Assembly: GCF_010450875.1 (NCBI RefSeq)
Contig: NZ_CP048422.1
Span: 2,136,001-2,200,000 of the forward strand
Reading direction: 5' to 3'
DNA length: 64,000 nt
From: Sphingomonas insulae
GTDB taxonomy: Bacteria; Pseudomonadota; Alphaproteobacteria; Sphingomonadales; Sphingomonadaceae
A program made the translations under genes and the position numbers. Shown here in pieces: positions 1 through 64,000 of this stretch. The notes under the pieces are model-generated. The model was not told the origin of the DNA and ran no database searches. It saw only the letters and a list, made by a program, of their open reading frames with translations. Each line of letters begins with the position of its first letter. Positions within the stretch are counted from its first letter, which is position 1.

Positions 1-533
1 CAAAGCGAATCGATCTCCCACTTCCGCTCTGCGATGCCCGTTTTCATCACCGTCTCGTCGGCCTGCGACCATTCGAGGTCGGATTTGGCGGTCGGATCCG
101 CCATGAAGGCATTGGCGTAGGGGTCGATCAGGATGCAGCGCGATTGGCGCGCGATCAGACCGTGGAACAGGCGACGCAGTTCCGGGGCGTTCCTGGCAAG
201 ATGCAGGTAGGGCTTCACCTGTGCCGAACTGTCGCGCAGCCACAGCGCCTTGATGTCGCCGGTGATGACGAATGCGTCGGGCCGGCCGTCGATCGTGCTC
301 ATGGCGACGGTGGTGTCGAGCGTATTCGGGTAGCAATTGCCGAACATCCAGCGCAGCTTGTCATCGCCGATCCGGGCCGTGACGCGAGCCATTTCGCGCT
401 CCACCGCCGGGCTGGCGAAGCGGCGATCCTTCGGCGCCGGGCGTTGCGACGGGAATGCCGGTGCGGCGCGCGTCGGGGTCGCCGCTGCCGCAGCTGTGGC
501 GGCCGTGGCGGCGAGGAAATCGCGGCGGTTCAC
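1..533 (-). CDS. GH125 exo-alpha-1,6-mannosidase, 3' part missing (window edge)
   Basis: The reading frame starts at a GTG (533..531) and leaves the window at base 1, so only about the first 177 residues are seen. It opens with a twin-arginine export signal (MNRRDFLAATAATAAA). Blocks such as MFGNCYPNTLDTTV (about residue 65) and GDIKALWLRDSSAQVKPYL (about residue 90) are typical of glycoside hydrolase family 125. Family members remove alpha-1,6-linked mannose from N-glycan-like substrates; this specificity is inferred. The start overlaps the stop of the upstream GH3 gene as GTGA, so the two are probably translationally coupled. The catalytic acid lies beyond the window edge and cannot be checked. 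Confidence 0.85.
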   Translation of the reverse strand, partial: MNRRDFLAATAATAAAAATPTRAAPAFPSQRPAPKDRRFASPAVEREMARVTARIGDDKLRWMFGNCYPNTLDTTVAMSTIDGRPDAFVITGDIKALWLRDSSAQVKPYLHLARNAPELRRLFHGLIARQSRCILIDPYANAFMADPTAKSDLEWSQADETVMKTGIAERKWEIDSL

Positions 534-3073
534 TTCGGCAGTTCCGTATCCGTGCCGCTCACGGTGAAATCGAACCACCGGCCGGGGCCATCGCCCGGCT
601 GGCCGCCGCCGATCCACAGGCGATAGGCACCCGGCACGACGTGACGACGGCCGTCGCGATCGACGATGCTCATCGCGCGCGGATCGAGCGTGAAGCCGAC
701 GCGTGCCGTCTTGCCGCGTGCGATCGCCACCCGCTGGAAACCGACCAGCTGGCGTTGCAGGACGGGATCGGTGAACCCGCCCTCTGGCGGTGCGGGCGGG
801 ACCAGATAGGCCTGCACCACCTCTTCGCCGTCGCGCGCGCCGGCGTTGGTCACCATCGCTTCGATGCGCAGGTCGCCGCCAGCGGCGACGCTGTCAGGCG
901 CCCGCAGGCTGGCATAGGCGAACTGCGTGTAGCTGAGGCCGTGGCCGAACCCCCACAGCGGCGTGCCGGTGAAATAGCGGTAGGTCCGCTCCTTCATGCC
1001 ATAATCGACGAAGGCGGGCAGGTCGGTGGTCGCGCGGTACATCGTGACCGGCAGGCGCCCTGCCGGATTGACCGCGCCCGACATGACGTCGGCGAGCGCG
1101 GTGCCGCCGCTTTCGCCCGGATACCAATTGGCGAGGATCGCGTCGGCGGAGCCGGGATCGACCGCCACCGCGCTGCCGCTGGTGAGGACGAGGACGATCG
1201 GCTTGCCCGTCGCCTTCAGCGCGGCGAGCAGCCGTTGCTGCGGCAGGGGCAGCGCGATGTCGGTACGATCGCCGCCGACGAAGCCGGGGACCTGCACCGA
1301 CAGCGCCTCGCCCTCGAGGTCGGGCGACAGGCCGGCGACCACCACGGCGACGTCGGCATCGCGCACCGCCGCAACCGCTTGTGCCAGCAACGGCTCGGCC
1401 GGAGGGATCCAGAGCAGGCGGAAGCTTTCGTCCTCAGAACGGTGGTCGAGCGTCAGGTCGATCGGTTGCGGCGTGCCGTCGCTGTCGACCGCGACCTCGA
1501 CACGGCCCCTGGGCAGGTCGCCGTCGTGAAGCAGCCGGCCGCCGAGCGTCAGCGTGGCGCGGTCGTGGACCGTGCAATCCTTCCAGCATGGGGACTGGTC
1601 GAGGATCAGGCGGTATCGCCCCGGGCCGGGGGGCACGAAGGTGCCGGTCCAGCGGGCGCGATAGCCGGTGACGGGCAGGCCGGGAGCGGGCGCCGCGCGG
1701 TTGAGGTCGAAGTCGACGCGGCGATCCCGTCGGACCACCGGGGCGCCGTTCGCGGTATAGGTGGCGTGGAGGCCGGGCTGGCCATCGCTGCGCAGCGCGG
1801 TTTCGGGTAAGACGACAGCCGCCTCTTCGGCGAGCAGCGAGCCCTGCGCATAGGCGACGTTGGCGGGCCCGAAGCGGGCGCGCAGGCCGTCGAGCGGCGT
1901 CACCGGGTTCACTGCGGTGCCGTGGTAATTGCCTTGCAGCACGCCCAGGTCGTCGGCATCGGCACCAATCACGGCGATCCTCGTGCCCCTGGCGAGCGGC
2001 AGGCGACCGGCTTCGTTGCGCAGCAGGACGATCGACTTGCGGGCCGCTTCGAGCGCGGTGGCGCGATGCGCCGGGGTCGCGACCTGATCGGAGCCGATCC
2101 GCGCCCAGGGGCTGGTGGCACCGAATGCGATCCCGAGCGCCTGTCTGCCGCGCAGCGCGCGGGCAAGGGCGGTGTCGACTTCCGACTGGCTGACCAGTCC
2201 CTTCGCCAGTGCCTGTGGCAAGGCGGCATAGGCGGTGCCGCAATTGAGGTCGGTGCCGCCCCGGACCGCGGCGGCGGCGGCGCCGGCGGCATCGAGCCGG
2301 TAATGGTGAAAGGCGTGGATGTTCGACACGGCGTCGCAGTCGGACACGGTGAAGCCGGTGAAGCCCCAGTCGCGGCGGATGCGATCGTTCATCAGCCAGG
2401 ACGCGGCGCAGGCCGGCGTGCCGTGCAGGCTGTTGTACGCGCACATCAGCGATTGCGCCTTGCCCTCGACGACTGCGCGACGAAAGGCGGGCAGATAGGT
2501 CGCCTCCAGATCGCGCGGCGAGGGGTCGACGTCGAACCCGTCGCGTCCCGCCTCCGGCCCGCTGTGCACCGCGAGGTGCTTGGGCGTGGCGATGACGCGC
2601 GGATGGCGCGGGTCGGGACCTTGCAGCCCGCGGACGAAGCCGACGCCGAGCTTGCCCGTCAGATACGGGTCCTCGCCATAGGTTTCCTGTCCCCGGCCCC
2701 AGCGCGGATCGCGGAAGATATTGATATTGGGGGACCAGATGGTGAGGCCCTGATAGATGCGGCGGTCGGTGGCCACCGGCTGTGCGTTGAACCGGGCGCG
2801 TGCTTCGGTCGACACGATGGTGCCGACACGCTCCATCATGTCGACATCCCAGGTCGCGGCAAGGCCGATCGCCTGCGGGAATACGGTCGCTCGGCCGTTG
2901 CGGGCGAGGCCGTGCAGCCCTTCGTTCCACCAGTCATAGGCGGGCAGGTTCGCCTGCGCGTCCGCCGGGGCGGTGCTTTGCAATTGCGCCGCCTTTTGCT
3001 CGGGGCTCATCGCGGCAATGGCGGCGGTCACCGGATCGGCGGCCTGCGCGAGCAACAGGAGGGCGGGGATCAT
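530..3073 (-). CDS. GH3 beta-glycosidase with PA14 insert (xylosidase/glucosidase-like)
   Basis: This 847-residue secreted enzyme has a short hydrophobic N-terminus (MIPALLLLAQAA). The GH3 barrel carries YDWWNEGLHGLARNG near residue 46 and the nucleophile motif FTVSDCDAV with Asp245. A second alpha/beta domain follows, interrupted by a PA14-type lectin module at about 425-560 (FVPPGPGRYRLILDQSP), then a C-terminal fibronectin-III-like domain (about 740-815). The YDWWNE..HG motif is common in GH3 xylosidases and arabinosidases. Lying between beta-mannosidase and GH125 genes, it could remove the beta-1,2-xylose of plant N-glycans, but glucosidase activity is equally possible. It is not the small cytosolic NagZ, which lacks these added domains. 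It is co-directional with GH125 and overlaps its start. Confidence 0.88.
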   Translation of the reverse strand: MIPALLLLAQAADPVTAAIAAMSPEQKAAQLQSTAPADAQANLPAYDWWNEGLHGLARNGRATVFPQAIGLAATWDVDMMERVGTIVSTEARARFNAQPVATDRRIYQGLTIWSPNINIFRDPRWGRGQETYGEDPYLTGKLGVGFVRGLQGPDPRHPRVIATPKHLAVHSGPEAGRDGFDVDPSPRDLEATYLPAFRRAVVEGKAQSLMCAYNSLHGTPACAASWLMNDRIRRDWGFTGFTVSDCDAVSNIHAFHHYRLDAAGAAAAAVRGGTDLNCGTAYAALPQALAKGLVSQSEVDTALARALRGRQALGIAFGATSPWARIGSDQVATPAHRATALEAARKSIVLLRNEAGRLPLARGTRIAVIGADADDLGVLQGNYHGTAVNPVTPLDGLRARFGPANVAYAQGSLLAEEAAVVLPETALRSDGQPGLHATYTANGAPVVRRDRRVDFDLNRAAPAPGLPVTGYRARWTGTFVPPGPGRYRLILDQSPCWKDCTVHDRATLTLGGRLLHDGDLPRGRVEVAVDSDGTPQPIDLTLDHRSEDESFRLLWIPPAEPLLAQAVAAVRDADVAVVVAGLSPDLEGEALSVQVPGFVGGDRTDIALPLPQQRLLAALKATGKPIVLVLTSGSAVAVDPGSADAILANWYPGESGGTALADVMSGAVNPAGRLPVTMYRATTDLPAFVDYGMKERTYRYFTGTPLWGFGHGLSYTQFAYASLRAPDSVAAGGDLRIEAMVTNAGARDGEEVVQAYLVPPAPPEGGFTDPVLQRQLVGFQRVAIARGKTARVGFTLDPRAMSIVDRDGRRHVVPGAYRLWIGGGQPGDGPGRWFDFTVSGTDTELPK

Positions 3074-3098
3074 GCTGTCGGTCCCGTTTTGGGGGTGC

Positions 3099-3163
3099 GC
3101 GCGAAGACGCGACGGCGCGCGAGGGGAAAGTGTCGGTCACGCGAAGCCGCGGAGACGCGGAGG
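3099..3163. repeat. Intergenic repeat module, copy A
   Basis: A GC-rich module containing GCGAAGACGCGACGGCGCGC and then TCACGCGAAGCCGCGGAGACG. The reverse complement of 3279-3333 repeats the same blocks with small differences, so the two copies face each other in the 379-bp gap between the beta-mannosidase and GH3 genes. Such dispersed repeats are common in sphingomonad genomes. No coding function is apparent. Confidence 0.55.
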
Positions 3164-3278
3164 GAAGGCGCGGATGCGGGCGAGCATGGCGGCTGCTTAC
3201 GAGGATCGTCCAAGCCAACGCAGGCTCGACTACCATCGTGACGACACACGTCAGGCGTTCCGGGCGCAGCCCCTCCGC

Positions 3279-3333
3279 GCTTCCACGTCTCCGCGTGAAT
3301 CCCCTTTCTGCGCGCCATCGCGCCTTCGCGTGA
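3279..3333. repeat. Intergenic repeat module, copy B (inverted)
   Basis: Read on the minus strand this gives TCACGCGAAGGCGCGATGGC, a short AGAAAGGGGA spacer, and TTCACGCGGAGACGTGGAAG. The blocks match copy A at 3099-3163 in inverted orientation. The 3164-3278 stretch between the copies shows no gene. Confidence 0.55.
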
Positions 3334-3346
3334 CCATCGCCCCTCG

Positions 3347-3437
3347 CTTCCCCGGCGGGGGCCGTGGCCTAGTCGGGAAACCGCCACTGGCGAACACCCA
3401 CGGCCGCCCATCTTGGCCCCGGCCTTCGCCGGGGAAG
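3347..3437. repeat. 91-bp element with 11-bp perfect terminal inverted repeats
   Basis: CTTCCCCGGCG at 3347-3357 is repeated exactly in inverted form (CGCCGGGGAAG) at 3427-3437. The right end also contains a 7-bp stem hairpin, CCCCGGC-CTTC-GCCGGGG, at 3417-3434. The element has no coding capacity and sits just downstream of the beta-mannosidase stop, where it may also act as a transcript-end structure. It resembles REP or MITE-like repeats; no target duplication is obvious. Confidence 0.55.
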
Positions 3438-3452
3438 TGAAGGGGACGGCGA

Positions 3453-6035
3453 TCATCGCGCGAGCGTGCGCAGCACGGGGGTTTGCTTTCCGGACAAGGT
3501 CACCGTGACGCTCTCGCCGGGCAGCAGGTCGAAGCCGCTGTCGCTCGCCTGACCCGTCGTATCGCCCATGTCGACCATCACCGCACGGGCGAGGTTCTTT
3601 GCCGTGATCGTCGCGGTGTCGCCGGTACGGCGGAGGGTGAGGCCGGGGTCGGGATAGGCCATGTCCTTCGGCGGGAGGCGTTCGATCAGGGTGCGGCTGA
3701 CGACGCGCCGGTCGGTGCGGAATGCTTCAGGCACATCCGTCCTCACCATCAGTTCGGCGACGGCGTAACTCTTCGCCGGGTCGGCCGCGCCGAACAGGTC
3801 GGCATCGCTCAGCGTCGCGACGGTGGCCGCACTGAGCGGGGCCAGCGTCAAGTCCGCCTGTCGGGTATCGAGCGTCGCGCCGGTCATGTCGCGGACGACG
3901 ATCCGCCACGTGGCCTCGACCGGCGTGGTCGCATCGGACACCAGCGCGATGCGGGTGCTGCCATTGCGGCGTTCGGCGACGATCGCCTGCGGCGCGAATG
4001 CCCGCTTCGCCTCATATTGCAGCAATTTCCATTGGCCGAGATGATCGATGCTGGCCCAGCTGATCGACGGCCATACGTCGTTCAATTGCCAGAACAGCGA
4101 TCCCATCGTCACCGGCCGGCAGGCGCGATGATGGCGCGCGGCAAGGCCGATCGCCTGCGCCTGGTTGACCTGCGTCAGATAGACGAAGTCGGCGAAATCC
4201 TTCGCCGGCCGCAGCCGCTGGTCGAGATAGAGGCGCAGCCGGGCGTTGCCCTCGCCGGCCAGGAACTTCTGATGCGCCTTCATCACCGCGCTGTCGGGAT
4301 CGAGCGCGCCCTTGCCGGCAAAGCCGCGAATGGTCGCCATCGTCGGCATCGACTGGAAACCATATTCGCTCATGAAGCGCGGGCAGGAATCGAGATACGT
4401 CTCGACGGGCTTGCTGCCGGACCAGACGTCCCAGAAATGGCGGTCGCCGTTGGCGTCGGTATCGACCGGGCCTTCATAGTCGCTCGACGGCGATCCCGGC
4501 ATATAGGGTGTGCCGGGGCTGTTCGCGGTGACGGCGCCGCGCAGGACGCGATCGAACAGCACCGCCATCCCGGTGCCGATGCGTTCCTGCTGGTCGGGGC
4601 CGATCGCCGTCTTGTACGCCTTGCGGTCGCCCCAGTTTTCCCAGCCGGACAGCACTTCGTTGTTGCCCGCCCAGATCACGATCGAGGGATGATCGCCGAG
4701 CCGTGCGACCTGTTCGTCGGCTTCCGCCGCGACATTGGCGCGGAACGCGGCGTCGGGGGGCGTCACCGACCCGCCGAACATGAAGTCCTGCCATACCATC
4801 AGCCCCATCCGGTCGGCGGCGGCGTAGAAGGCGTCGTCGAGGTAATAGCCGCCGCCCCAGATGCGGACCATGTTCATGTTGGCGTCGCGCGCCGCCTTCA
4901 ACAGGCTTTCCGGTTCGGCGGGATCGACGCGCGCGGGGAAGCTGTCGAACGGGATGACGTTGGCGCCCTTGGCGAAGATCGGCGTGCCATTGACGACGAA
5001 GCCGAAGGCGCCATCCTTACGATCGATCGTCACCGTGCGCAGACCGATGGTCCGCGTCTGCGTGTCGCCGTCCAGCGTCGTGGCGACGGTGTAGAGCGGC
5101 TGCGCGCCATAGCCGACGGGCTGCCAGCGTTGCGGCCGCGCGATCGTTAACGGGATCGTCACCGGATTGCTGCCGGGGACGAGCGTGATGCTGCGCCGGA
5201 CCGTATCACGGGTTCCGTCCGGCGCGGTGACGGTGGTGGTGAGCGTCACCGCCTTCGTCGTGTCGGCGACGATCGTGGCATGGGCGGTCAGCCGCGCCTC
5301 CGCATCCGACAGCGCATCCTGCGCGACCCGGACGTGGTCGAGCCGGACGTCGTCCCATGCCTCCAACCGGGCGGGCCGCCACAGGCCGGTGGTGACGATG
5401 CGGGGACCCCAATCCCAGCCGTACTGGTATTTCGGCTTGCGGATATACGGGCTGGTCTGCACGCCCTTCGGCTCGTCGCCGAACGCGCTGTCATATTCGC
5501 CGGGAAGCGGATGCGCCTCCTTCATCACCATCGGCTGCAACGTCCTGATCGGCGAGGCGATGCTGACCAGCACCTCGTTCGCGCCGACGTGCAGCAGCGG
5601 CTTGGCGTCTGCACGCCAGCGGCGGTGGGCATTGTCCGCCTTCAGCAACGGCCGGCCGTTGACGGCCACGGCCGCAAATGTGTCGAGGCCGTCGAACACC
5701 AGATCGAGGTGGCCGTGCGCGAGCATCGCGGGCGTCACGGTCAGCCGGGTGCGGAACTGCCATGCCGACAGGCCCGCCCATTGGATTGCGCCCTCGTTGG
5801 TGCCGATGAACGGATCGGGGACGCGCTTTGCGCGGATCAGGTCCTGCTGGACGCTGCCGGGCACCTGCGCCGCGAACCATTTCGCCTCGCGCGGGTGCGC
5901 CCCGATCGCCGCGCTATCGGCCGGATCGAGCCGGACCTGCCAGTCGCGATCGAGCGGGATCGTGTCGCGCGCGGCGAGCGGCGAGGTGGTGAGCAACAGC
6001 GCGAGGGCGAGGGCGAGGGCGGGGGCGCGCTTCAT
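3453..6035 (-). CDS. GH2 beta-mannosidase
   Basis: This 860-residue secreted enzyme begins with a clear Sec signal peptide (MKRAPALALALALLLTTSPLAA). The GH2 architecture is complete: a sugar-binding jelly roll (about 25-220, with PKYQYGWDWGPRIVTTG), an immunoglobulin-like domain and a TIM barrel. WAGNNE places the acid/base at Glu460 and SEYGFQS the nucleophile at Glu557. The WDWGPR motif is typical of beta-mannosidases. It would hydrolyse terminal beta-mannose, for example the Man-beta-1,4-GlcNAc bond of the N-glycan core. Its ATG overlaps the stop of the hexosaminidase gene as ATGA, so the two are coupled. The next gene downstream (GH3) lies 379 bp away beyond a repeat cluster. Confidence 0.9.
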   Translation of the reverse strand: MKRAPALALALALLLTTSPLAARDTIPLDRDWQVRLDPADSAAIGAHPREAKWFAAQVPGSVQQDLIRAKRVPDPFIGTNEGAIQWAGLSAWQFRTRLTVTPAMLAHGHLDLVFDGLDTFAAVAVNGRPLLKADNAHRRWRADAKPLLHVGANEVLVSIASPIRTLQPMVMKEAHPLPGEYDSAFGDEPKGVQTSPYIRKPKYQYGWDWGPRIVTTGLWRPARLEAWDDVRLDHVRVAQDALSDAEARLTAHATIVADTTKAVTLTTTVTAPDGTRDTVRRSITLVPGSNPVTIPLTIARPQRWQPVGYGAQPLYTVATTLDGDTQTRTIGLRTVTIDRKDGAFGFVVNGTPIFAKGANVIPFDSFPARVDPAEPESLLKAARDANMNMVRIWGGGYYLDDAFYAAADRMGLMVWQDFMFGGSVTPPDAAFRANVAAEADEQVARLGDHPSIVIWAGNNEVLSGWENWGDRKAYKTAIGPDQQERIGTGMAVLFDRVLRGAVTANSPGTPYMPGSPSSDYEGPVDTDANGDRHFWDVWSGSKPVETYLDSCPRFMSEYGFQSMPTMATIRGFAGKGALDPDSAVMKAHQKFLAGEGNARLRLYLDQRLRPAKDFADFVYLTQVNQAQAIGLAARHHRACRPVTMGSLFWQLNDVWPSISWASIDHLGQWKLLQYEAKRAFAPQAIVAERRNGSTRIALVSDATTPVEATWRIVVRDMTGATLDTRQADLTLAPLSAATVATLSDADLFGAADPAKSYAVAELMVRTDVPEAFRTDRRVVSRTLIERLPPKDMAYPDPGLTLRRTGDTATITAKNLARAVMVDMGDTTGQASDSGFDLLPGESVTVTLSGKQTPVLRTLAR

Positions 6036-8368
6036 CGAGCGGCCTCCGTCAGCTGGACGCGGCCGACGGTGTAGAACGGGTCCTTGATCGGCGAGGTGAA
6101 CTGGAAGCAGACGTCCTGGTCGCCGGCCATCGCGGGCAATGTGCCCTTGAAGCTGAACTGCTGTGGCGCGGTGCGGGGATCGGGGAGGGGGAAGGCGCCC
6201 GCGGCGACCGGCCGTGCCGTCTTGTCGCCCGCCGCCCGCGCCTTGGCCGCGGCGATGCAGCCGACCTGGACGAGCAATTCGCCGTGGTCGGAGACGTTGT
6301 AGTGTTCCTTCACCATCGCGGCTTCGTGCGCGAGGCCGTAATGGCGGGCGAGACGGACGACATCGACCGTATAACCGCGCGCGATGTCGAGCGGGGCGGC
6401 GGGGTAGAGCGTGCAGGTGTCGAACAGGTTGATGTTGAACACCGGCGCATTGTCGCGCGATTCCGACGTGAGCGGCACGCGCAGGCCAAGGTCGCCGGCA
6501 GGACAGGCGGCCATGTCGGAACTAGTGCGCGCCAACAGCGCGGACCGCGACGTATCGAAGCTGCGTATCCCGGCGGTCGCATGGCCGTTCGCATCGAAGG
6601 CCGCCGCGCGGACGATCGCGCCGGACTTCAGCGACAGCGGCTTGCCATAAGCGGCCGACCGGGCGGTCGGGGTGCTGCCGTCGGTGGTGTAGCGGATGGT
6701 GCCATAGGGGACCTGCGTGGCGAGCGTCAGCGGCACCCGATTGCGGCGCAGCGCATCGCCGCGGGTCCCGTCGACCTGGATATCCACCGCGAACGCACTG
6801 TCGGCGACGTGCATGCCGCCGCGGCTCCAGCGATCGCCCTGCCGCTGCACGCGGGGCAGGAACCCGGCGAAGTCGCGCTTGTCCTTCGGCGACCAGGTGA
6901 TTTCCGCCACCGCCCCGGCCCGCGGGAAGATGAGGTGCTGGAGCTGATAGGGCGTGACGATATATTCGCTCCACAGATTGCCCTGCGCGCCGAGCACGTG
7001 CTTCGCCTTGTCCGCCGGGATGCCCGCGGGCATCGGATCGTAGGTGTAGACCTGCTCCAGCGTCATCGGCGCGAAGCGGCCGGGCGGTTCGTCGGCAAGG
7101 CGGCTCTGCGAATAATTGAGGTACAGCGGCGTGCCGGGCGACAGCACGACGTCATGCCCCTGGTTCGCCGCATCCACCGCGCCCTGTTCGCCGCGCCACG
7201 ACATGATCGAGGCGGAAGGCGGCAGGCCCCCCTCGAGGATCTCGTCCCAGCCGATCAGGCGGCGGCCTTTGGATTGCAGGTAGGTGCCGAACTGGTCGAT
7301 CATCCAGCTTTGCAGGGCATTTTCGTCCTTGATGCCGAGCGCCTTCATCTGCGCCTGCACCTCGGGGCTGCGCTGCCACTGGTCCTTCACCGCCTCGTCG
7401 CCGCCGAGGTGCACATAGGTGCCGGGGAAGATGGTCATCAATTCATCGAGCACGTCCTTGACGAATGCGATGCCCTTCGGCCCCGGATTGAACAGATAGG
7501 GCATGATCCCCCAATTGTTGCTGACCGCCGGCGCATCGCCGAGAATGCCGAGTTCGGGATAGGCGGCGACCAGCGCCTGCGCATGGCCGGGCAGGTCGAT
7601 CTCCGGGACGATGGTGATGCCGCGGGTGGCGGCATAGACAACCAGTTCCTTCAATTCGGCCTGGGTATAGAAGCCGCCGACCTTTTCGGTCGGTTGCGCG
7701 CCGCCGGTCCACGGCGGCAACCGCCACCCGCCGACCGCGGTCAGCTTCGGATACTTCCTGATCTCGACCCGCCAGCCCTGGTCGTCGGTGAGATGCAGGT
7801 GGAGCGTATTGAGCTTCACCGCCGCCATCTGGTCGACGATGGCGCGCAGGGCCGGCATGGGGAGGAAATGGCGCGCCGGATCGATCATCAGGCCGCGCCA
7901 TGCGAAACGCGGGGCATCGGTGATGGTGAGCGCCGGTACCGCAACGGGCTTGCCAAAGGCGGTGTCGGGGCTGAGCAATTGTGCGAGCGTCATCGCGCCG
8001 TGGACCAGGCCGCGATCGCCCGAGGCGGCGACGACGATGCCCTGCGGCGTGACGGCAAGGCGATAGGCTTCGTCGCCGGGGACGGCGGGGTCGCGGACGA
8101 AGCGGATCGGACCTGCGGCGCCGGGCACCAGCGTCAGGCCGCGTTCGGCCGCGACGTGGGCGGTCAGCAATGCCGCCGCAGCGGTCGCGCCGGCATCGCT
8201 GGCGACGATCGCCGCGCCATTGCCGATGGTGATGCTGCCGGCCGCGCGCACGACCGACTGCGGCATCGGCAGCAGCGGCAACGCCGTTTGGGCATGGGCC
8301 ATGGCCGGCACGAGCAAGGCGAGCGCCGCTCCCCCGACGATGGTCGCGATACCGGCGTTCTGCGTCAT
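6032..8368 (-). CDS. GH20 beta-N-acetylhexosaminidase
   Basis: The product is 778 residues from ATG 8368, preceded by AAGGGG; an upstream in-frame ATG at 8518 would place the signal peptide internally and is rejected. A signal peptide ends near AMAHAQ (residues 22-27). A GH20b-type N-terminal domain precedes the barrel, which shows GLMIDPARHFLP, HLHLTDDQGWR and YVHLGGDEA with the catalytic pair Asp324-Glu325. A C-terminal beta-sandwich follows. The enzyme releases terminal GlcNAc or GalNAc, here from chitooligosaccharides or N-glycan antennae and core. The freed GlcNAc fits the NagE/NagA/NagB-II pathway encoded on the other arm. It leads the minus-strand glycosidase operon and has GGTAT repeats just upstream. 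Confidence 0.92.
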   Translation of the reverse strand: MTQNAGIATIVGGAALALLVPAMAHAQTALPLLPMPQSVVRAAGSITIGNGAAIVASDAGATAAAALLTAHVAAERGLTLVPGAAGPIRFVRDPAVPGDEAYRLAVTPQGIVVAASGDRGLVHGAMTLAQLLSPDTAFGKPVAVPALTITDAPRFAWRGLMIDPARHFLPMPALRAIVDQMAAVKLNTLHLHLTDDQGWRVEIRKYPKLTAVGGWRLPPWTGGAQPTEKVGGFYTQAELKELVVYAATRGITIVPEIDLPGHAQALVAAYPELGILGDAPAVSNNWGIMPYLFNPGPKGIAFVKDVLDELMTIFPGTYVHLGGDEAVKDQWQRSPEVQAQMKALGIKDENALQSWMIDQFGTYLQSKGRRLIGWDEILEGGLPPSASIMSWRGEQGAVDAANQGHDVVLSPGTPLYLNYSQSRLADEPPGRFAPMTLEQVYTYDPMPAGIPADKAKHVLGAQGNLWSEYIVTPYQLQHLIFPRAGAVAEITWSPKDKRDFAGFLPRVQRQGDRWSRGGMHVADSAFAVDIQVDGTRGDALRRNRVPLTLATQVPYGTIRYTTDGSTPTARSAAYGKPLSLKSGAIVRAAAFDANGHATAGIRSFDTSRSALLARTSSDMAACPAGDLGLRVPLTSESRDNAPVFNINLFDTCTLYPAAPLDIARGYTVDVVRLARHYGLAHEAAMVKEHYNVSDHGELLVQVGCIAAAKARAAGDKTARPVAAGAFPLPDPRTAPQQFSFKGTLPAMAGDQDVCFQFTSPIKDPFYTVGRVQLTEAAR

Positions 8369-8390
8369 GACAGCCCCTTGGTTCTGTTTT

Positions 8391-8404
8391 GGTATTGAAG
8401 GTAT
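8391..8404. promoter_or_regulatory. Candidate NagQ operator upstream of GH20 gene
   Basis: Two direct GGTAT repeats (8391-8395 and 8400-8404, 9 bp apart) lie 23-36 bp before the hexosaminidase ATG. Similar repeats precede the TonB receptor and the PTS fusion. GntR/HutC repressors of amino-sugar regulons bind sites containing TGGTAT-like half-sites, so this is a plausible operator. Binding is inferred, and the spacing differs from the other two sites. Confidence 0.4.
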
Positions 8405-8443
8405 CTTGCCGGAGCGATCCGGCGGCGTCCATGCCCGACGATT

Positions 8444-8479
8444 AAAAAAACCCCGGCGCCGTGGGGACGGCGGCCGGGG
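8444..8479 (-). terminator. Intrinsic terminator after the TonB receptor gene
   Basis: On the minus strand, CCCCGGCCGCCGT and the facing ACGGCGCCGGGG (8451-8479) form a strong GC stem followed by seven Ts (8450-8444). It ends the receptor transcript and makes the hexosaminidase operon depend on its own promoter. Confidence 0.85.
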
Positions 8480-8602
8480 TCGAGGGCCGGGACGCGCCGC
8501 AGGGGAGGACGCGTCCATCGGGGAGACGGGCGTGCGGGCAAAACCGCACGTAACACGGAGGACCGGCGCCGTCCGGGTAGGTCCCGGCCGGCGCCGATCA
8601 TC

Positions 8603-11389
8603 CTACATGCGGAACGACAGCGCCGCCGAGAAGGTGCGGCCGTTCTTGTAGAAGGCGGTCGGACGGTCCTTGGTGGCGTTGTACTGCAGGTAGGTCTCGT
8701 CGAGCAGGTTCTGGGCGTTGACGCTCAGGATGATGCCCTTGGTGATCGCCAGCGATGCCGAGGCGTCGAGCTGGCTGTACGGCGCCACCATCTCACGGCT
8801 GTTGAGACGACCGATCGTGCGGAAATAGGCGGTGCGGTAATTGTAGCTGACGCGCGCCTGGAACGGTCCGCTCTCGAAATACGGGATCACGTTGACGTTG
8901 TGCTTCGAGAGGTACGGCAGGTTGAGCGATGCACCGGTCGCATCGACCGACGAGGTGCTGCTGTCCTGATACGTGTAGTTCGCCTGCAAGCCGAAGCCGC
9001 CCCAGATTTCGCTCTGCGCCGAGATCAGGGCACCGTTGACCTTGGCCTTGCCGCCGTTGATCGGCTGCGAGACGTTATAGGTCTCCAGACGGGCGCGCAG
9101 CGAGTTGAACAGGGTCGCCGGGGCGATCGTGTTGATGATGTAGTTGCTGATCTCGCGACGGAACAGCTCGACCGCGACCAGCGAGCCGGCGCGTGGATAC
9201 CATTCCGCGGTGACTTCGTAATTGGTCGATTCATACGGCTTGAGGTTCGGATTGCCGCCGCCGGCATCGTTGGTGATGTCGTTCTGCGACACCGATGCTG
9301 CCAGATCCTGGTAGCGTGGACGCGAAATCACCTTTGCGACGGCGCCGCGGACCAGCACCTTCGGGCTGATTTCGTAGGCGATGTTCAGGCTGGGCAGGAA
9401 CTTCAGATAGTCCGTCACCGTCCGGGTCGGCGTCGGGATCGGGTTCGGGTTTGCGGTGGTGGTCAGCGACAGCGCATAGTTCGACACGTCGCGGGTGTAG
9501 ACCAGACGCCCACCGATATTGCCGCGCAGGCCGCCCTGGTCAAAATTCGCCTGAATATAGCTTGCTGCGACGGTTTCCTTGACCTTGGTCGAGGCGCCGA
9601 CCTTCTTTATCAGCGGGCTGTTGATGGCGTTCGCCAGGATGTCGATGACCGACTGTTCCGGCAGGTTGAGGTATTTGGTGGCATTGCCGTTGCCGCCGCT
9701 GCCGCTGAACGTGCCGTCCGGCGTGACCAACGTGGTGACGCCCAGCTGCGCGCCGGTCAGCGAACGCTGGAGGTAGGTGTTCACGCCGCGCCCATCGATG
9801 CGGTTGACGTGGTCGGTGACGCGGCTGCCGAGCAGGATTTCCTTGAACGGGCCGAATTCCACCGGGATCGTCGCGTCATAGCCGCCGAAGATGTCGCGAT
9901 CGGTGGTGACGCTGTAATCCAGCCCGCCGATCTGCGCCGCATTCAGCTGCGTGCCGTTGACGATGACCGGGCGCCCTTCGATCGTCGCCGGATTGTTGTT
10001 CGGGTTGGTGAAATAGTTCGCCGGGTTGGTCAGATCGCCGGTGAAGTTCACGTCCGCGCTGTTGTTGGTGAAGGCATAGCTGAACGGCAGCTTGGTCTGC
10101 ACGTTAAACAGATATTCGGGATTGCGGCCGCCGGTCGCCTTCGACCAGCCGCCCGCGAAGCCGATCTTCGCGCCATTGTCGCCTTCCCAGTCGGCGAACA
10201 GGTTGATGTTGTCGGTCTTCAGCTTGGTGTGGCGGACGAGCGTGTCGAGCTGCGCGCTCTGGCTGGTCGCGGCGCCGAAGCTGGCGGCGGTGACGACACC
10301 GTTGCTGATCGTCGCCGACTGCAGCTTGTCGCCGGTCCATGCGCCGGGGATGGTGTACATCGACTGGCTGTAGTTGTTGTAATTGCCGTCGATATGCAGG
10401 CCGTTGAGCGTGAACGTCAGGTCGCTGCTGGGGCGGAACTGCACCGTGCCGGACAGGCTCTTGCGCTCACGCTGCTGCTGGAAATAGGCGTAGTTGATGC
10501 CGAACGGCGATGCCGCCTTGTACAGATCTGCGATCGTGCCGCCGTTGATCGTCGCGCCCGGGTTCTTGAGCGTCAGGGCGCCGTTGGCCGCGCGGTTGAC
10601 GAACGGGCTGTTGTAGGTGCCGTCGGCATTGGGTGCGGCATTGTCGTAGCCGAAGAATTCGACGCCGGCGCGGGTCAGGTTCTGCTTGTCGTAGGTGGCC
10701 GCGACGAGGACGCCGAACGTCTCGTCGGCGTTGCGCCAGCTGTACAGGCCCGAGCCGCGGACGTTGCCCTTGTCCGAACGGTCGTTATACGAATAGCCGC
10801 CCGAGGCGAAGATCGAATTGGCGGGCAGGTCGAGCGGGCGGCGGGTGCGCACGATCACGGTGCCGCCAAGGCTGCCTTCCTCGATGCGCGGTTCGGGCGA
10901 CTTGTAGACTTCCAGCCGGTCGACCAGCTCGGGGGCGAGCAGCGAATAGTTGAAGGTACGGCTGGACGGATCGTTGTCGTTGCCGCCCCAGTCGGCCGAG
11001 GCGAGCGCATGGCCGTCGAGCAGCATGCGATTGAGCGCGGGGTCGGTGCCGAGGATCGCGACCTTTTCGCCTTCACCGAAGCGACGGTCGATGCTGACGC
11101 CGGGGATGTGCGACAGCGATTCGGCGACGTTGCGATCGGGGAACTTGCCGACGTCCTCTGCGGTGATGACGTCGACGACGGCATTCGCGTTGCGCTTCAC
11201 CGAAATCGCCTCGCGCAGCGAACCGCGATAGCCGGTGACGAGGATGTCGTCGCCCGAATCGGCGCCGGTGGCATCCTGCGTCGCGGCGGTGCCCGAGGGC
11301 GCCGTGGTCGTGGGTGCCTCTTGCGCGGTAGCGCTACCGGCGAAGCCCGCAAGGGCGGTGGTGACGAGGATCGCGTGGCGCAAACGCAT
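8603..11389 (-). CDS. TonB-dependent receptor for glycans
   Basis: An outer-membrane receptor of 928 residues from ATG 11389, which has AAGGA seven bases upstream; longer in-frame starts would bury the signal peptide (cleavage near SATAQ). The plug domain begins near DDILVTGYRGSL and contains NVAESLSHIPGVSIDR and LEVYKSPEPRIEEGSLGGTV. The 22-strand barrel follows, ending at LSFRM. The sequence style matches the large carbohydrate-type TonB receptor subfamily of Caulobacter, Xanthomonas and sphingomonads. Given its neighbours it probably imports N-glycan or chitin-derived oligosaccharides into the periplasm. It is transcribed alone, divergently from cutC/nagQ, with a candidate operator at 11517-11532. 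Confidence 0.92.
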   Translation of the reverse strand: MRLRHAILVTTALAGFAGSATAQEAPTTTAPSGTAATQDATGADSGDDILVTGYRGSLREAISVKRNANAVVDVITAEDVGKFPDRNVAESLSHIPGVSIDRRFGEGEKVAILGTDPALNRMLLDGHALASADWGGNDNDPSSRTFNYSLLAPELVDRLEVYKSPEPRIEEGSLGGTVIVRTRRPLDLPANSIFASGGYSYNDRSDKGNVRGSGLYSWRNADETFGVLVAATYDKQNLTRAGVEFFGYDNAAPNADGTYNSPFVNRAANGALTLKNPGATINGGTIADLYKAASPFGINYAYFQQQRERKSLSGTVQFRPSSDLTFTLNGLHIDGNYNNYSQSMYTIPGAWTGDKLQSATISNGVVTAASFGAATSQSAQLDTLVRHTKLKTDNINLFADWEGDNGAKIGFAGGWSKATGGRNPEYLFNVQTKLPFSYAFTNNSADVNFTGDLTNPANYFTNPNNNPATIEGRPVIVNGTQLNAAQIGGLDYSVTTDRDIFGGYDATIPVEFGPFKEILLGSRVTDHVNRIDGRGVNTYLQRSLTGAQLGVTTLVTPDGTFSGSGGNGNATKYLNLPEQSVIDILANAINSPLIKKVGASTKVKETVAASYIQANFDQGGLRGNIGGRLVYTRDVSNYALSLTTTANPNPIPTPTRTVTDYLKFLPSLNIAYEISPKVLVRGAVAKVISRPRYQDLAASVSQNDITNDAGGGNPNLKPYESTNYEVTAEWYPRAGSLVAVELFRREISNYIINTIAPATLFNSLRARLETYNVSQPINGGKAKVNGALISAQSEIWGGFGLQANYTYQDSSTSSVDATGASLNLPYLSKHNVNVIPYFESGPFQARVSYNYRTAYFRTIGRLNSREMVAPYSQLDASASLAITKGIILSVNAQNLLDETYLQYNATKDRPTAFYKNGRTFSAALSFRM

Positions 11390-11516
11390 AGGACATTCCT
11401 TATTCGGAACATGCCCGGTCGCATGTCCCCCCCAACCCGAAGCTGCCGCGAAGCCGGCGACAGAGCGGAACGACGGACCTCTTTCTGGCCTCGTATCGGT
11501 TCCGATAGTTTTTCTT

Positions 11517-11532
11517 ATAACCAATCCATACC
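11517..11532. promoter_or_regulatory. Candidate NagQ operator in receptor promoter
   Basis: On the minus strand GGTATGGATTGGTTAT gives GGTAT and GTTAT 11 bp apart, matching 12 of 16 bases of the site before the PTS fusion (18406-18421). It sits 128-143 bp upstream of the receptor ATG in an A/T-rich stretch between the divergent arms, where it could also affect cutC. Confidence 0.4.
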
Positions 11533-11664
11533 CAATGACCTATAAAAAATTTGTCATAATTGGATTTTCATGGAACCGCCCCGGTTTCCGGCCGTAAGCA
11601 AGTGTCGGGAAGTGTGGTTTCGACGATCGAAACCGACAGTGCAGGGGGCGAGCGAGCAGTATTG

Positions 11665-12435
11665 ATGCCGAAATGGGAAAGTGACGGCCGGTCCGTGACG
11701 CTCGAAATCTGCGTCGAGTCGGCGGCGGGGGCGAGGGCTGCCATCGCCGGAGGGTGTGATCGAATCGAACTGTGTGCGGCGCTAGCGCTCGGCGGCCTGA
11801 CGCCGTCTGCCGGCCTGCTCGCATCGGTGCTCGCGGTGGCGCGGCCGGCGGGTGTCCCGGTCCATGCGATGGTCCGGCCGCGACCGGGCGGATTCGACTA
11901 TGATGCCGATGATCTGGCGCTCGCCGCGGCGGAAGCACGGGCGCTCGTCGAGGGCGGTGCGCAGGGGCTGGTGTTCGGCGCGACCGGGGACGGTCGGCTG
12001 GCGACGGAGTATCTGGCGCGCTGGATCGAGACTCTGGGCACGGAACGGCCGGCGCTGACGCTGCACCGGGCGATCGATGTCGTCGATGATCCGGTTGCCG
12101 CGGTGGAGCAGGCCGTGGCGCTCGGCTTTGGACACATCCTGACGTCCGGCGGTGCGGCGAGCGCGATGGCGGGCGCGAGCGTGATCGCGCGGATGGCCGA
12201 GCGCGCCGATGGGCGGTGCGAGATCATCGCCGGTGCAGGAGTTAACCCCGGCAATGCCGCGGCATTGATCGAGGCGACGGGCGTCGGGGCCTTGCATGGG
12301 TCCGCCAGCGTGGCGGCGGATGCCGATGTGGACGACCGCTTCGGCTTTGGCCCGATGCCGCGCCGGACGAGCGAGGATGTCGTCCGGCAACTGCGACAGG
12401 TAATTGACCACAAGTCCAATCTAGGACAATTGTAG
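11665..12435 (+). CDS. cutC: CutC family TIM-barrel protein
   Basis: The product is 256 residues from ATG 11665. The motifs LEICVESAAGARAAIAGGCD, RIELCAALALGGLTPSAGLL, HAMVRPRPGGFDYD, TLHRAID and ILTSGGAAS are those of the CutC family (PF03932), a TIM barrel. The family name comes from E. coli copper tolerance, but that role is disputed and no copper gene is nearby. Here it is the first gene of the GlcNAc-use arm, 77 bp before the nagQ repressor start. A role in amino-sugar or glycan metabolism is therefore more likely than metal handling, though no reaction is established. Confidence 0.85.
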   Translation: MPKWESDGRSVTLEICVESAAGARAAIAGGCDRIELCAALALGGLTPSAGLLASVLAVARPAGVPVHAMVRPRPGGFDYDADDLALAAAEARALVEGGAQGLVFGATGDGRLATEYLARWIETLGTERPALTLHRAIDVVDDPVAAVEQAVALGFGHILTSGGAASAMAGASVIARMAERADGRCEIIAGAGVNPGNAAALIEATGVGALHGSASVAADADVDDRFGFGPMPRRTSEDVVRQLRQVIDHKSNLGQL

Positions 12436-12438
12436 ATC
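12404..12438 (+). promoter_or_regulatory. Possible nagQ promoter/operator
   Basis: TTGACC at 12404-12409 resembles a -35 box, with only weak -10 candidates about 17-20 bp later. A short inverted repeat, GTCC-AATCTA-GGAC (12414-12427), lies within it and could be the autoregulatory site of NagQ. The region overlaps the 3' end of cutC. Confidence 0.3.
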
Positions 12439-12512
12439 AAGGCGCCGCTGGCGCTACTCCGCGAGCCGTGGCACCGATCCGGTGCAACGGCGCGTGGAAG
12501 AGGGAGTCGACG

Positions 12513-13250
12513 ATGAGTTTCGTGAGCAGAGTGGGGCGGTTCCGTACCGACAATCCCTCGCCGCTCTACCTGCAGCTGCAACAGCTTATCCGCGACGCCA
12601 TCGGCAGCGAGGTGATCACGCGTGGCGATGCGATCCCGGCCGAGCGCGATCTGGCGGTCGATTACGGCGTGTCGCGGATCACCGTCCGCAAGGCGATCGA
12701 GGGACTGGTCGAAGAGGGTCTGCTGACGCGGCGACGCGGCGCGGGGACGTTCGTCGCCGGCCGCGTCGAGAAGAACTTCAGCAAATTGTCGTCCTTCACC
12801 GAGGACATGATCGCACGCGGACGCGTGCCGAGCAGCGCCTGGATCTCGCGCGCGGAGGGGACGGTCAGCCCGGAGGAATCGATGGCGCTGGCATTGTCGC
12901 CGAGCGCGCCCGTTTACCGGTTCCAGCGCCTGCGGTTCGCCGACGAGGTGCCGATGGCGTTGGAATTGTCGACCATCGCCGGTTTCTGCCTGCCGTCGGT
13001 CGATGCCGTCGATACCTCGCTGTATACCGCGTTGACCGAGGCGGGGCATCGACCGACGCGCGCGTTGCAGCGGCTGCGTGCGGTGCCGTTCGGCGGCGAC
13101 CACGCCCGGATGCTGGGCGTCGATCCCGGTTCGCCGGGACTGCTGATCGAACGGCGTGGTTTCCTGCGCGACGGCCGCGCCGTCGAATTCACCCGATCCT
13201 ATTACCGCGGCGACAGCTACGATTTCGTGGCCGAGCTTGCGGACACCTGA
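12513..13250 (+). CDS. nagQ: GntR/HutC family repressor, NagQ-like
   Basis: The product is 245 residues from ATG 12513, with GGAAGAGGGAG as a strong ribosome binding site. An N-terminal GntR winged helix (about 15-75: PLYLQLQQLIRDAI, IPAERDLAVDYGVSRITVRK, RRGAGTFV) is joined to a UTRA ligand domain (about 90-240). HutC-subfamily regulators of this type sense phosphorylated amino sugars, mostly GlcN6P or GlcNAc6P. Sitting directly before nagB-II and nagA, it is the likely repressor of this locus, like NagQ of Xanthomonas and other proteobacteria. The effector and target sites are inferred. Confidence 0.85.
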   Translation: MSFVSRVGRFRTDNPSPLYLQLQQLIRDAIGSEVITRGDAIPAERDLAVDYGVSRITVRKAIEGLVEEGLLTRRRGAGTFVAGRVEKNFSKLSSFTEDMIARGRVPSSAWISRAEGTVSPEESMALALSPSAPVYRFQRLRFADEVPMALELSTIAGFCLPSVDAVDTSLYTALTEAGHRPTRALQRLRAVPFGGDHARMLGVDPGSPGLLIERRGFLRDGRAVEFTRSYYRGDSYDFVAELADT

Positions 13251-13272
13251 CACCGCCTGGGGGGCGCGATCT

Positions 13273-14307
13273 GTGACGAGCGATACCATGACCGACACGC
13301 TGATGCGGGCGGAAACGCTGGAGGCGGGGGCGACCGTCGCGCGCCTGCTGGCCCGCAATGGCGGGGCGTTGCGCGCGCTTGGCGAACGGCTGCGGTCGTC
13401 GGCGCCCGACGTGGTGGTGACCTGCGCGCGCGGATCGTCCGATCATGCTGCGATGTACGGCAAGTATCTGATCGAGACGATGGTGGGCGTGCCCGTCGCC
13501 TCTGCCGCGCCGTCGGTGGTGTCGCTGTTCGATGCGCCGGTCGCGACGCGCCGGTCGCTGTGCATCGCGATCTCGCAATCGGGGCGCAGTCCCGACCTCA
13601 TCGCGACGGTCGAGGCGCATGCGAGGGGCGGCGCAGAGGTCGTGGCGCTGGTCAACGACGAGACGTCGCCGCTCGCCGCCATGGCCGACACGCTGCTGGC
13701 GCTCAGCGCCGGACCGGAACGATCCGTCGCGGCGACCAAATCGTGCATCGCGGCGATGGCCGGTCTGGCGGCGATGGTCGCGGCCTGGGCGGGCGATGCG
13801 GCGTTGCAGGCGGCGGTCGACGCCCTGCCGGAGCAACTGGAGCGCGCCGTCGCGCTCGACTGGAGCGCCGCGGTCGAACCGCTGGCCGCGGCGACGCAGA
13901 TGTTCGTGATCGGCCGCGGCTATGGCTTTGGCGTTGCGCAGGAATGCGCGCTGAAGCTGAAGGAAACCTGCCAGATCCAGGCCGAACCGTTCAGCGCCGC
14001 CGAAGTGCGCCACGGGCCGATGGCGATCGTCGGACAGGGTTTTCCGGTGCTCGCCCTGGCGACCAGCGACGCCGCCGGCGACGACGTCATGGCGGTGGTC
14101 GAGACCTTCGCGGGGCGGGGTGCGACGGTGCTGGCGGCGCATGCCGGCGACGCACGCGCGATCCTGCCGGCGCTGGACGCGCATCCGGCGGTGCAGCCGA
14201 TCCTGATGCTGGCGAGCTTCTACGGCCTGGCCGAAGCCTTGTCGCGGCGACGCGGGCTCGATCCCGATACGCCGCCGCATCTGGCCAAGGTGACGCGCAC
14301 GCTATGA
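13273..14307 (+). CDS. nagB-II: SIS-domain glucosamine-6-phosphate deaminase, NagB-II type
   Basis: Two SIS sugar-phosphate isomerase domains are visible: VVTCARGSSDHAA and IAISQSGRSPDL in the first, FVIGRGYGFGVAQE and the HGPMAIV block in the second. The glutaminase domain of GlmS is absent, as expected for NagB-II, the non-orthologous deaminase used by many proteobacteria without classical NagB. It would convert GlcN6P to fructose-6-phosphate and ammonia in the cytosol. GTG 13273 has a GGGGGG ribosome binding site at good spacing; ATG 13288 is an alternative giving 339 instead of 344 residues. The stop overlaps the nagA start as ATGA. Confidence 0.88.
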   Translation: MTSDTMTDTLMRAETLEAGATVARLLARNGGALRALGERLRSSAPDVVVTCARGSSDHAAMYGKYLIETMVGVPVASAAPSVVSLFDAPVATRRSLCIAISQSGRSPDLIATVEAHARGGAEVVALVNDETSPLAAMADTLLALSAGPERSVAATKSCIAAMAGLAAMVAAWAGDAALQAAVDALPEQLERAVALDWSAAVEPLAAATQMFVIGRGYGFGVAQECALKLKETCQIQAEPFSAAEVRHGPMAIVGQGFPVLALATSDAAGDDVMAVVETFAGRGATVLAAHAGDARAILPALDAHPAVQPILMLASFYGLAEALSRRRGLDPDTPPHLAKVTRTL

Positions 14308-15440
14308 GCGACGCGCATCGCTTCACCAACGGCCATATCGTCGTTGCCGGCGAGATCTGGTCGGGCGCCGAGATCGTCGTCACCGGCAGCCGTATCGCCA
14401 GCATCCGGCCGCTGGAGGTCGATGCGGCGGACGGCATCGACCTGGGCGGCGGCTGGGTGATGCCCGGCTTCATCGATACGCAGGTCAACGGCGGCGGCGG
14501 CGTGCTGTTCAACGATGCGACCAGCGTCGACGGGATCGCCGCGATTACCGCCGCGCATGCGCGCTATGGCACGACGGCGCTGCTGCCGACGCTGATCAGC
14601 GATTCGCCGGACCGCATCGCGGCGGCGCTGGATGCGGTGGATGCCGCGATCGACGCCGACGTGCCGGGCGTGGTCGGCGTGCATATCGAGGGGCCGTTCC
14701 TGAACGTCGCGCGCAAGGGCATCCACGATGCGGCCCGCTTCCGGCTGCTCGACGCCGAGATGGTCGACCTGCTGTCGCGTCCGCGCCGGGGGCGCGTGAT
14801 GGTGACGCTGGCACCCGAACTGGCGCATATCGACGACATCGCGCGCCTGTCGCGGGCGGGCGTGCGGGTGAGCGCGGGGCATAGCGAGGCCCCCTATGAC
14901 ACCGCCCTGGCCGCGTTCGATGCGGGGCTGTGCGGGATCACCCATCTGTTCAACGCGATGCCGCCGATGGTACAGCGCACGCCCGGGCTGGTTGGCGCGG
15001 CGCTGGACGATCCGCGACCCTGGTGCGGCTTGATCGTCGACGGTGTCCATGTCGCGCCGGCGGTCCTGCGCATCGCCCTGCGCGCGCGGGGCATCGATCG
15101 GATGATGCTGGTGACCGATGCGATGTCGTCGGTCGGCGCCGAGACCAAGGATTTCGTGTTGCAGGGCCGGCAGATCCGCGTTCGCGACGGCATCTGTTCG
15201 TACGAGGATGGCACGCTGGCCGGGTCCGACCTCGACATGGCGGCGGCGGTGGCCAATGCGATGGGCATGCTGGGGCTGGATCCGGCGGTCGCGGCGCGGC
15301 TGGCGGCGGGCAATCCGGCGGCGTTCCTGGGGCTGGAGGCGGAGCGCGGTACGCTCGCCGTCGGACTGCGGGCGGATTGGGTGCAACTGACCAGCGCCAT
15401 GGCGCCGGTGGCGACGACCATCGGGGGAATACGGGCGTGA
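14304..15440 (+). CDS. nagA: N-acetylglucosamine-6-phosphate deacetylase
   Basis: A 378-residue amidohydrolase of usual NagA length. Visible metal and catalytic residues are Glu129 in HIEGPFLN, His193 in SAGHSE, His214 in THLFNAM and Asp272 in VTDAM. GFIDTQVNGGGG replaces a canonical HxH, as in other gram-negative NagA proteins that bind a single metal. It removes acetate from GlcNAc-6-phosphate made by NagE and hands GlcN6P to the adjacent NagB-II. Both ends overlap neighbours by four bases (ATGA with nagB-II, GTGA with the galactosidase), a tightly coupled operon. Confidence 0.95.
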   Translation: MSDAHRFTNGHIVVAGEIWSGAEIVVTGSRIASIRPLEVDAADGIDLGGGWVMPGFIDTQVNGGGGVLFNDATSVDGIAAITAAHARYGTTALLPTLISDSPDRIAAALDAVDAAIDADVPGVVGVHIEGPFLNVARKGIHDAARFRLLDAEMVDLLSRPRRGRVMVTLAPELAHIDDIARLSRAGVRVSAGHSEAPYDTALAAFDAGLCGITHLFNAMPPMVQRTPGLVGAALDDPRPWCGLIVDGVHVAPAVLRIALRARGIDRMMLVTDAMSSVGAETKDFVLQGRQIRVRDGICSYEDGTLAGSDLDMAAAVANAMGMLGLDPAVAARLAAGNPAAFLGLEAERGTLAVGLRADWVQLTSAMAPVATTIGGIRA

Positions 15441-18343
15441 CGATAGACCGGCGGCAACTGATGGGGGCCGCCGGTGCAGGCCTTGCGATGACCCTGCCCG
15501 GCGGGGCGGCAGCGGCACACTCGTCGCGATATGGCGCCTTGTCGATGCCGGTGCCGGGCGATGCCTTGCCCCGGCCGTTGCCGATCGTCGACCCGTCGCG
15601 GATCGGGTTCGACCAGGGCTGGCTGTTCCACGAGGGCGATGTCGTCGTACCGCCGGCGACGACGCACGAGGAAACATACATCCGTGCCAAGGCCGGCAAC
15701 GCCAGGGGTGCGGCGGCCATCGACCATGACGACAGCGACTGGTCGCCGGTGACGCTGCCGCACGACTGGGCGAGTTTCCAGCCGTTCGTCGAAACCGCCA
15801 ACCCGTCGCAGGGCTATCGCCCGCGCGGCATCGGCTGGTACCGCCGCACCTTCCGCCTCGATGCGGCGGACGAGGGCAAATATCTCGAATTGCAGTTCGA
15901 CGGCATCGCCACCAACGCGACGATCTGGGTCAACGGCAGCATCGTGGCGCACAATTGGTCGGGCTACAACAGCATCTACATCGACATCACGCCGTTCGCG
16001 CGCTTCGGCGATCGCACCAATGTCGTCGCGATCCGCGTCGATGCGGAGGCGATGGAGGGCTGGTGGTATGAAGGCGCGGGCCTGTACCGCCACGCGTGGC
16101 TGGCCAAGCGCGCGCCCGTGGCGATCGTCACCGACGGCGTGCATTGCGACCCGCGCCGGACCGGTGACGCATGGCACGTGCCGGTGACGGTCACCGCCCG
16201 CTCGATCGCCGCGGCACCCGCCGATGTGGTCGCGCTCGCCAGCCTGATCGATCCCGCCGGGCGCAGTATCGCCAGCGTTCGTTCCGCCCCGGTGACCATC
16301 GCGCCGCTCGAACAGGCGGACCTCGCCCTGTCGATCCCCGTGCCGTCGCCGATGCTGTGGTCGGTGGAAGCGCCGACCCTCTACACCGTCGTGGTGACGC
16401 TGGAACGCGGCGGCGCGGTGGTCGATGCCCGGCACGTACCAGTTGGGTTCCGCACGATCCGTTTCGATCCCGCGCAGGGGCTGTTCGTCAACGATCGGCC
16501 GGTCAAGCTGAAGGGCGTGTGCCTGCACCTCGATCATGCCGGTGTCGGTACGGCGGTGCCGGACGCGCTGCTGGCATGGCGGCTGGAGCGGCTGAAGGAA
16601 CTCGGCTGCAACGCGATCCGCTGTTCGCACAATGCGCCCGCCACCGCGTTCCTGGACCTGTGCGACCGCATGGGCTTCCTCGTCATGGACGAGAACCGCA
16701 ATTTCAATCCCGCGCCCGATTACATGGCACAGCTGGAATGGCTGGTACGGCGCGATCGCAACCATGCCAGCGTCATCCTGTGGTCGGTCTTCAACGAGGA
16801 ACCGATGCAGGGCACCGCCGCGGGCGTGCAGATGGTGCGGCGGATGGCGGCGGCGGTGAAGCGGCTGGACGACAGCCGGCCGGTGACGGCGGCGATGAAC
16901 GGGTCGTTCTTCAACCCCGCCAACGTCTCGACCGTCGTCGATGTCGTCGGCTTCAACTATTATCCGGGCGATTACGACAAGTTCCACGCGCTCAATCCGG
17001 ACAAGCCGATCACGAGTTCGGAAGATACCAGCGCCTTCATGACGCGCGGCGCCTATGCGACCGACGCCGCCGCCCATGTCCTGTCGTCGATGGACGACGA
17101 GGCGGCGGGATGGGGCGAGACGCATCGCAGCGGCTGGGCCAAGATCGCCACGCGGCCGTTCGTCGCCGATGGCTTCGTGTGGACCGGGTTCGACTATCAT
17201 GGCGAACCTACGCCGCATGCATGGCCGACGATCGCCAGCTTCTTCGGCATCCTCGACCTCTGTGGTTTCCGCAAGACCGCCTATGACATCCATCGCGCCG
17301 GGTGGGTCGATGACGCGCCGGTCGTCGGGATCGCGCCGCACTGGACGTGGCCGGGCCGGGAGGGGCAATCGATCCCGGTATTGGTGACCAGCAACGCCGA
17401 CCGGATCGTCCTTTCGTTGAACGGCCGGATCGTCGGGGATGCGGCGGTCGACCGGTTGATGGGCAACAGTTTCCGCGTGTCCTACGCACCCGGCATATTG
17501 GAGGCGATCGCCTATCGCGGCGGACGCGAGGTCGCACGCGCGGGGCACGAGACCGCCGGAGCGCCCGCGGCGTTGCGGTTGACGCCGGCGCGCCGGGTGA
17601 TGACGGGCGATGGCGAGGACGTGCAGCCGGTCACCGTCGATGCGATCGACGCACGCGGGCGGCACGTGCCGAACGCGAACCTGCCGGTGCGCTTCGCGGT
17701 CGTCGGCGCGGCCATCATCGGCGTCGGCAACGGCGATCCCAACAGCCACGAACCGGAAAAGGGCGATGCCCGATCGCTCTTCAATGGTCTGGCGCAGGTG
17801 ATCGTGCAGGCAGATGCCGCGCCGCGCGGCACGATCGTGTTGCGGGCCAGTGCGCCGGGGCTGACGCCCGCCAGTCTGCGGATCGACCGGATCGCGCGAG
17901 CCGCCGGGCCGCAGGTTGCGCCGGCCGTGGCGCTGCGCACCATCGATGGCTGGCGCCGGTCGCCCTTGCTGCCCGCCCGTCCCGATCCCGCACTGGCGCC
18001 GGCGGATGGCGACAACAACAGCTGGGCCTTCGTGCGCAGCGGCACCGCGACGCCGGCAGAGGCGGCCGGGGGCTGGCAATTGTATCGTGCGCGGGTTGCG
18101 CCGGTGCGGGCGGTCGCCGCCCATGGCGGACGCATCGTGTTCGCCGGCGTGGCGGGGCGCGCCGAACTGTGGGTCGATGGCCGCAAGCTCGCCGACACGG
18201 GCGGACCGGCAACCGGCCCGATCGACGTCGCGCTGCCGCCCGGAGCCGGCGAGCGGACGGTCTTGCTGATCGTTCGACCGGAGCCGGGGCAGCCATCGGG
18301 CATCGTCGGTCCCGTGGAGATACGGCCGCTGGACGCGCGCTAG
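15437..18343 (+). CDS. Tat-exported GH2 beta-galactosidase
   Basis: The product is 968 residues from GTG 15437, overlapping the nagA stop. A twin-arginine signal (TIDRRQLMGAAGAGLAM) marks it for export folded. A GH2 sugar-binding domain (LPHDWASF, RGIGWYRRTF), an Ig-like domain and the barrel follow, with acid/base Glu454 in WSVFNEEP and probable nucleophile Glu529 in SSEDTS. A C-terminal DUF4982-like segment, a Big-type module (about 710-810) and a final galactose-binding-like domain make it long. Removal of terminal beta-galactose from N-glycan antennae would expose GlcNAc for the GH20 enzyme; the substrate is inferred. A secreted hydrolase translationally tied to cytosolic nagA is unusual. 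Confidence 0.85.
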   Translation: MTIDRRQLMGAAGAGLAMTLPGGAAAAHSSRYGALSMPVPGDALPRPLPIVDPSRIGFDQGWLFHEGDVVVPPATTHEETYIRAKAGNARGAAAIDHDDSDWSPVTLPHDWASFQPFVETANPSQGYRPRGIGWYRRTFRLDAADEGKYLELQFDGIATNATIWVNGSIVAHNWSGYNSIYIDITPFARFGDRTNVVAIRVDAEAMEGWWYEGAGLYRHAWLAKRAPVAIVTDGVHCDPRRTGDAWHVPVTVTARSIAAAPADVVALASLIDPAGRSIASVRSAPVTIAPLEQADLALSIPVPSPMLWSVEAPTLYTVVVTLERGGAVVDARHVPVGFRTIRFDPAQGLFVNDRPVKLKGVCLHLDHAGVGTAVPDALLAWRLERLKELGCNAIRCSHNAPATAFLDLCDRMGFLVMDENRNFNPAPDYMAQLEWLVRRDRNHASVILWSVFNEEPMQGTAAGVQMVRRMAAAVKRLDDSRPVTAAMNGSFFNPANVSTVVDVVGFNYYPGDYDKFHALNPDKPITSSEDTSAFMTRGAYATDAAAHVLSSMDDEAAGWGETHRSGWAKIATRPFVADGFVWTGFDYHGEPTPHAWPTIASFFGILDLCGFRKTAYDIHRAGWVDDAPVVGIAPHWTWPGREGQSIPVLVTSNADRIVLSLNGRIVGDAAVDRLMGNSFRVSYAPGILEAIAYRGGREVARAGHETAGAPAALRLTPARRVMTGDGEDVQPVTVDAIDARGRHVPNANLPVRFAVVGAAIIGVGNGDPNSHEPEKGDARSLFNGLAQVIVQADAAPRGTIVLRASAPGLTPASLRIDRIARAAGPQVAPAVALRTIDGWRRSPLLPARPDPALAPADGDNNSWAFVRSGTATPAEAAGGWQLYRARVAPVRAVAAHGGRIVFAGVAGRAELWVDGRKLADTGGPATGPIDVALPPGAGERTVLLIVRPEPGQPSGIVGPVEIRPLDAR

Positions 18344-18405
18344 CGCGCCGTCGCGTCATCCGACAGGTGGTGTGCCAAAGGATCGTCACATCAACGACAC
18401 ACAAT

Positions 18406-18421
18406 GGTATGCAATAGGTAT
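18406..18421. promoter_or_regulatory. Candidate NagQ operator upstream of PTS genes
   Basis: GGTATGCAATAGGTAT contains two direct GGTAT repeats 11 bp apart, one helical turn. It lies 58-73 bp before the start of the PTS fusion gene, in the 135-bp gap after the galactosidase. The flanking bases ACAAT and ATTGT also mirror each other. Together with the matching site at 11517-11532 it is the best operator candidate in the locus. Confidence 0.45.
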
Positions 18422-18478
18422 TGTCAGTACGCGAAGCCGCGATACACTGCACCGACGATGACCGGATTAGGAATGCGA

Positions 18479-20977
18479 ATGACGGACGTGCAGCTGGTGG
18501 CGCCACTCGCAGGATGGGTCCTGCCGCTCGCTGCCGTGCCGGATCCCGTGTTCGCGGAAGGCATGATGGGGCCGGGCATCGGCATCGATCCGATCGGCGA
18601 CACGCTGCACGCACCGTGCGATGGAATAGTGCTGACCGTCCATGCGGCCGGGCATGCCGTGACGCTGGACGCCGGACACGGCATGTCCCTGCTGATGCAT
18701 ATCGGCGTCGACACCGTCGCTTTACAGGGCAAGGGTTTCGAGCCGCTCGTCACACCGGGCGCCCGGGTGGCTGCCGGCGACCCGCTGATCCGGTTCGATC
18801 TGGATGGCGTGGTTCAGGCCGCCCCCTCCGCCGTCACGCCGGTGATCGTGATCGAAGGGGAGGGCGTCGCGCTGCTCGACGTGGCGGCCGAAGGACTGGT
18901 GGCGGTCGGCGATCCCCTGTTCCGCATCGTTGCTGCCGATGATGCCGGCGGGACCGGCCGCATCGTCGGCGACATGGTCAGCCGCGATACCGTCGTCCTG
19001 CTGCCTCACGGCCTCCATGCGCGGCCTGCGGCCCGCATCGTCGCCGCGGTCCGGGCGAGCGGAGCAAACGTGACGATCCGCAGCGGCGAACGATCGGCCG
19101 CCGCGACCAGCCCGGTCGCCCTGCTCTCGCTGGGGTTGGCGTCGGGCGCACCGGTGACGATCGAGGCGCGGGGCGGCGAGGCGGCGGGGGTGATTGATAC
19201 CATCGCCACGCTGCTGAGCGCCGAGGTCGACGCCGGGCCAGCATCCGCACCCGTACCCGCACCTTCGGTCCGCCAGCCGGCCATCGTCGCGGAGCCCGGC
19301 GCGATCGGCGGCGTGGCCGCGGCACCGGGGCTGGCGATCGGACCGGCCTATTGGTTGCACGTCGCGACGCCCGACCTGCCGGCGAACGGCGAGGGGGTCG
19401 CGGTGGAACGGGCCCGGCTGAGCGAGGGCCTGACCGCCGTCGCCGCGGCGTTGGATATGGCGGCGACCGAGCCCGGACAGATGCGGGGCGTGCTCAACGC
19501 CCATCGCGCCATCCTGGACGACCCCGATCTGCGCGCCCGCGCGGACGCGGCGATCGCCAACGGCATGAGCGCCGCGGCAGCGATGATGACGGCAGCGGAG
19601 GCGCAGGAGGCGCAACTGCGCGCATCCGGCAATGCGCGCATCGCCGAACGTGCCGACGACATTCGCGATGTCGCCCTGCGCGTGGTCCATGCGATCCTCC
19701 GTACCGAACCTGCGGCCCTCAGTGTGCCGGCGGGGGCGATCGTACTGGCGCACGACCTGTTCCCGTCGCAGCTGGCGGCGCTGGCGGACCTGAAGGTCGG
19801 CGGATTTGCGGTGGCGGGCGGCGGACCGACATCGCACGTCGCGATCCTGGCGGCGGGTATGGGCGTGCCGATGGCCGTGGCGTTCGGCGATGCGATCGAC
19901 GCCGTCACCGATGGCGTGACGGTGTTGCTGGATGCCGATGCCGGCACTTTGGTCGCCGATCCTGCGCCCGAACGCGTCGCCGCCGTCCGGTCGATCATGG
20001 CCGCGCGCGCCGCGGCAGAGGCGGCCGCGCTGGTGGCGGGCGATCGTCCCGCGGCGACCGCCGACGGTGTGCCTGTCCACGTCTTTGCCAATTTGGGCTC
20101 GGTTACCGACGCCCGCAATGCGGCGGCGATGGGTGCCGAAGGCTGCGGCCTGCTCCGCACCGAATTCCTCTTCCTCGACCGGACCACGCCGCCCGATCAT
20201 GAGGAACAAGCCGCCGAATACCGCGATGTCGTCGCGGCGTTGCCGGGGCGACCGGTGGTGATCCGCCTGCTCGATGTCGGCGGTGACAAGCCGGCGACAT
20301 ATCTCGCCATTCCGGCGGAGGAAAATCCGGCACTTGGCCTGCGCGGTATCCGCGTTGCGCTCGCCCGCCCCGAAATCCTCGACGCGCAATTGCGCGGCAT
20401 CCTGGCGGTGCCGGATGTCGATCGCTGCCGGATCATGGTGCCGATGGTCGCCAACGTCGACGAGATGATCGCGGTCCGCACCGCGCTCGACCGGTTACGT
20501 GGCGAATTGGGCATCGGTCCCGTGCCACTGGGGGCGATGATCGAAACGCCGGCGGCGGCGGCGACTGCCGACCTGATCGCGCGTCATGCGGATTTCCTGT
20601 CGATCGGCAGCAACGACCTCACGCAATATGTGCTGGCGATGGATCGCGGCAATCCCGCCCTTGCCGCGGGTATCGACGGACTGCACCCGGCCGTGTTGCG
20701 GCTGATCCGGATGACTTGCGAGGGCGCCGCTACCCGCGATGTCCCGGTCAGCGTGTGCGGCGGGCTTGCCGCCGATCCGCTGGCGGCGCCGATCCTGATC
20801 GGGCTCGGCGTCCGCACCCTGTCGGTGCCGCCCGCCCGCATCCCCGCCACCAAGGCGCTCGTCGCCGGACTGACTCTCGCCGCCGCGCGAGACCTGGCGG
20901 ACCGCGCGCTCGCCGCCCGGGACGCTGCCCGGGTGCGCGACCTTGCCCGCCGTTTCGCCGAGGAGTCCGGCCGATGA
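18479..20977 (+). CDS. nagF: PTS EIIA-HPr-EI fusion protein for GlcNAc uptake
   Basis: The product is 832 residues from ATG 18479 (AGGA six bases upstream). It joins three PTS proteins in order: EIIA-Glc type (about 1-160, active His74 in MHIGVDTVALQGKGF), HPr (about 165-255, His180 in GLHARPA) and enzyme I (about 280-830, His453 in GGPTSHVA, and SIGSNDLTQY near the end). A single polypeptide thus carries phosphate from phosphoenolpyruvate to the permease NagE, whose gene overlaps it as ATGA. Such fusions are known in the GlcNAc pathways of sphingomonads and xanthomonads. The HPr segment lacks an obvious need for HPr kinase control. Confidence 0.93.
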   Translation: MTDVQLVAPLAGWVLPLAAVPDPVFAEGMMGPGIGIDPIGDTLHAPCDGIVLTVHAAGHAVTLDAGHGMSLLMHIGVDTVALQGKGFEPLVTPGARVAAGDPLIRFDLDGVVQAAPSAVTPVIVIEGEGVALLDVAAEGLVAVGDPLFRIVAADDAGGTGRIVGDMVSRDTVVLLPHGLHARPAARIVAAVRASGANVTIRSGERSAAATSPVALLSLGLASGAPVTIEARGGEAAGVIDTIATLLSAEVDAGPASAPVPAPSVRQPAIVAEPGAIGGVAAAPGLAIGPAYWLHVATPDLPANGEGVAVERARLSEGLTAVAAALDMAATEPGQMRGVLNAHRAILDDPDLRARADAAIANGMSAAAAMMTAAEAQEAQLRASGNARIAERADDIRDVALRVVHAILRTEPAALSVPAGAIVLAHDLFPSQLAALADLKVGGFAVAGGGPTSHVAILAAGMGVPMAVAFGDAIDAVTDGVTVLLDADAGTLVADPAPERVAAVRSIMAARAAAEAAALVAGDRPAATADGVPVHVFANLGSVTDARNAAAMGAEGCGLLRTEFLFLDRTTPPDHEEQAAEYRDVVAALPGRPVVIRLLDVGGDKPATYLAIPAEENPALGLRGIRVALARPEILDAQLRGILAVPDVDRCRIMVPMVANVDEMIAVRTALDRLRGELGIGPVPLGAMIETPAAAATADLIARHADFLSIGSNDLTQYVLAMDRGNPALAAGIDGLHPAVLRLIRMTCEGAATRDVPVSVCGGLAADPLAAPILIGLGVRTLSVPPARIPATKALVAGLTLAAARDLADRALAARDAARVRDLARRFAEESGR

Positions 20978-22677
20978 ACGCCCCCCGCTTTTCGGCCATG
21001 GCCTTCCTCCAGCCGCTGGGCCGCGCGCTGATGCTGCCCATCGCGGTGCTGCCGATCGCCGGACTGCTGCTGCGGCTCGGCCAGCCCGACCTGCTTGACA
21101 TCGCCTTTCTCAGCGCTGCCGGCGATGCGATGTTCGCCAACCTCGGCCTGCTGTTCGCAGTCGGCGTCGCGACCGGCTTCGCCCGGGACGGCAATGGCGC
21201 CGCAGCGATGGCGGGCGTGGTCTGCTACCTCGTATCCACCAACGGCGCACAGGTGTTCCTGAATGTGCCGGCCGCGACCCTGGCGAACGTGCCGGACGCG
21301 CTCGCCGCCGGCGTCTCGACCGCGTGGAAGGCTGCGGCGATCGATCGTCTGGAGGTGCCGGTCGGCATCGTCTCGGGGTTGGTGGGCGGATTGTTCTACA
21401 ATCGCTTCGCGACGTTCAAGCTGCCGGATTATCTCGCCTTTTTCGGCGGGCGGCGGTTCGTGCCGATCATCGCGGGCATCGCCGGACTGGTGATCGCGCT
21501 TGCCCTCGGGCTCAGCTATGCGCCGATCAACGCCGGTATGGACGCGCTTAGCAACGGTGTCGTCGCGGCGGGCGGGTTCGGCCTGTTCGCGTTCGGCGTG
21601 CTCAATCGCCTTTTGCTCGTAACCGGCCTCCATCACATCCTGAACAACGTCGCCTACTTCGTCGTCGGAGACTACCAGGGCAAGACAGGCGACCTCACCC
21701 GCTTTTTCGCCGGCGATCCGACGGCCGGCGGCTTTATGAGCGGCTTCTTCCCGGTGATGATGTTCGGCCTGCCGGCCGCCTGTCTCGCCATGTACCATGC
21801 GGCCGCGCCCGACCGCCGCAAGGCCGTGGGCGGCATGCTGTTCAGCCTGGCGCTCACGTCGTTCCTGACCGGGGTGACCGAGCCGATCGAATTCAGCTTC
21901 ATGTTCCTGGCACCCGTGCTCTACGCGATCCACGCGGTGCTCACCGGCCTGTCCGAAGCGCTGATGAACGCGCTGGGGGTGAAGCTCGGCTACGGATTCT
22001 CCGCGGGTCTGTTTGATTACGTGCTGAACTACGGCAAGGCGACCAAGCCGCTGCTGCTGATCCCGATTGGCGCGGTCTATGCCGGCATCTATTACGGCCT
22101 GTTCCGCTGGACCATCGTCCGCTTCGATTTGCCGACGCCGGGGCGCGAGGCGCTCGACACGGTGCCGGCGGGACCCGTGGTGGCGGCGGACGACAAGGCG
22201 GCGGCTTTCGTCGCGGCTCTGGGCGGCGCTGCGAACCTGCGTGCCATCGACGCCTGTGCTACGCGGCTTCGGCTGTCGGTGGTGGATGCGACCGCGATCG
22301 ACGAGGCAAGGCTGCGGCAACTGGGCGCCCGCGGCGTGCTTCGTCCTTCGCCAACGGCTGTGCAGGTGATCGTCGGCGGCATAGCGGATGGCCTCGCGAT
22401 GGACATGCGCACCGCGATGGATGCCGTGCCGATGTCTGGCACGTCCGCCGTATCGCCACCGGCATCGGCAGCGACGCCTGCCATGGCGACCGTGCCGGCA
22501 TCGCTTCTGGCGGCACTGGGTGGTCGCGACAATATCGGCGCAGTGTCGCGTCACGGCACCCGGCTGCGCATCGTCGTCGCCGATCGGACCCTCGTCGATC
22601 TTGCGAGCTTCGACGGCAGTGTCCGTACCGCCGCGTGGGTTGGGGCGGACACGCTTCACATGTTGATGCCCGCCTGA
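20974..22677 (+). CDS. nagE: PTS GlcNAc permease EIICB with a second, degenerate EIIB
   Basis: A 567-residue membrane permease. The EIIC domain (about 1-375) has about ten hydrophobic segments and the motifs ITG-like VTGLHHILNN and GVTEPIEFSFMF. The first EIIB domain (about 405-475) has the phosphorylated Cys428 in IDACATRLRLSV. A second EIIB-like domain (about 508-567) repeats the fold (ALGGRDNIGAVSRHGTRLRIVV) but has His527 where the cysteine should be, so it cannot use the normal phosphocysteine chemistry. The permease imports GlcNAc with phosphorylation to GlcNAc-6-phosphate. It is coupled to the EIIA-HPr-EI gene by an ATGA overlap. EIIA is supplied by that fusion. Confidence 0.93.
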   Translation: MNAPRFSAMAFLQPLGRALMLPIAVLPIAGLLLRLGQPDLLDIAFLSAAGDAMFANLGLLFAVGVATGFARDGNGAAAMAGVVCYLVSTNGAQVFLNVPAATLANVPDALAAGVSTAWKAAAIDRLEVPVGIVSGLVGGLFYNRFATFKLPDYLAFFGGRRFVPIIAGIAGLVIALALGLSYAPINAGMDALSNGVVAAGGFGLFAFGVLNRLLLVTGLHHILNNVAYFVVGDYQGKTGDLTRFFAGDPTAGGFMSGFFPVMMFGLPAACLAMYHAAAPDRRKAVGGMLFSLALTSFLTGVTEPIEFSFMFLAPVLYAIHAVLTGLSEALMNALGVKLGYGFSAGLFDYVLNYGKATKPLLLIPIGAVYAGIYYGLFRWTIVRFDLPTPGREALDTVPAGPVVAADDKAAAFVAALGGAANLRAIDACATRLRLSVVDATAIDEARLRQLGARGVLRPSPTAVQVIVGGIADGLAMDMRTAMDAVPMSGTSAVSPPASAATPAMATVPASLLAALGGRDNIGAVSRHGTRLRIVVADRTLVDLASFDGSVRTAAWVGADTLHMLMPA

Positions 22678-22748
22678 TACGCAACAGCGCTTGCATCGCT
22701 GCGCGGCTGCGATTAGTCGATCCGCTCCGGCGCATCGATCGCGCCCGT

Positions 22749-22822
22749 GCGGGTGTAGCTCAATGGTAGAGCAGAAGCTTCCCAAGCTTACGACGAGGGT
22801 TCGATTCCCTTCACCCGCTCCA
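22749..22822 (+). tRNA. tRNA-Gly(CCC)
   Basis: Acceptor arm GCGGGTG pairs with CACCCGC and CCA is encoded (22820-22822). The anticodon loop TTCCCAA gives anticodon CCC, reading GGG. The TGGTAGAGC D-arm and GGTTCGATTCC T-arm are standard. There is no integrase or attachment-site duplicate nearby. Confidence 0.95.
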
Positions 22823-22827
22823 CGCTT

Positions 22828-23217
22828 CTAGAAGAAGCGGATGAGCATCAGCAGCAGTCCGAGCATCGACAGGGTCCAGGCTAGGCTGCGGATGTATTTC
22901 ACGCCCATCAGATACAGCGGAATGTAGGCGATCCGGGCCGCGAACCACAATATCGCGCCGGCCTCTCCCAATCCGCCGGTCTGACCGGTAACGGCGAGGC
23001 CGAGCGCCAGAGCGATGAAGGCGGGATAGGTTTCCTGAAAATTGCCGAGTGCGCGCGCGGCCCGGCCGGCCAAGGGGCCGAGTTGCGGTGGCTGGCCGTC
23101 GCGGGCGCCGGCGTTCCAGTCGAGGCCGCGCTCGCGCGTCACGGTCTGACCCTGGATCATCACATGGGCGAACAGCAATAGCGTCGATGCGCCCAGCAAT
23201 GTCAGTTCGATAGGCAT
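22828..23217 (-). CDS. MAPEG family membrane protein
   Basis: A 129-residue protein with four hydrophobic segments. ERGLDWNAGARD and the FQETYPAFIALAL segment match the MAPEG family (membrane-associated proteins in eicosanoid and glutathione metabolism). Bacterial members are often glutathione-transferase-like, but their substrates are largely unknown. The gene ends 6 bp from tRNA-Gly on the opposite strand and follows the pit genes, without clear functional linkage. Confidence 0.8.
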   Translation of the reverse strand: MPIELTLLGASTLLLFAHVMIQGQTVTRERGLDWNAGARDGQPPQLGPLAGRAARALGNFQETYPAFIALALGLAVTGQTGGLGEAGAILWFAARIAYIPLYLMGVKYIRSLAWTLSMLGLLLMLIRFF

Positions 23218-23246
23218 GGGCGTGTTCCCGTTGGTTATCCGGTGGA

Positions 23247-23275
23247 ACGAGGGAGCGGCGCCCAGGCTCCCTCGT
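23247..23275 (-). terminator. Hairpin after the Pit transporter gene
   Basis: ACGAGGGAGC (23247-23256) pairs perfectly with GCTCCCTCGT (23266-23275) just past the pit stop. The T-tract is weak, so termination may be partial and read into the MAPEG gene. Confidence 0.5.
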
Positions 23276-23284
23276 CCGATGCGA

Positions 23285-24286
23285 TTACCGTCCCAGCAGG
23301 ACCGCGAGCTCGTAGCAAGCGGCGCCGATCAGACCGGCGGCGGGCAGGGTGACCACCCAGGCGACGACGATCCGGCTGGCGACGTTCCAGCGCACCGCGC
23401 TGAGCCGGCGGGCGGAACCGACGCCGACGATCGCGCCAGTAATGGTGTGCGTGGAGGATACGGGAATGCCGCCCATCGTCGCCATGAACAGCGTGATCGC
23501 CCCGCCGGTTTCGGCACAGAAGCCCTGTGCTGGGGTGAGGCGAGTAATCTTCGATCCCATCGTGTGAACGATCTTCCAGCCGCCGGACATGGTCCCCAGC
23601 GCCATTGCCGCCTGGCACGACAGCACCACCCAGAAGGGTACGTGGAATTCGCCGCCGAGCATGCCCTGCGAATATAGCAGCACGGCGATGATCCCCATCG
23701 TCTTCTGCGCATCGTTGCCGCCGTGGCCGAGGCTATAGAGCGCCGCGGAGACGAGCTGGAGTTTGCGGAATCGCTTGTCTACGCCCATCGGGGTCAGCTT
23801 CAGCGACGACCAGGCGACCAGCAGCACCAGCATCAGCGCCAGGATCAGGCCGACGGTGGGCGACAGGAAGATCGCGGCGACGGTCTTGCCGACGCCGCTC
23901 CAGACGACGCTGTCCAGCCCCGCCTTGGAGATGCCGGCGCCGAGCAGTCCGCCGATCAGCGCGTGGCTCGAGCTGGACGGGATACCGTAACGCCACGTGA
24001 TGACGTTCCACGCGATCGCGCCCATCAAGGCGCCGAAGATCACCTGCGGATCGATGATCTGCGCATCGACGATGCCCTTGCCCACCGTCTGCGCGACATG
24101 GAGGCCGAATACGGCAAAGGCGATGAAGTTGAAGAAGGCCGCCCAGAGGACGGCGTGATGCGGTTTCAGGACGCGGGTCGACACGACGGTCGCGATCGAG
24201 TTCGCGGCATCGTGCAGGCCGTTCAGAAAGTCGAACAGCAGCGCCACGCCGATCAGTGCGACCAGCAGCGGGAAGGAAATGATCAT
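23285..24286 (-). CDS. pit: Low-affinity inorganic phosphate transporter, PiT family
   Basis: A 333-residue inner-membrane permease with about ten hydrophobic segments. The duplicated PiT signatures are visible: FDFLNGLHDAANSIATVVST near the N-terminus and GHGGNDAQKTMGI in the second half. It imports phosphate, probably as a metal-phosphate complex driven by protons. The start is three bases past the stop of the DUF47 gene, which encodes the usual partner protein, so the two form an operon. Confidence 0.93.
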   Translation of the reverse strand: MIISFPLLVALIGVALLFDFLNGLHDAANSIATVVSTRVLKPHHAVLWAAFFNFIAFAVFGLHVAQTVGKGIVDAQIIDPQVIFGALMGAIAWNVITWRYGIPSSSSHALIGGLLGAGISKAGLDSVVWSGVGKTVAAIFLSPTVGLILALMLVLLVAWSSLKLTPMGVDKRFRKLQLVSAALYSLGHGGNDAQKTMGIIAVLLYSQGMLGGEFHVPFWVVLSCQAAMALGTMSGGWKIVHTMGSKITRLTPAQGFCAETGGAITLFMATMGGIPVSSTHTITGAIVGVGSARRLSAVRWNVASRIVVAWVVTLPAAGLIGAACYELAVLLGR

Positions 24287-24289
24287 GGC

Positions 24290-24934
24290 CTAGGCGTGAT
24301 CGATCACGAGACCCTGGATCTCGTTCGCGATGTCCTCGAAGCGGTCGGCGGTGCGTTCGAGGTGGCTGTAGATTTCCCGCTCGACGATGAAACGCATGGG
24401 ATTGTCGTTTCCGCACGCCTTGAACAGCGCTTTGAGCCCCCGTGCATGGAAATCGTCCGCCTGCCCTTCGAGCTGCACCAGCCGCGCGGTGAGATCGTGC
24501 AGCCGGGCGGCGTTGACGTCGAGCTTGCGGAGCAGCGGGATCGCCTCTGCCGTCACCCGTGCCGCCTCGACCACCAGCTTCACCATCTCGCGCATGTCGG
24601 GTGCGAATTCGGTCACCTCGTACAAAGCGATGGTGGTCGCGGTCTGGTTCATCTGGTCGATCGAATCGTCCATGACCCCGATCAGGTCGGTGATCGCGGA
24701 GCGGTCGAACGGCGTCACGAACACGCGGCGAACGTCCTGCAGCACGTCGCGGGTGATATCGTCCGCCTCATGCTCGCGGTCGACGATCTCGGCGATGTGC
24801 CGGGCAATCGCGCCGTCGCCGCTGAACAGCTTCTGCAAGGCATCGGCGCCCGCGACCAGCGTGGCGGCATGCGCCTCGAACTGATCGAAGAAACGACCTT
24901 GCTTCGGCATCAGCGCCTGGAACCAGGCAACCAT
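24290..24934 (-). CDS. DUF47 (PhoU-like) Pit accessory protein
   Basis: The product is 214 residues from ATG 24934, with AAGGT upstream. It is an all-helical PhoU-like protein of the DUF47 family, with the metal-binding-type blocks REHEADDITRDV and SIDQMNQTATTIAL, and a C-terminal HLERTADRFEDIANEIQGLV. DUF47 genes commonly precede pit and are thought to adjust Pit transport. The very short gap to pit supports that. The protein looks cytosolic. Confidence 0.9.
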   Translation of the reverse strand: MVAWFQALMPKQGRFFDQFEAHAATLVAGADALQKLFSGDGAIARHIAEIVDREHEADDITRDVLQDVRRVFVTPFDRSAITDLIGVMDDSIDQMNQTATTIALYEVTEFAPDMREMVKLVVEAARVTAEAIPLLRKLDVNAARLHDLTARLVQLEGQADDFHARGLKALFKACGNDNPMRFIVEREIYSHLERTADRFEDIANEIQGLVIDHA

Positions 24935-25072
24935 AAGAGACCTTTCGTTGATGGCGCGGCGCGCATGGAGCCCGGCGATCCGGCGTGCAAGCCGTTTCTG
25001 CCGGTTGCGCCGAACCGGGACGGATCGGCCACGCCCTCGCGGCGTTCCGATCCAGGTGAATGGAGACTGACC

Positions 25073-26077
25073 ATGGCGAGCACGCATGACGATAGCATGA
25101 CTAACCGTAACGCAGATAGCGGTACCGGTCGGGGGGCAAGCACCGGCCGCGCTGTGCGGATCGCCGCCTTCGGCGGACCCGAGGTGCTGCGCGTCGAACA
25201 GATCGCCATTCCGCAGCCGGTGGACGACGAGGTGCTGGTCCGCGTCCACGCCGCCAGCGTCAACCCGGTCGACGGCAAGACCCGCGCGGGCGAATTCCCG
25301 CCGGTGGGCGCGGCGGACTTGCCCGCGACGCTGGGCCGCGACCTGGCCGGCACGATCGAGGCGGTCGGCACACGCGCGCACAACATGCTGAGCCATGGCG
25401 ACAGGGTGTTCGCGTTCATCGATTTCGATCGCGGCGCCCAGGCAGACTATGTGGTCGTCAAGGCGGTCGAGTTGTGCGCGATCCCCGATGGCGTCGACAT
25501 GACGTCAGCAGCGGCGATCCCCCTTGCCGCCCTGACCGCTTGGCAGGGATTGTTCGACCATGGCGGCCTGGAGGCGGGCCAGCGCGTGCTGATCCATGGC
25601 GGTGCCGGCGGCGTCGGCCAGTTCGCGATCCAGTTCGCCAGGTGGAAGGGCGCAGAAGTGATCGCCACCGCCGGCGCCGCGGATCAGGAGCTGATCCGGC
25701 GCCTGGGTGCCAACGTCGCGATCGATTATCAGGGGCAGCGGTTCGAGGATATCGCCCACGACGTCGACTGCGTGTTCGATCTGGTCGATGGCGACACGCG
25801 GGCGCGATCGTGGGCCGTCATCAGGCCCGGCGGTATCCTGGTGTCGACCTTGTCCGAACCGGATGCCGAAACCGCGCGTGCGCACGGCGTCCGTGCCGTG
25901 CCGCAATGGCTGGCGCAGCCCAACACGGTACAGCTCGGCACGATCGGCGACCTCGTCGCGTCCGGCGAGGTGATCGTCACCGTGGCGGCGACCTATCGCC
26001 TGGAAGACGTCGCGGCGGCGCAGGAGCGGCTGGAGCAGGGGCATCTGGCGGGCAAGGTGGTACTGACGCTCGTCTGA
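25073..26077 (+). CDS. NADP-dependent quinone-type oxidoreductase (MDR family)
   Basis: The product is 334 residues from ATG 25073 (GGAG at good spacing). It has an N-terminal GroES-like domain (VLVRVHAASVNPVDGKTRAG) and a Rossmann domain with HGGAGGVGQFAIQFAR binding NADP(H). Structural zinc cysteines are absent, as in quinone oxidoreductase-like members. The substrate is unknown. It is divergent from the pit operon and 86 bp before the heme oxygenase gene on the same strand. Confidence 0.88.
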   Translation: MASTHDDSMTNRNADSGTGRGASTGRAVRIAAFGGPEVLRVEQIAIPQPVDDEVLVRVHAASVNPVDGKTRAGEFPPVGAADLPATLGRDLAGTIEAVGTRAHNMLSHGDRVFAFIDFDRGAQADYVVVKAVELCAIPDGVDMTSAAAIPLAALTAWQGLFDHGGLEAGQRVLIHGGAGGVGQFAIQFARWKGAEVIATAGAADQELIRRLGANVAIDYQGQRFEDIAHDVDCVFDLVDGDTRARSWAVIRPGGILVSTLSEPDAETARAHGVRAVPQWLAQPNTVQLGTIGDLVASGEVIVTVAATYRLEDVAAAQERLEQGHLAGKVVLTLV

Positions 26078-26163
26078 GACGAAGGGCTGTACCGGCGACG
26101 GCACAGGCGATGCATGCCCGCGCTGTGGCTCGACAGCATCGGCCGGCCGGGGCAGGGGGAGGC

Positions 26164-26682
26164 ATGTCCTTCGTCCAAGCCCTTCGCGCCGCCACCGCCA
26201 GCGACCATGACGCGGTCGATGCCGCATTCGGCAGCTTCGCACTAGACGATGCTGCCGGTTATCGACGGTTCCTGGTCGCGCATGGCCGCGCCCTGCCGAC
26301 CGTGGAGGCGATGCTGGACCGGGCAGGAGACGACGATCTGCCCGCGTGGCGTCCCCGCAGCGCGTTGTTGGCGCGCGATCTCGCTGCGCTGGGTCTGGCG
26401 ATGCCGGTGCCGCTGGCCCTCGCCCTGACCGATGGGCCGGCGCTGTGGGGGGCGTTGTATGTGATCGAGGGATCGCGGCTGGGCGGCCAGTTGCTGGCGC
26501 GATCGGTGCCGGCGGCGTTGCCATCCGCCTATCTGTCGGCGCGGCATCTGCCGGGCGAGTGGCGGGCGCTACTTGCGGCGATCGAGGCCCGGGCGGCGGC
26601 GAGCGACGATGCGTGGCGTGACGCAGCGGTGGCCGGAGCGCGGGCGACGTTCGCACTCTATGCGCGGGCTGCGGAGGGCTGA
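26164..26682 (+). CDS. bphO: Biliverdin-producing heme oxygenase
   Basis: The product is 172 residues from ATG 26164, preceded by GGGGGAGG. It has the heme oxygenase fold: the proximal histidine is probably in ATASDHDAVDAAF near residue 16, and the distal helix motif is GALYVIEGSRLGGQL. The enzyme opens heme to biliverdin, carbon monoxide and iron. A bacteriophytochrome gene that needs biliverdin as chromophore lies about 1.4 kb away, which supports a BphO role rather than iron scavenging. It is convergent with the diguanylate cyclase gene. Confidence 0.87.
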   Translation: MSFVQALRAATASDHDAVDAAFGSFALDDAAGYRRFLVAHGRALPTVEAMLDRAGDDDLPAWRPRSALLARDLAALGLAMPVPLALALTDGPALWGALYVIEGSRLGGQLLARSVPAALPSAYLSARHLPGEWRALLAAIEARAAASDDAWRDAAVAGARATFALYARAAEG

Positions 26683-26777
26683 ACGGGGGATCGAGGGTCT
26701 GATTGACGTTCGCCCGGATATGGTTGGTCCGGGGTGCGCCGCCGTGGTCGCGGCCGCCGTGGTCGCGGGGGCCGGGA

Positions 26778-27932
26778 TCAGGCGGACGGCGCGGTGAACA
26801 CCATGCGGTTCTTGCCGGCGCGCTTGGCGGCATAGAGCGCCGCATCGGCCGCGCGCATCGCGGCGGCGGTATCGTCGCCGATCCGGGCGATGCCGCCGGA
26901 GATGGTGATGCGGCCGATGCCTTCGCCCGTCGCCTGGTTGACGAGGATGCGTTCGCCCAACATCGCGCGGGCGGAATCGAGCGAGGCCAGCACCGCGTCG
27001 GGAGCGCAATGTTCGAACAGACATGCGAATTCCTCGCCGCCGTGCCGTGCGACGAGGACCGATGCGCCGAGTTCGGTGGTCAGGTGACGGGCGACGAGCT
27101 TCAGCACGCGATCGCCGGCATCATGGCCGTGACGATCGTTGATCGCCTTGAAATCGTCGATGTCGCACAAGGCGACGCAATGCGCGTCCAGATTGCCAGC
27201 CGCTGCCGACAGCGCGTCGAGGCGTGCGTCGAAACAGCGGCGATTGGGCAATCCGGTCAGGTGATCCTCGTCCGCCGCGCGGCGTGCATCCTCCAGATTG
27301 CTGCGTAGCAGGTTGGTTTCCCGGTGGGTTTCCTCCAGCCGATCGGCCAGTTCCCGGTTGCGCGCGATCGCACGCGTGGTGAGCGCCAACAGCCGTTTGA
27401 TGGTGCCATCGGGGTCGCTGCCCGCCGTCCCGGCCTCGACCGACAGCGCCTGTTCGTAATCGCGCGCCGACGCGTGGCTTTGCCGGACCGTGCTCTGCGT
27501 ATCCGCCAGTCGCGCGGCGAGCGCATCCGCCATTTCCGCGATACGTCGGGAACCGAGCGGGTCGGCCTGGGCGCAGGGCTTCAGCGATGCCAGCAACGCC
27601 GCATCGATGGCGCCGCCATCGCGCAGTCGGTGATCGATCGCCCGGACCAGACGATCATCATCGCGCAGCACGAAGGACCGCGCGATGCGGAAATGTTCGA
27701 CGGTCGGTTCCAGGGCGTGCCGATCGAGAAACGCACCGATTTGTGCGAACAGGTCGGTCGGCGCGGCGCCATCCCCATTTCCATCTCCGTCGGCAGGTAT
27801 CACCATGTCCATGACGCGGGGATCCGGCGTACCGCCGATCCATGCCGACAGGCGCGATAGCCGTGAGGCGGAGGCCGGCGCCATGGCGTCACGGCTGCTG
27901 CCGTCGCCGTTCGATACAACCGCCACTCTCAT
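26778..27932 (-). CDS. GGDEF diguanylate cyclase
   Basis: A 384-residue cytosolic protein. An N-terminal helical region of unknown type (about 20-200) with a predicted coiled-coil linker precedes a GGDEF domain (about 225-384) with DHLTGLPNRR, DIDDFKAINDRHGH and the active-site loop RHGGEEFACLFE. It should make cyclic di-GMP. The RxxD inhibitory site normally just before the loop is absent, so product inhibition of the usual kind is unlikely. It lies 106 bp downstream of the bacteriophytochrome gene on the same strand and may be a light-controlled output; GATCGTT and AACGATC (28001-28024) form an inverted repeat in that gap. Confidence 0.9.
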   Translation of the reverse strand: MRVAVVSNGDGSSRDAMAPASASRLSRLSAWIGGTPDPRVMDMVIPADGDGNGDGAAPTDLFAQIGAFLDRHALEPTVEHFRIARSFVLRDDDRLVRAIDHRLRDGGAIDAALLASLKPCAQADPLGSRRIAEMADALAARLADTQSTVRQSHASARDYEQALSVEAGTAGSDPDGTIKRLLALTTRAIARNRELADRLEETHRETNLLRSNLEDARRAADEDHLTGLPNRRCFDARLDALSAAAGNLDAHCVALCDIDDFKAINDRHGHDAGDRVLKLVARHLTTELGASVLVARHGGEEFACLFEHCAPDAVLASLDSARAMLGERILVNQATGEGIGRITISGGIARIGDDTAAAMRAADAALYAAKRAGKNRMVFTAPSA

Positions 27933-28038
27933 TGCCCAAGGTCCTGCACATCAATCGTCGCGGTCGCTATAGCGCATGACGGTGAAGCAATTCTTAGGAT
28001 GATCGTTACTGCATAGAAACGATCGTCAACAATGGTGG

Positions 28039-30165
28039 TCAACTTTCGGCGATGGGCGCCGTCATGATCGCGCGCAGGCCGGGATGATTGTCGCCGAATT
28101 CGATGTCGCCGTTCAGCCGCTGCACCATCGCTTCCATCATGCGACTGCCGAAACCTTCGCCGTTACCCTTGCCACGGCCGTCGTCGGCGACGATCAGACG
28201 CAGCTTCGCACTATGCTGTTCCAACGCGATAGCGATCGGGCCGGAGCCACCCGGATAGGCATATTTGGTCGCGTTGATGACCAGTTCGGTGAGGATCAGT
28301 CCGATGTTCACCGCACGGTCGGTGGGCACCAGGATCGGCGCCAGATCGAGCCGGATGTGCCGGCCCCATTCGTCCCCCAGCGAGACGCGCATGTCGGCCA
28401 CGAGTTCATCGATGTAGCGCGACAGGTCGACGCTTTCCACCTGATCGTCGCGGTACAGCCGCCGGTGGACCAGCGCCACCGCCGCCAGCCGCGCCTGCGC
28501 CTCCGCCAGCTGGTCGGCGACGATGCCGCCGGCGGCCTTCGCCTGCAACCGCAGGAACGATGCCACCAGCTGCAGGCTGTTCTGCACGCGGTGATTGACC
28601 TCCTTCATCAGGACGTCCTTCTGCGCGAGTAGTGCGTCCTTTTCGGCGAGCGTCCGGTTGAGTTCGCGGTTGAGGATGCGGACCTGCAGGTTCTGGCGGG
28701 CTTCGTGGAAGCGCCGGCGCAGGCGGTGGGCGGCCTCCACCTCTTCCTGTGTCCAGCGCCGCGAGCGGCCGCGGACCGTTTCGGAAAAGCTGGCGAACGA
28801 GGCGCGGGGGGTCAGCGTCTCGCCCGGCGTGAGCTGGACCGATTTGTGCGGGTTGCCCGCCCATTCGATCGTCTCGACCGTTTCCGCGCGCAGCCACAAC
28901 AGCGTGGCATTCTCCTCGTACAACGGCAGGGCCAGCAGACCGCTGGCAAGGCCGAGATGGCGGCCCGCTTCCGGCAGCAGCGTGGACAGTTCGTGCGTGG
29001 CGACGGGATCGCTGCCGCGGCTGCGGACCCAGCGCGCGATCGCGATCAGGGTCGACGCGTCCGGGCACCGCCCCACCGATTCGACCTGATCGCCCGCGAC
29101 CATGGCGAACCCGTCCGCATCGAGCATCGCGCACAATTCGTCCTTCACCGCGACGACCGCCTGGCGCAACGGCTCCTCGCTGTTGAGGCGAGGCACGACG
29201 CTGTCTTCGGCGGCGCGCAGCGCGAGCCGCTCGCGATAGGCGGCGGCCTCTTCCTTGGCGCGGATCTGGCGGGCGAGGCCGCTTGCAAGGGTAGCCGCGG
29301 CGCTGCGCACGTCGGGCGGCAGCAGGCGCGGCGTATTGTGGTGGCAGGCGACCAAGCCCCAGAGCAGGCCATCCTTGACGATCGAGATCGATGCGGAGGC
29401 GCCGACCCCCATGTTGCGCAGATATTGAAGGTGGATCGGCGACACATGGCGCAGCGCGACGTCGCTGAGATCGCAGTCGACGAAGCCCGCCGGGCGCAGC
29501 GGGGCAGGGGTGTAGTCGATCCGCGGGATCGTGCGCGTCCGATTGCGGATATACAGGGCGCGTGCCTGTTTCGGGATGTCGGAGGCGGGGAAATGGTGGT
29601 TGCGGAAACTGCCCAGCGCAGGGTCGCGATCCTCGGCGACGACGCTGCCGGCGTCATCGTCGAGGAAGCGATAGATCATCACCCGGTCGAACCCGGTCAG
29701 CGTGCGAAAGGCGACCGCGGCTCGATCGTACAACGTCTGCTTGTCGGCGGCGCGTTCGAAGGTGGTGGCCGCGCCGTCCAGCCAGGCCAGCATGGCCGTC
29801 GCCGTCCTGGGTTCGTCGACCATCGGTTCCAGTTCGACGAGCAGGCGATCGCCGGCGCGGTGCAGCGTCGCCACGAAGCGTTCCTCGATCCCCGCGACCG
29901 ACAGCGGCGTCACCGCGGCGGGACCGGTTGTGGTACGCAGCGCGGCATCGACATCCTGACCGACGAGCGCGGCGAGCGGGCTGCCCAGCCAGTCCGGCGC
30001 CAGCCGCGCTTCTAGGTCGCCGGCGCCGGCGATCACGCGATGCTCGCCATCGGCCTCTGCGATCAGGAGCAGGCCGTGCGGCTGGATGGCTCCTGGAATA
30101 TGGATCGGCTCGCGGTCGCATGCGGTCAGGTCGAGCGTCGGGTCAGTCGTCAGGGGTATCGCCAT
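28039..30165 (-). CDS. bphP: Bacteriophytochrome HWE/HisKA_2 histidine kinase
   Basis: The product is 708 residues from ATG 30165. The photosensor core is PAS (with chromophore-attaching Cys16 in LTACDREPIHIPGAIQPHG), GAF (FRNHHFPASDIPKQARALY and VSPIHLQYLRNMGV) and PHY. The output is a HisKA_2/HWE kinase with phosphoacceptor His525 in EVNHRVQNSLQL, an N-box LTELVINATKYAYP and the G-box VADDGRGKG. It binds biliverdin and senses red/far-red light. No receiver domain is fused, so a separate response regulator is needed. The heme oxygenase and a diguanylate cyclase are next to it. Confidence 0.94.
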   Translation of the reverse strand: MAIPLTTDPTLDLTACDREPIHIPGAIQPHGLLLIAEADGEHRVIAGAGDLEARLAPDWLGSPLAALVGQDVDAALRTTTGPAAVTPLSVAGIEERFVATLHRAGDRLLVELEPMVDEPRTATAMLAWLDGAATTFERAADKQTLYDRAAVAFRTLTGFDRVMIYRFLDDDAGSVVAEDRDPALGSFRNHHFPASDIPKQARALYIRNRTRTIPRIDYTPAPLRPAGFVDCDLSDVALRHVSPIHLQYLRNMGVGASASISIVKDGLLWGLVACHHNTPRLLPPDVRSAAATLASGLARQIRAKEEAAAYRERLALRAAEDSVVPRLNSEEPLRQAVVAVKDELCAMLDADGFAMVAGDQVESVGRCPDASTLIAIARWVRSRGSDPVATHELSTLLPEAGRHLGLASGLLALPLYEENATLLWLRAETVETIEWAGNPHKSVQLTPGETLTPRASFASFSETVRGRSRRWTQEEVEAAHRLRRRFHEARQNLQVRILNRELNRTLAEKDALLAQKDVLMKEVNHRVQNSLQLVASFLRLQAKAAGGIVADQLAEAQARLAAVALVHRRLYRDDQVESVDLSRYIDELVADMRVSLGDEWGRHIRLDLAPILVPTDRAVNIGLILTELVINATKYAYPGGSGPIAIALEQHSAKLRLIVADDGRGKGNGEGFGSRMMEAMVQRLNGDIEFGDNHPGLRAIMTAPIAES

Positions 30166-30433
30166 CGTTACTCTTGATCGTCGTTGCGACGAGCATGGGC
30201 CGGGGCGGCAGGCTTTACAATCCACGGCTGGCTGATCTCGATCAATATGTTTGGCGGAACGGCCGGGATGGGTGGCGGGTTAGCGATCGGGTCCAAGGTG
30301 ACGACGACGCGGGCCGCGCGGGCGAATGGATGCAGGGCGACCCGACTATGGCGCATGACGGTCCTGTTCTTTGCGGAGATCGGCGCGCTATGAGGCTTGG
30401 GGTGGGGACGGACGGGAGTGTGACCGGACTATC

Positions 30434-31246
30434 ATGATCAGATTGTTTCACGTCAGCGATGTGCATTTCGGTGCGGAAGACCCGCAGGCGATCGCCTGGT
30501 TCAGCGAGCGCGTGGCCGCGGAAAAGCCCGATGCCGTCATCATGACCGGCGATCTGACGATGCGCGCGACGCGGGACGAGTTCCAGCGCGGCGGCGACTG
30601 GCTGCGCAGCCTGGGCGTGCCGGTGACGCTGGAGGTCGGCAATCACGACATCCCTTATTATTGGGATCCGTTCCGCCGCATCTTCGCGCCCTACCAGCGT
30701 TATGCCACGGTCGAACGGATGATCGAACGCGAACTCGACCTGCCCGGCGTGACGATCGTGCCGCTCAAGACGACGGCGCGCGCGCAGTGGCGCTGGAACT
30801 GGTCGAAGGGGCGGGTCAGCGCGGGTTCGCTGCGCCGCGCGCTGGCGATGATCGAACAGGTGCCGCCCGGCCGGCTGATCTTCGTCGCCGCCCATCATCC
30901 GCTGATCGAGGGTGGTACGAAGGGGACGGCGAAGACCCGCCACGGCGACAGCGCGCTCACCGCACTGGCACAGGCGGGGGCGCATGCCGTGCTGTCGGGC
31001 CATGTCCACGATCCGTTCGACGTGCCGGTCGAACGGGAGGGCCGGATCGTCCGCATGATCGGCGCCGGCACCCTGTCGAAACGCGTGCGCAATTCGCCGC
31101 CCGCGTTCAACGAGATCCGCATCGTCGACGGCCGTTTCGAAACGATCGCCCGGACGATGGACGAGGCGACCGGGACGGCCGCGGCGAGGCGCCCGATCAG
31201 CGAGGACACCGCCGAACCGCGCATCGAGCCGGCCGCTATCGTGTGA
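30434..31246 (+). CDS. Metallophosphoesterase
   Basis: A 270-residue calcineurin-like phosphoesterase with the complete metal-binding set: DVHFG (about 9), GDLTM (about 38), GNHD (about 70), HHPL (about 156) and GHVHD (about 192). Two metals would be bound. The family includes cyclic-nucleotide and other phosphodiesterases; the substrate cannot be told from sequence. No signal peptide is present. It is divergent from bphP. Confidence 0.88.
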   Translation: MIRLFHVSDVHFGAEDPQAIAWFSERVAAEKPDAVIMTGDLTMRATRDEFQRGGDWLRSLGVPVTLEVGNHDIPYYWDPFRRIFAPYQRYATVERMIERELDLPGVTIVPLKTTARAQWRWNWSKGRVSAGSLRRALAMIEQVPPGRLIFVAAHHPLIEGGTKGTAKTRHGDSALTALAQAGAHAVLSGHVHDPFDVPVEREGRIVRMIGAGTLSKRVRNSPPAFNEIRIVDGRFETIARTMDEATGTAAARRPISEDTAEPRIEPAAIV

Positions 31247-31345
31247 CGTACGCCGTCCTATCTTTGGACGCCGCGCGTAAGTCTTTGCAGCTAACCGATT
31301 TCGATCTTAACGTGGTATAGCCTTGCCAGGGCAGGGGGCGGCATC

Positions 31346-32017
31346 ATGACATTGAACATGCGGTTACACGAGGCGGCGGCGGACAGCTTTTGCGTGCACG
31401 TGGTGGACGAGGACGCCACCGCTTCTCGCCATGTCGGCGACACGCTGACCCGGCAGTCCTTTGTGGTGCACTCATGGCCCTCGTTCGCCGCGTTCGGCGA
31501 GCGTTGCGATGCCGTGCCGGCGGGGTGCGTGGTCATGGACCCGTTTGCGAGCGGCATCGACGTGGCGGTGTTGCAGGAACGCCTGGCCAGTCCCGGGATC
31601 GGCATGCCCAGCGTCATCGTCACGGCCTGCACCGATCTGGACAAGGCGGTCGCGGCGATGCGACGCGGCGCGATCGACGTGATCCCGAAGCCGGTCGGCG
31701 AACCGCGGCTGTATGAGGCGATGGGTGTCGCGCGGCATCGGCTGAAGCAGGCGCAACGACGCGCGGCCACCATGCGCCGCGTGCAGGCCGCTCTCGACAT
31801 CCTCAGCGTTCGCGAGCGCGAGGTGCTGGAGGGATTGACGCGGGGCTGGTCCAACAAGGAGATCGCGCGGCGATTGGCGATTTCGGCCAGAACCGTGGAG
31901 ATCCACCGCGCCAATGTGATGGAAAAGTTGGATGCCCAGTCCTTGTCGCAGGCCCTGCGCATCGCGTTCATCGCGCAGGTCTGCAGCATGGTGAATCCGG
32001 CCCTGCACGTCGACTGA
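31346..32017 (+). CDS. FixJ/NarL-type response regulator
   Basis: The product is 223 residues, with an N-terminal receiver domain (acidic VDED, probable phosphoacceptor Asp in CVVMDPFASG near residue 65, Lys in IPKPVG) and a C-terminal LuxR helix-turn-helix (LSVREREVLEGLTRGWSNKEIARRLAIS, about 150-205). It is a DNA-binding transcription regulator. No kinase gene is adjacent; the orphan bacteriophytochrome kinase 1.2 kb away is a possible partner, though HWE kinases often use other regulators. The ribosome binding site is AGGGGGCGG. Confidence 0.9.
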   Translation: MTLNMRLHEAAADSFCVHVVDEDATASRHVGDTLTRQSFVVHSWPSFAAFGERCDAVPAGCVVMDPFASGIDVAVLQERLASPGIGMPSVIVTACTDLDKAVAAMRRGAIDVIPKPVGEPRLYEAMGVARHRLKQAQRRAATMRRVQAALDILSVREREVLEGLTRGWSNKEIARRLAISARTVEIHRANVMEKLDAQSLSQALRIAFIAQVCSMVNPALHVD

Positions 32018-32045
32018 CATCGCAGGGCCGCCATTACGGGGCCGG

Positions 32046-32240
32046 TCAGTTCAACGGCAACGACGCCCCGCCAGCGGCAGCGAGATGCCGGTCATGGATC
32101 GCCGCGATCGCCTCTTCGATCCGGATGGCGGTGAGATCGTAGCCGATCCTGTCCGCGATCCGGACCGCTTCGGCGAGCAGTGCCTCCAGACGGAACGCCG
32201 TTATCGCCTCACTTTGCACAGGCAGCACTTGCAGAGACAT
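32046..32240 (-). CDS. Small hypothetical protein
   Basis: A 64-residue acidic helical protein read from ATG 32240; a GTG start at 32282 would add 14 residues. It has no recognisable domain. A TATACT box at about 32297-32302 on the minus strand would suit as -10 and favours the shorter form. It lies between the convergent FixJ-like regulator gene and the DUF2975 operon. Confidence 0.5.
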   Translation of the reverse strand: MSLQVLPVQSEAITAFRLEALLAEAVRIADRIGYDLTAIRIEEAIAAIHDRHLAAAGGASLPLN

Positions 32241-32300
32241 GACGACCGTTGCCCTTGATGGATTGTCCCGATCGTGTGCCACATCTCAGCCTGCTAAAGT

Positions 32301-32318
32301 ATACGTTATAATGCGTAT
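32301..32318. repeat. Short inverted repeat at operon end
   Basis: ATACG (32301-32305) and CGTAT (32314-32318) face each other around TTATAATG. The repeat covers the stop codon of the membrane-protein gene and the probable promoter of the small gene, and may be a regulator site. Confidence 0.3.
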
Positions 32319-33055
32319 TTTCCCGATCGCGCGGCGCCGGCCGCCAGATCCACGCCATAGGCCTGCGCCGCCCTGCGGGCGGTGACATAGGCGCCGGCGA
32401 CCATGACCACGCTCAGCCAGCCGACCAGCAGCGCATCGACGATCAGCGCCGGCCACAGCCATAGCTTCGGTGCCAGCAGCGCGGCAGCGCCGAGCAGGTA
32501 ATGCGGTATCATCAGCGGTACGATCGACAGCAGCAGGACGACGAACGTCCAGGGCATGTGCGGCGCCATGATCGCGATCGACTTGCGCGGGCCAACGGCG
32601 CGGTTCCCCAACGCCGCGGCCACGGTCCAGGCGGGGATCAGGCAGCCGATCACCTCACCCACGGCAAAGGCGATCAGCGTCACCGGCAGCGTCTGCGGCA
32701 GGACGAACAGCTGCAAGGCGGCGATGACGGTGTGGAAGGCGACCACGCCGCCAAACAACCACAAGGCGGGCATTTCGACCGCCCCGGCGCGGCGGGCGTC
32801 GCCGAGCGCCAGGAATCGCGTCACCCAATAACCGGGGATGATGAGCGACAGTACCTTCACCATGCCGAATGCCATTCGCAACGGATGATGTTCGGACGCC
32901 TTTGCCGCCGCGATGCTGTCGTACAGGCCGATCCTGACCTCGACGACATGTTGCAGCAGTTCGAACACCACCGGGACCAGCGCCAGCAGCGGGCAGGCGA
33001 CCATGAATGCGATGCTGCCGCGATAGGTCGTGGTCAGTGCCTTCCAGACAGTCAT
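32306..33055 (-). CDS. Integral membrane protein of unknown function
   Basis: A 249-residue protein with about six hydrophobic segments (for example SIAFMVACPLLALVPVVFEL and VVLLLSIVPLMIPHYLLG). No family is recognised with certainty. It is the third gene of an operon with a DUF2975 membrane protein and a small HTH regulator, and its ATG overlaps the regulator stop as ATGA. Confidence 0.75.
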   Translation of the reverse strand: MTVWKALTTTYRGSIAFMVACPLLALVPVVFELLQHVVEVRIGLYDSIAAAKASEHHPLRMAFGMVKVLSLIIPGYWVTRFLALGDARRAGAVEMPALWLFGGVVAFHTVIAALQLFVLPQTLPVTLIAFAVGEVIGCLIPAWTVAAALGNRAVGPRKSIAIMAPHMPWTFVVLLLSIVPLMIPHYLLGAAALLAPKLWLWPALIVDALLVGWLSVVMVAGAYVTARRAAQAYGVDLAAGAARSGKYAL

Positions 33056-33264
33056 ACGGTCTCCGCTTCAAAAGTGAGGATGTCGCCCGGCTGGCAGTCC
33101 AGCGCCGTGCAGATCGCCTCCAGCGTGGAAAAGCGCACGGCCTTGGCCTTGCCGGTCTTCAGGATTGAGAGATTGGCGAGCGTGATGTCGACGCGCTCGC
33201 TGAGTTCGGTCAGCGTCATGCGGCGAGCATGAAGCATGTCGTCGAGATGGACGCGCACCGGCAT
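33052..33264 (-). CDS. Small Cro/CI-type HTH regulator (YozG-like)
   Basis: A 70-residue protein that is a single helix-turn-helix domain: MTLTELSERVDITLANLSILKTGKA (about 16-40) followed by FSTLEAICTALDCQPGDIL. It matches the XRE-type regulators regularly found beside DUF2975 genes. It starts in a TGATG overlap with the DUF2975 gene and ends in an ATGA overlap with the next membrane gene. It probably represses its own operon through the inverted repeat at 33826-33862. Confidence 0.88.
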   Translation of the reverse strand: MPVRVHLDDMLHARRMTLTELSERVDITLANLSILKTGKAKAVRFSTLEAICTALDCQPGDILTFEAETV

Positions 33265-33788
33265 CAGACGGTGCCCTCCAGATCGTGCTGCATCGCTGCC
33301 CCGCGTTCGAACACCTGGGCCAGGACGAAGGCGATCAGGACCGCGATCCAGCCGGTGAAGCCGGGCGTCCAGGAAAGGAAGTCGATGTGCAGCGCCCGTG
33401 CGATCCACGTGACGATCCCGAAGCCGACATCGGCGAACTGGATCACCAGCAGCATCCAGCCGATCAGGCGGAGCCGCCCGGCATTTGCTGCGGCGAACGG
33501 CTCGCGGTCCTCGATCGTCCGCAGGATGGCGCGCAGCGCCAGCAGCAGACGTTCGACCGCAAAGGCGACCGGCAGGGTGAGCAGCATGGTGAGCTGCATG
33601 AACACGATGACCTGTTGCGGATCGACGGTCGTGCCATATTTGCGCACCAGCACGCCCTCGACCCATTCCGCGCCGGGCAATGTAGCGACCAACGCCGCGA
33701 CGAAGAACAATATGGACGCAGCGTTGACGATCCGGAACAGCTGAACGACCGCGATCGAAGCCCTGAGCAACCGTCCACCGTCCCGCAT
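33264..33788 (-). CDS. DUF2975 membrane protein
   Basis: The product is 174 residues from ATG 33788, chosen because GGGGGA lies at ideal spacing; ATG 33818 lacks a site. Four hydrophobic segments and the central block FAAANAGRLRLIGWMLLVIQ mark the DUF2975 family. These proteins are regularly paired with small YozG-like regulators, as here, but their function is unknown. It is the first gene of the operon. Confidence 0.85.
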   Translation of the reverse strand: MRDGGRLLRASIAVVQLFRIVNAASILFFVAALVATLPGAEWVEGVLVRKYGTTVDPQQVIVFMQLTMLLTLPVAFAVERLLLALRAILRTIEDREPFAAANAGRLRLIGWMLLVIQFADVGFGIVTWIARALHIDFLSWTPGFTGWIAVLIAFVLAQVFERGAAMQHDLEGTV

Positions 33789-33825
33789 ATCATCCCCCGA
33801 AGATTGTCGGGCGAGCATATCGGCA

Positions 33826-33862
33826 TATCGATAATCAGCAAGTGATTCGTTGATAATCGATA
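33826..33862. promoter_or_regulatory. 12-bp inverted repeat operator of the DUF2975 operon
   Basis: TATCGATAATCA (33826-33837) and TGATAATCGATA (33851-33862) are inverted copies matching at 11 of 12 positions around a 13-bp spacer, 38 bp upstream of the first ATG. Its A/T-rich character and position suggest binding of the operon's own HTH protein. Confidence 0.6.
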
Positions 33863-33999
33863 ATTTGGAGAATTGGGCCTAGTCGCCGTCACTCCAGCAT
33901 ACGGCGCGTCTTTCCTCCCGCGTCTGGCAGAACAGCGTGGCTTTTGGTGGCGAATGGTGGGGGTGGCGTTCGCGATTGGCCGCGCGTCGCCCGGTCACG

Positions 34000-34032
34000 A
34001 AAAAGCCGCCGCCCGGTATTCCGGACGGCGGC
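34000..34032 (-). terminator. Intrinsic terminator after rpoC
   Basis: On the minus strand GCCGCCGTCCGG, a 4-base loop and CCGGGCGGCGGC form a long stem (34032-34005) followed by five Ts. It ends the rpoBC transcript. The 33863-33999 stretch beyond it shows no gene. Confidence 0.88.
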
Positions 34033-34069
34033 TCTCTCAATCACGTCTGGCAGAAGCCCGAACCAGTGA

Positions 34070-38359
<4,290 letters not shown>

Positions 38360-38387
38360 GGGGATGAACCTCTTTCAAATCTTGTCT

Positions 38388-38511
38388 CCTCTCCCGTTGG
38401 GAGAGGAAGGGGCCCGCCGGCGTCAGCCGGTGGGAAGGTGAGGGCAGGGCAGTTTGCTGTCCTCACCCTTCCGCGCCTTCGGCGCTCCCTCCCTCTCCCG
38501 GCGGGAGAGGG
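38388..38511. repeat. Nested palindromic repeat between rpoB and rpoC
   Basis: A left hairpin CCTCTCCC-GTT-GGGAGAGG (38388-38406) and a right hairpin CCCTCTCCC-GGC-GGGAGAGGG (38491-38511) flank a central inverted pair, GGAAGGTGAGG against CCTCACCCTTCC. The whole 124-bp unit looks like a REP/BIME-type intergenic element typical of sphingomonads. It will be transcribed with rpoBC and could affect message stability or the rpoB/rpoC ratio. Confidence 0.65.
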
Positions 38512-38522
38512 AGAAGAAGAGC

Positions 38523-42677
<4,155 letters not shown>

Positions 42678-43057
42678 GATCGTTATGCCCTCAGTCGTGG
42701 CCTGCCCGTGGGAACGGGCGTCGGCCGGAATATCGTGTCCGGAAACCTCCGGACGGGACGCGAGGAGCGACGCAAAAAAGCCGATCGCATCGCAGTGCGT
42801 CGGCCTTCAGCGTCTATGAAACCATGAACTTCCTATTCGTACGATGCGCTGCGCGACGGCGCACCGTGTCCCGAAAGAACTGGTGAGAGGCGGATATAGG
42901 ATCATGGTTGGGTCCTGTCAAAGGGGCAGGGGCCAGCAGCCGTCCAACATCGCACATCGCCCCGTCGAATGCGCGGGGCGCTTCATCGCAGCATGGCTGG
43001 CGGGCTTGCGCGGACGGGTCAGGAGCGCGCAAAGGCTTTCGGGTGAGAACAGGGTAC
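42678..43057. other. Intergenic region with the rpoB leader
   Basis: A 380-bp stretch between divergent rpoB and the Pro/Thr-rich protein gene. It must hold the rpoB promoter. The only clear structure is the terminator-like hairpin at 42774-42804. I see no conserved reading frame. Confidence 0.5.
42774..42804 (-). terminator. Terminator-like hairpin upstream of rpoB
   Basis: On the minus strand GCCGACGCACTGCGATGCGATCGGC folds into a nine-pair stem with one bulge, followed by six Ts, about 100 bases before the rpoB ATG. No minus-strand gene ends here, so it is either an attenuator in the rpoB leader or a block against antisense transcripts from the plus-strand genes. Confidence 0.6.
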
Positions 43058-44242
43058 ATGCATATTTCGCGGCGCGTGCGGACCGGCACGATCGCCATGT
43101 TGCTGGCGGGAACGGCGGCCGGCGTATCGGCACAGACGGCGGGCAGCACCCCGCCCCAGACGATCCCGGGCCTCGACAATTTCAACCTGCCGCCATCGCG
43201 GCCGACGCCGACCCCAGCGCCGACGTCCGAGCCCGTCCCGACGCAGACGCCTGCCGTGACCCCCGTGCCGGCTCCGGTCGCGACGCGCACGCCCCGTGTC
43301 GTCCCGACGCCCGCGGCAAGGGCCACACCCCGCGCGGAGACCACACCGACGCCGGGTCCCCGTGCGACCCCCAATCCCACGCCGACACCCACTGCCGCAC
43401 CCACCCCGGCTCCCGCCGCCACTCCCAGCCCGGCGCCCGTCGTTCCAACGGCGCCGGCGGTCGAGCCCACGCCCGCCGCGACGCCGACGACGCCCGCCGC
43501 CGTTACCGGCGACAGCGCTGCAACGCAGGACGGCTGGAGCGGATGGGCGATCGGCGCGGGGCTCGCGCTGCTTGCCGGCCTGGCGATCGCGTGGTGGTAT
43601 CGACGCGCCCGGACCGGTCGATCGGTCACCGGATCGGAAGCGCCGAACGTAACGCGGCCAAGCCAGACGCCGCAGCCCGTCACGCCGCCGCCCCCGCCTT
43701 CGCCCGCGCCTGCGCCAGCCGAACCGATCCCGTTCGCCGCCGACCGCGCGCGCCTTTCCGTGACGCTGCACCCGCGCCGCGCGGGGCTCAACCTGTTGAG
43801 CGCGACAGTCGAGGGCGAGTTGCTGGTGCGCAACGACGGGGCCGCAGCCGCAACCGGTATCCGCATCGGTGCCACGCTGATCGGCGCCACCGCCGGGCCG
43901 GAGGGTGACGTCGCCGCTCTGTTCGCGCAGCCCGTCGTCCGCCCGATCACACCGCCGTTCGCGCTCGGGCCGGGCGAAGAACGCCGGGTGCGCCTCGTCG
44001 TCGCCCTGCCACGGGCGGACATCCGGTCGCTGGCCGCGGGCGGTCGCGCGATGTTCGTGCCGGTCGTCGCCGTCAACGCGCTGTATCAGGCAGGGCGCGG
44101 CGAAGGACAGGCGGCGCAGGCCTTTGCGGTGGGGGTCGAACGCGTCGACAGTGCCAAGCTTGCGCCGTTATGGCTCGATCAGCCGCCGCGGATGTACGAC
44201 GGGCTCGGTATCCGACCCTATGTCGTGGCGATCGCCCGCTGA
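43058..44242 (+). CDS. Pro/Thr-rich secreted/membrane-anchored protein
   Basis: The product is 394 residues from ATG 43058 (AGGG upstream). A signal peptide (cleavage near GVSAQT) is followed by a long low-complexity stretch of Pro, Thr and Ala (about 45-150, repeated TPTPxP), one transmembrane helix (WAIGAGLALLAGLAIAWWYRR, about 163-184), a second Pro-rich linker, and a C-terminal beta-rich domain (about 230-394, ARLSVTLHPRRAGLNLLSAT). The C-terminal domain would lie in the cytosol if the signal is cleaved. No family is recognised. It sits between rplL and rpoB on the opposite strand. Confidence 0.7.
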   Translation: MHISRRVRTGTIAMLLAGTAAGVSAQTAGSTPPQTIPGLDNFNLPPSRPTPTPAPTSEPVPTQTPAVTPVPAPVATRTPRVVPTPAARATPRAETTPTPGPRATPNPTPTPTAAPTPAPAATPSPAPVVPTAPAVEPTPAATPTTPAAVTGDSAATQDGWSGWAIGAGLALLAGLAIAWWYRRARTGRSVTGSEAPNVTRPSQTPQPVTPPPPPSPAPAPAEPIPFAADRARLSVTLHPRRAGLNLLSATVEGELLVRNDGAAAATGIRIGATLIGATAGPEGDVAALFAQPVVRPITPPFALGPGEERRVRLVVALPRADIRSLAAGGRAMFVPVVAVNALYQAGRGEGQAAQAFAVGVERVDSAKLAPLWLDQPPRMYDGLGIRPYVVAIAR

Positions 44243-44326
44243 TCGGCTGATGGTGCGTGCGCCTGCTACGTAAACCAGTCATTCATCCATTAATATTATG
44301 TCCTATATGGTCATAAAGGGAGCGGG

Positions 44327-45403
44327 ATGTACCGGAACGAACAGAGCGGGGCCGTATGGCAGGCGATATGCCGCTCGGCAGCCGTGATCGAATTCGATCG
44401 CGCCGGACATGTCGTATGGGCGAACCCGTTCTTCTGTACCTTGTTCGGCTATCGGCTGGACGAACTCGTCGGCCAGCATCATCGCATGTTCTGTTCGCCC
44501 GCCGACTGCGCGTCGCCTAGCTACGAAGCGTTCTGGCGCGATCTGGCGAACGGCCGCTTTGCAGCGGGTGAATTCAAACGCTTCGGGCGTAATCGGCGCG
44601 AAGTGCGTTTGCAGGCGACGTACAATCCGATCCTTGGCGATGCCGGTGAGGTGCTGGGCGTAGTCAAGATCGCATCCGACGTATCGGCCATCCGTCAGCA
44701 GGACGCCGACCGGGCAGCGCGCATCGCCGCGCTCGACCGCAGCCATTCCGTCATAGAATTCGCGCTCGATGGCACCATTCTGGCGGCAAACGACAATTTC
44801 CTCGGCCTGATGGGCTATCGCGCCGACGAGGTCGTCGGCCACCACCACCGGATGTTCTGCGAGCCCGACCATGTCCGTTCGCAAGCCTATGACGATTTCT
44901 GGACGAAGCTGAGCGCAGGCCGATTCGACAGCGGCCTCTACCACCGGATCGATGCCGCGGGTCGCGATGTGTGGTTGCAGGCGACCTATAATCCGGTGCT
45001 CGACGCCAATGGCCGCCCGGTCAAGATCGTCAAGGTCGCGAGCGACGTGACCGATCGCGTGCGGCTGGAACGCGAAGTGGCCGACCGTCTGCAGGAAGGT
45101 CAGAACCTGCAACAGGCGCTGGAAAGCCAGGCGAGCGCGATGCAGGAGACGATGGAGCATCTCGGCGTGATCGTCGCCACGATCGGTAATATCGCGGCGC
45201 AGACCAAGATGCTGGCGCTCAATGCGACGATCGAAGCGGCGCGGGCGGGGGAGGCCGGTCGCGGTTTCGCCGTCGTCGCCGCCGAGGTGAAGAAGCTAGC
45301 CGGCGATACCCGCCGCGCCACCGAACGTGCCGCGGAGATGATGAAACGGCGTGCCGATCCGGATCAGGCATGCGACCGGAGCGGCGGGCAGGGCTTCTGG
45401 TAG
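44327..45403 (+). CDS. Soluble PAS-PAS methyl-accepting chemotaxis protein, short
   Basis: A 358-residue protein with two PAS domains in tandem (about 10-125 and 135-250), each with a GHHHRMFC or GQHHRMFC motif, then a short MCP signalling segment. The hairpin-tip region is present ([36 protein letters not shown]), with Lys where Asn is usual. There is no transmembrane helix or HAMP domain, so it is cytosolic. The returning MCP helix is cut short (ends GGQGFW), so it is either a minimal form or truncated. AAAGGGAGCGGG gives a good ribosome binding site. Confidence 0.8.
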
Positions 45404-45475
45404 GTTCGTCGTGCCGAACGGGCTGTCGGCGCGGGGCGCAGTGGATGCGGGGGGCACATCGCTGCCGCGATAACG

Positions 45476-45512
45476 CAAAAAGGGCGGCATCCCTTGCGGA
45501 GGCCGCCCTTTT
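45476..45512 (-). terminator. Bidirectional terminator between rplL and the MCP gene
   Basis: AAGGGCGGC and GCCGCCCTT form a nine-pair stem (45480-45510) with Ts on both strands, serving rplL on the minus strand and the MCP-like gene on the plus strand. It separates rplJL from rpoBC. Confidence 0.85.
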
Positions 45513-45560
45513 CGTCGGTCGCGCACCGGGGCTTGCCTCAGCGAGCCCCGGTACGGCGGA

Positions 45561-45935
45561 TTACTTCAGCTCGACGGTCGCGCCGGCTGCTTCCAGCTGC
45601 GCCTTGACCTTGGCGGCCTCGTCCTTGTTCACGCCTTCCTTGACGGCCTTCGGCGCGCCCTCGACGAGAGCCTTCGCTTCGGTCAGGCCCAGGCCGGTGA
45701 TCGCGCGGACTTCCTTGATGACGTTGATCTTCTTGCCACCGTCGCCGGTCAGGATGACGTCGAATTCGGTCTGCTCTTCAGCGGCCGGAGCGGCTGCGCC
45801 GCCGCCAGCTGCCGGTGCTGCGACCGCTGCTGCGGCCGAAACGCCCCACTTCTCTTCGAGCATCTTCGAGAGCTCAGCGGCTTCGAGGACGGTCAGTTCG
45901 CTCAGGCTCTCAACGAGCGCGTTCAGGTCTGCCAT
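45561..45935 (-). CDS. rplL: 50S ribosomal protein L7/L12
   Basis: A 124-residue acidic stalk protein with the N-terminal dimer domain ([20 protein letters not shown]), an Ala-rich hinge (about 35-55) and the C-terminal factor-binding domain ([20 protein letters not shown]). It binds L10 in several copies and recruits translation GTPases. It lies 77 bp after rplJ and is followed by a strong terminator. Confidence 0.99.
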
Positions 45936-46012
45936 GATACTTCCTTCATATGTCGGGGCTCATCGCCCCAAAGTGTCAGTTGAAAATTCGCTTAACCAAA
46001 AGCGCCTGAAGT

Positions 46013-46528
46013 TCAGGCGGCTTCCTTCTCGGCATACGCCGACAGCACGCGCGCGATCTGCGCCGCGGGAGCCTGGGTGATGGTCGCGAGCTTCGTTGCC
46101 GGAGCAACCAGAAGGCCGACGATCTTCGCCCGGAGTTCATCCAGCGAGGGCAGGGTGGCGAGCGCAGCCACGCCAGCAACATCGAGAGGGGTCGCACCCA
46201 TCGCTCCGCCCACGATTTCGAACTTGTCGTTCGTCTTCGCGAATTCGACCGCAACCTTGGCTGCGGCGACCGGATCGATCGAGGTGGCGAGGCCGACGGG
46301 ACCCGTGAGCATGTCGCCCACCGAACCGTAATCGGTGCCATCCAGTGCGATCTTGGCAAGCTTGTTCTTCGAGACCTTATAGGTCGCGCCAGCATCACGC
46401 ATCGCGTTGCGCAGTCGGGTGGACTGGGCAACCGTCATTCCGTTGTTGCGGGTAACGACTACCACGCCGACTTCGGAAAAGGTGCGATTCAACTCGGCAA
46501 CGGCCGCGGCCTTTTGAGCACGATCCAT
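46013..46528 (-). CDS. rplJ: 50S ribosomal protein L10
   Basis: The product is 171 residues from ATG 46528, chosen because GGAG lies six bases upstream; ATG 46540 would overlap that site. The globular RNA-binding part ([31 protein letters not shown]) and the C-terminal helix that carries L7/L12 ([19 protein letters not shown]) are clear. It anchors the stalk on 23S rRNA and, with L7/L12, normally represses its own message by binding the leader, here probably 46550-46604. Confidence 0.98.
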
Positions 46529-46957
46529 GCCATTCTCCACGTTTTGAGATGATCGCTAACGATCACCCCGGTTACAAACCGGAGGGGAAAACCCCGCCGG
46601 GGTTGTCCATCGATGGGGAAGGCACCCGTGAAGGGCGGCGGACCGGAACGCCGCAAGGGCATGCCGATCGTAAATTCCTGTCCCCGTCTCGGCAGGACAT
46701 TAAGCTGCGGCATATTCCGCGGCACCTGCTGTCTCGGACGGATGCGCGGCGGGCGAACCCGTCGGCAAGGCCGCGCTCATAGCGCAATGCGATGGCGAGT
46801 CAACCGATCCTCCCCGGGCGGGGCGGAATGGCAGCGGCGTCTCCGATCCGTCATATCCGTTTCATCATCCCGTCATCGCTGCGCAACCCGTTTGCCGCTT
46901 TCCACCGGCAAAGCGGCCTGGCGAGCGGCATGCTGCCGCAAATTCGGGGGAAAATTC
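46529..46957. other. Divergent intergenic region, rplJ leader and phoX promoter
   Basis: A 429-bp gap between rplJ and phoX. The rplJ-proximal part holds three hairpins (46550-46604). The remainder must carry the two promoters. No convincing reading frame is present. Confidence 0.5.
46550..46604 (-). promoter_or_regulatory. rplJ leader with three tandem hairpins
   Basis: Three perfect six-pair stem-loops follow each other within 55 bases just upstream of rplJ: AACCCC-GGC-GGGGTT (46604-46590), CCGGTT-TGT-AACCGG (46582-46568) and TGATCG-TTAG-CGATCA (46565-46550). Their place fits the L10 leader that mediates autoregulation by L10-L7/L12. The match to the known leader structures was not tested. 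Confidence 0.5.
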
Positions 46958-49432
46958 ATGACGATGCTGAACCAGCCGACGATCGGCTATGACGATGGCG
47001 ACATCGATACCAATCTTACCGCCAATCCGCACATCGCCGATCTGATCGCGTCGCGCTATTCGCGACGCCAGACGCTGCGTGGCGGCCTGTCGGCGATGAC
47101 CGCGGCGGTGTTCGGCAGTACGATGCTGACCGCCTGCGACAAGGACGACGATCGTCGCGGCACCACCGTCACCGCCGGCTCGGCGATCACGACCTCGGTC
47201 GGCAAGACGGTGACGCTCAGCGGCAGCGTCACCAGCGGCAATGCGTCGGCATCGGGGTGGACGCAGACCAGTGGCCCGATCGTGACGCTCGCCAATGGCG
47301 CGACGGCCACCGCCAGCTTCACCGCCCCTGCCGTCACCGCATCGACGGTGCTTGGCTTCCAGTTCAGCAGCACGTCGAGTGACGGCATCAAATCGGTTGC
47401 CGACACGACCGTCACCGTCGCACCCGCGACGCTCGACTTCACTGCCGTGCCGAAAAGCCTGGCCGACATCGTCGCGGTGCCTTCGGGCTATCAGGTTACC
47501 GTGCTGTACCGTCTGGGCGATCCGATCAACGCCAGCGTCGGCGCCTATGCCAATGACGGCACCGACGCGACCTTTTCGGCGCGTGCCGGCGATCACCACG
47601 ACGGCATGAGCTTCTTCGGCCTCGCCGCGACCGGGACCACGCCCGATGCGAACAGCAGCACGCGCGGCGTGCTGGTGCTCAACCACGAGAACATCACCCA
47701 GAACTATCTCCACCCGAACGGCCCGACGAGCGTCGCCGGCGCCCGGCCGACGGCGGAGGTTCTGAAGGAGATGGAATGCCACGGCGTCAGCGTGATCGAG
47801 ATCGCGCGCGGCACCAGCGGCTGGGCCTATGCGCCGACCAGCAGCCTCAACCGCCGGATCACGCCGTTCACGCCGACCAGCTTCTCCGGGCCGGTCGCGG
47901 GCAGCGGGCTGCTCTTCACCGCCTTCTCGCCGACGGGTCGCGCCGGTCGCGGCACCATCAACAATTGCGCCAACGGCACGATGCCATGGATGACCTACCT
48001 CACCAACGAAGAGAATTGGGCGGGCTATTTCCGCCGCGACACGGGCGACAACGCGCGCCGCACGGCTGCGGTCAGCGCCAAATCCTCCGTCGCCTTCGCC
48101 CGCTACGGCCTCAGCGAGCGCGGCGGCAACTATAACTGGACGACGGCGGCCGCACCGGCGGCGGGCGATACCCGCATCGCCAAGTTCAACGCGACGATCG
48201 ACCCGACGCTGCCCGCGAACGGCACCGGCGATTTTCGCAACGAGCCCAACCAATATGGCTGGGTGGTCGAGATCGATCCGTTCGACCCCGCCTCGACCCC
48301 GCGCAAGCGCACCGCGCTCGGCCGCATGAACCATGAAGGCTGTGTGGTCGGTCGCACGGTCGCCGGTATCAAGCCCGCCTTCTACATGGGCGACGACGCG
48401 CAGAACGAATATCTCTACAAGTTCGTCTCCGCCACGCCCTGGGCTGCGGCGGATGCGACGACGACCAATCGTCTCGCGATCGGCGACAAGTATCTCGACA
48501 GCGGCACGCTCTATGTCGCGAAGCTGGCCGCCGATGGCAGCGGACAGTGGCTGCCGCTGGTCTTCGGCCAGGGACCGCTGACCGCCGCCAATGCCGCTTA
48601 TGCCTTCGCCGATCAGGCCGACGTGCTGACCCACGCCCGCCTCGCCGGCGACGCGCTGGGCGCGACGCGGATGGATCGTCCCGAATGGACCGCAGTCAAC
48701 CCGGTCAATGGCGAGATGTATCTGACGCTGACCAACAATTCGTCGCGCACGGTGGCCACCACCGACGCCGCGAACCCGCGCGCCTATACCGATCCCAAGA
48801 CGACCGGCGGTTCGACCAGCGGCAACCCCAACGGCCACGTCATCCGCCTGCGCGAGAGCGGCGATACCAGCGAGGCCCTGGCCTTTACCTGGGATATCTA
48901 CGCCTTCGGTGCCGGCAGCGATCTCAATCCGGCGAACATCAACCTGTCGAACCTCGATGCGACCAACGACTTCTCGTCGCCCGATGGCCTGTGGTTCGCC
49001 CGGCCGAGCAACGTCGCGGGGCAGGGGACGCCGTTGATGTGGATCGAAACCGACGATGGCGCCTATACCGACGTCACCAACTGCATGCTGCTGGCGGCGA
49101 TTCCCGGTAGCGTCGGCGACGGCGGCACGCGGACGATCACCAACAGCCTGAACGGCGCCACCGCCAGCCAGACGACGCGGATCGGCAAGGCGCCCGGCAC
49201 CAACCTGAAGCGCTTCCTGGTCGGGCCGAAGGAATGCGAGATCACCGGCATCGATTCGACGCCGGATGGCCGGGCGATCTTCGTCAACATCCAGCACCCC
49301 GGCGAGAACGGCAATCCCGCCGCCATCACCAGCAACTGGCCGCAGAGCCAGGCGACCGGCACCGGCACCGGCCGTCCGCGATCCGCGACGATCGTCATCA
49401 CCAAGACCGATGGCGGCATCATCGGTCTGTAA
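46958..49432 (+). CDS. phoX: PhoX-type alkaline phosphatase with Ig-like insert
   Basis: The product is 824 residues from ATG 46958. A twin-arginine signal (SRRQTLRGG at 35-43) ends in a lipobox-like LTAC with Cys60. An immunoglobulin/PKD-like module (about 68-150, TVTLSGSVTSGNASASGWTQ) precedes the PhoX catalytic propeller (DUF839), with LVLNHENITQNYLHPNG, YLTNEENWAGYFRR, GRMNHEGCVVG and PEWTAVNPVNGEMYLTLTN. PhoX enzymes are calcium/iron-dependent periplasmic phosphomonoesterases induced under phosphate limitation. No pho box was recognised. It interrupts the ribosomal protein genes between rplA and rplJ. Confidence 0.9.
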   Translation: MTMLNQPTIGYDDGDIDTNLTANPHIADLIASRYSRRQTLRGGLSAMTAAVFGSTMLTACDKDDDRRGTTVTAGSAITTSVGKTVTLSGSVTSGNASASGWTQTSGPIVTLANGATATASFTAPAVTASTVLGFQFSSTSSDGIKSVADTTVTVAPATLDFTAVPKSLADIVAVPSGYQVTVLYRLGDPINASVGAYANDGTDATFSARAGDHHDGMSFFGLAATGTTPDANSSTRGVLVLNHENITQNYLHPNGPTSVAGARPTAEVLKEMECHGVSVIEIARGTSGWAYAPTSSLNRRITPFTPTSFSGPVAGSGLLFTAFSPTGRAGRGTINNCANGTMPWMTYLTNEENWAGYFRRDTGDNARRTAAVSAKSSVAFARYGLSERGGNYNWTTAAAPAAGDTRIAKFNATIDPTLPANGTGDFRNEPNQYGWVVEIDPFDPASTPRKRTALGRMNHEGCVVGRTVAGIKPAFYMGDDAQNEYLYKFVSATPWAAADATTTNRLAIGDKYLDSGTLYVAKLAADGSGQWLPLVFGQGPLTAANAAYAFADQADVLTHARLAGDALGATRMDRPEWTAVNPVNGEMYLTLTNNSSRTVATTDAANPRAYTDPKTTGGSTSGNPNGHVIRLRESGDTSEALAFTWDIYAFGAGSDLNPANINLSNLDATNDFSSPDGLWFARPSNVAGQGTPLMWIETDDGAYTDVTNCMLLAAIPGSVGDGGTRTITNSLNGATASQTTRIGKAPGTNLKRFLVGPKECEITGIDSTPDGRAIFVNIQHPGENGNPAAITSNWPQSQATGTGTGRPRSATIVITKTDGGIIGL

Positions 49433-49445
49433 CGCCCCGACGACG

Positions 49446-49471
49446 TGCCGGAGGGGCCCCACCCTCCGGCA
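49446..49471 (+). terminator. Hairpin after phoX
   Basis: TGCCGGAGGG (49446-49455) pairs perfectly with CCCTCCGGCA (49462-49471) 13 bp after the phoX stop. A short GGTTCGTTT follows instead of a strong T-tract. Confidence 0.6.
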
Positions 49472-49595
49472 AGGTTCGTTTCGGTCGGCATGCTTACCGC
49501 CCGTTAAGCTCTTCGCCATAGTCTGGCGCCATGGCCCGCATGATGCCTTCGACCGACCGGTGTCGGGTCGCCCGGTTCCGGTGGGGATCGCTGCG

Positions 49596-50114
49596 GTGAA
49601 GCAGCGGGAGGCACGTCGCAAGGTCCTGGTCCGCGCCCGCATGCGCCACGGCGCGGATTGGGGCGACGTACTGATCCACAACATGTCCTCGCGCGGCCTG
49701 CTCGCCACCGCCGATGTACCTTGCCCGCGCGGGACGGTGATCGAGATCCGCCGTATCCATCACGTCATCGTCGGCCGCGTCGTCTGGCAGAAGGGCGCCT
49801 ATTTCGGCGTCCGCACCCAGGACCGGATCGACATCGACGGTATCGTGGCGGCCAGGCCGCCGCTCCACAAGCCGGGCCACGACGGTGACGATCGCCGCGT
49901 CGCCGCCCGATCCGCCGCATCCATCGCCGACCGTGAAGCGGCCAGCCGGCGTGTGTCCCGCATCGTCCAGTTCGCGGTGATGATCGTCATCGTCACCACC
50001 GCCGCGGTGCTGCTGGCCAGCGAAGTCGGCGGTATCCTGTCGCGGCCGTTCGATATCGTCGGCGGCTATCTCGACGGCAGCGCCATCCGCGCCGCCGATG
50101 AGCCGCCGCGCTGA
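49596..50114 (+). CDS. PilZ domain protein with C-terminal membrane helix
   Basis: The product is 172 residues from GTG 49596, picked for the GGTGGGGA site eight bases upstream; GTG 49581 is the alternative. The PilZ domain (about 3-80) carries the cyclic-di-GMP motifs RRKVLVR and NMSSRG. A transmembrane helix (IVQFAVMIVIVTTAAVLLAS, about 123-142) follows, then a short tail. It probably senses cyclic di-GMP at the membrane; its output is unknown. Confidence 0.78.
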   Translation: MKQREARRKVLVRARMRHGADWGDVLIHNMSSRGLLATADVPCPRGTVIEIRRIHHVIVGRVVWQKGAYFGVRTQDRIDIDGIVAARPPLHKPGHDGDDRRVAARSAASIADREAASRRVSRIVQFAVMIVIVTTAAVLLASEVGGILSRPFDIVGGYLDGSAIRAADEPPR

Positions 50115-50198
50115 TCGCCGTCGCCGGGGAACCGGGCGGGTGGCTGCCGCATTGCTGCGGCGACACCTTCCTTCCCGTATCACCAAAGGCGATGGTCC

Positions 50199-51044
50199 AT
50201 GACGCTTGCTTCCGATCCCGTGTGGTTCATCACCGGCTGTTCGACCGGGTTCGGGCGCGACCTCGCGCGGCTGGTACTGGATCGCGGCTGGCGGGTGGTG
50301 GCGACCGCGCGCGATGCGGCCCGTGTCGCCGATCTGGTCGCGGGGCATGAGGATCGCGCCCTGGCACTCTCGCTGGACGTCACCGATGCCCCCGGCATCG
50401 TCCAAGCGGTGGCCGCGGCAGAGGATCGTTTCGGCCGCATCGACGTGCTCGTCAACAACGCCGGCTATGGCTATCAGGCGAGCGTCGAGGAAGGGCAGGA
50501 CGATGCGATACGCGCCCAATTCGACACGAACGTCTTCGGCCTGTTCGCACTGACCCGTGCCGTCCTGCCGGTCATGCGGACACGCCGGCAGGGACATATC
50601 GTCAACTTCACCTCGGTCGCCGGCCTCGTCGGTTTTCCGGGTTCCGGTTATTATGCCGCGTCGAAACATGCGGTGGAGGGCTGGTCGGACAGCCTCGCCG
50701 CCGAAGTCGGCCCGCTCGGCGTCGCGGTGACCTGTGTCGAACCGGGGCCGTTCCGCACCGACTGGGCGGGCCGGTCGCTGCAGCAGACGCCGGTCACCAT
50801 CGTCGATTACGCCGACACGGCGGGCGCGCGCATGGACAGCACCAAGGGGTATAGCGGCGAACAGCCCGGCGATCCGGTCCGCGCCGGTGAAGCGATCATC
50901 GCCGCGGCCGAAATGACCGATCCGCCGCGCCATCTGGTGCTCGGCAAGTTCGGCTACGACGCGGTCACCGCCAGGCTGAAGGAGCGGCTGTCGTCGATCG
51001 AGAGCCTGCGCGATCAGGCGATCGGCGCCGATTTCCCCGCCTGA
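50199..51044 (+). CDS. Short-chain dehydrogenase/reductase
   Basis: A 281-residue classical SDR: cofactor motif TGCSTGFG near residue 13, NNAGYG at about 87, catalytic Ser in FTSVAG and the YYAASKH Tyr-Lys pair. ATARD after strand two suggests NADP. The substrate is unknown. The gene is convergent with rplA across a shared terminator. Confidence 0.92.
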   Translation: MTLASDPVWFITGCSTGFGRDLARLVLDRGWRVVATARDAARVADLVAGHEDRALALSLDVTDAPGIVQAVAAAEDRFGRIDVLVNNAGYGYQASVEEGQDDAIRAQFDTNVFGLFALTRAVLPVMRTRRQGHIVNFTSVAGLVGFPGSGYYAASKHAVEGWSDSLAAEVGPLGVAVTCVEPGPFRTDWAGRSLQQTPVTIVDYADTAGARMDSTKGYSGEQPGDPVRAGEAIIAAAEMTDPPRHLVLGKFGYDAVTARLKERLSSIESLRDQAIGADFPA

Positions 51045-51097
51045 CGCCAACCCGTCGCATCTCCGCGGCGATCCGACCGTACGCCGGCGGCACATAT

Positions 51098-51127
51098 GAA
51101 AAGGGCCGGGATCGCTCCCGGCCCTTT
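51098..51127. terminator. Bidirectional terminator between SDR gene and rplA
   Basis: AAGGGCCGGGA (51100-51110) pairs with TCCCGGCCCTT (51115-51125) around a four-base loop. T-runs follow on both strands (TTTC and TTTTC), so it ends rplKA on the minus strand and the SDR gene on the plus strand. Confidence 0.85.
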
Positions 51128-51149
51128 CACTATCCGAAGACCGGAACGC

Positions 51150-51842
51150 TTACGCGCCAGCCACCTCGGCAGTGTCGACGCGGATACCCGGACCCATCGT
51201 CGAGCTGACGGCGACCTTACGGACATACTTGCCCTTGGCGCCCGACGGCTTGGCCTTCACGACCGCATCGACCAGCGCGTCGAAGTTGCGACGCAGGTCT
51301 TCCTGCGTGAACGACGCCTTGCCGATGCCCGAATGGATGATGCCGGCCTTCTCGACGCGATACTCGACCTGGCCGCCCTTGGCGGCCTTGACCGCTTCGG
51401 CAACGTTCATCGTCACGGTGCCGAGCTTCGGGTTCGGCATCAGGCCCTTGGGGCCCAGCACCTTGCCGAGGCGACCGACGACGCCCATCATGTCCGGGGT
51501 CGCGATGCAGCGATCGAAGTCGATGGTGCCGCCCTGGATGGTTTCCATCAGGTCCTCGGCGCCGACGACGTCCGCACCGGCTGCCAGTGCTTCCTCGGCC
51601 TTGGGTCCGCGGGCGAACACGCCGACGCGGACGGTCTTGCCGGTGCCGGCGGGCAGCGTCACGACGCCGCGGACCATCTGGTCGGCGTGGCGCGGATCGA
51701 CGCCCAGGTTCAGCGCGACCTCGATGGTCTCGTCGAACTTGGCGGTGGCGTTCTGCTTGGCGATGGCAATCGCCTGGTCGACGCCGTGCAGCGTCTCGGG
51801 GTTGATCGCGTTCGACTTACGCTTCTTGGTCTGCTTGGCCAT
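51150..51842 (-). CDS. rplA: 50S ribosomal protein L1
   Basis: A 230-residue protein of usual length, with [38 protein letters not shown] and [10 protein letters not shown]. It forms the L1 stalk on 23S rRNA and in many bacteria represses the rplKA message. It is the last gene of the rplK-rplA block, four bases after rplK, and is followed by a strong terminator. Confidence 0.99.
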
Positions 51843-51846
51843 TGTA

Positions 51847-52278
51847 TCAGCCCTCCGTCACTTCGAGGCCCATCGCGCGGGCGGAGCCTTCGATGATCTT
51901 GGTCGCAGCCTCGATGTCGTTGGCGTTCAGGTCCTTCATCTTGGTCTGGGCGATCTCGGCGAGCTTGCTGCGCGCGATCTTGCCGGCGACGACCTTACCC
52001 GGCTCCTTCGAACCCGACTTCAGGCCGGCGGCCTTCTTGATGAGGAACGATGCCGGCGGCGTCTTGATCTCGAACGAGAACGAGCGGTCGGCATAGACGG
52101 TGATCTTGGTGGGCAGGGGCGTGCCCTTGTCCATGTCGGTCGTCTGCGCGTTGAACGCCTTGCAGAATTCCATGATGTTCACGCCGCGCTGACCCAGCGC
52201 CGGGCCGATCGGCGGGGCGGGCTTCGCGTCGCCTGCAGGAACCTGCAGGTTGATATAACCTGTGATCTTTTTTGCCAT
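51847..52278 (-). CDS. rplK: 50S ribosomal protein L11
   Basis: A 143-residue protein with the N-terminal [20 protein letters not shown] block and the rRNA-binding C-terminal domain (GTARAMG-like [13 protein letters not shown] end). It binds the GTPase-associated region of 23S rRNA. secE and nusG, which usually precede rplK, are not present in the expected place; a SET-domain membrane protein gene lies 183 bp upstream on the same strand. A GGGCGC-CCTG-GCGCCC hairpin lies in the gap. Confidence 0.99.
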
Positions 52279-52461
52279 GTCACTCTCGTTTCAAGTTTAG
52301 CGGTCCAGTCGGGCGCCAGGGCGCCCTCCCGCAAGCATCCAGCCATGAGCGTGGAAGCGGCGGCCGTTAGCGGAAACCGGAGCGGGACGCAATGGTGGAC
52401 AGGGCGTATGCGCGAAGGGGACGGCATCTTCGTCCGCATCGCCGCCCGCAGCCGCGTATCG

Positions 52462-53586
52462 TCACGCCGCGCGAACCGCCACCTCATCCAGATAGGGCGC
52501 GACCACGTCCAGCGTGCGATACCGTGCCTGTGCCTCCGCGGGCAGCAGGGCGAAGGCGCGCACCACCCCGCGGCATTCGGCGCTGCCGCAGGCGCAGACC
52601 ATCGACCAGTCGCGATCGGCCAGCGTTGTCGAATAGTCCCACGCGATCTCCTCGCCGGGCGCGATCCCGCGCAGCGCCGTCAGGAACACGCCGCCGTCCG
52701 TGAAGCGCAGCCCGGCATTGGGCGAACAGCTGTGGTTGATGAGATCGTCGATCCGGCCCGACGGCCCCATATAGCGATCGCGTGCGATCTGGAGGAAGCG
52801 GTCCGCCGCCCCGCTCAGGCCGCGTGGCAGTCGCGATGCGGGCACCGTCCGCCCCGAAAAGCGCACGATCGTCTCGCCCTCCGCGAAATTCCGTGCGGCG
52901 AACACCGCCTTGCCCAGATGCGTCTCGCCCACGGCGAACGGATTGGCCGGCAGATAGGCGTCGAGCACGCGCAACCCGCCCTCGCGCCGTCCGAACGATC
53001 GCAACGGGTTGATCGTCGCCAGCCCGACCATGAACCACACGCTGGCGTGGCACAGCAACTCGACCAGCACATAGGCATATTCGCCGACGCCCGATCCCGA
53101 ACTTCGCGTCGCGACGATCAGCGTGGCAAGGTCGCCCAGCGTCCACAGCCCCCAGGCCGGCGAGCGTTCGCGTGCGCGATCCTCCCATACGCTCGCCCAG
53201 GTCGGCCAGAAGCCCAGCGGCACCGCCGCGACGACCAGCATATGCGCCCAGAACGTCTCCTTCAGCAGCAGCCACAGGATGATCGCGACGAAACTTGCCG
53301 CCATGCAGGCCGTCTCGGTGGGGGAGGGGGCGGTCCAGCGCGACCGTCGCCACATCGCCAGCGTCACCACGATGCAGGCGATCGCCGACGTTGCGAACAC
53401 CAGCCCCTGCGGCTCGCCCGGATTGACCGCGAGATACGTCGCCGCCTCGACCCCCGTCGCGACCGCCCAGATGAGCCATGAGGCCCGGCTCGGCTCGACC
53501 AAGTGGCGCCGCAGTCCGGCCAGATAGATGCCATAGCCCGCCAGGCTCAGCGCCATCGCCGCAATGAACCACGCTTCGCCCGTCAT
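52462..53586 (-). CDS. Multi-pass membrane protein with C-terminal SET methyltransferase domain
   Basis: The product is 374 residues from ATG 53586 (GGCGGGGAC upstream). The first ~205 residues hold about six or seven hydrophobic segments (such as WFIAAMALSLAGYGIYLAGL and ASFVAIILWLLLKETFWAHM). The rest is a SET domain: GKAVFAARNFAEGETIVRF, the methyl-donor motif NHSCSPN (284-290), GEEIAWDYST with Tyr318, and a post-SET zinc cluster (Cys331, Cys333, Cys338 in CACGSAECRG). Such domains transfer methyl from S-adenosylmethionine to lysine. Membrane anchoring is unusual. The substrate is unknown. It lies directly upstream of rplK on the same strand. Confidence 0.8.
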   Translation of the reverse strand: MTGEAWFIAAMALSLAGYGIYLAGLRRHLVEPSRASWLIWAVATGVEAATYLAVNPGEPQGLVFATSAIACIVVTLAMWRRSRWTAPSPTETACMAASFVAIILWLLLKETFWAHMLVVAAVPLGFWPTWASVWEDRARERSPAWGLWTLGDLATLIVATRSSGSGVGEYAYVLVELLCHASVWFMVGLATINPLRSFGRREGGLRVLDAYLPANPFAVGETHLGKAVFAARNFAEGETIVRFSGRTVPASRLPRGLSGAADRFLQIARDRYMGPSGRIDDLINHSCSPNAGLRFTDGGVFLTALRGIAPGEEIAWDYSTTLADRDWSMVCACGSAECRGVVRAFALLPAEAQARYRTLDVVAPYLDEVAVRAA

Positions 53587-53875
53587 GTCCCCGCCCGTTT
53601 GGTAAACGAGGCGTAAACGACAATCGTTAACGCGTCGAGGGGCGGGGATGACGGCGAGCTGTCCGTCGCGATTCCGTCCCGGGGCAACCGGCGAGCCTGG
53701 TTGGACCAAGGTAGTGACAGAGCGCCGCCCTCGATCACAAATCCGTCCCCCGGCGAAGTTCGGGGTCGAGTTGGGCAACCACGCCAAAAAAGCGCTACGC
53801 ATAGTAACGACTACCTTTTTCGATTGCGCCCCCGTCCTCGGCCACGAAACCCTTCCCGCAACACACCCCAGCCAC

Positions 53876-54967
53876 TTACAACGGCAGGCTGGGCTGCACC
53901 TCGTCGACATCGGCATCCTCGCCGACGATCCCCGACAGCGTCAGCCCCAGCAGCCGCACGCCATCCGGCACCGGCAGCTGCGCATCGAGCAGCTCGTCGC
54001 CAATCTTCAGGAACGCCGCCTCGTCGGCGATCGGCACGCCGAACGATCGCGCCCGCGTGATGGTGCGGAAATCGGCATGGCGCAGCTTCAGCGTCACCGT
54101 CCGTCCCCGCGTGCCGGACCGGTCGATCCGCACCCACGCCGCCTCCGCCACGCGGGCAAGCGCCGCGTGCAGGTCCGCGCGATCGAACAGGTTGGTTTCG
54201 AACGTCCGTTCCGCACCGACCGATTTCGACTGGCGATGCGATCGCACCGGGCGGTGATCCTCGCCGCGTGCCGCCCGATACAGGTAATCGGCATAGGATC
54301 CGAAATGCGCCTGCAGGAACGCCAGCGGCCGGTCGCGCAGGTCCGCGCCCGACAGGATGCCGAGCGACTCCATCTTTTTCGCGGTCACCGGCCCGACGCC
54401 ATGAAAGCGCTTGACCGGCAGCGATGCGACGAACGCCGCGCCCTTGTGCGGCGGGATCACGCAGATGCCGTCGGGCTTGTTCTGGTCGGACGCCAGCTTG
54501 GCGATGAATTTGTTGTAGCTGACGCCGGCCGATGCGGTGAGTCCGGTGTCGGCGCGGATGCGCGCGCGAATGTCCTCGGCGATCGCCTTGGCCGATCCCA
54601 GTCCGCGAATATCGGTGGTGACGTCCAGATACGCCTCGTCCAGCGACAGCGGCTCGATCAGGTCGGTATAGTCGGCGAAGATCGCCCGGATCTGCCGCGA
54701 CACCCCGCTATACACGTCGAACCGCGGCCGGACAAAGACGAGGTCGGGGCAACGCCGGATCGCGGTGACCGACGGCATCGCGCTGCGCACACCGAACGCG
54801 CGCGCCTCGTAACTCGCCGCCGCCACGACCCCGCGCGCACGCGATCCACCGACGGCGACCGGCTTGCCGCGCAAGGTCGGGTCGTCGCGCTGTTCGACCG
54901 ACGCATAGAAGGCATCCATGTCGACATGGATCACCTTTCGCTGCGGCGGGGCTTCGTCATCGGCCAT
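53876..54967 (-). CDS. dinB: DNA polymerase IV
   Basis: The product is 363 residues from ATG 54967; ATG 54991 would place the start inside the SOS-like repeats. The Y-family catalytic motifs HVDMDAFYASVEQRD and SLDEAYLDVT, the helix-hairpin-helix GVGPVTAKKMESLGI and a little-finger domain are present. The C-terminal QPSLPL resembles a beta-clamp binding peptide. It performs error-prone translesion synthesis. GAAC-type direct repeats immediately upstream suggest LexA control. Confidence 0.93.
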   Translation of the reverse strand: MADDEAPPQRKVIHVDMDAFYASVEQRDDPTLRGKPVAVGGSRARGVVAAASYEARAFGVRSAMPSVTAIRRCPDLVFVRPRFDVYSGVSRQIRAIFADYTDLIEPLSLDEAYLDVTTDIRGLGSAKAIAEDIRARIRADTGLTASAGVSYNKFIAKLASDQNKPDGICVIPPHKGAAFVASLPVKRFHGVGPVTAKKMESLGILSGADLRDRPLAFLQAHFGSYADYLYRAARGEDHRPVRSHRQSKSVGAERTFETNLFDRADLHAALARVAEAAWVRIDRSGTRGRTVTLKLRHADFRTITRARSFGVPIADEAAFLKIGDELLDAQLPVPDGVRLLGLTLSGIVGEDADVDEVQPSLPL

Positions 54968-54993
54968 GTCCCCGTTTCGTTCCGATCGCATTC
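54968..54993 (-). promoter_or_regulatory. SOS/LexA-like box before dinB
   Basis: On the minus strand GAAT, GAAC and GGAC follow each other with exact 11-bp period (54993, 54982 and 54971 as first bases). Alphaproteobacterial LexA sites are GAAC-N7-GAAC, so two overlapping one-mismatch sites are present. They end directly at the dinB ATG, which fits a repressor blocking transcription or very early elongation. Confidence 0.45.
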
Positions 54994-55355
54994 CAGATCA
55001 AGACTTTAGCCGGGCGGATGCGCTCAGCCGCAATCACGCGCGCGTGACGGCCACGATGCGCGTTGGGGGGAAGGCCTGAATGAACATCATTTGCGATCGT
55101 GGAACATGGCAGGTTGAAGGATCGACCACGGCCGGGTCGCGACCCCGGCACCGGGCACACGCGGCGGCTCAGCTCCCCGCAATCCACCGGTCGCGGGGCG
55201 TCGCGGCGGAGATCACGCCTTCCCGACCCGACGGCTTTTACGATTGCATGGCACGCAATCGCGCAAAGTCACATTGCAATTGCCGCATGCTCCCAGGGGC
55301 AACATATGCCGCACCGATGCTGCATTGCAGCAATCCTTCCCCAGGAGCCGTTCCC
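54994..55355. other. Intergenic region without recognised gene
   Basis: A 362-bp stretch between dinB and a small plus-strand gene. The only clear structure is a 14-bp perfect palindrome TCACGCGCGCGTGA at 55034-55047. Reading frames here have no recognisable features. Confidence 0.4.
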
Positions 55356-55493
55356 ATGTTCAGCCTGATCGCCGCCATCATCTCTTATCGCCGTCAGGCC
55401 GCCATGTCGGTGCTTGGCGCTGCCCCGATCCAGCCGGCGCGTACGATCGCCAACGACCGTGCCGAAGCTCGCCGGTTCGCCCGCGCCGCCTGA
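55356..55493 (+). CDS. Small 45-residue hypothetical protein
   Basis: ATG 55356 has CAGGAG at suitable spacing. The product starts with a short hydrophobic stretch (MFSLIAAIISYRRQ), then an Arg/Ala-rich tail (RAEARRFARAA). No family is recognised. A longer in-frame start at 55080 has no ribosome binding site. The 55494-55740 region after it shows no gene. Confidence 0.45.
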   Translation: MFSLIAAIISYRRQAAMSVLGAAPIQPARTIANDRAEARRFARAA

Positions 55494-55740
55494 TCGATTG
55501 TCGTCGGTCGCCGGCAGGGGCGGGCTGCGGCGGAGCCTGCTCCTCGTCTTTGCGGGGGCGGGCATGATGGATGCGGGTATCTGCAAGATACCGAAACGAC
55601 AGCGGATTACGGGGCTGCTGTCCTACACCCTTGCCGAGTGCTACAGAGCCGCCGCTCTCGCCGATTTGTGGATCATCGCCTGATCGCAAACGATCGCCCT
55701 CGATCGTTTCGTCACAAGTGCCCCACTTGTTCATCTTGTC

Positions 55741-56202
55741 TCACTCTTCGTCCGCGTCCGCATCCGCCAGCGCCGCCGTCACCTCGGCCTCGGTAATCCC
55801 GAACGCGCCGGCCAGCCCGGCGGTCGACGCACCGCGCTTGGCCAGTTCGCGCATCCGGCCGACATCGACGATGGTCGTATAGCTGCGGGTGTCGCGCTGC
55901 TCGCGCACCACGTCCTTGCGTCCCGACCCACGGCGGCGCTGCGCGGCGGCGGCATGGGGATCGCCCTCTGCCTTGCGCTCTTCCTCCACCCGGCGGGCGA
56001 CGCGCGCCTCCTCTCGCGAACGGATGTCCGCCTCGCGCTCGACCGCGCGCGTTTCCAGCCGCTGCGTCATCGCCGCGGCGCGATCGCGGCTGCGCTCTTC
56101 GCGCGCACGGGCGCGCTCGGCGGCACGCTGGTCGGTGCTGTCGTTGGTCCTGACGCGAAACGACGGCGTCGACGGGGCAGTGCCCCAGCTCTTGTCCACC
56201 AA
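55741..56202 (-). CDS. Charged coiled-coil hypothetical protein
   Basis: The product is 153 residues. The middle (about 25-95) is rich in Arg, Glu and Ala and probably forms a coiled coil. The C-terminus (VGRMRELAKRGASTAGLAGA, FGITEAEVTAAL) resembles a small helix-turn-helix. It may bind nucleic acid, but no family is recognised. It lies just before two tRNA genes on the same strand. Confidence 0.6.
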   Translation of the reverse strand: MVDKSWGTAPSTPSFRVRTNDSTDQRAAERARAREERSRDRAAAMTQRLETRAVEREADIRSREEARVARRVEEERKAEGDPHAAAAQRRRGSGRKDVVREQRDTRSYTTIVDVGRMRELAKRGASTAGLAGAFGITEAEVTAALADADADEE

Positions 56203-56232
56203 AGCTGCGGCTCCGGATGATGATCTTGAAAA

Positions 56233-56309
56233 TGGTGCGCCCGGAACGATTCGAACGTCCGACCCTCAGATTCGTAGTCTGATGCTCTATCCAGCTGAGC
56301 TACGGGCGC
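56233..56309 (-). tRNA. tRNA-Arg(ACG)
   Basis: On the minus strand GCGCCCG pairs with CGGGCGC, CCA is encoded, and the loop CTACGAA gives anticodon ACG (read as ICG after editing). Its 77-base length and T-arm GTTCGAATC are standard. Confidence 0.96.
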
Positions 56310-56373
56310 TAGGGGAGCGGTTCGGGCACCGCTCCTGATGTACCAGGCAATCCACCGCGGAACGCGGCGGAAA

Positions 56374-56450
56374 TGGTCGGGAAGAGAGGATTCGAACCTC
56401 CGGCCCCTGCCTCCCGAAGACAGTGCTCTACCAGGCTGAGCTACTCCCCG
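56374..56450 (-). tRNA. tRNA-Pro(CGG)
   Basis: On the minus strand CGGGGAG pairs with CTTCCCG, CCA is encoded, and the anticodon loop CTTCGGGA gives CGG. The D-arm AGCTCAGCCTGGTAGAGC and T-arm GGTTCGAATCC are normal. It is 64 bp from tRNA-Arg and probably co-transcribed with it. Confidence 0.96.
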
Positions 56451-56590
56451 ACGGAGTTCGATATCAGCCCCGTGAAGGGCCGAACCGTGCTTGGAGGCGC
56501 GCCTATAGCCACGCCCGAAACGGGATGCAAGCGCCGGAATGACGGGCTTGCGAAAACCGTCGTGGCGGCCTTAGGCAGGCGGCCGTGGAT

Positions 56591-57169
56591 ATGGCACCAG
56601 CCTTCGTCGAACCGCTTGCCGCCGCGCTGGTCGTGGTCAATGTCGCGCTCGTCGCCCGGCGAAACGTGTGGAACTATCCGGTCGCGCTCGCCGCCGTCGC
56701 CCTCTACGCCTGGGTCTTCGCCGGCGCCCGCCTCTACAGCGACACATTGCTGCAGGCGTTCTTCTTCGCCGCCAACCTGTACGGGTGGAGCAATTGGGCA
56801 CGCAGCCGGGCGCACGCGGGCGAAGTCGTCGTCGAACGGCTCGCCCCCGCCGCCCGGCTGGCATGGGCCCTCGGCGGCATCGCGGTCTGCATGCTTTGGG
56901 GGACGATGATGCATCGCTACACCGACGCGTCCTACCCGTGGTGGGATGCGGCGATCGCCATCGCCTCGATCGCGGCGCAACTGCTTCAGGCGCGGCGGGC
57001 GATCGAAAGCTGGTGGGTGTGGATCACCGTCGATATCGCCAGCATCCCGCTCTACGCGGCCAAGGGGCTGTGGTTCACCTGCGCCCTGTACGGCGTCCTG
57101 CTGGCGCTGTCGGTCGGTGGCCTGCTCGGCTGGACACGGGCGCGACTGCGGACCGAGGCCATGGCGTGA
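56591..57169 (+). CDS. pnuC: Nicotinamide riboside transporter PnuC
   Basis: The product is 192 residues from ATG 56591 (GTG 56585 is possible). About seven hydrophobic segments and the PnuC blocks RRNVWNYPVALAAVALYAWV, ANLYGWSNW and WWVWITVDIASIPLYAAKG are present; the tryptophan-rich motifs line the substrate path in this family. It imports nicotinamide riboside. The stop overlaps the start of a NadR-like kinase gene as GTGA, which supports a salvage role with trapping by phosphorylation. Confidence 0.9.
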   Translation: MAPAFVEPLAAALVVVNVALVARRNVWNYPVALAAVALYAWVFAGARLYSDTLLQAFFFAANLYGWSNWARSRAHAGEVVVERLAPAARLAWALGGIAVCMLWGTMMHRYTDASYPWWDAAIAIASIAAQLLQARRAIESWWVWITVDIASIPLYAAKGLWFTCALYGVLLALSVGGLLGWTRARLRTEAMA

Positions 57170-57690
57170 CGCCGCTCTCCATCTGCCTGCATGGCCCGGA
57201 AAGCACGGGCAAGTCAACGCTGGCCCCGCGCCTCGCCCAGCATTTCGGCGGGGTGCCCTGCGTCGCGGAGTTCGGCCGCGCCTATTGCGAGGCGTTCGGC
57301 ACCGACCTGACGATGGCCGACCTGGTCGAGATCGGGAAGGGGCACGACGCCAAGGTCCGCGGTGCGCTCGCCGAACGGCATTATCCCGTCATCCTCGATA
57401 CCGATCCGCTGATGACCGCGGTGTGGGCGGACATGCTGTTCGGTCGCCGCGACCCCTGGTTCGCCACCTGGACCGCCACCGCCGACATCTATCTGCTGTT
57501 CGACGTCGACCTCCCCTGGGTCGAGGATGGCACCCGGATGTTCGGCTCCGAACGGGAGCGGCGCCGCTTCTTCGACCTCAGCAAGGCGATCCTTGATGAA
57601 CGCGATCTGCCCTGGGCGCTCGTCACCGGGGCAGGGGAGGTGCGCTACCTCAACGCCCTGAGCGCGATCGAGCGGCTGAGCCGTACGTGA
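57166..57690 (+). CDS. NadR-like ribosylnicotinamide kinase/AAA ATPase
   Basis: The product is 174 residues from GTG 57166. A P-loop (LHGPESTGKSTLA) and the blocks CVAEFGRAYCEAFG and ILDTDPLMTAVWADMLFG resemble the C-terminal kinase domain of NadR. The adenylyltransferase and HTH domains of full NadR are absent. With pnuC overlapping upstream, it probably phosphorylates nicotinamide riboside to NMN, keeping it in the cell. Confidence 0.85.
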   Translation: MTPLSICLHGPESTGKSTLAPRLAQHFGGVPCVAEFGRAYCEAFGTDLTMADLVEIGKGHDAKVRGALAERHYPVILDTDPLMTAVWADMLFGRRDPWFATWTATADIYLLFDVDLPWVEDGTRMFGSERERRRFFDLSKAILDERDLPWALVTGAGEVRYLNALSAIERLSRT

Positions 57691-57746
57691 TACGACCGGC
57701 GCGTCCCCCTTTGTGAAGCTGCCGACACCCTGCTAGGGGCGCTGCC

Positions 57747-59570
57747 ATGACGACCCCGCTTTCGCAGATCCGCAACTTTTCGATCATCGCCCACATCGAC
57801 CACGGCAAGTCGACCCTCGCCGACCGCCTGATCCAGCGGACCGGCGGCCTGACCGACCGCGAGATGTCGAGCCAGGTGCTCGACAACATGGATATCGAGA
57901 AGGAACGCGGCATCACGATCAAGGCGCAGACGGTGCGCCTGTCGTATCCGGCTAAGGACGGCGTCACCTACACGCTCAACCTGATGGACACGCCGGGCCA
58001 CGTCGACTTCGCCTATGAGGTGTCGCGCAGCCTGGCGGCGTGCGAGGGCGCGCTGCTGGTCGTCGACGCGGCGCAGGGTGTCGAGGCGCAGACGCTCGCC
58101 AACGTCTACCAGTCGATCGAGCACGATCACGAGATCGTGCCGGTCATCAACAAGATCGACTTGCCCGCCGCCGAACCCGAGATGGTGCGAAAGGAAATCG
58201 AGGACGTCATCGGCATCGATGCGTCCGGCGCGGTGCTGGCATCCGCCAAGTCGGGCATCGGCATCGACGAGATCCTCGAGGCGATCGTCACCCGTATCCC
58301 TGCGCCGAAGGGCGATGATACCGCGCCGCTGAAGGCGATGCTGGTCGACAGCTGGTACGATCCGTATCTCGGCGTCGTCATCCTCGTCCGCGTGATGGAG
58401 GGCGTGCTCAAGAAGGGGCAGCAGGTTACCTTCATGCAGGCGGGCACCACGCACCTGGTCGACCGTGTCGGTTGTTTCCGGCCCAAGATCGAACAGCTCA
58501 CGGACCTTGGGCCGGGCGAGATTGGCTTCATCACCGCGCAGATCAAGGACGTCGCGCAGGCCCGCGTCGGCGACACGCTGACCGACGCGCGCAAGCCCGC
58601 CGCCGAGGCGCTGCCGGGCTTCAAGGAAGTCCAGCCGGTCGTGTTCTGCGGCCTGTTCCCGATCGACGCCAACGATTTCGAAAAGCTGCGCGAATCGATC
58701 AGCAAGCTACGCCTCAACGACGCCAGCTTCAGCTTCGAGATGGAGACCTCGGCGGCACTCGGCTTCGGCTTCCGCTGCGGTTTCCTCGGCCTGTTGCATC
58801 TCGAGATCATCCAGGAACGGCTGACCCGCGAATACGACCTCGACCTCATCACCACCGCGCCGTCGGTGGTGTACCAGATCGAACTGACGCATCCCGATCC
58901 GGCCGGCATCACCCAGATCGACCTCCACAATCCCGCCGACATGCCCGATCCCAACAAGATCGCGACGATCAGCGAACCGTGGATCAACGCGACGATCTAC
59001 GTTCCCGACGAATATCTCGGCTCGATCCTGAAGCTGTGCCAGGACCGCCGCGGCATCCAGCAGAACCTGACCTATGTCGGCGGGCGCGCGCAGGCGACGT
59101 ACGAGCTGCCACTCAACGAGGTGGTGTTCGATTTCTACGATCGGCTGAAATCGCTGTCGAAGGGTTATGCGAGCTTCGACTATACCCAGATCGGCTATCG
59201 CGAGGGTGACCTCGTCAAGATGAGCATCCTCGTCAACGAGGAGCCGGTCGACGCATTGAGCATGATCGTCCACCGCGGTACCGCGGAAACGCGCGGCCGC
59301 GGGATGGTCGAACGGCTGAAGGAACTGATCCCGCGCCACCTGTTCAAGATCCCGATCCAGGCGGCGATCGGCGGCAAGGTGATCGCGCGTGAGACGATCA
59401 GCGCGATGCGCAAGGACGTGACGGCCAAATGCTATGGCGGCGACGCCAGCCGCAAGCGCAAGCTGCTCGACAAGCAGAAAAAGGGCAAGGCGAAGATGCG
59501 CGAATACGGTAGCGTCAGCATTCCCCAGGAAGCCTTCATCGCGGCTCTGCGGATGGGCGACGAGGGATAA
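57747..59570 (+). CDS. lepA: Elongation factor 4 (LepA)
   Basis: A 607-residue translational GTPase of standard length. G motifs are AHIDHGKST (G1), DTPGHVDF (G3) and NKID (G4). Domains II and III and the LepA-specific C-terminal domain (RREL-type [20 protein letters not shown]) follow. It acts on the ribosome in elongation and initiation under stress. It lies 56 bp after the NadR-like gene and ends near a hairpin at 59611-59645. Confidence 0.98.
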
Positions 59571-59610
59571 TCTGGTATAGAGGCACGTCGCGTCCAGATT
59601 GAGACGTCAA

Positions 59611-59645
59611 ACCGATCGGACAAGTATGGCACTTGCTCGATCGGT
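59611..59645. terminator. Long hairpin between lepA and convergent gene
   Basis: ACCGATCG (59611-59618) pairs with CGATCGGT (59638-59645), and CAAGT (59621-59625) pairs with ACTTG (59631-59635) inside it, with a small internal loop. It is downstream of both convergent genes and may end either transcript, but lacks a good T-tract. Confidence 0.5.
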
Positions 59646-59690
59646 GTCCTGACAGCGGTAGTACGCGGTAGAGGCGCCGGCCCGCGGCTC

Positions 59691-60149
59691 TTACATATAG
59701 TCTTGCGGGTTCGGCGTCGGCCGCTTGCACGCGCGGGTCCTGCCGCGGCTGCAAGCATCGACCTGCGCGCGCCAGTCGGCCATCGCCATTGCATAGGCGC
59801 GTTCGCGATCGGCCTGGAGCGCGGCATCGGCGGCGATGATATGCCGGCGCTTGCGCATCGCGGTGCGATAGCGCGCGACGTCGGCGGCGTAGCGCGCCTC
59901 GTTCGCGCTGTTCACCGCTGCGACGGCACCGCCCTGAAGCCGCGCCTGTGCAGCAATCTCACGATTGGCGGCAGCGACATCGGGCGCCGTTTCGGCGGCG
60001 ATCGCGTTACTGCGCGGATTGCTGCTGTCCTGGCCGGGATCGTGGGGCAGGGGCCTGTTCGGCTGTGCGACGGGACGGGCGCTCTGCGCCTGAGCGACGA
60101 CCGGTACGGTGACGATCAGTGCGGCACCGAGCAGACAAAGACGGATCAT
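59691..60149 (-). CDS. Secreted hypothetical protein
   Basis: The product is 152 residues from ATG 60149 with AAAGGAG upstream, a strong site. A signal peptide (MIRLCLLGAALIVTVPVVAQ, cleaved near AQAQS) is followed by an Ala/Arg-rich helical protein with two Cys near the end (VDACSRGRTRACKR), which could form a disulfide. No family is recognised. Confidence 0.75.
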   Translation of the reverse strand: MIRLCLLGAALIVTVPVVAQAQSARPVAQPNRPLPHDPGQDSSNPRSNAIAAETAPDVAAANREIAAQARLQGGAVAAVNSANEARYAADVARYRTAMRKRRHIIAADAALQADRERAYAMAMADWRAQVDACSRGRTRACKRPTPNPQDYM

Positions 60150-60293
60150 CGGCGAGACTCCTTTGCTGGAATGATCGCGACAATCGGCAAGGGGTGGGGC
60201 TGGTTCCGGCGCCAAAACCGGATGACACTTTCGACATCCGGCCGCCATCCGGTCGTCAGCCGTTTCAGGGTGAGATTGACCTCGTCCGTCCCG

Positions 60294-60749
60294 TCAGCGC
60301 TGTAACCTCGCAAGCGCCGTGTCGAGTGCCTGCAGGAAGCGGCTGCGATCCGCTGCGGCAAACGGCTTCGGGCCACCAAGCTGATCCCCGCCCGCGCGCA
60401 AGTCCGCCATGATCGCCCGCGTCGCGATGGCGCCCCCGATCGAGGCGGTCGTAAACGGTTTCCCCGTGGGGCTGAGCACCGTCGCGCCGGCCTTCAGCGC
60501 GCGATCTGCCAGCAGGATGTCGGCGGTCACGACCACGGCGTCCGTATCGGCAGCCTCGGCGATCCAGTCGTCCGCGGCATCGAAGCCGTCGCTTACCACC
60601 ACGCGTGTGACGAGCGGGTGAACCGGCACGCGGAAGTGGCTGTTGCTAACGATCGTCACCGGCACCTCGCGGCGCCAAGCGACCTTGTAAATCTCTTCCT
60701 TGACGGGACAGGCATCCGCATCGACCAGGATACGGACGCCTGTCCTCAT
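60294..60749 (-). CDS. YaiI/YqxD family protein (UPF0178)
   Basis: A 151-residue protein with the family signature ILVDADACPVKEEIYKVA at the N-terminus and VVTADILLADRALKAGATVL and GGPKPF further on. The fold is PIN/NYN-like with conserved acidic residues, suggesting a nuclease, but no activity is established. It ends 144 bp from the upstream secreted protein gene and begins 12 bp after the helicase stop. Confidence 0.92.
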   Translation of the reverse strand: MRTGVRILVDADACPVKEEIYKVAWRREVPVTIVSNSHFRVPVHPLVTRVVVSDGFDAADDWIAEAADTDAVVVTADILLADRALKAGATVLSPTGKPFTTASIGGAIATRAIMADLRAGGDQLGGPKPFAAADRSRFLQALDTALARLQR

Positions 60750-60761
60750 CAGCGGGGACTC

Positions 60762-62516
60762 CTAGCCACGGGGGCCCTTGCGATAGGGCTTCGCCTGATG
60801 GCGCGCCGGCGCGCCGCCGGATGCCGGCCGCGGCCGACCGGTGCCGCCCCCGGCGCCGGTGCGGGGCGTGCGGGGACCGCGATCCTCGCTGCCGCGCTCT
60901 TGCCGCGGATTGCCGGTGAACGGGATGATCTGCAGGCTGCCCTCGTCGTTCTCCGGATTCGCCGTGCGCTGCACGCTGGCAAGCACGCGGTCGGCGACGG
61001 CGCGCGGCACCTCGAAGATCGTGTCGTTCGGATTGATGCGGATCGCGCCGATCTCGGCCTTGGTGATGTGACCCCGACGGCAGATCAGCGGCAACAGCCA
61101 GCGCGGATCGGCGTTCTGGCGACGGCCGATGTCCATCTGGAACCAGACGGTATCGTCGAAGCCGGGGCGGTGGCCTTGCGTGCGATCGGTCTGATTGGCG
61201 CTCGGCGCGGAGGAGTCGAGCAGGTCTTCGGCCTGCGGCATCGAGGCGCGATGCGCATGGACGAGCGCGGCGGCGATATCCTCGCCCGATTTTTCCGCCA
61301 TCAACCGCGTCGCCAGTTCGCGATCCTCGTCGTCGAACTCGATCGGGGCAAGCAGCGTCGCGATAAGGCGCTCGCGATCCTGCTTGCGAATATCGTCGGC
61401 CGAGGGGGCAGGGATCCAGTCGCAGGCGATCTTGGCCTGGCGTAGCATCATGTCGACGCGACGGCGGCGCGGATAGGGGACGATGAGGACCGCGGTCCCC
61501 TTCTTGCCGGCGCGACCGGTGCGCCCCGAACGATGCTGCAACGTCTCGGCATCGCGCGGCATCTCGACGTGGACGACGAGGCTGAGCGAGGGAAGGTCGA
61601 TGCCGCGCGCGGCGACGTCGGTCGCGACGCAGACGCGGGCGCGGCGGTCGCGCAGGGCCTGGAGCGCCGAGTTGCGCTCGCTCTGGCTGTGTTCGCCCGA
61701 CAGCGCGACCGCCGCGAAGCCACGCTCGACCAGGCTGGCGTGCAGATGGCGGACATTGTCGCGGGTGGCGCAGAACAGCATCGCCGTCTCCGCCTCATGG
61801 AAGCGGAGCAGGTTGATGACGGCATGCTCGATATCGGCCGGTGCGACGGTGACCGCCTGATAGGCGATGTCGCCATGGCCGCGGTCTTCACCGACCGTCG
61901 AGATGCGCAGCGCATCGCGCTGGTAGCGCTTGGCGAGCGCGACGATCGGCCGCGGCATCGTGGCCGAGAACATCAGCGTGCGGCGTTCGGTCGGCGAGGC
62001 GTCGAGGATACCCTCTAGGTCCTCGCGGAAGCCCATGTCGAGCATCTCGTCCGCCTCGTCCAGCACCGCGACGCGCAGCGCCGACAGGTCGAGCGCGCCG
62101 CGCTCCAGATGGTCGCGAAGACGCCCCGGCGTGCCGACGACGATATGCGCGCCGTGGCTGAGCGAGCGGCGCTCCTTGCTAGCGTCCATGCCGCCGACAC
62201 ACGTAGCGATGCGGGCATGCGCACCCTTGTACAGCCACATCAGCTCGCGGCTGACCTGCAAGGCGAGTTCGCGGGTAGGAGCGATGATGAGAGCGAGCGG
62301 CAGGCCAGGCGGGGGCAGGGTGCCGTCCGCCATCAGCTCGCCGGCCATGGCGAGGCCGAAGGCGACGGTCTTGCCTGAACCGGTCTGGGCGGACACGACA
62401 AGGTCGCGGCCCGCCGCCTCGGGTTCGATCACCGATGCCTGGACGGTGGTGGGCGCTTCATAGCCGCGAGCGACGAGCGCTTCGGCGAGAAGCGGGGGCA
62501 GGGAGGAAAAGGGCAT
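60762..62516 (-). CDS. DEAD-box RNA helicase with DbpA-type domain
   Basis: The product is 584 residues from ATG 62516. Helicase motifs in order: AQTGSGKT, PTRELA, TPGRL, DEAD (VLDEADEMLD), SAT, and HRSGRTGRAG in the second RecA domain. A DbpA/CsdA RNA-binding domain (about 465-540, DPRWLLPLICRRGHITKAEI) is followed by a Gly/Arg/Pro-rich tail ending KPYRKGPRG. It likely acts in ribosome assembly or RNA remodelling. Whether it is DbpA, DeaD or another family member is open. Confidence 0.92.
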   Translation of the reverse strand: MPFSSLPPLLAEALVARGYEAPTTVQASVIEPEAAGRDLVVSAQTGSGKTVAFGLAMAGELMADGTLPPPGLPLALIIAPTRELALQVSRELMWLYKGAHARIATCVGGMDASKERRSLSHGAHIVVGTPGRLRDHLERGALDLSALRVAVLDEADEMLDMGFREDLEGILDASPTERRTLMFSATMPRPIVALAKRYQRDALRISTVGEDRGHGDIAYQAVTVAPADIEHAVINLLRFHEAETAMLFCATRDNVRHLHASLVERGFAAVALSGEHSQSERNSALQALRDRRARVCVATDVAARGIDLPSLSLVVHVEMPRDAETLQHRSGRTGRAGKKGTAVLIVPYPRRRRVDMMLRQAKIACDWIPAPSADDIRKQDRERLIATLLAPIEFDDEDRELATRLMAEKSGEDIAAALVHAHRASMPQAEDLLDSSAPSANQTDRTQGHRPGFDDTVWFQMDIGRRQNADPRWLLPLICRRGHITKAEIGAIRINPNDTIFEVPRAVADRVLASVQRTANPENDEGSLQIIPFTGNPRQERGSEDRGPRTPRTGAGGGTGRPRPASGGAPARHQAKPYRKGPRG

Positions 62517-62660
62517 GGGAAAACCTAAATACGAGCGGCGCCCCACAGCCGAGGCGATGAGCCGGGCGGGAACGCAGCAGGGACAACAGAGTCGCGATGG
62601 AATCGCGGGCCAGGTGCGGGCGGCAATACGGACGCAATGTAGCGCTTGTACCCGCGCATC

Positions 62661-62954
62661 ATGGCCGTGACCGTGACCCCAGAGACCCTGCGCCGCCTAA
62701 TCCGCGAAGCCGAGGCCGAGCGAGGCCGCGTACAAGCCCCTACTCTCAAACGTGCGTTTGCGCAACTCGCGGCCGGTTACAGCGTGCAGCTACAGCGGAT
62801 TACCGGCGCACAACTGCCTGAAAGCCCCGGCATTGCCGACTGGCCACGGCTGCCCGGGGAACGACCGATCGGGAGTGTCGCTATAAGGTCTGTGCCGCCG
62901 CCCAGCCGCTCGCCCACGCCCATTGAAAGTTGTAGCCGCCCAGCCAGCCGGTGA
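62661..62954 (+). CDS. Hypothetical protein, doubtful 3' end
   Basis: The reading frame from ATG 62661 gives 97 residues. The first ~65 (TPETLRRLIREAEAERGRV, LKRAFAQLAAGYSVQLQRI) look like a normal helical protein. The last part overlaps the 3' end of the convergent flavoprotein gene and becomes Pro/Ser/Arg-rich, as expected of shadow coding. No family is recognised. Confidence 0.35.
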   Translation: MAVTVTPETLRRLIREAEAERGRVQAPTLKRAFAQLAAGYSVQLQRITGAQLPESPGIADWPRLPGERPIGSVAIRSVPPPSRSPTPIESCSRPASR

Positions 62955-64000
62955 CATCGACGGCCTCGCCGATTGCATGCAGGCCGGGTACCCGCCGCGC
63001 CTCCAGCGTCTGCGATGACAGGTCGGCGGTGCTGATCCCGCCCGCGGTGACCTCTGCCTTGGCATAGCCTTCGCTGCCATTCGGGGTGAAACGCCACGCC
63101 GAGAGTTGTAGGGCCGCCTCCGCCAGCTTGCGATCGGGCGTGTTGGCCAGTTCCGTGGTCAGCGCGAGCCGTTCGCTCAGCGCCTCGGCCAGTCGATCGG
63201 GTAGCGTCGCGGCCAACGCTCGGCGCAGCGTGGTACGCGGTTGCGCCCGCTTGGTCCGTACCAGCCAGTCGGCGTCGGTATCGGGTGTGAAGTCGATCGC
63301 GATCGGTTCGCGTGGCCGCCAGTAGCTCGATATCTGCAGGATCGCCGGGCCGGACAGGCCGCGGTGCGTGAACAGCGCGGCCTCGCGGAACCGCGACTTG
63401 CCCGCGCTGGCCACCACCTCTGCCGCAACTCCGGACAGCGTGCGGAACAATGCTTCCTCGCCACCCAGGGTCAGCGGCACGAGCGCCGGGCGCGGCTCGA
63501 CCACCTTCAGCCCGAAACGGCGCGCGAGATCGTAGGCGAAACCGGTCGCGCCCATCTTGGGGATCGACGGCCCGCCCGTCGCGATGACAAGCCGTGGGGC
63601 AGTGGCGATGCGACCGGGCAGGGCGACGGTAAAGCGATTGCCGTCATGCCCGACCTCGCCGATGGGCGACGACAGTGCCAGTTCGACCCGCCCGAGCTCG
63701 CATTCGCCCAGCAGCATCGCGACGATCTGCCGCGCCGATCCGTCGCAGAACAGCTGCCCCAGCGTCTTTTCGTGCCAGCGGATGCCGTGGCGCTCGACCA
63801 TCCCGATAAAATCGGCGGCGGTGTAGCGCCCGAGCGCCGACTTGGCGAAATGCGGATTGGCAGACAGATAGCGATCGGGCGCGGTATGGATGTTGGTGAA
63901 ATTGCAACGTCCCCCACCGGAAATGACGATCTTTTTGCCCGCCTCGTCGGCATGATCGACCAGCAGGACCCGCCGGCCACGCTGACCGGCGATCGCGGCA
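62881..64000 (-). CDS. HI0933/YhiN family FAD-dependent oxidoreductase, 5' end missing
   Basis: The frame enters at the window end, so the start and the first FAD-binding glycine motif are outside. What is seen (about 373 residues) contains VLLVDHADEAGKKIVISGG and GRCNFTN, the family hallmark, then LVIATGGPSIPKMGATGFAYD, FTHRGLSGPAILQIS and a C-terminal FAD-closing segment ending in GEAVDVTGWLGGYNFQWAWA. HI0933-family flavoproteins are of uncertain substrate, with aminoacetone oxidase annotations for some. Confidence 0.9.
   Translation of the reverse strand, partial: AAIAGQRGRRVLLVDHADEAGKKIVISGGGRCNFTNIHTAPDRYLSANPHFAKSALGRYTAADFIGMVERHGIRWHEKTLGQLFCDGSARQIVAMLLGECELGRVELALSSPIGEVGHDGNRFTVALPGRIATAPRLVIATGGPSIPKMGATGFAYDLARRFGLKVVEPRPALVPLTLGGEEALFRTLSGVAAEVVASAGKSRFREAALFTHRGLSGPAILQISSYWRPREPIAIDFTPDTDADWLVRTKRAQPRTTLRRALAATLPDRLAEALSERLALTTELANTPDRKLAEAALQLSAWRFTPNGSEGYAKAEVTAGGISTADLSSQTLEARRVPGLHAIGEAVDVTGWLGGYNFQWAWASGWAAAQTL

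Follow-up and report, generated by a model that had tools for sequence, protein, structure and literature searches.

In the 3.74-Mb genome of Sphingomonas insulae, a run of predicted glycosidase genes stands back to back with genes for the uptake and breakdown of N-acetylglucosamine (GlcNAc). Do the two sets work as one system, and if so, on which glycans? We analyzed the DNA between bases 2136001 and 2200000 of contig C4 (a 64-kb stretch called the window below, with positions counted from its first base) together with its flanks. Our reading, to which we assign a probability of roughly 0.78, is that a nix-type N-glycan system is joined to a NagQ-controlled GlcNAc phosphotransferase (PTS) route. 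The target glycans are probably plant complex N-glycans. The cluster seems to break down plant-type sugars of proteins on the outer side of the inner membrane and to take up the GlcNAc set free.

Gene content and borders of the locus

A preliminary description of positions 1-22677 had listed several glycosidases, a TonB receptor and a full GlcNAc/PTS set, and Pfam recovered all of the families that it named. The minus-strand arm in the window comprises GH125 (cut at base 1), GH3, GH2 beta-mannosidase, GH20 and the TonB receptor. The divergent arm contains CutC, a GntR regulator, NagB-II, NagA, a GH2 beta-galactosidase, EIIA-HPr-EI and NagE (Table 1); the CutC gene was absent from the earlier gene list. 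That description had also guessed that a GH92 gene lies past base 1 and had proposed looking for GH18 and GH29 in the flank. The left flank completes GH125 and continues with a GH92 alpha-mannosidase and then a GH29 fucosidase with an F5/8C domain, whereas GH18 is missing from the locus; its sole match in the genome is a 1140-aa ORF 338 kb away. Because GH92 and GH29 continue to the left of base 1, the locus measures about 28 kb, with the GH29 gene (C4:2130741) at one end and NagE (window position 22677) at the other. Unrelated genes lie beyond GH29, and MAPEG and PHO4 genes (Pfam) come next after NagE.

Table 1. Features of the locus. Positions are those of the window unless a locus is named; operators are predictions.
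Feature	Position	Strand	Evidence or remark
GH125 alpha-1,6-mannosidase, 5' part with Tat-type signal	1..533	-	continues left of window
GH125, whole gene	L010:1112-2533 (end at 2617 if the longer start is used)		PF06824 4.5e-149 and TAT signal over L010:1112-2617
GH3, xylosidase-like	530..3073	-	PF00933/PF01915
Repeat insertion at the GH2/GH3 junction, non-genic	3074..3452		similar segment in locus L011
GH2 exo-beta-mannosidase	3453..6035	-	Pfam; PDB 6bye E 3.4e-257; NNEV and SEYG motifs
GH20 beta-N-acetylhexosaminidase, signal-peptide-like start at 8368	6032..8368	-	PF00728 1e-111; HLGGDE motif
Predicted tandem NagQ-like operator, directly before GH20	8373..8402	+	14.0 bits, third best in window
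TonB-dependent receptor	8603..11389	-	PF00593, PF07715
Predicted tandem NagQ-like operator, receptor/CutC divergent promoter region	11511..11540	-	16.4 bits, best in window
CutC family TIM-barrel protein	11662..12435	+	PF03932 2e-56 on longer ORF 11560-12435
GntR/UTRA regulator, NagQ by context	12468..13250	+	PF00392, PF07702
NagB-II type glucosamine-6-phosphate deaminase (SIS)	13273..14307	+	NF046059 331 bits, cut-off 430 not reached
NagA, GlcNAc-6-phosphate deacetylase	14304..15440	+	TIGR00221 268 bits, cut-off 225.65
GH2 beta-galactosidase GalA with Tat-like motif	15377..18343	+	NF041462 1097 bits, cut-off 900
Predicted tandem NagQ-like operator, before PTS operon	18399..18428	+	15.0 bits, second best in window
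Fused EIIA-HPr-EI	18458..20977	+	Pfam; NCBIfam above cut-offs; active-site histidines
NagE, EIIC-EIIB and second EIIB-like domain without active-site cysteine	20974..22677	+	TIGR01998 595.5 bits, cut-off 553.2

Catalytic motifs are visible in GH20 (HLGGDE), GH3 (SD) and GH2 (NNEV and SEYG). The GH2 beta-mannosidase aligns over almost its full length, with both catalytic motifs present, with PDB entries 6bye and 6byc, which we take to be the Xanthomonas citri enzyme. GH125 has its best PDB match in 3p2c and GH3 in beta-xylosidases; the top NCBIfam model for GH3, Xyl3A, scored 728 bits against a cut-off of 1250, which was not passed. The nearest PDB entries to GH29 are 8ayr, 5k9h and the alpha-1,3/4-fucosidases 3ues and 3mo4, and the nearest to GH92 is 7zgm. 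A paper on plant N-glycans cites 7zgm and reports on a GH92 alpha-1,3-mannosidase that tolerates core xylose and is followed by the action of a GH3 (PMC9522356); we read 7zgm as that mannosidase. In our own alignment, with the register set by hand, GH92 shares with the plant-specific enzyme only the His of the +1 subsite motif H-x-E-S, without the motif's Glu and Ser.

GH29, GH92, GH125, GalA, GH2, GH3 and GH20 (from the start at 8368) carry twin-arginine motifs or hydrophobic N-termini, and CutC, NagA, NagB and the PTS enzyme showed no signal-type N-terminus. A search of the genome for endoglycosidases found no GH85 enzyme; the PNGase model was silent everywhere, a silence that carries no weight on the absence of PNGase. 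Within the locus, Pfam showed no genes by which the fucose, xylose or galactose set free could be catabolized. In 12 of the 15 relatives that we mapped, the GH2 and GH3 genes overlap, and here the repeat insert lies between them; a segment 73% similar occupies the same GH2/GH3 junction in locus L011. We rejected a 128-aa ORF at 3070-3456 as an operon gene: it lies inside the insert, has no Pfam match and was not picked by a codon-based gene finder.

In the GlcNAc arm, NagA, the PTS components EI, EIIA, HPr and NagE, and also GalA score above NCBIfam curated cut-offs. NagB-II, GH3 as Xyl3A and every GntR equivalog listed fall below theirs, and therefore the name NagQ rests on context and operators. 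The hallmarks of a NagQ/PTS operon are all present, namely NagA, NagB-II (under its cut-off), EIIA-HPr-EI and NagE, with active residues at EI TSH, HPr GLHARPA, EIIA MHIGVD and EIIB DACATRLRL. The sub-threshold scores of GH3 and NagB-II, the two GH92 residues that differ, the lack of such sugar-catabolic genes in the Pfam results for the locus and the failure to find an endoglycosidase were counted against our reading. An apparent splitting of PTS genes by TGA in some genomes was discarded, since EI is one open frame in both such genomes fetched; the TGA is therefore probably the end stop.

Taken together, the predicted proteins suggest the following route. The TonB receptor would admit glycans or glycopeptides, which exported exo-enzymes could trim in sequence: GH29 would remove fucose, GalA galactose and GH20 GlcNAc, and then GH92 and GH125 alpha-mannose, GH3 core xylose and GH2 beta-mannose. 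A glycosylasparaginase encoded elsewhere in the genome may open the remaining GlcNAc-Asn stub. Free GlcNAc would be imported and phosphorylated by NagE and EIIA-HPr-EI, deacetylated by NagA and deaminated by NagB-II to fructose-6-phosphate. CutC, too, probably acts as an enzyme in this N-glycan/GlcNAc pathway, and both arms are probably controlled by the GntR repressor (NagQ) through tandem TTGGTWT repeats.

Conservation and predicted operators

The preliminary description had placed the glycosidases and the PTS in one locus, and this layout recurs in Sphingomonadaceae and some Azospirillaceae. We sampled the best 80 loci by beta-mannosidase, each with 10 kb of flank at most and many of them cut by contig ends. 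Within this sample, 22 loci have the order GH20-GH2-GH3-GH125-GH92-GH29 on the same strand, and a NagQ homologue is found in 35, including all 22 with the six glycosidases; a PTS gene falls within the flanks of 18. The nearest named relative is Sphingomonas sp. UBA978 (89% in the beta-mannosidase). Sphingomonas, Sphingobium, Azospirillum RU38E and Niveispirillum, among others, have the layout, and Novosphingobium has near versions of it. Among 61 Sphingomonas genomes, 26 carry a beta-mannosidase orthologue (61-100% identity), a count that leaves out two matches of 37-40% identity (a second copy in G046, and G003). All 26 also encode the fused EI, at less than 16 kb from GH2 in 18 genomes, more than 280 kb in two and on different contigs in six. 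The eight genomes in which the arms are not seen together were counted against a joint system.

To locate candidate operators, we used a 30-base matrix trained on 58 TTGGT[AT] sites that lie before NagQ genes in loci other than the window and L011. One study reports NagQ motifs to be tandem repeats and the regulon cores to be nagA, nagB and a PTS (PMC5343134). The three top matrix sites of the 64-kb window lie, one each, ahead of the receptor gene, GH20 and the PTS operon, and each is, by eye, a direct half-site pair with an 11-base period. A GntR regulator and predicted tandem-repeat operators are both present, and the placing of these candidate sites before both arms agrees with the one-locus description. 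The fourth-best site (13.7 bits at 31285) is outside the locus. In 60 first-order Markov sequences, sites of at least 14 bits averaged 0.27 per 64 kb with a maximum of 2. Single scores there rose as high as 19.4, and the best in the window is 16.4, so that the positions of the sites carry weight beside their scores; by our own gene calls, 10.6% of the window is intergenic. Matrix sites also precede the glycosylasparaginase gene in loci L119 and L127, and none was found before this gene in the S. insulae genome (L110, threshold 12.5). Some of the scanned loci may share species with the training loci, which makes the window the cleaner operator test.

The pattern TTGGKWNNNNNTTGGTW has three exact matches in the whole genome, two of them inside the locus; it was written after seeing the locus sites, and so its locus matches hold by construction. 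Allowing up to one mismatch gave 19 matches versus 18 for the reversed control, which is no enrichment, and the third exact match (C4:1600905) has no recognised sugar gene among its adjoining ORFs. A search for perfect gapped palindromes as the NagQ operator gave no convincing motif, unlike the tandem search, and in 2900-12600 neither promoters nor terminators scored better than in shuffles.

We considered whether the nag/PTS arm could be a standard operon for scavenging chitin or GlcNAc that happens to adjoin an N-glycan cluster. Fourteen of the 61 genomes have an EI-type PTS (fused EI) but lack the GH2 gene, and the PTS is therefore useful alone. Against this, the fused EI accompanies the GH2 orthologue in every genome that has one, mostly close by, and similar predicted operators stand before both arms, so that we consider simple adjacency improbable. 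The glycosidases could instead serve high-mannose or fungal mannan-type glycans, with GH3 and GH29 acting on the side chains of other polymers. GH92 and GH125 enzymes do also act on high-mannose glycans and mannan, as the available part of one paper reports (PMC10154615), and S. insulae has a second GH92/GH125 locus elsewhere in its genome. However, the combination of GH20, a GH29 near alpha-1,3/4-fucosidases, a beta-galactosidase and GlcNAc catabolism fits a complex N-glycan better, and Pfam scans of the locus genes found neither a GH76 nor a GH99 endomannanase. We therefore give a mannan-type substrate little credence and prefer the joint N-glycan/GlcNAc system.

CutC and the glycosylasparaginase

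The CutC protein matches PF03932 in sequence and fold (AlphaFold2 pLDDT 92.7), and CutC structures in the PDB range from Shigella to humans. In the fold comparison, the rows below CutC itself show no function, and the absence of other families there is uninformative. In the same 61 Sphingomonas genomes, CutC is present in 26 of 26 with the beta-mannosidase versus 6 of 35 without it, and glycosylasparaginase in 25 of 26 versus 3 of 35; the Fisher tests on these counts ignore the relatedness of the genomes. CutC is found in all 28 glycosylasparaginase genomes and in four that lack that enzyme. Ten of the 12 genomes that have the fused EI, but neither a GH2 orthologue nor GH125 near EI, are without CutC. 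The glycosylasparaginase class was set by an E-value band and is backed by the S. insulae protein and 12 fetched members (69-92% identity); it leaves out Asparaginase_2 fragments in G002, G003, G023 and G054 (1e-34 to 1e-42) and keeps G041, which is also in pieces. The S. insulae glycosylasparaginase (C4:183534-184520) matches 1p4k at 2.1e-94 versus 6.6e-31 for the best isoaspartyl peptidase, and it has the autoproteolytic HD-Thr site, with HDTIG conserved.

The starts of the CutC and glycosylasparaginase genes lie within 1.5 kb of one another in 16 of the 28 genomes, and locus L111 has asparaginase-CutC-NagB-NagA-EI-NagE in one run; in S. insulae, the two genes are 1.96 Mb apart. CutC and NagB-II also occur as single proteins, two of them in one genome (L115 and L124), and when the CutC portion of one such protein was the target of a search, 14 of the 17 matches combined CutC with SIS. 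This co-occurrence, adjacency and fusion tie CutC to the GlcNAc/N-glycan pathway.

Beyond Sphingomonas, CutC is found in 33 of 249 Pseudomonadota genomes, S. insulae included, and we inspected the other 32 loci. Ten show a sugar link, two of them by ROK alone. A glycosylasparaginase lies in the same stretch as CutC in five (L142, L145, L156, L157 and L161; of these, L156 is from the same genus), and in L161 CutC also stands between a GH2 and a GH85 endoglycosidase. CutC directly precedes GH2-GH3-GH125-GH92 in L139, NagA with SIS/NagB and ROK genes are near it in L158 and L160, and a ROK kinase is near it in L141 and L149. With the query set used, the remaining 22 have no counted sugar link; these include L143 and L144, where weak GH2 matches lie about 6 kb from CutC. 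We did not take the 26% EI match in L147 for a PTS. In the literature searched, no paper joins CutC in function with glycosylasparaginase or NagB.

Could CutC be a copper protein whose position here is incidental? Copper homeostasis is the name wherever a source gives CutC a function, and the 22 Pseudomonadota loci have no clear sugar neighbour by these queries. On the other hand, those of the 61 genomes that have glycosylasparaginase or the beta-mannosidase have CutC without exception, and CutC is fused to a NagB-II-type domain. Moreover, the conserved Cys38 is absent in some CutC members, whereas Glu15, Arg72, His135, Arg136 and Asp139 are kept in every row covering the column. We regard the copper explanation as rather unlikely for these bacteria and lean towards CutC being an enzyme in the catabolism of GlcNAc or of the N-glycan stub. 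It might remove the amine from 1-amino-GlcNAc, which glycosylasparaginase produces, or from its 6-phosphate and hand GlcNAc-6-phosphate to NagA/NagB, a reaction that we offer as a conjecture and a doubtful one.

Relation to known systems

The preliminary description had linked the locus to the nix cluster of Xanthomonas, a relation that holds in the matching enzyme activities and in 6bye/6byc as the best PDB matches of the beta-mannosidase. As far as the accessible accounts go, the nix region of X. campestris and X. citri encodes a TonB receptor, the alpha-L-fucosidase NixE, hexosaminidase NixG, beta-mannosidase NixH, alpha-mannosidase NixK, beta-galactosidase NixL and further hydrolases, and it includes cutC, read as copper resistance, with an asparaginase nearby (PMC6718126, PMC5700972). 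The locus likewise holds a TonB receptor, CutC, a beta-galactosidase and families whose predicted linkages cover fucose, GlcNAc, alpha-mannose, xylose and beta-mannose. Two points were missing from the earlier comparison: the beta-galactosidase here is a GH2 enzyme, and the locus is without a GH18 endoglycosidase. NixF, a glycosyl hydrolase presumably of GH18 type, has no counterpart here. A Nitrospirillum locus (L043), with glycosidases, GH18, GH35 and another GH29 and with no nag genes within 10 kb, is nearer to the Xanthomonas layout. In Xanthomonas, nix and nag are two clusters, and GlcNAc enters via the MFS protein NagP without a PTS, as described in the text at hand (PMC13055268); in contrast, the S. 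insulae locus unites both arms and has a PTS.

The nag arm resembles the NagQ nag/PTS operons of Proteobacteria and Caulobacter nagRFE-nagABDC in its NagA, NagB, PTS transporter and GntR regulator with a tandem motif (PMC5343134, PMC13055268). The NagQ regulon expansions named in the accessible text are chitin genes (PMC5343134), whereas here an operon of N-glycan exo-glycosidases is attached. Bacteroides massiliensis has enzymes of the same families, a GH29 and a GH3 beta-1,2-xylosidase acting after a GH92 alpha-1,3-mannosidase; its genes are described as scattered loci with SusC/D and PNGase (PMC9522356), unlike the present locus, in which Pfam scans found no SusD-type domain and hence no Sus-type SusC/SusD pair. 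The alf-2 genes of Lactobacillus casei, for fucosyl-GlcNAc-Asn, also combine glycosylasparaginase, a GntR regulator and GlcNAc phosphorylation, but with an MFS permease and a ROK kinase; the accessible text does not mention CutC and takes the 1-amino-GlcNAc step as non-enzymatic (PMC6960285). What CutC does bears on the possibility of a dedicated enzyme for the glycosylamine step in N-glycan turnover, and the frequent neighbours of CutC (glycosylasparaginase, NagB-II and N-glycan glycosidases) give a handle on the function of its family.

The locus is larger than first noted, is conserved and is a variant of the nix/nag kind with CutC as its unexpected element. If our reading is right, common plant-associated Sphingomonas can turn the sugars of plant glycoproteins into fructose-6-phosphate by a self-contained route with one regulator and a phosphotransferase, a design that the literature, in the parts accessible, describes only in separate pieces.

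Elements of the S. insulae locus and other sites in its genome

Within the locus, GH2 is parted from GH3 by a 379-bp element that contains inverted repeats. An element of this type also lies between GH2 and GH3 in a related locus (L011). In 12 of the 15 mapped relatives, by contrast, GH2 and GH3 overlap. In its C-terminal part, NagE has a second EIIB-like domain whose sequence (SRHGTRLR) shows another residue in place of the phosphorylated cysteine; the cysteine is missing at the same position in the orthologues of all five other loci compared.

The same genome holds a second glycosidase locus (L008, L009) with four GH92 genes, GH125, GH43, GH2, a TonB receptor, two ROK proteins and a 3-keto-disaccharide hydrolase gene. 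The exact pattern of the tandem operator, the NagQ-like direct-repeat site, has a single match in the genome outside the N-glycan locus, and none of the ORFs flanking that match was recognised as a sugar gene.

Locations of the features described
Feature	Location	Setting
379-bp element	window 3074-3452	S. insulae locus
NagE	window 20974-22677	S. insulae locus
Second glycosidase locus	G000:C4 about 3253000-3276000	S. insulae genome
Tandem-operator match	G000:C4:1600905-1600921	S. insulae genome
~734-aa family member	L025:18841-21045	relative's locus
~734-aa family member	L016:17390-19615	relative's locus
~734-aa family member	L119:6816-9017	relative's locus
CutC-NagB fusion	L124:8395-10179	
L161	G224:C4:385001-400000	
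L116 run	L116:5897-11125	G049

A conserved family between GH92 and GH29

Several relatives have, between their GH92 and GH29 genes, a gene for a protein of ~734 aa from a strongly conserved family. The L025 member had no match in Pfam, NCBIfam or PDB, and N-terminal traces of GH67N or GH20b were found in 3 among the 120 listed homologues. Of 61 Sphingomonas genomes, six encode the family, and each of these six also has the beta-mannosidase; the S. insulae genome lacks it. Its sequences may represent an uncharacterised glycosidase family.

CutC in other genomes

Glu36 and Cys38 of CutC are lost in a subset of CutC-NagB fusions (the L124 protein and P0011-P0015), and one genome (G001) encodes two fusions, one intact and one lacking both residues. 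CutC also occurs in L161, in the gene run GH92-transporter-GH2-CutC-GH85-glycosylasparaginase, which is a predicted N-glycan locus that brings its own endoglycosidase (GH85). The L116 run comprises ROK kinase-NagA-NagB-CutC-MFS transporter without a PTS, and is a putative second type of GlcNAc operon that contains CutC.
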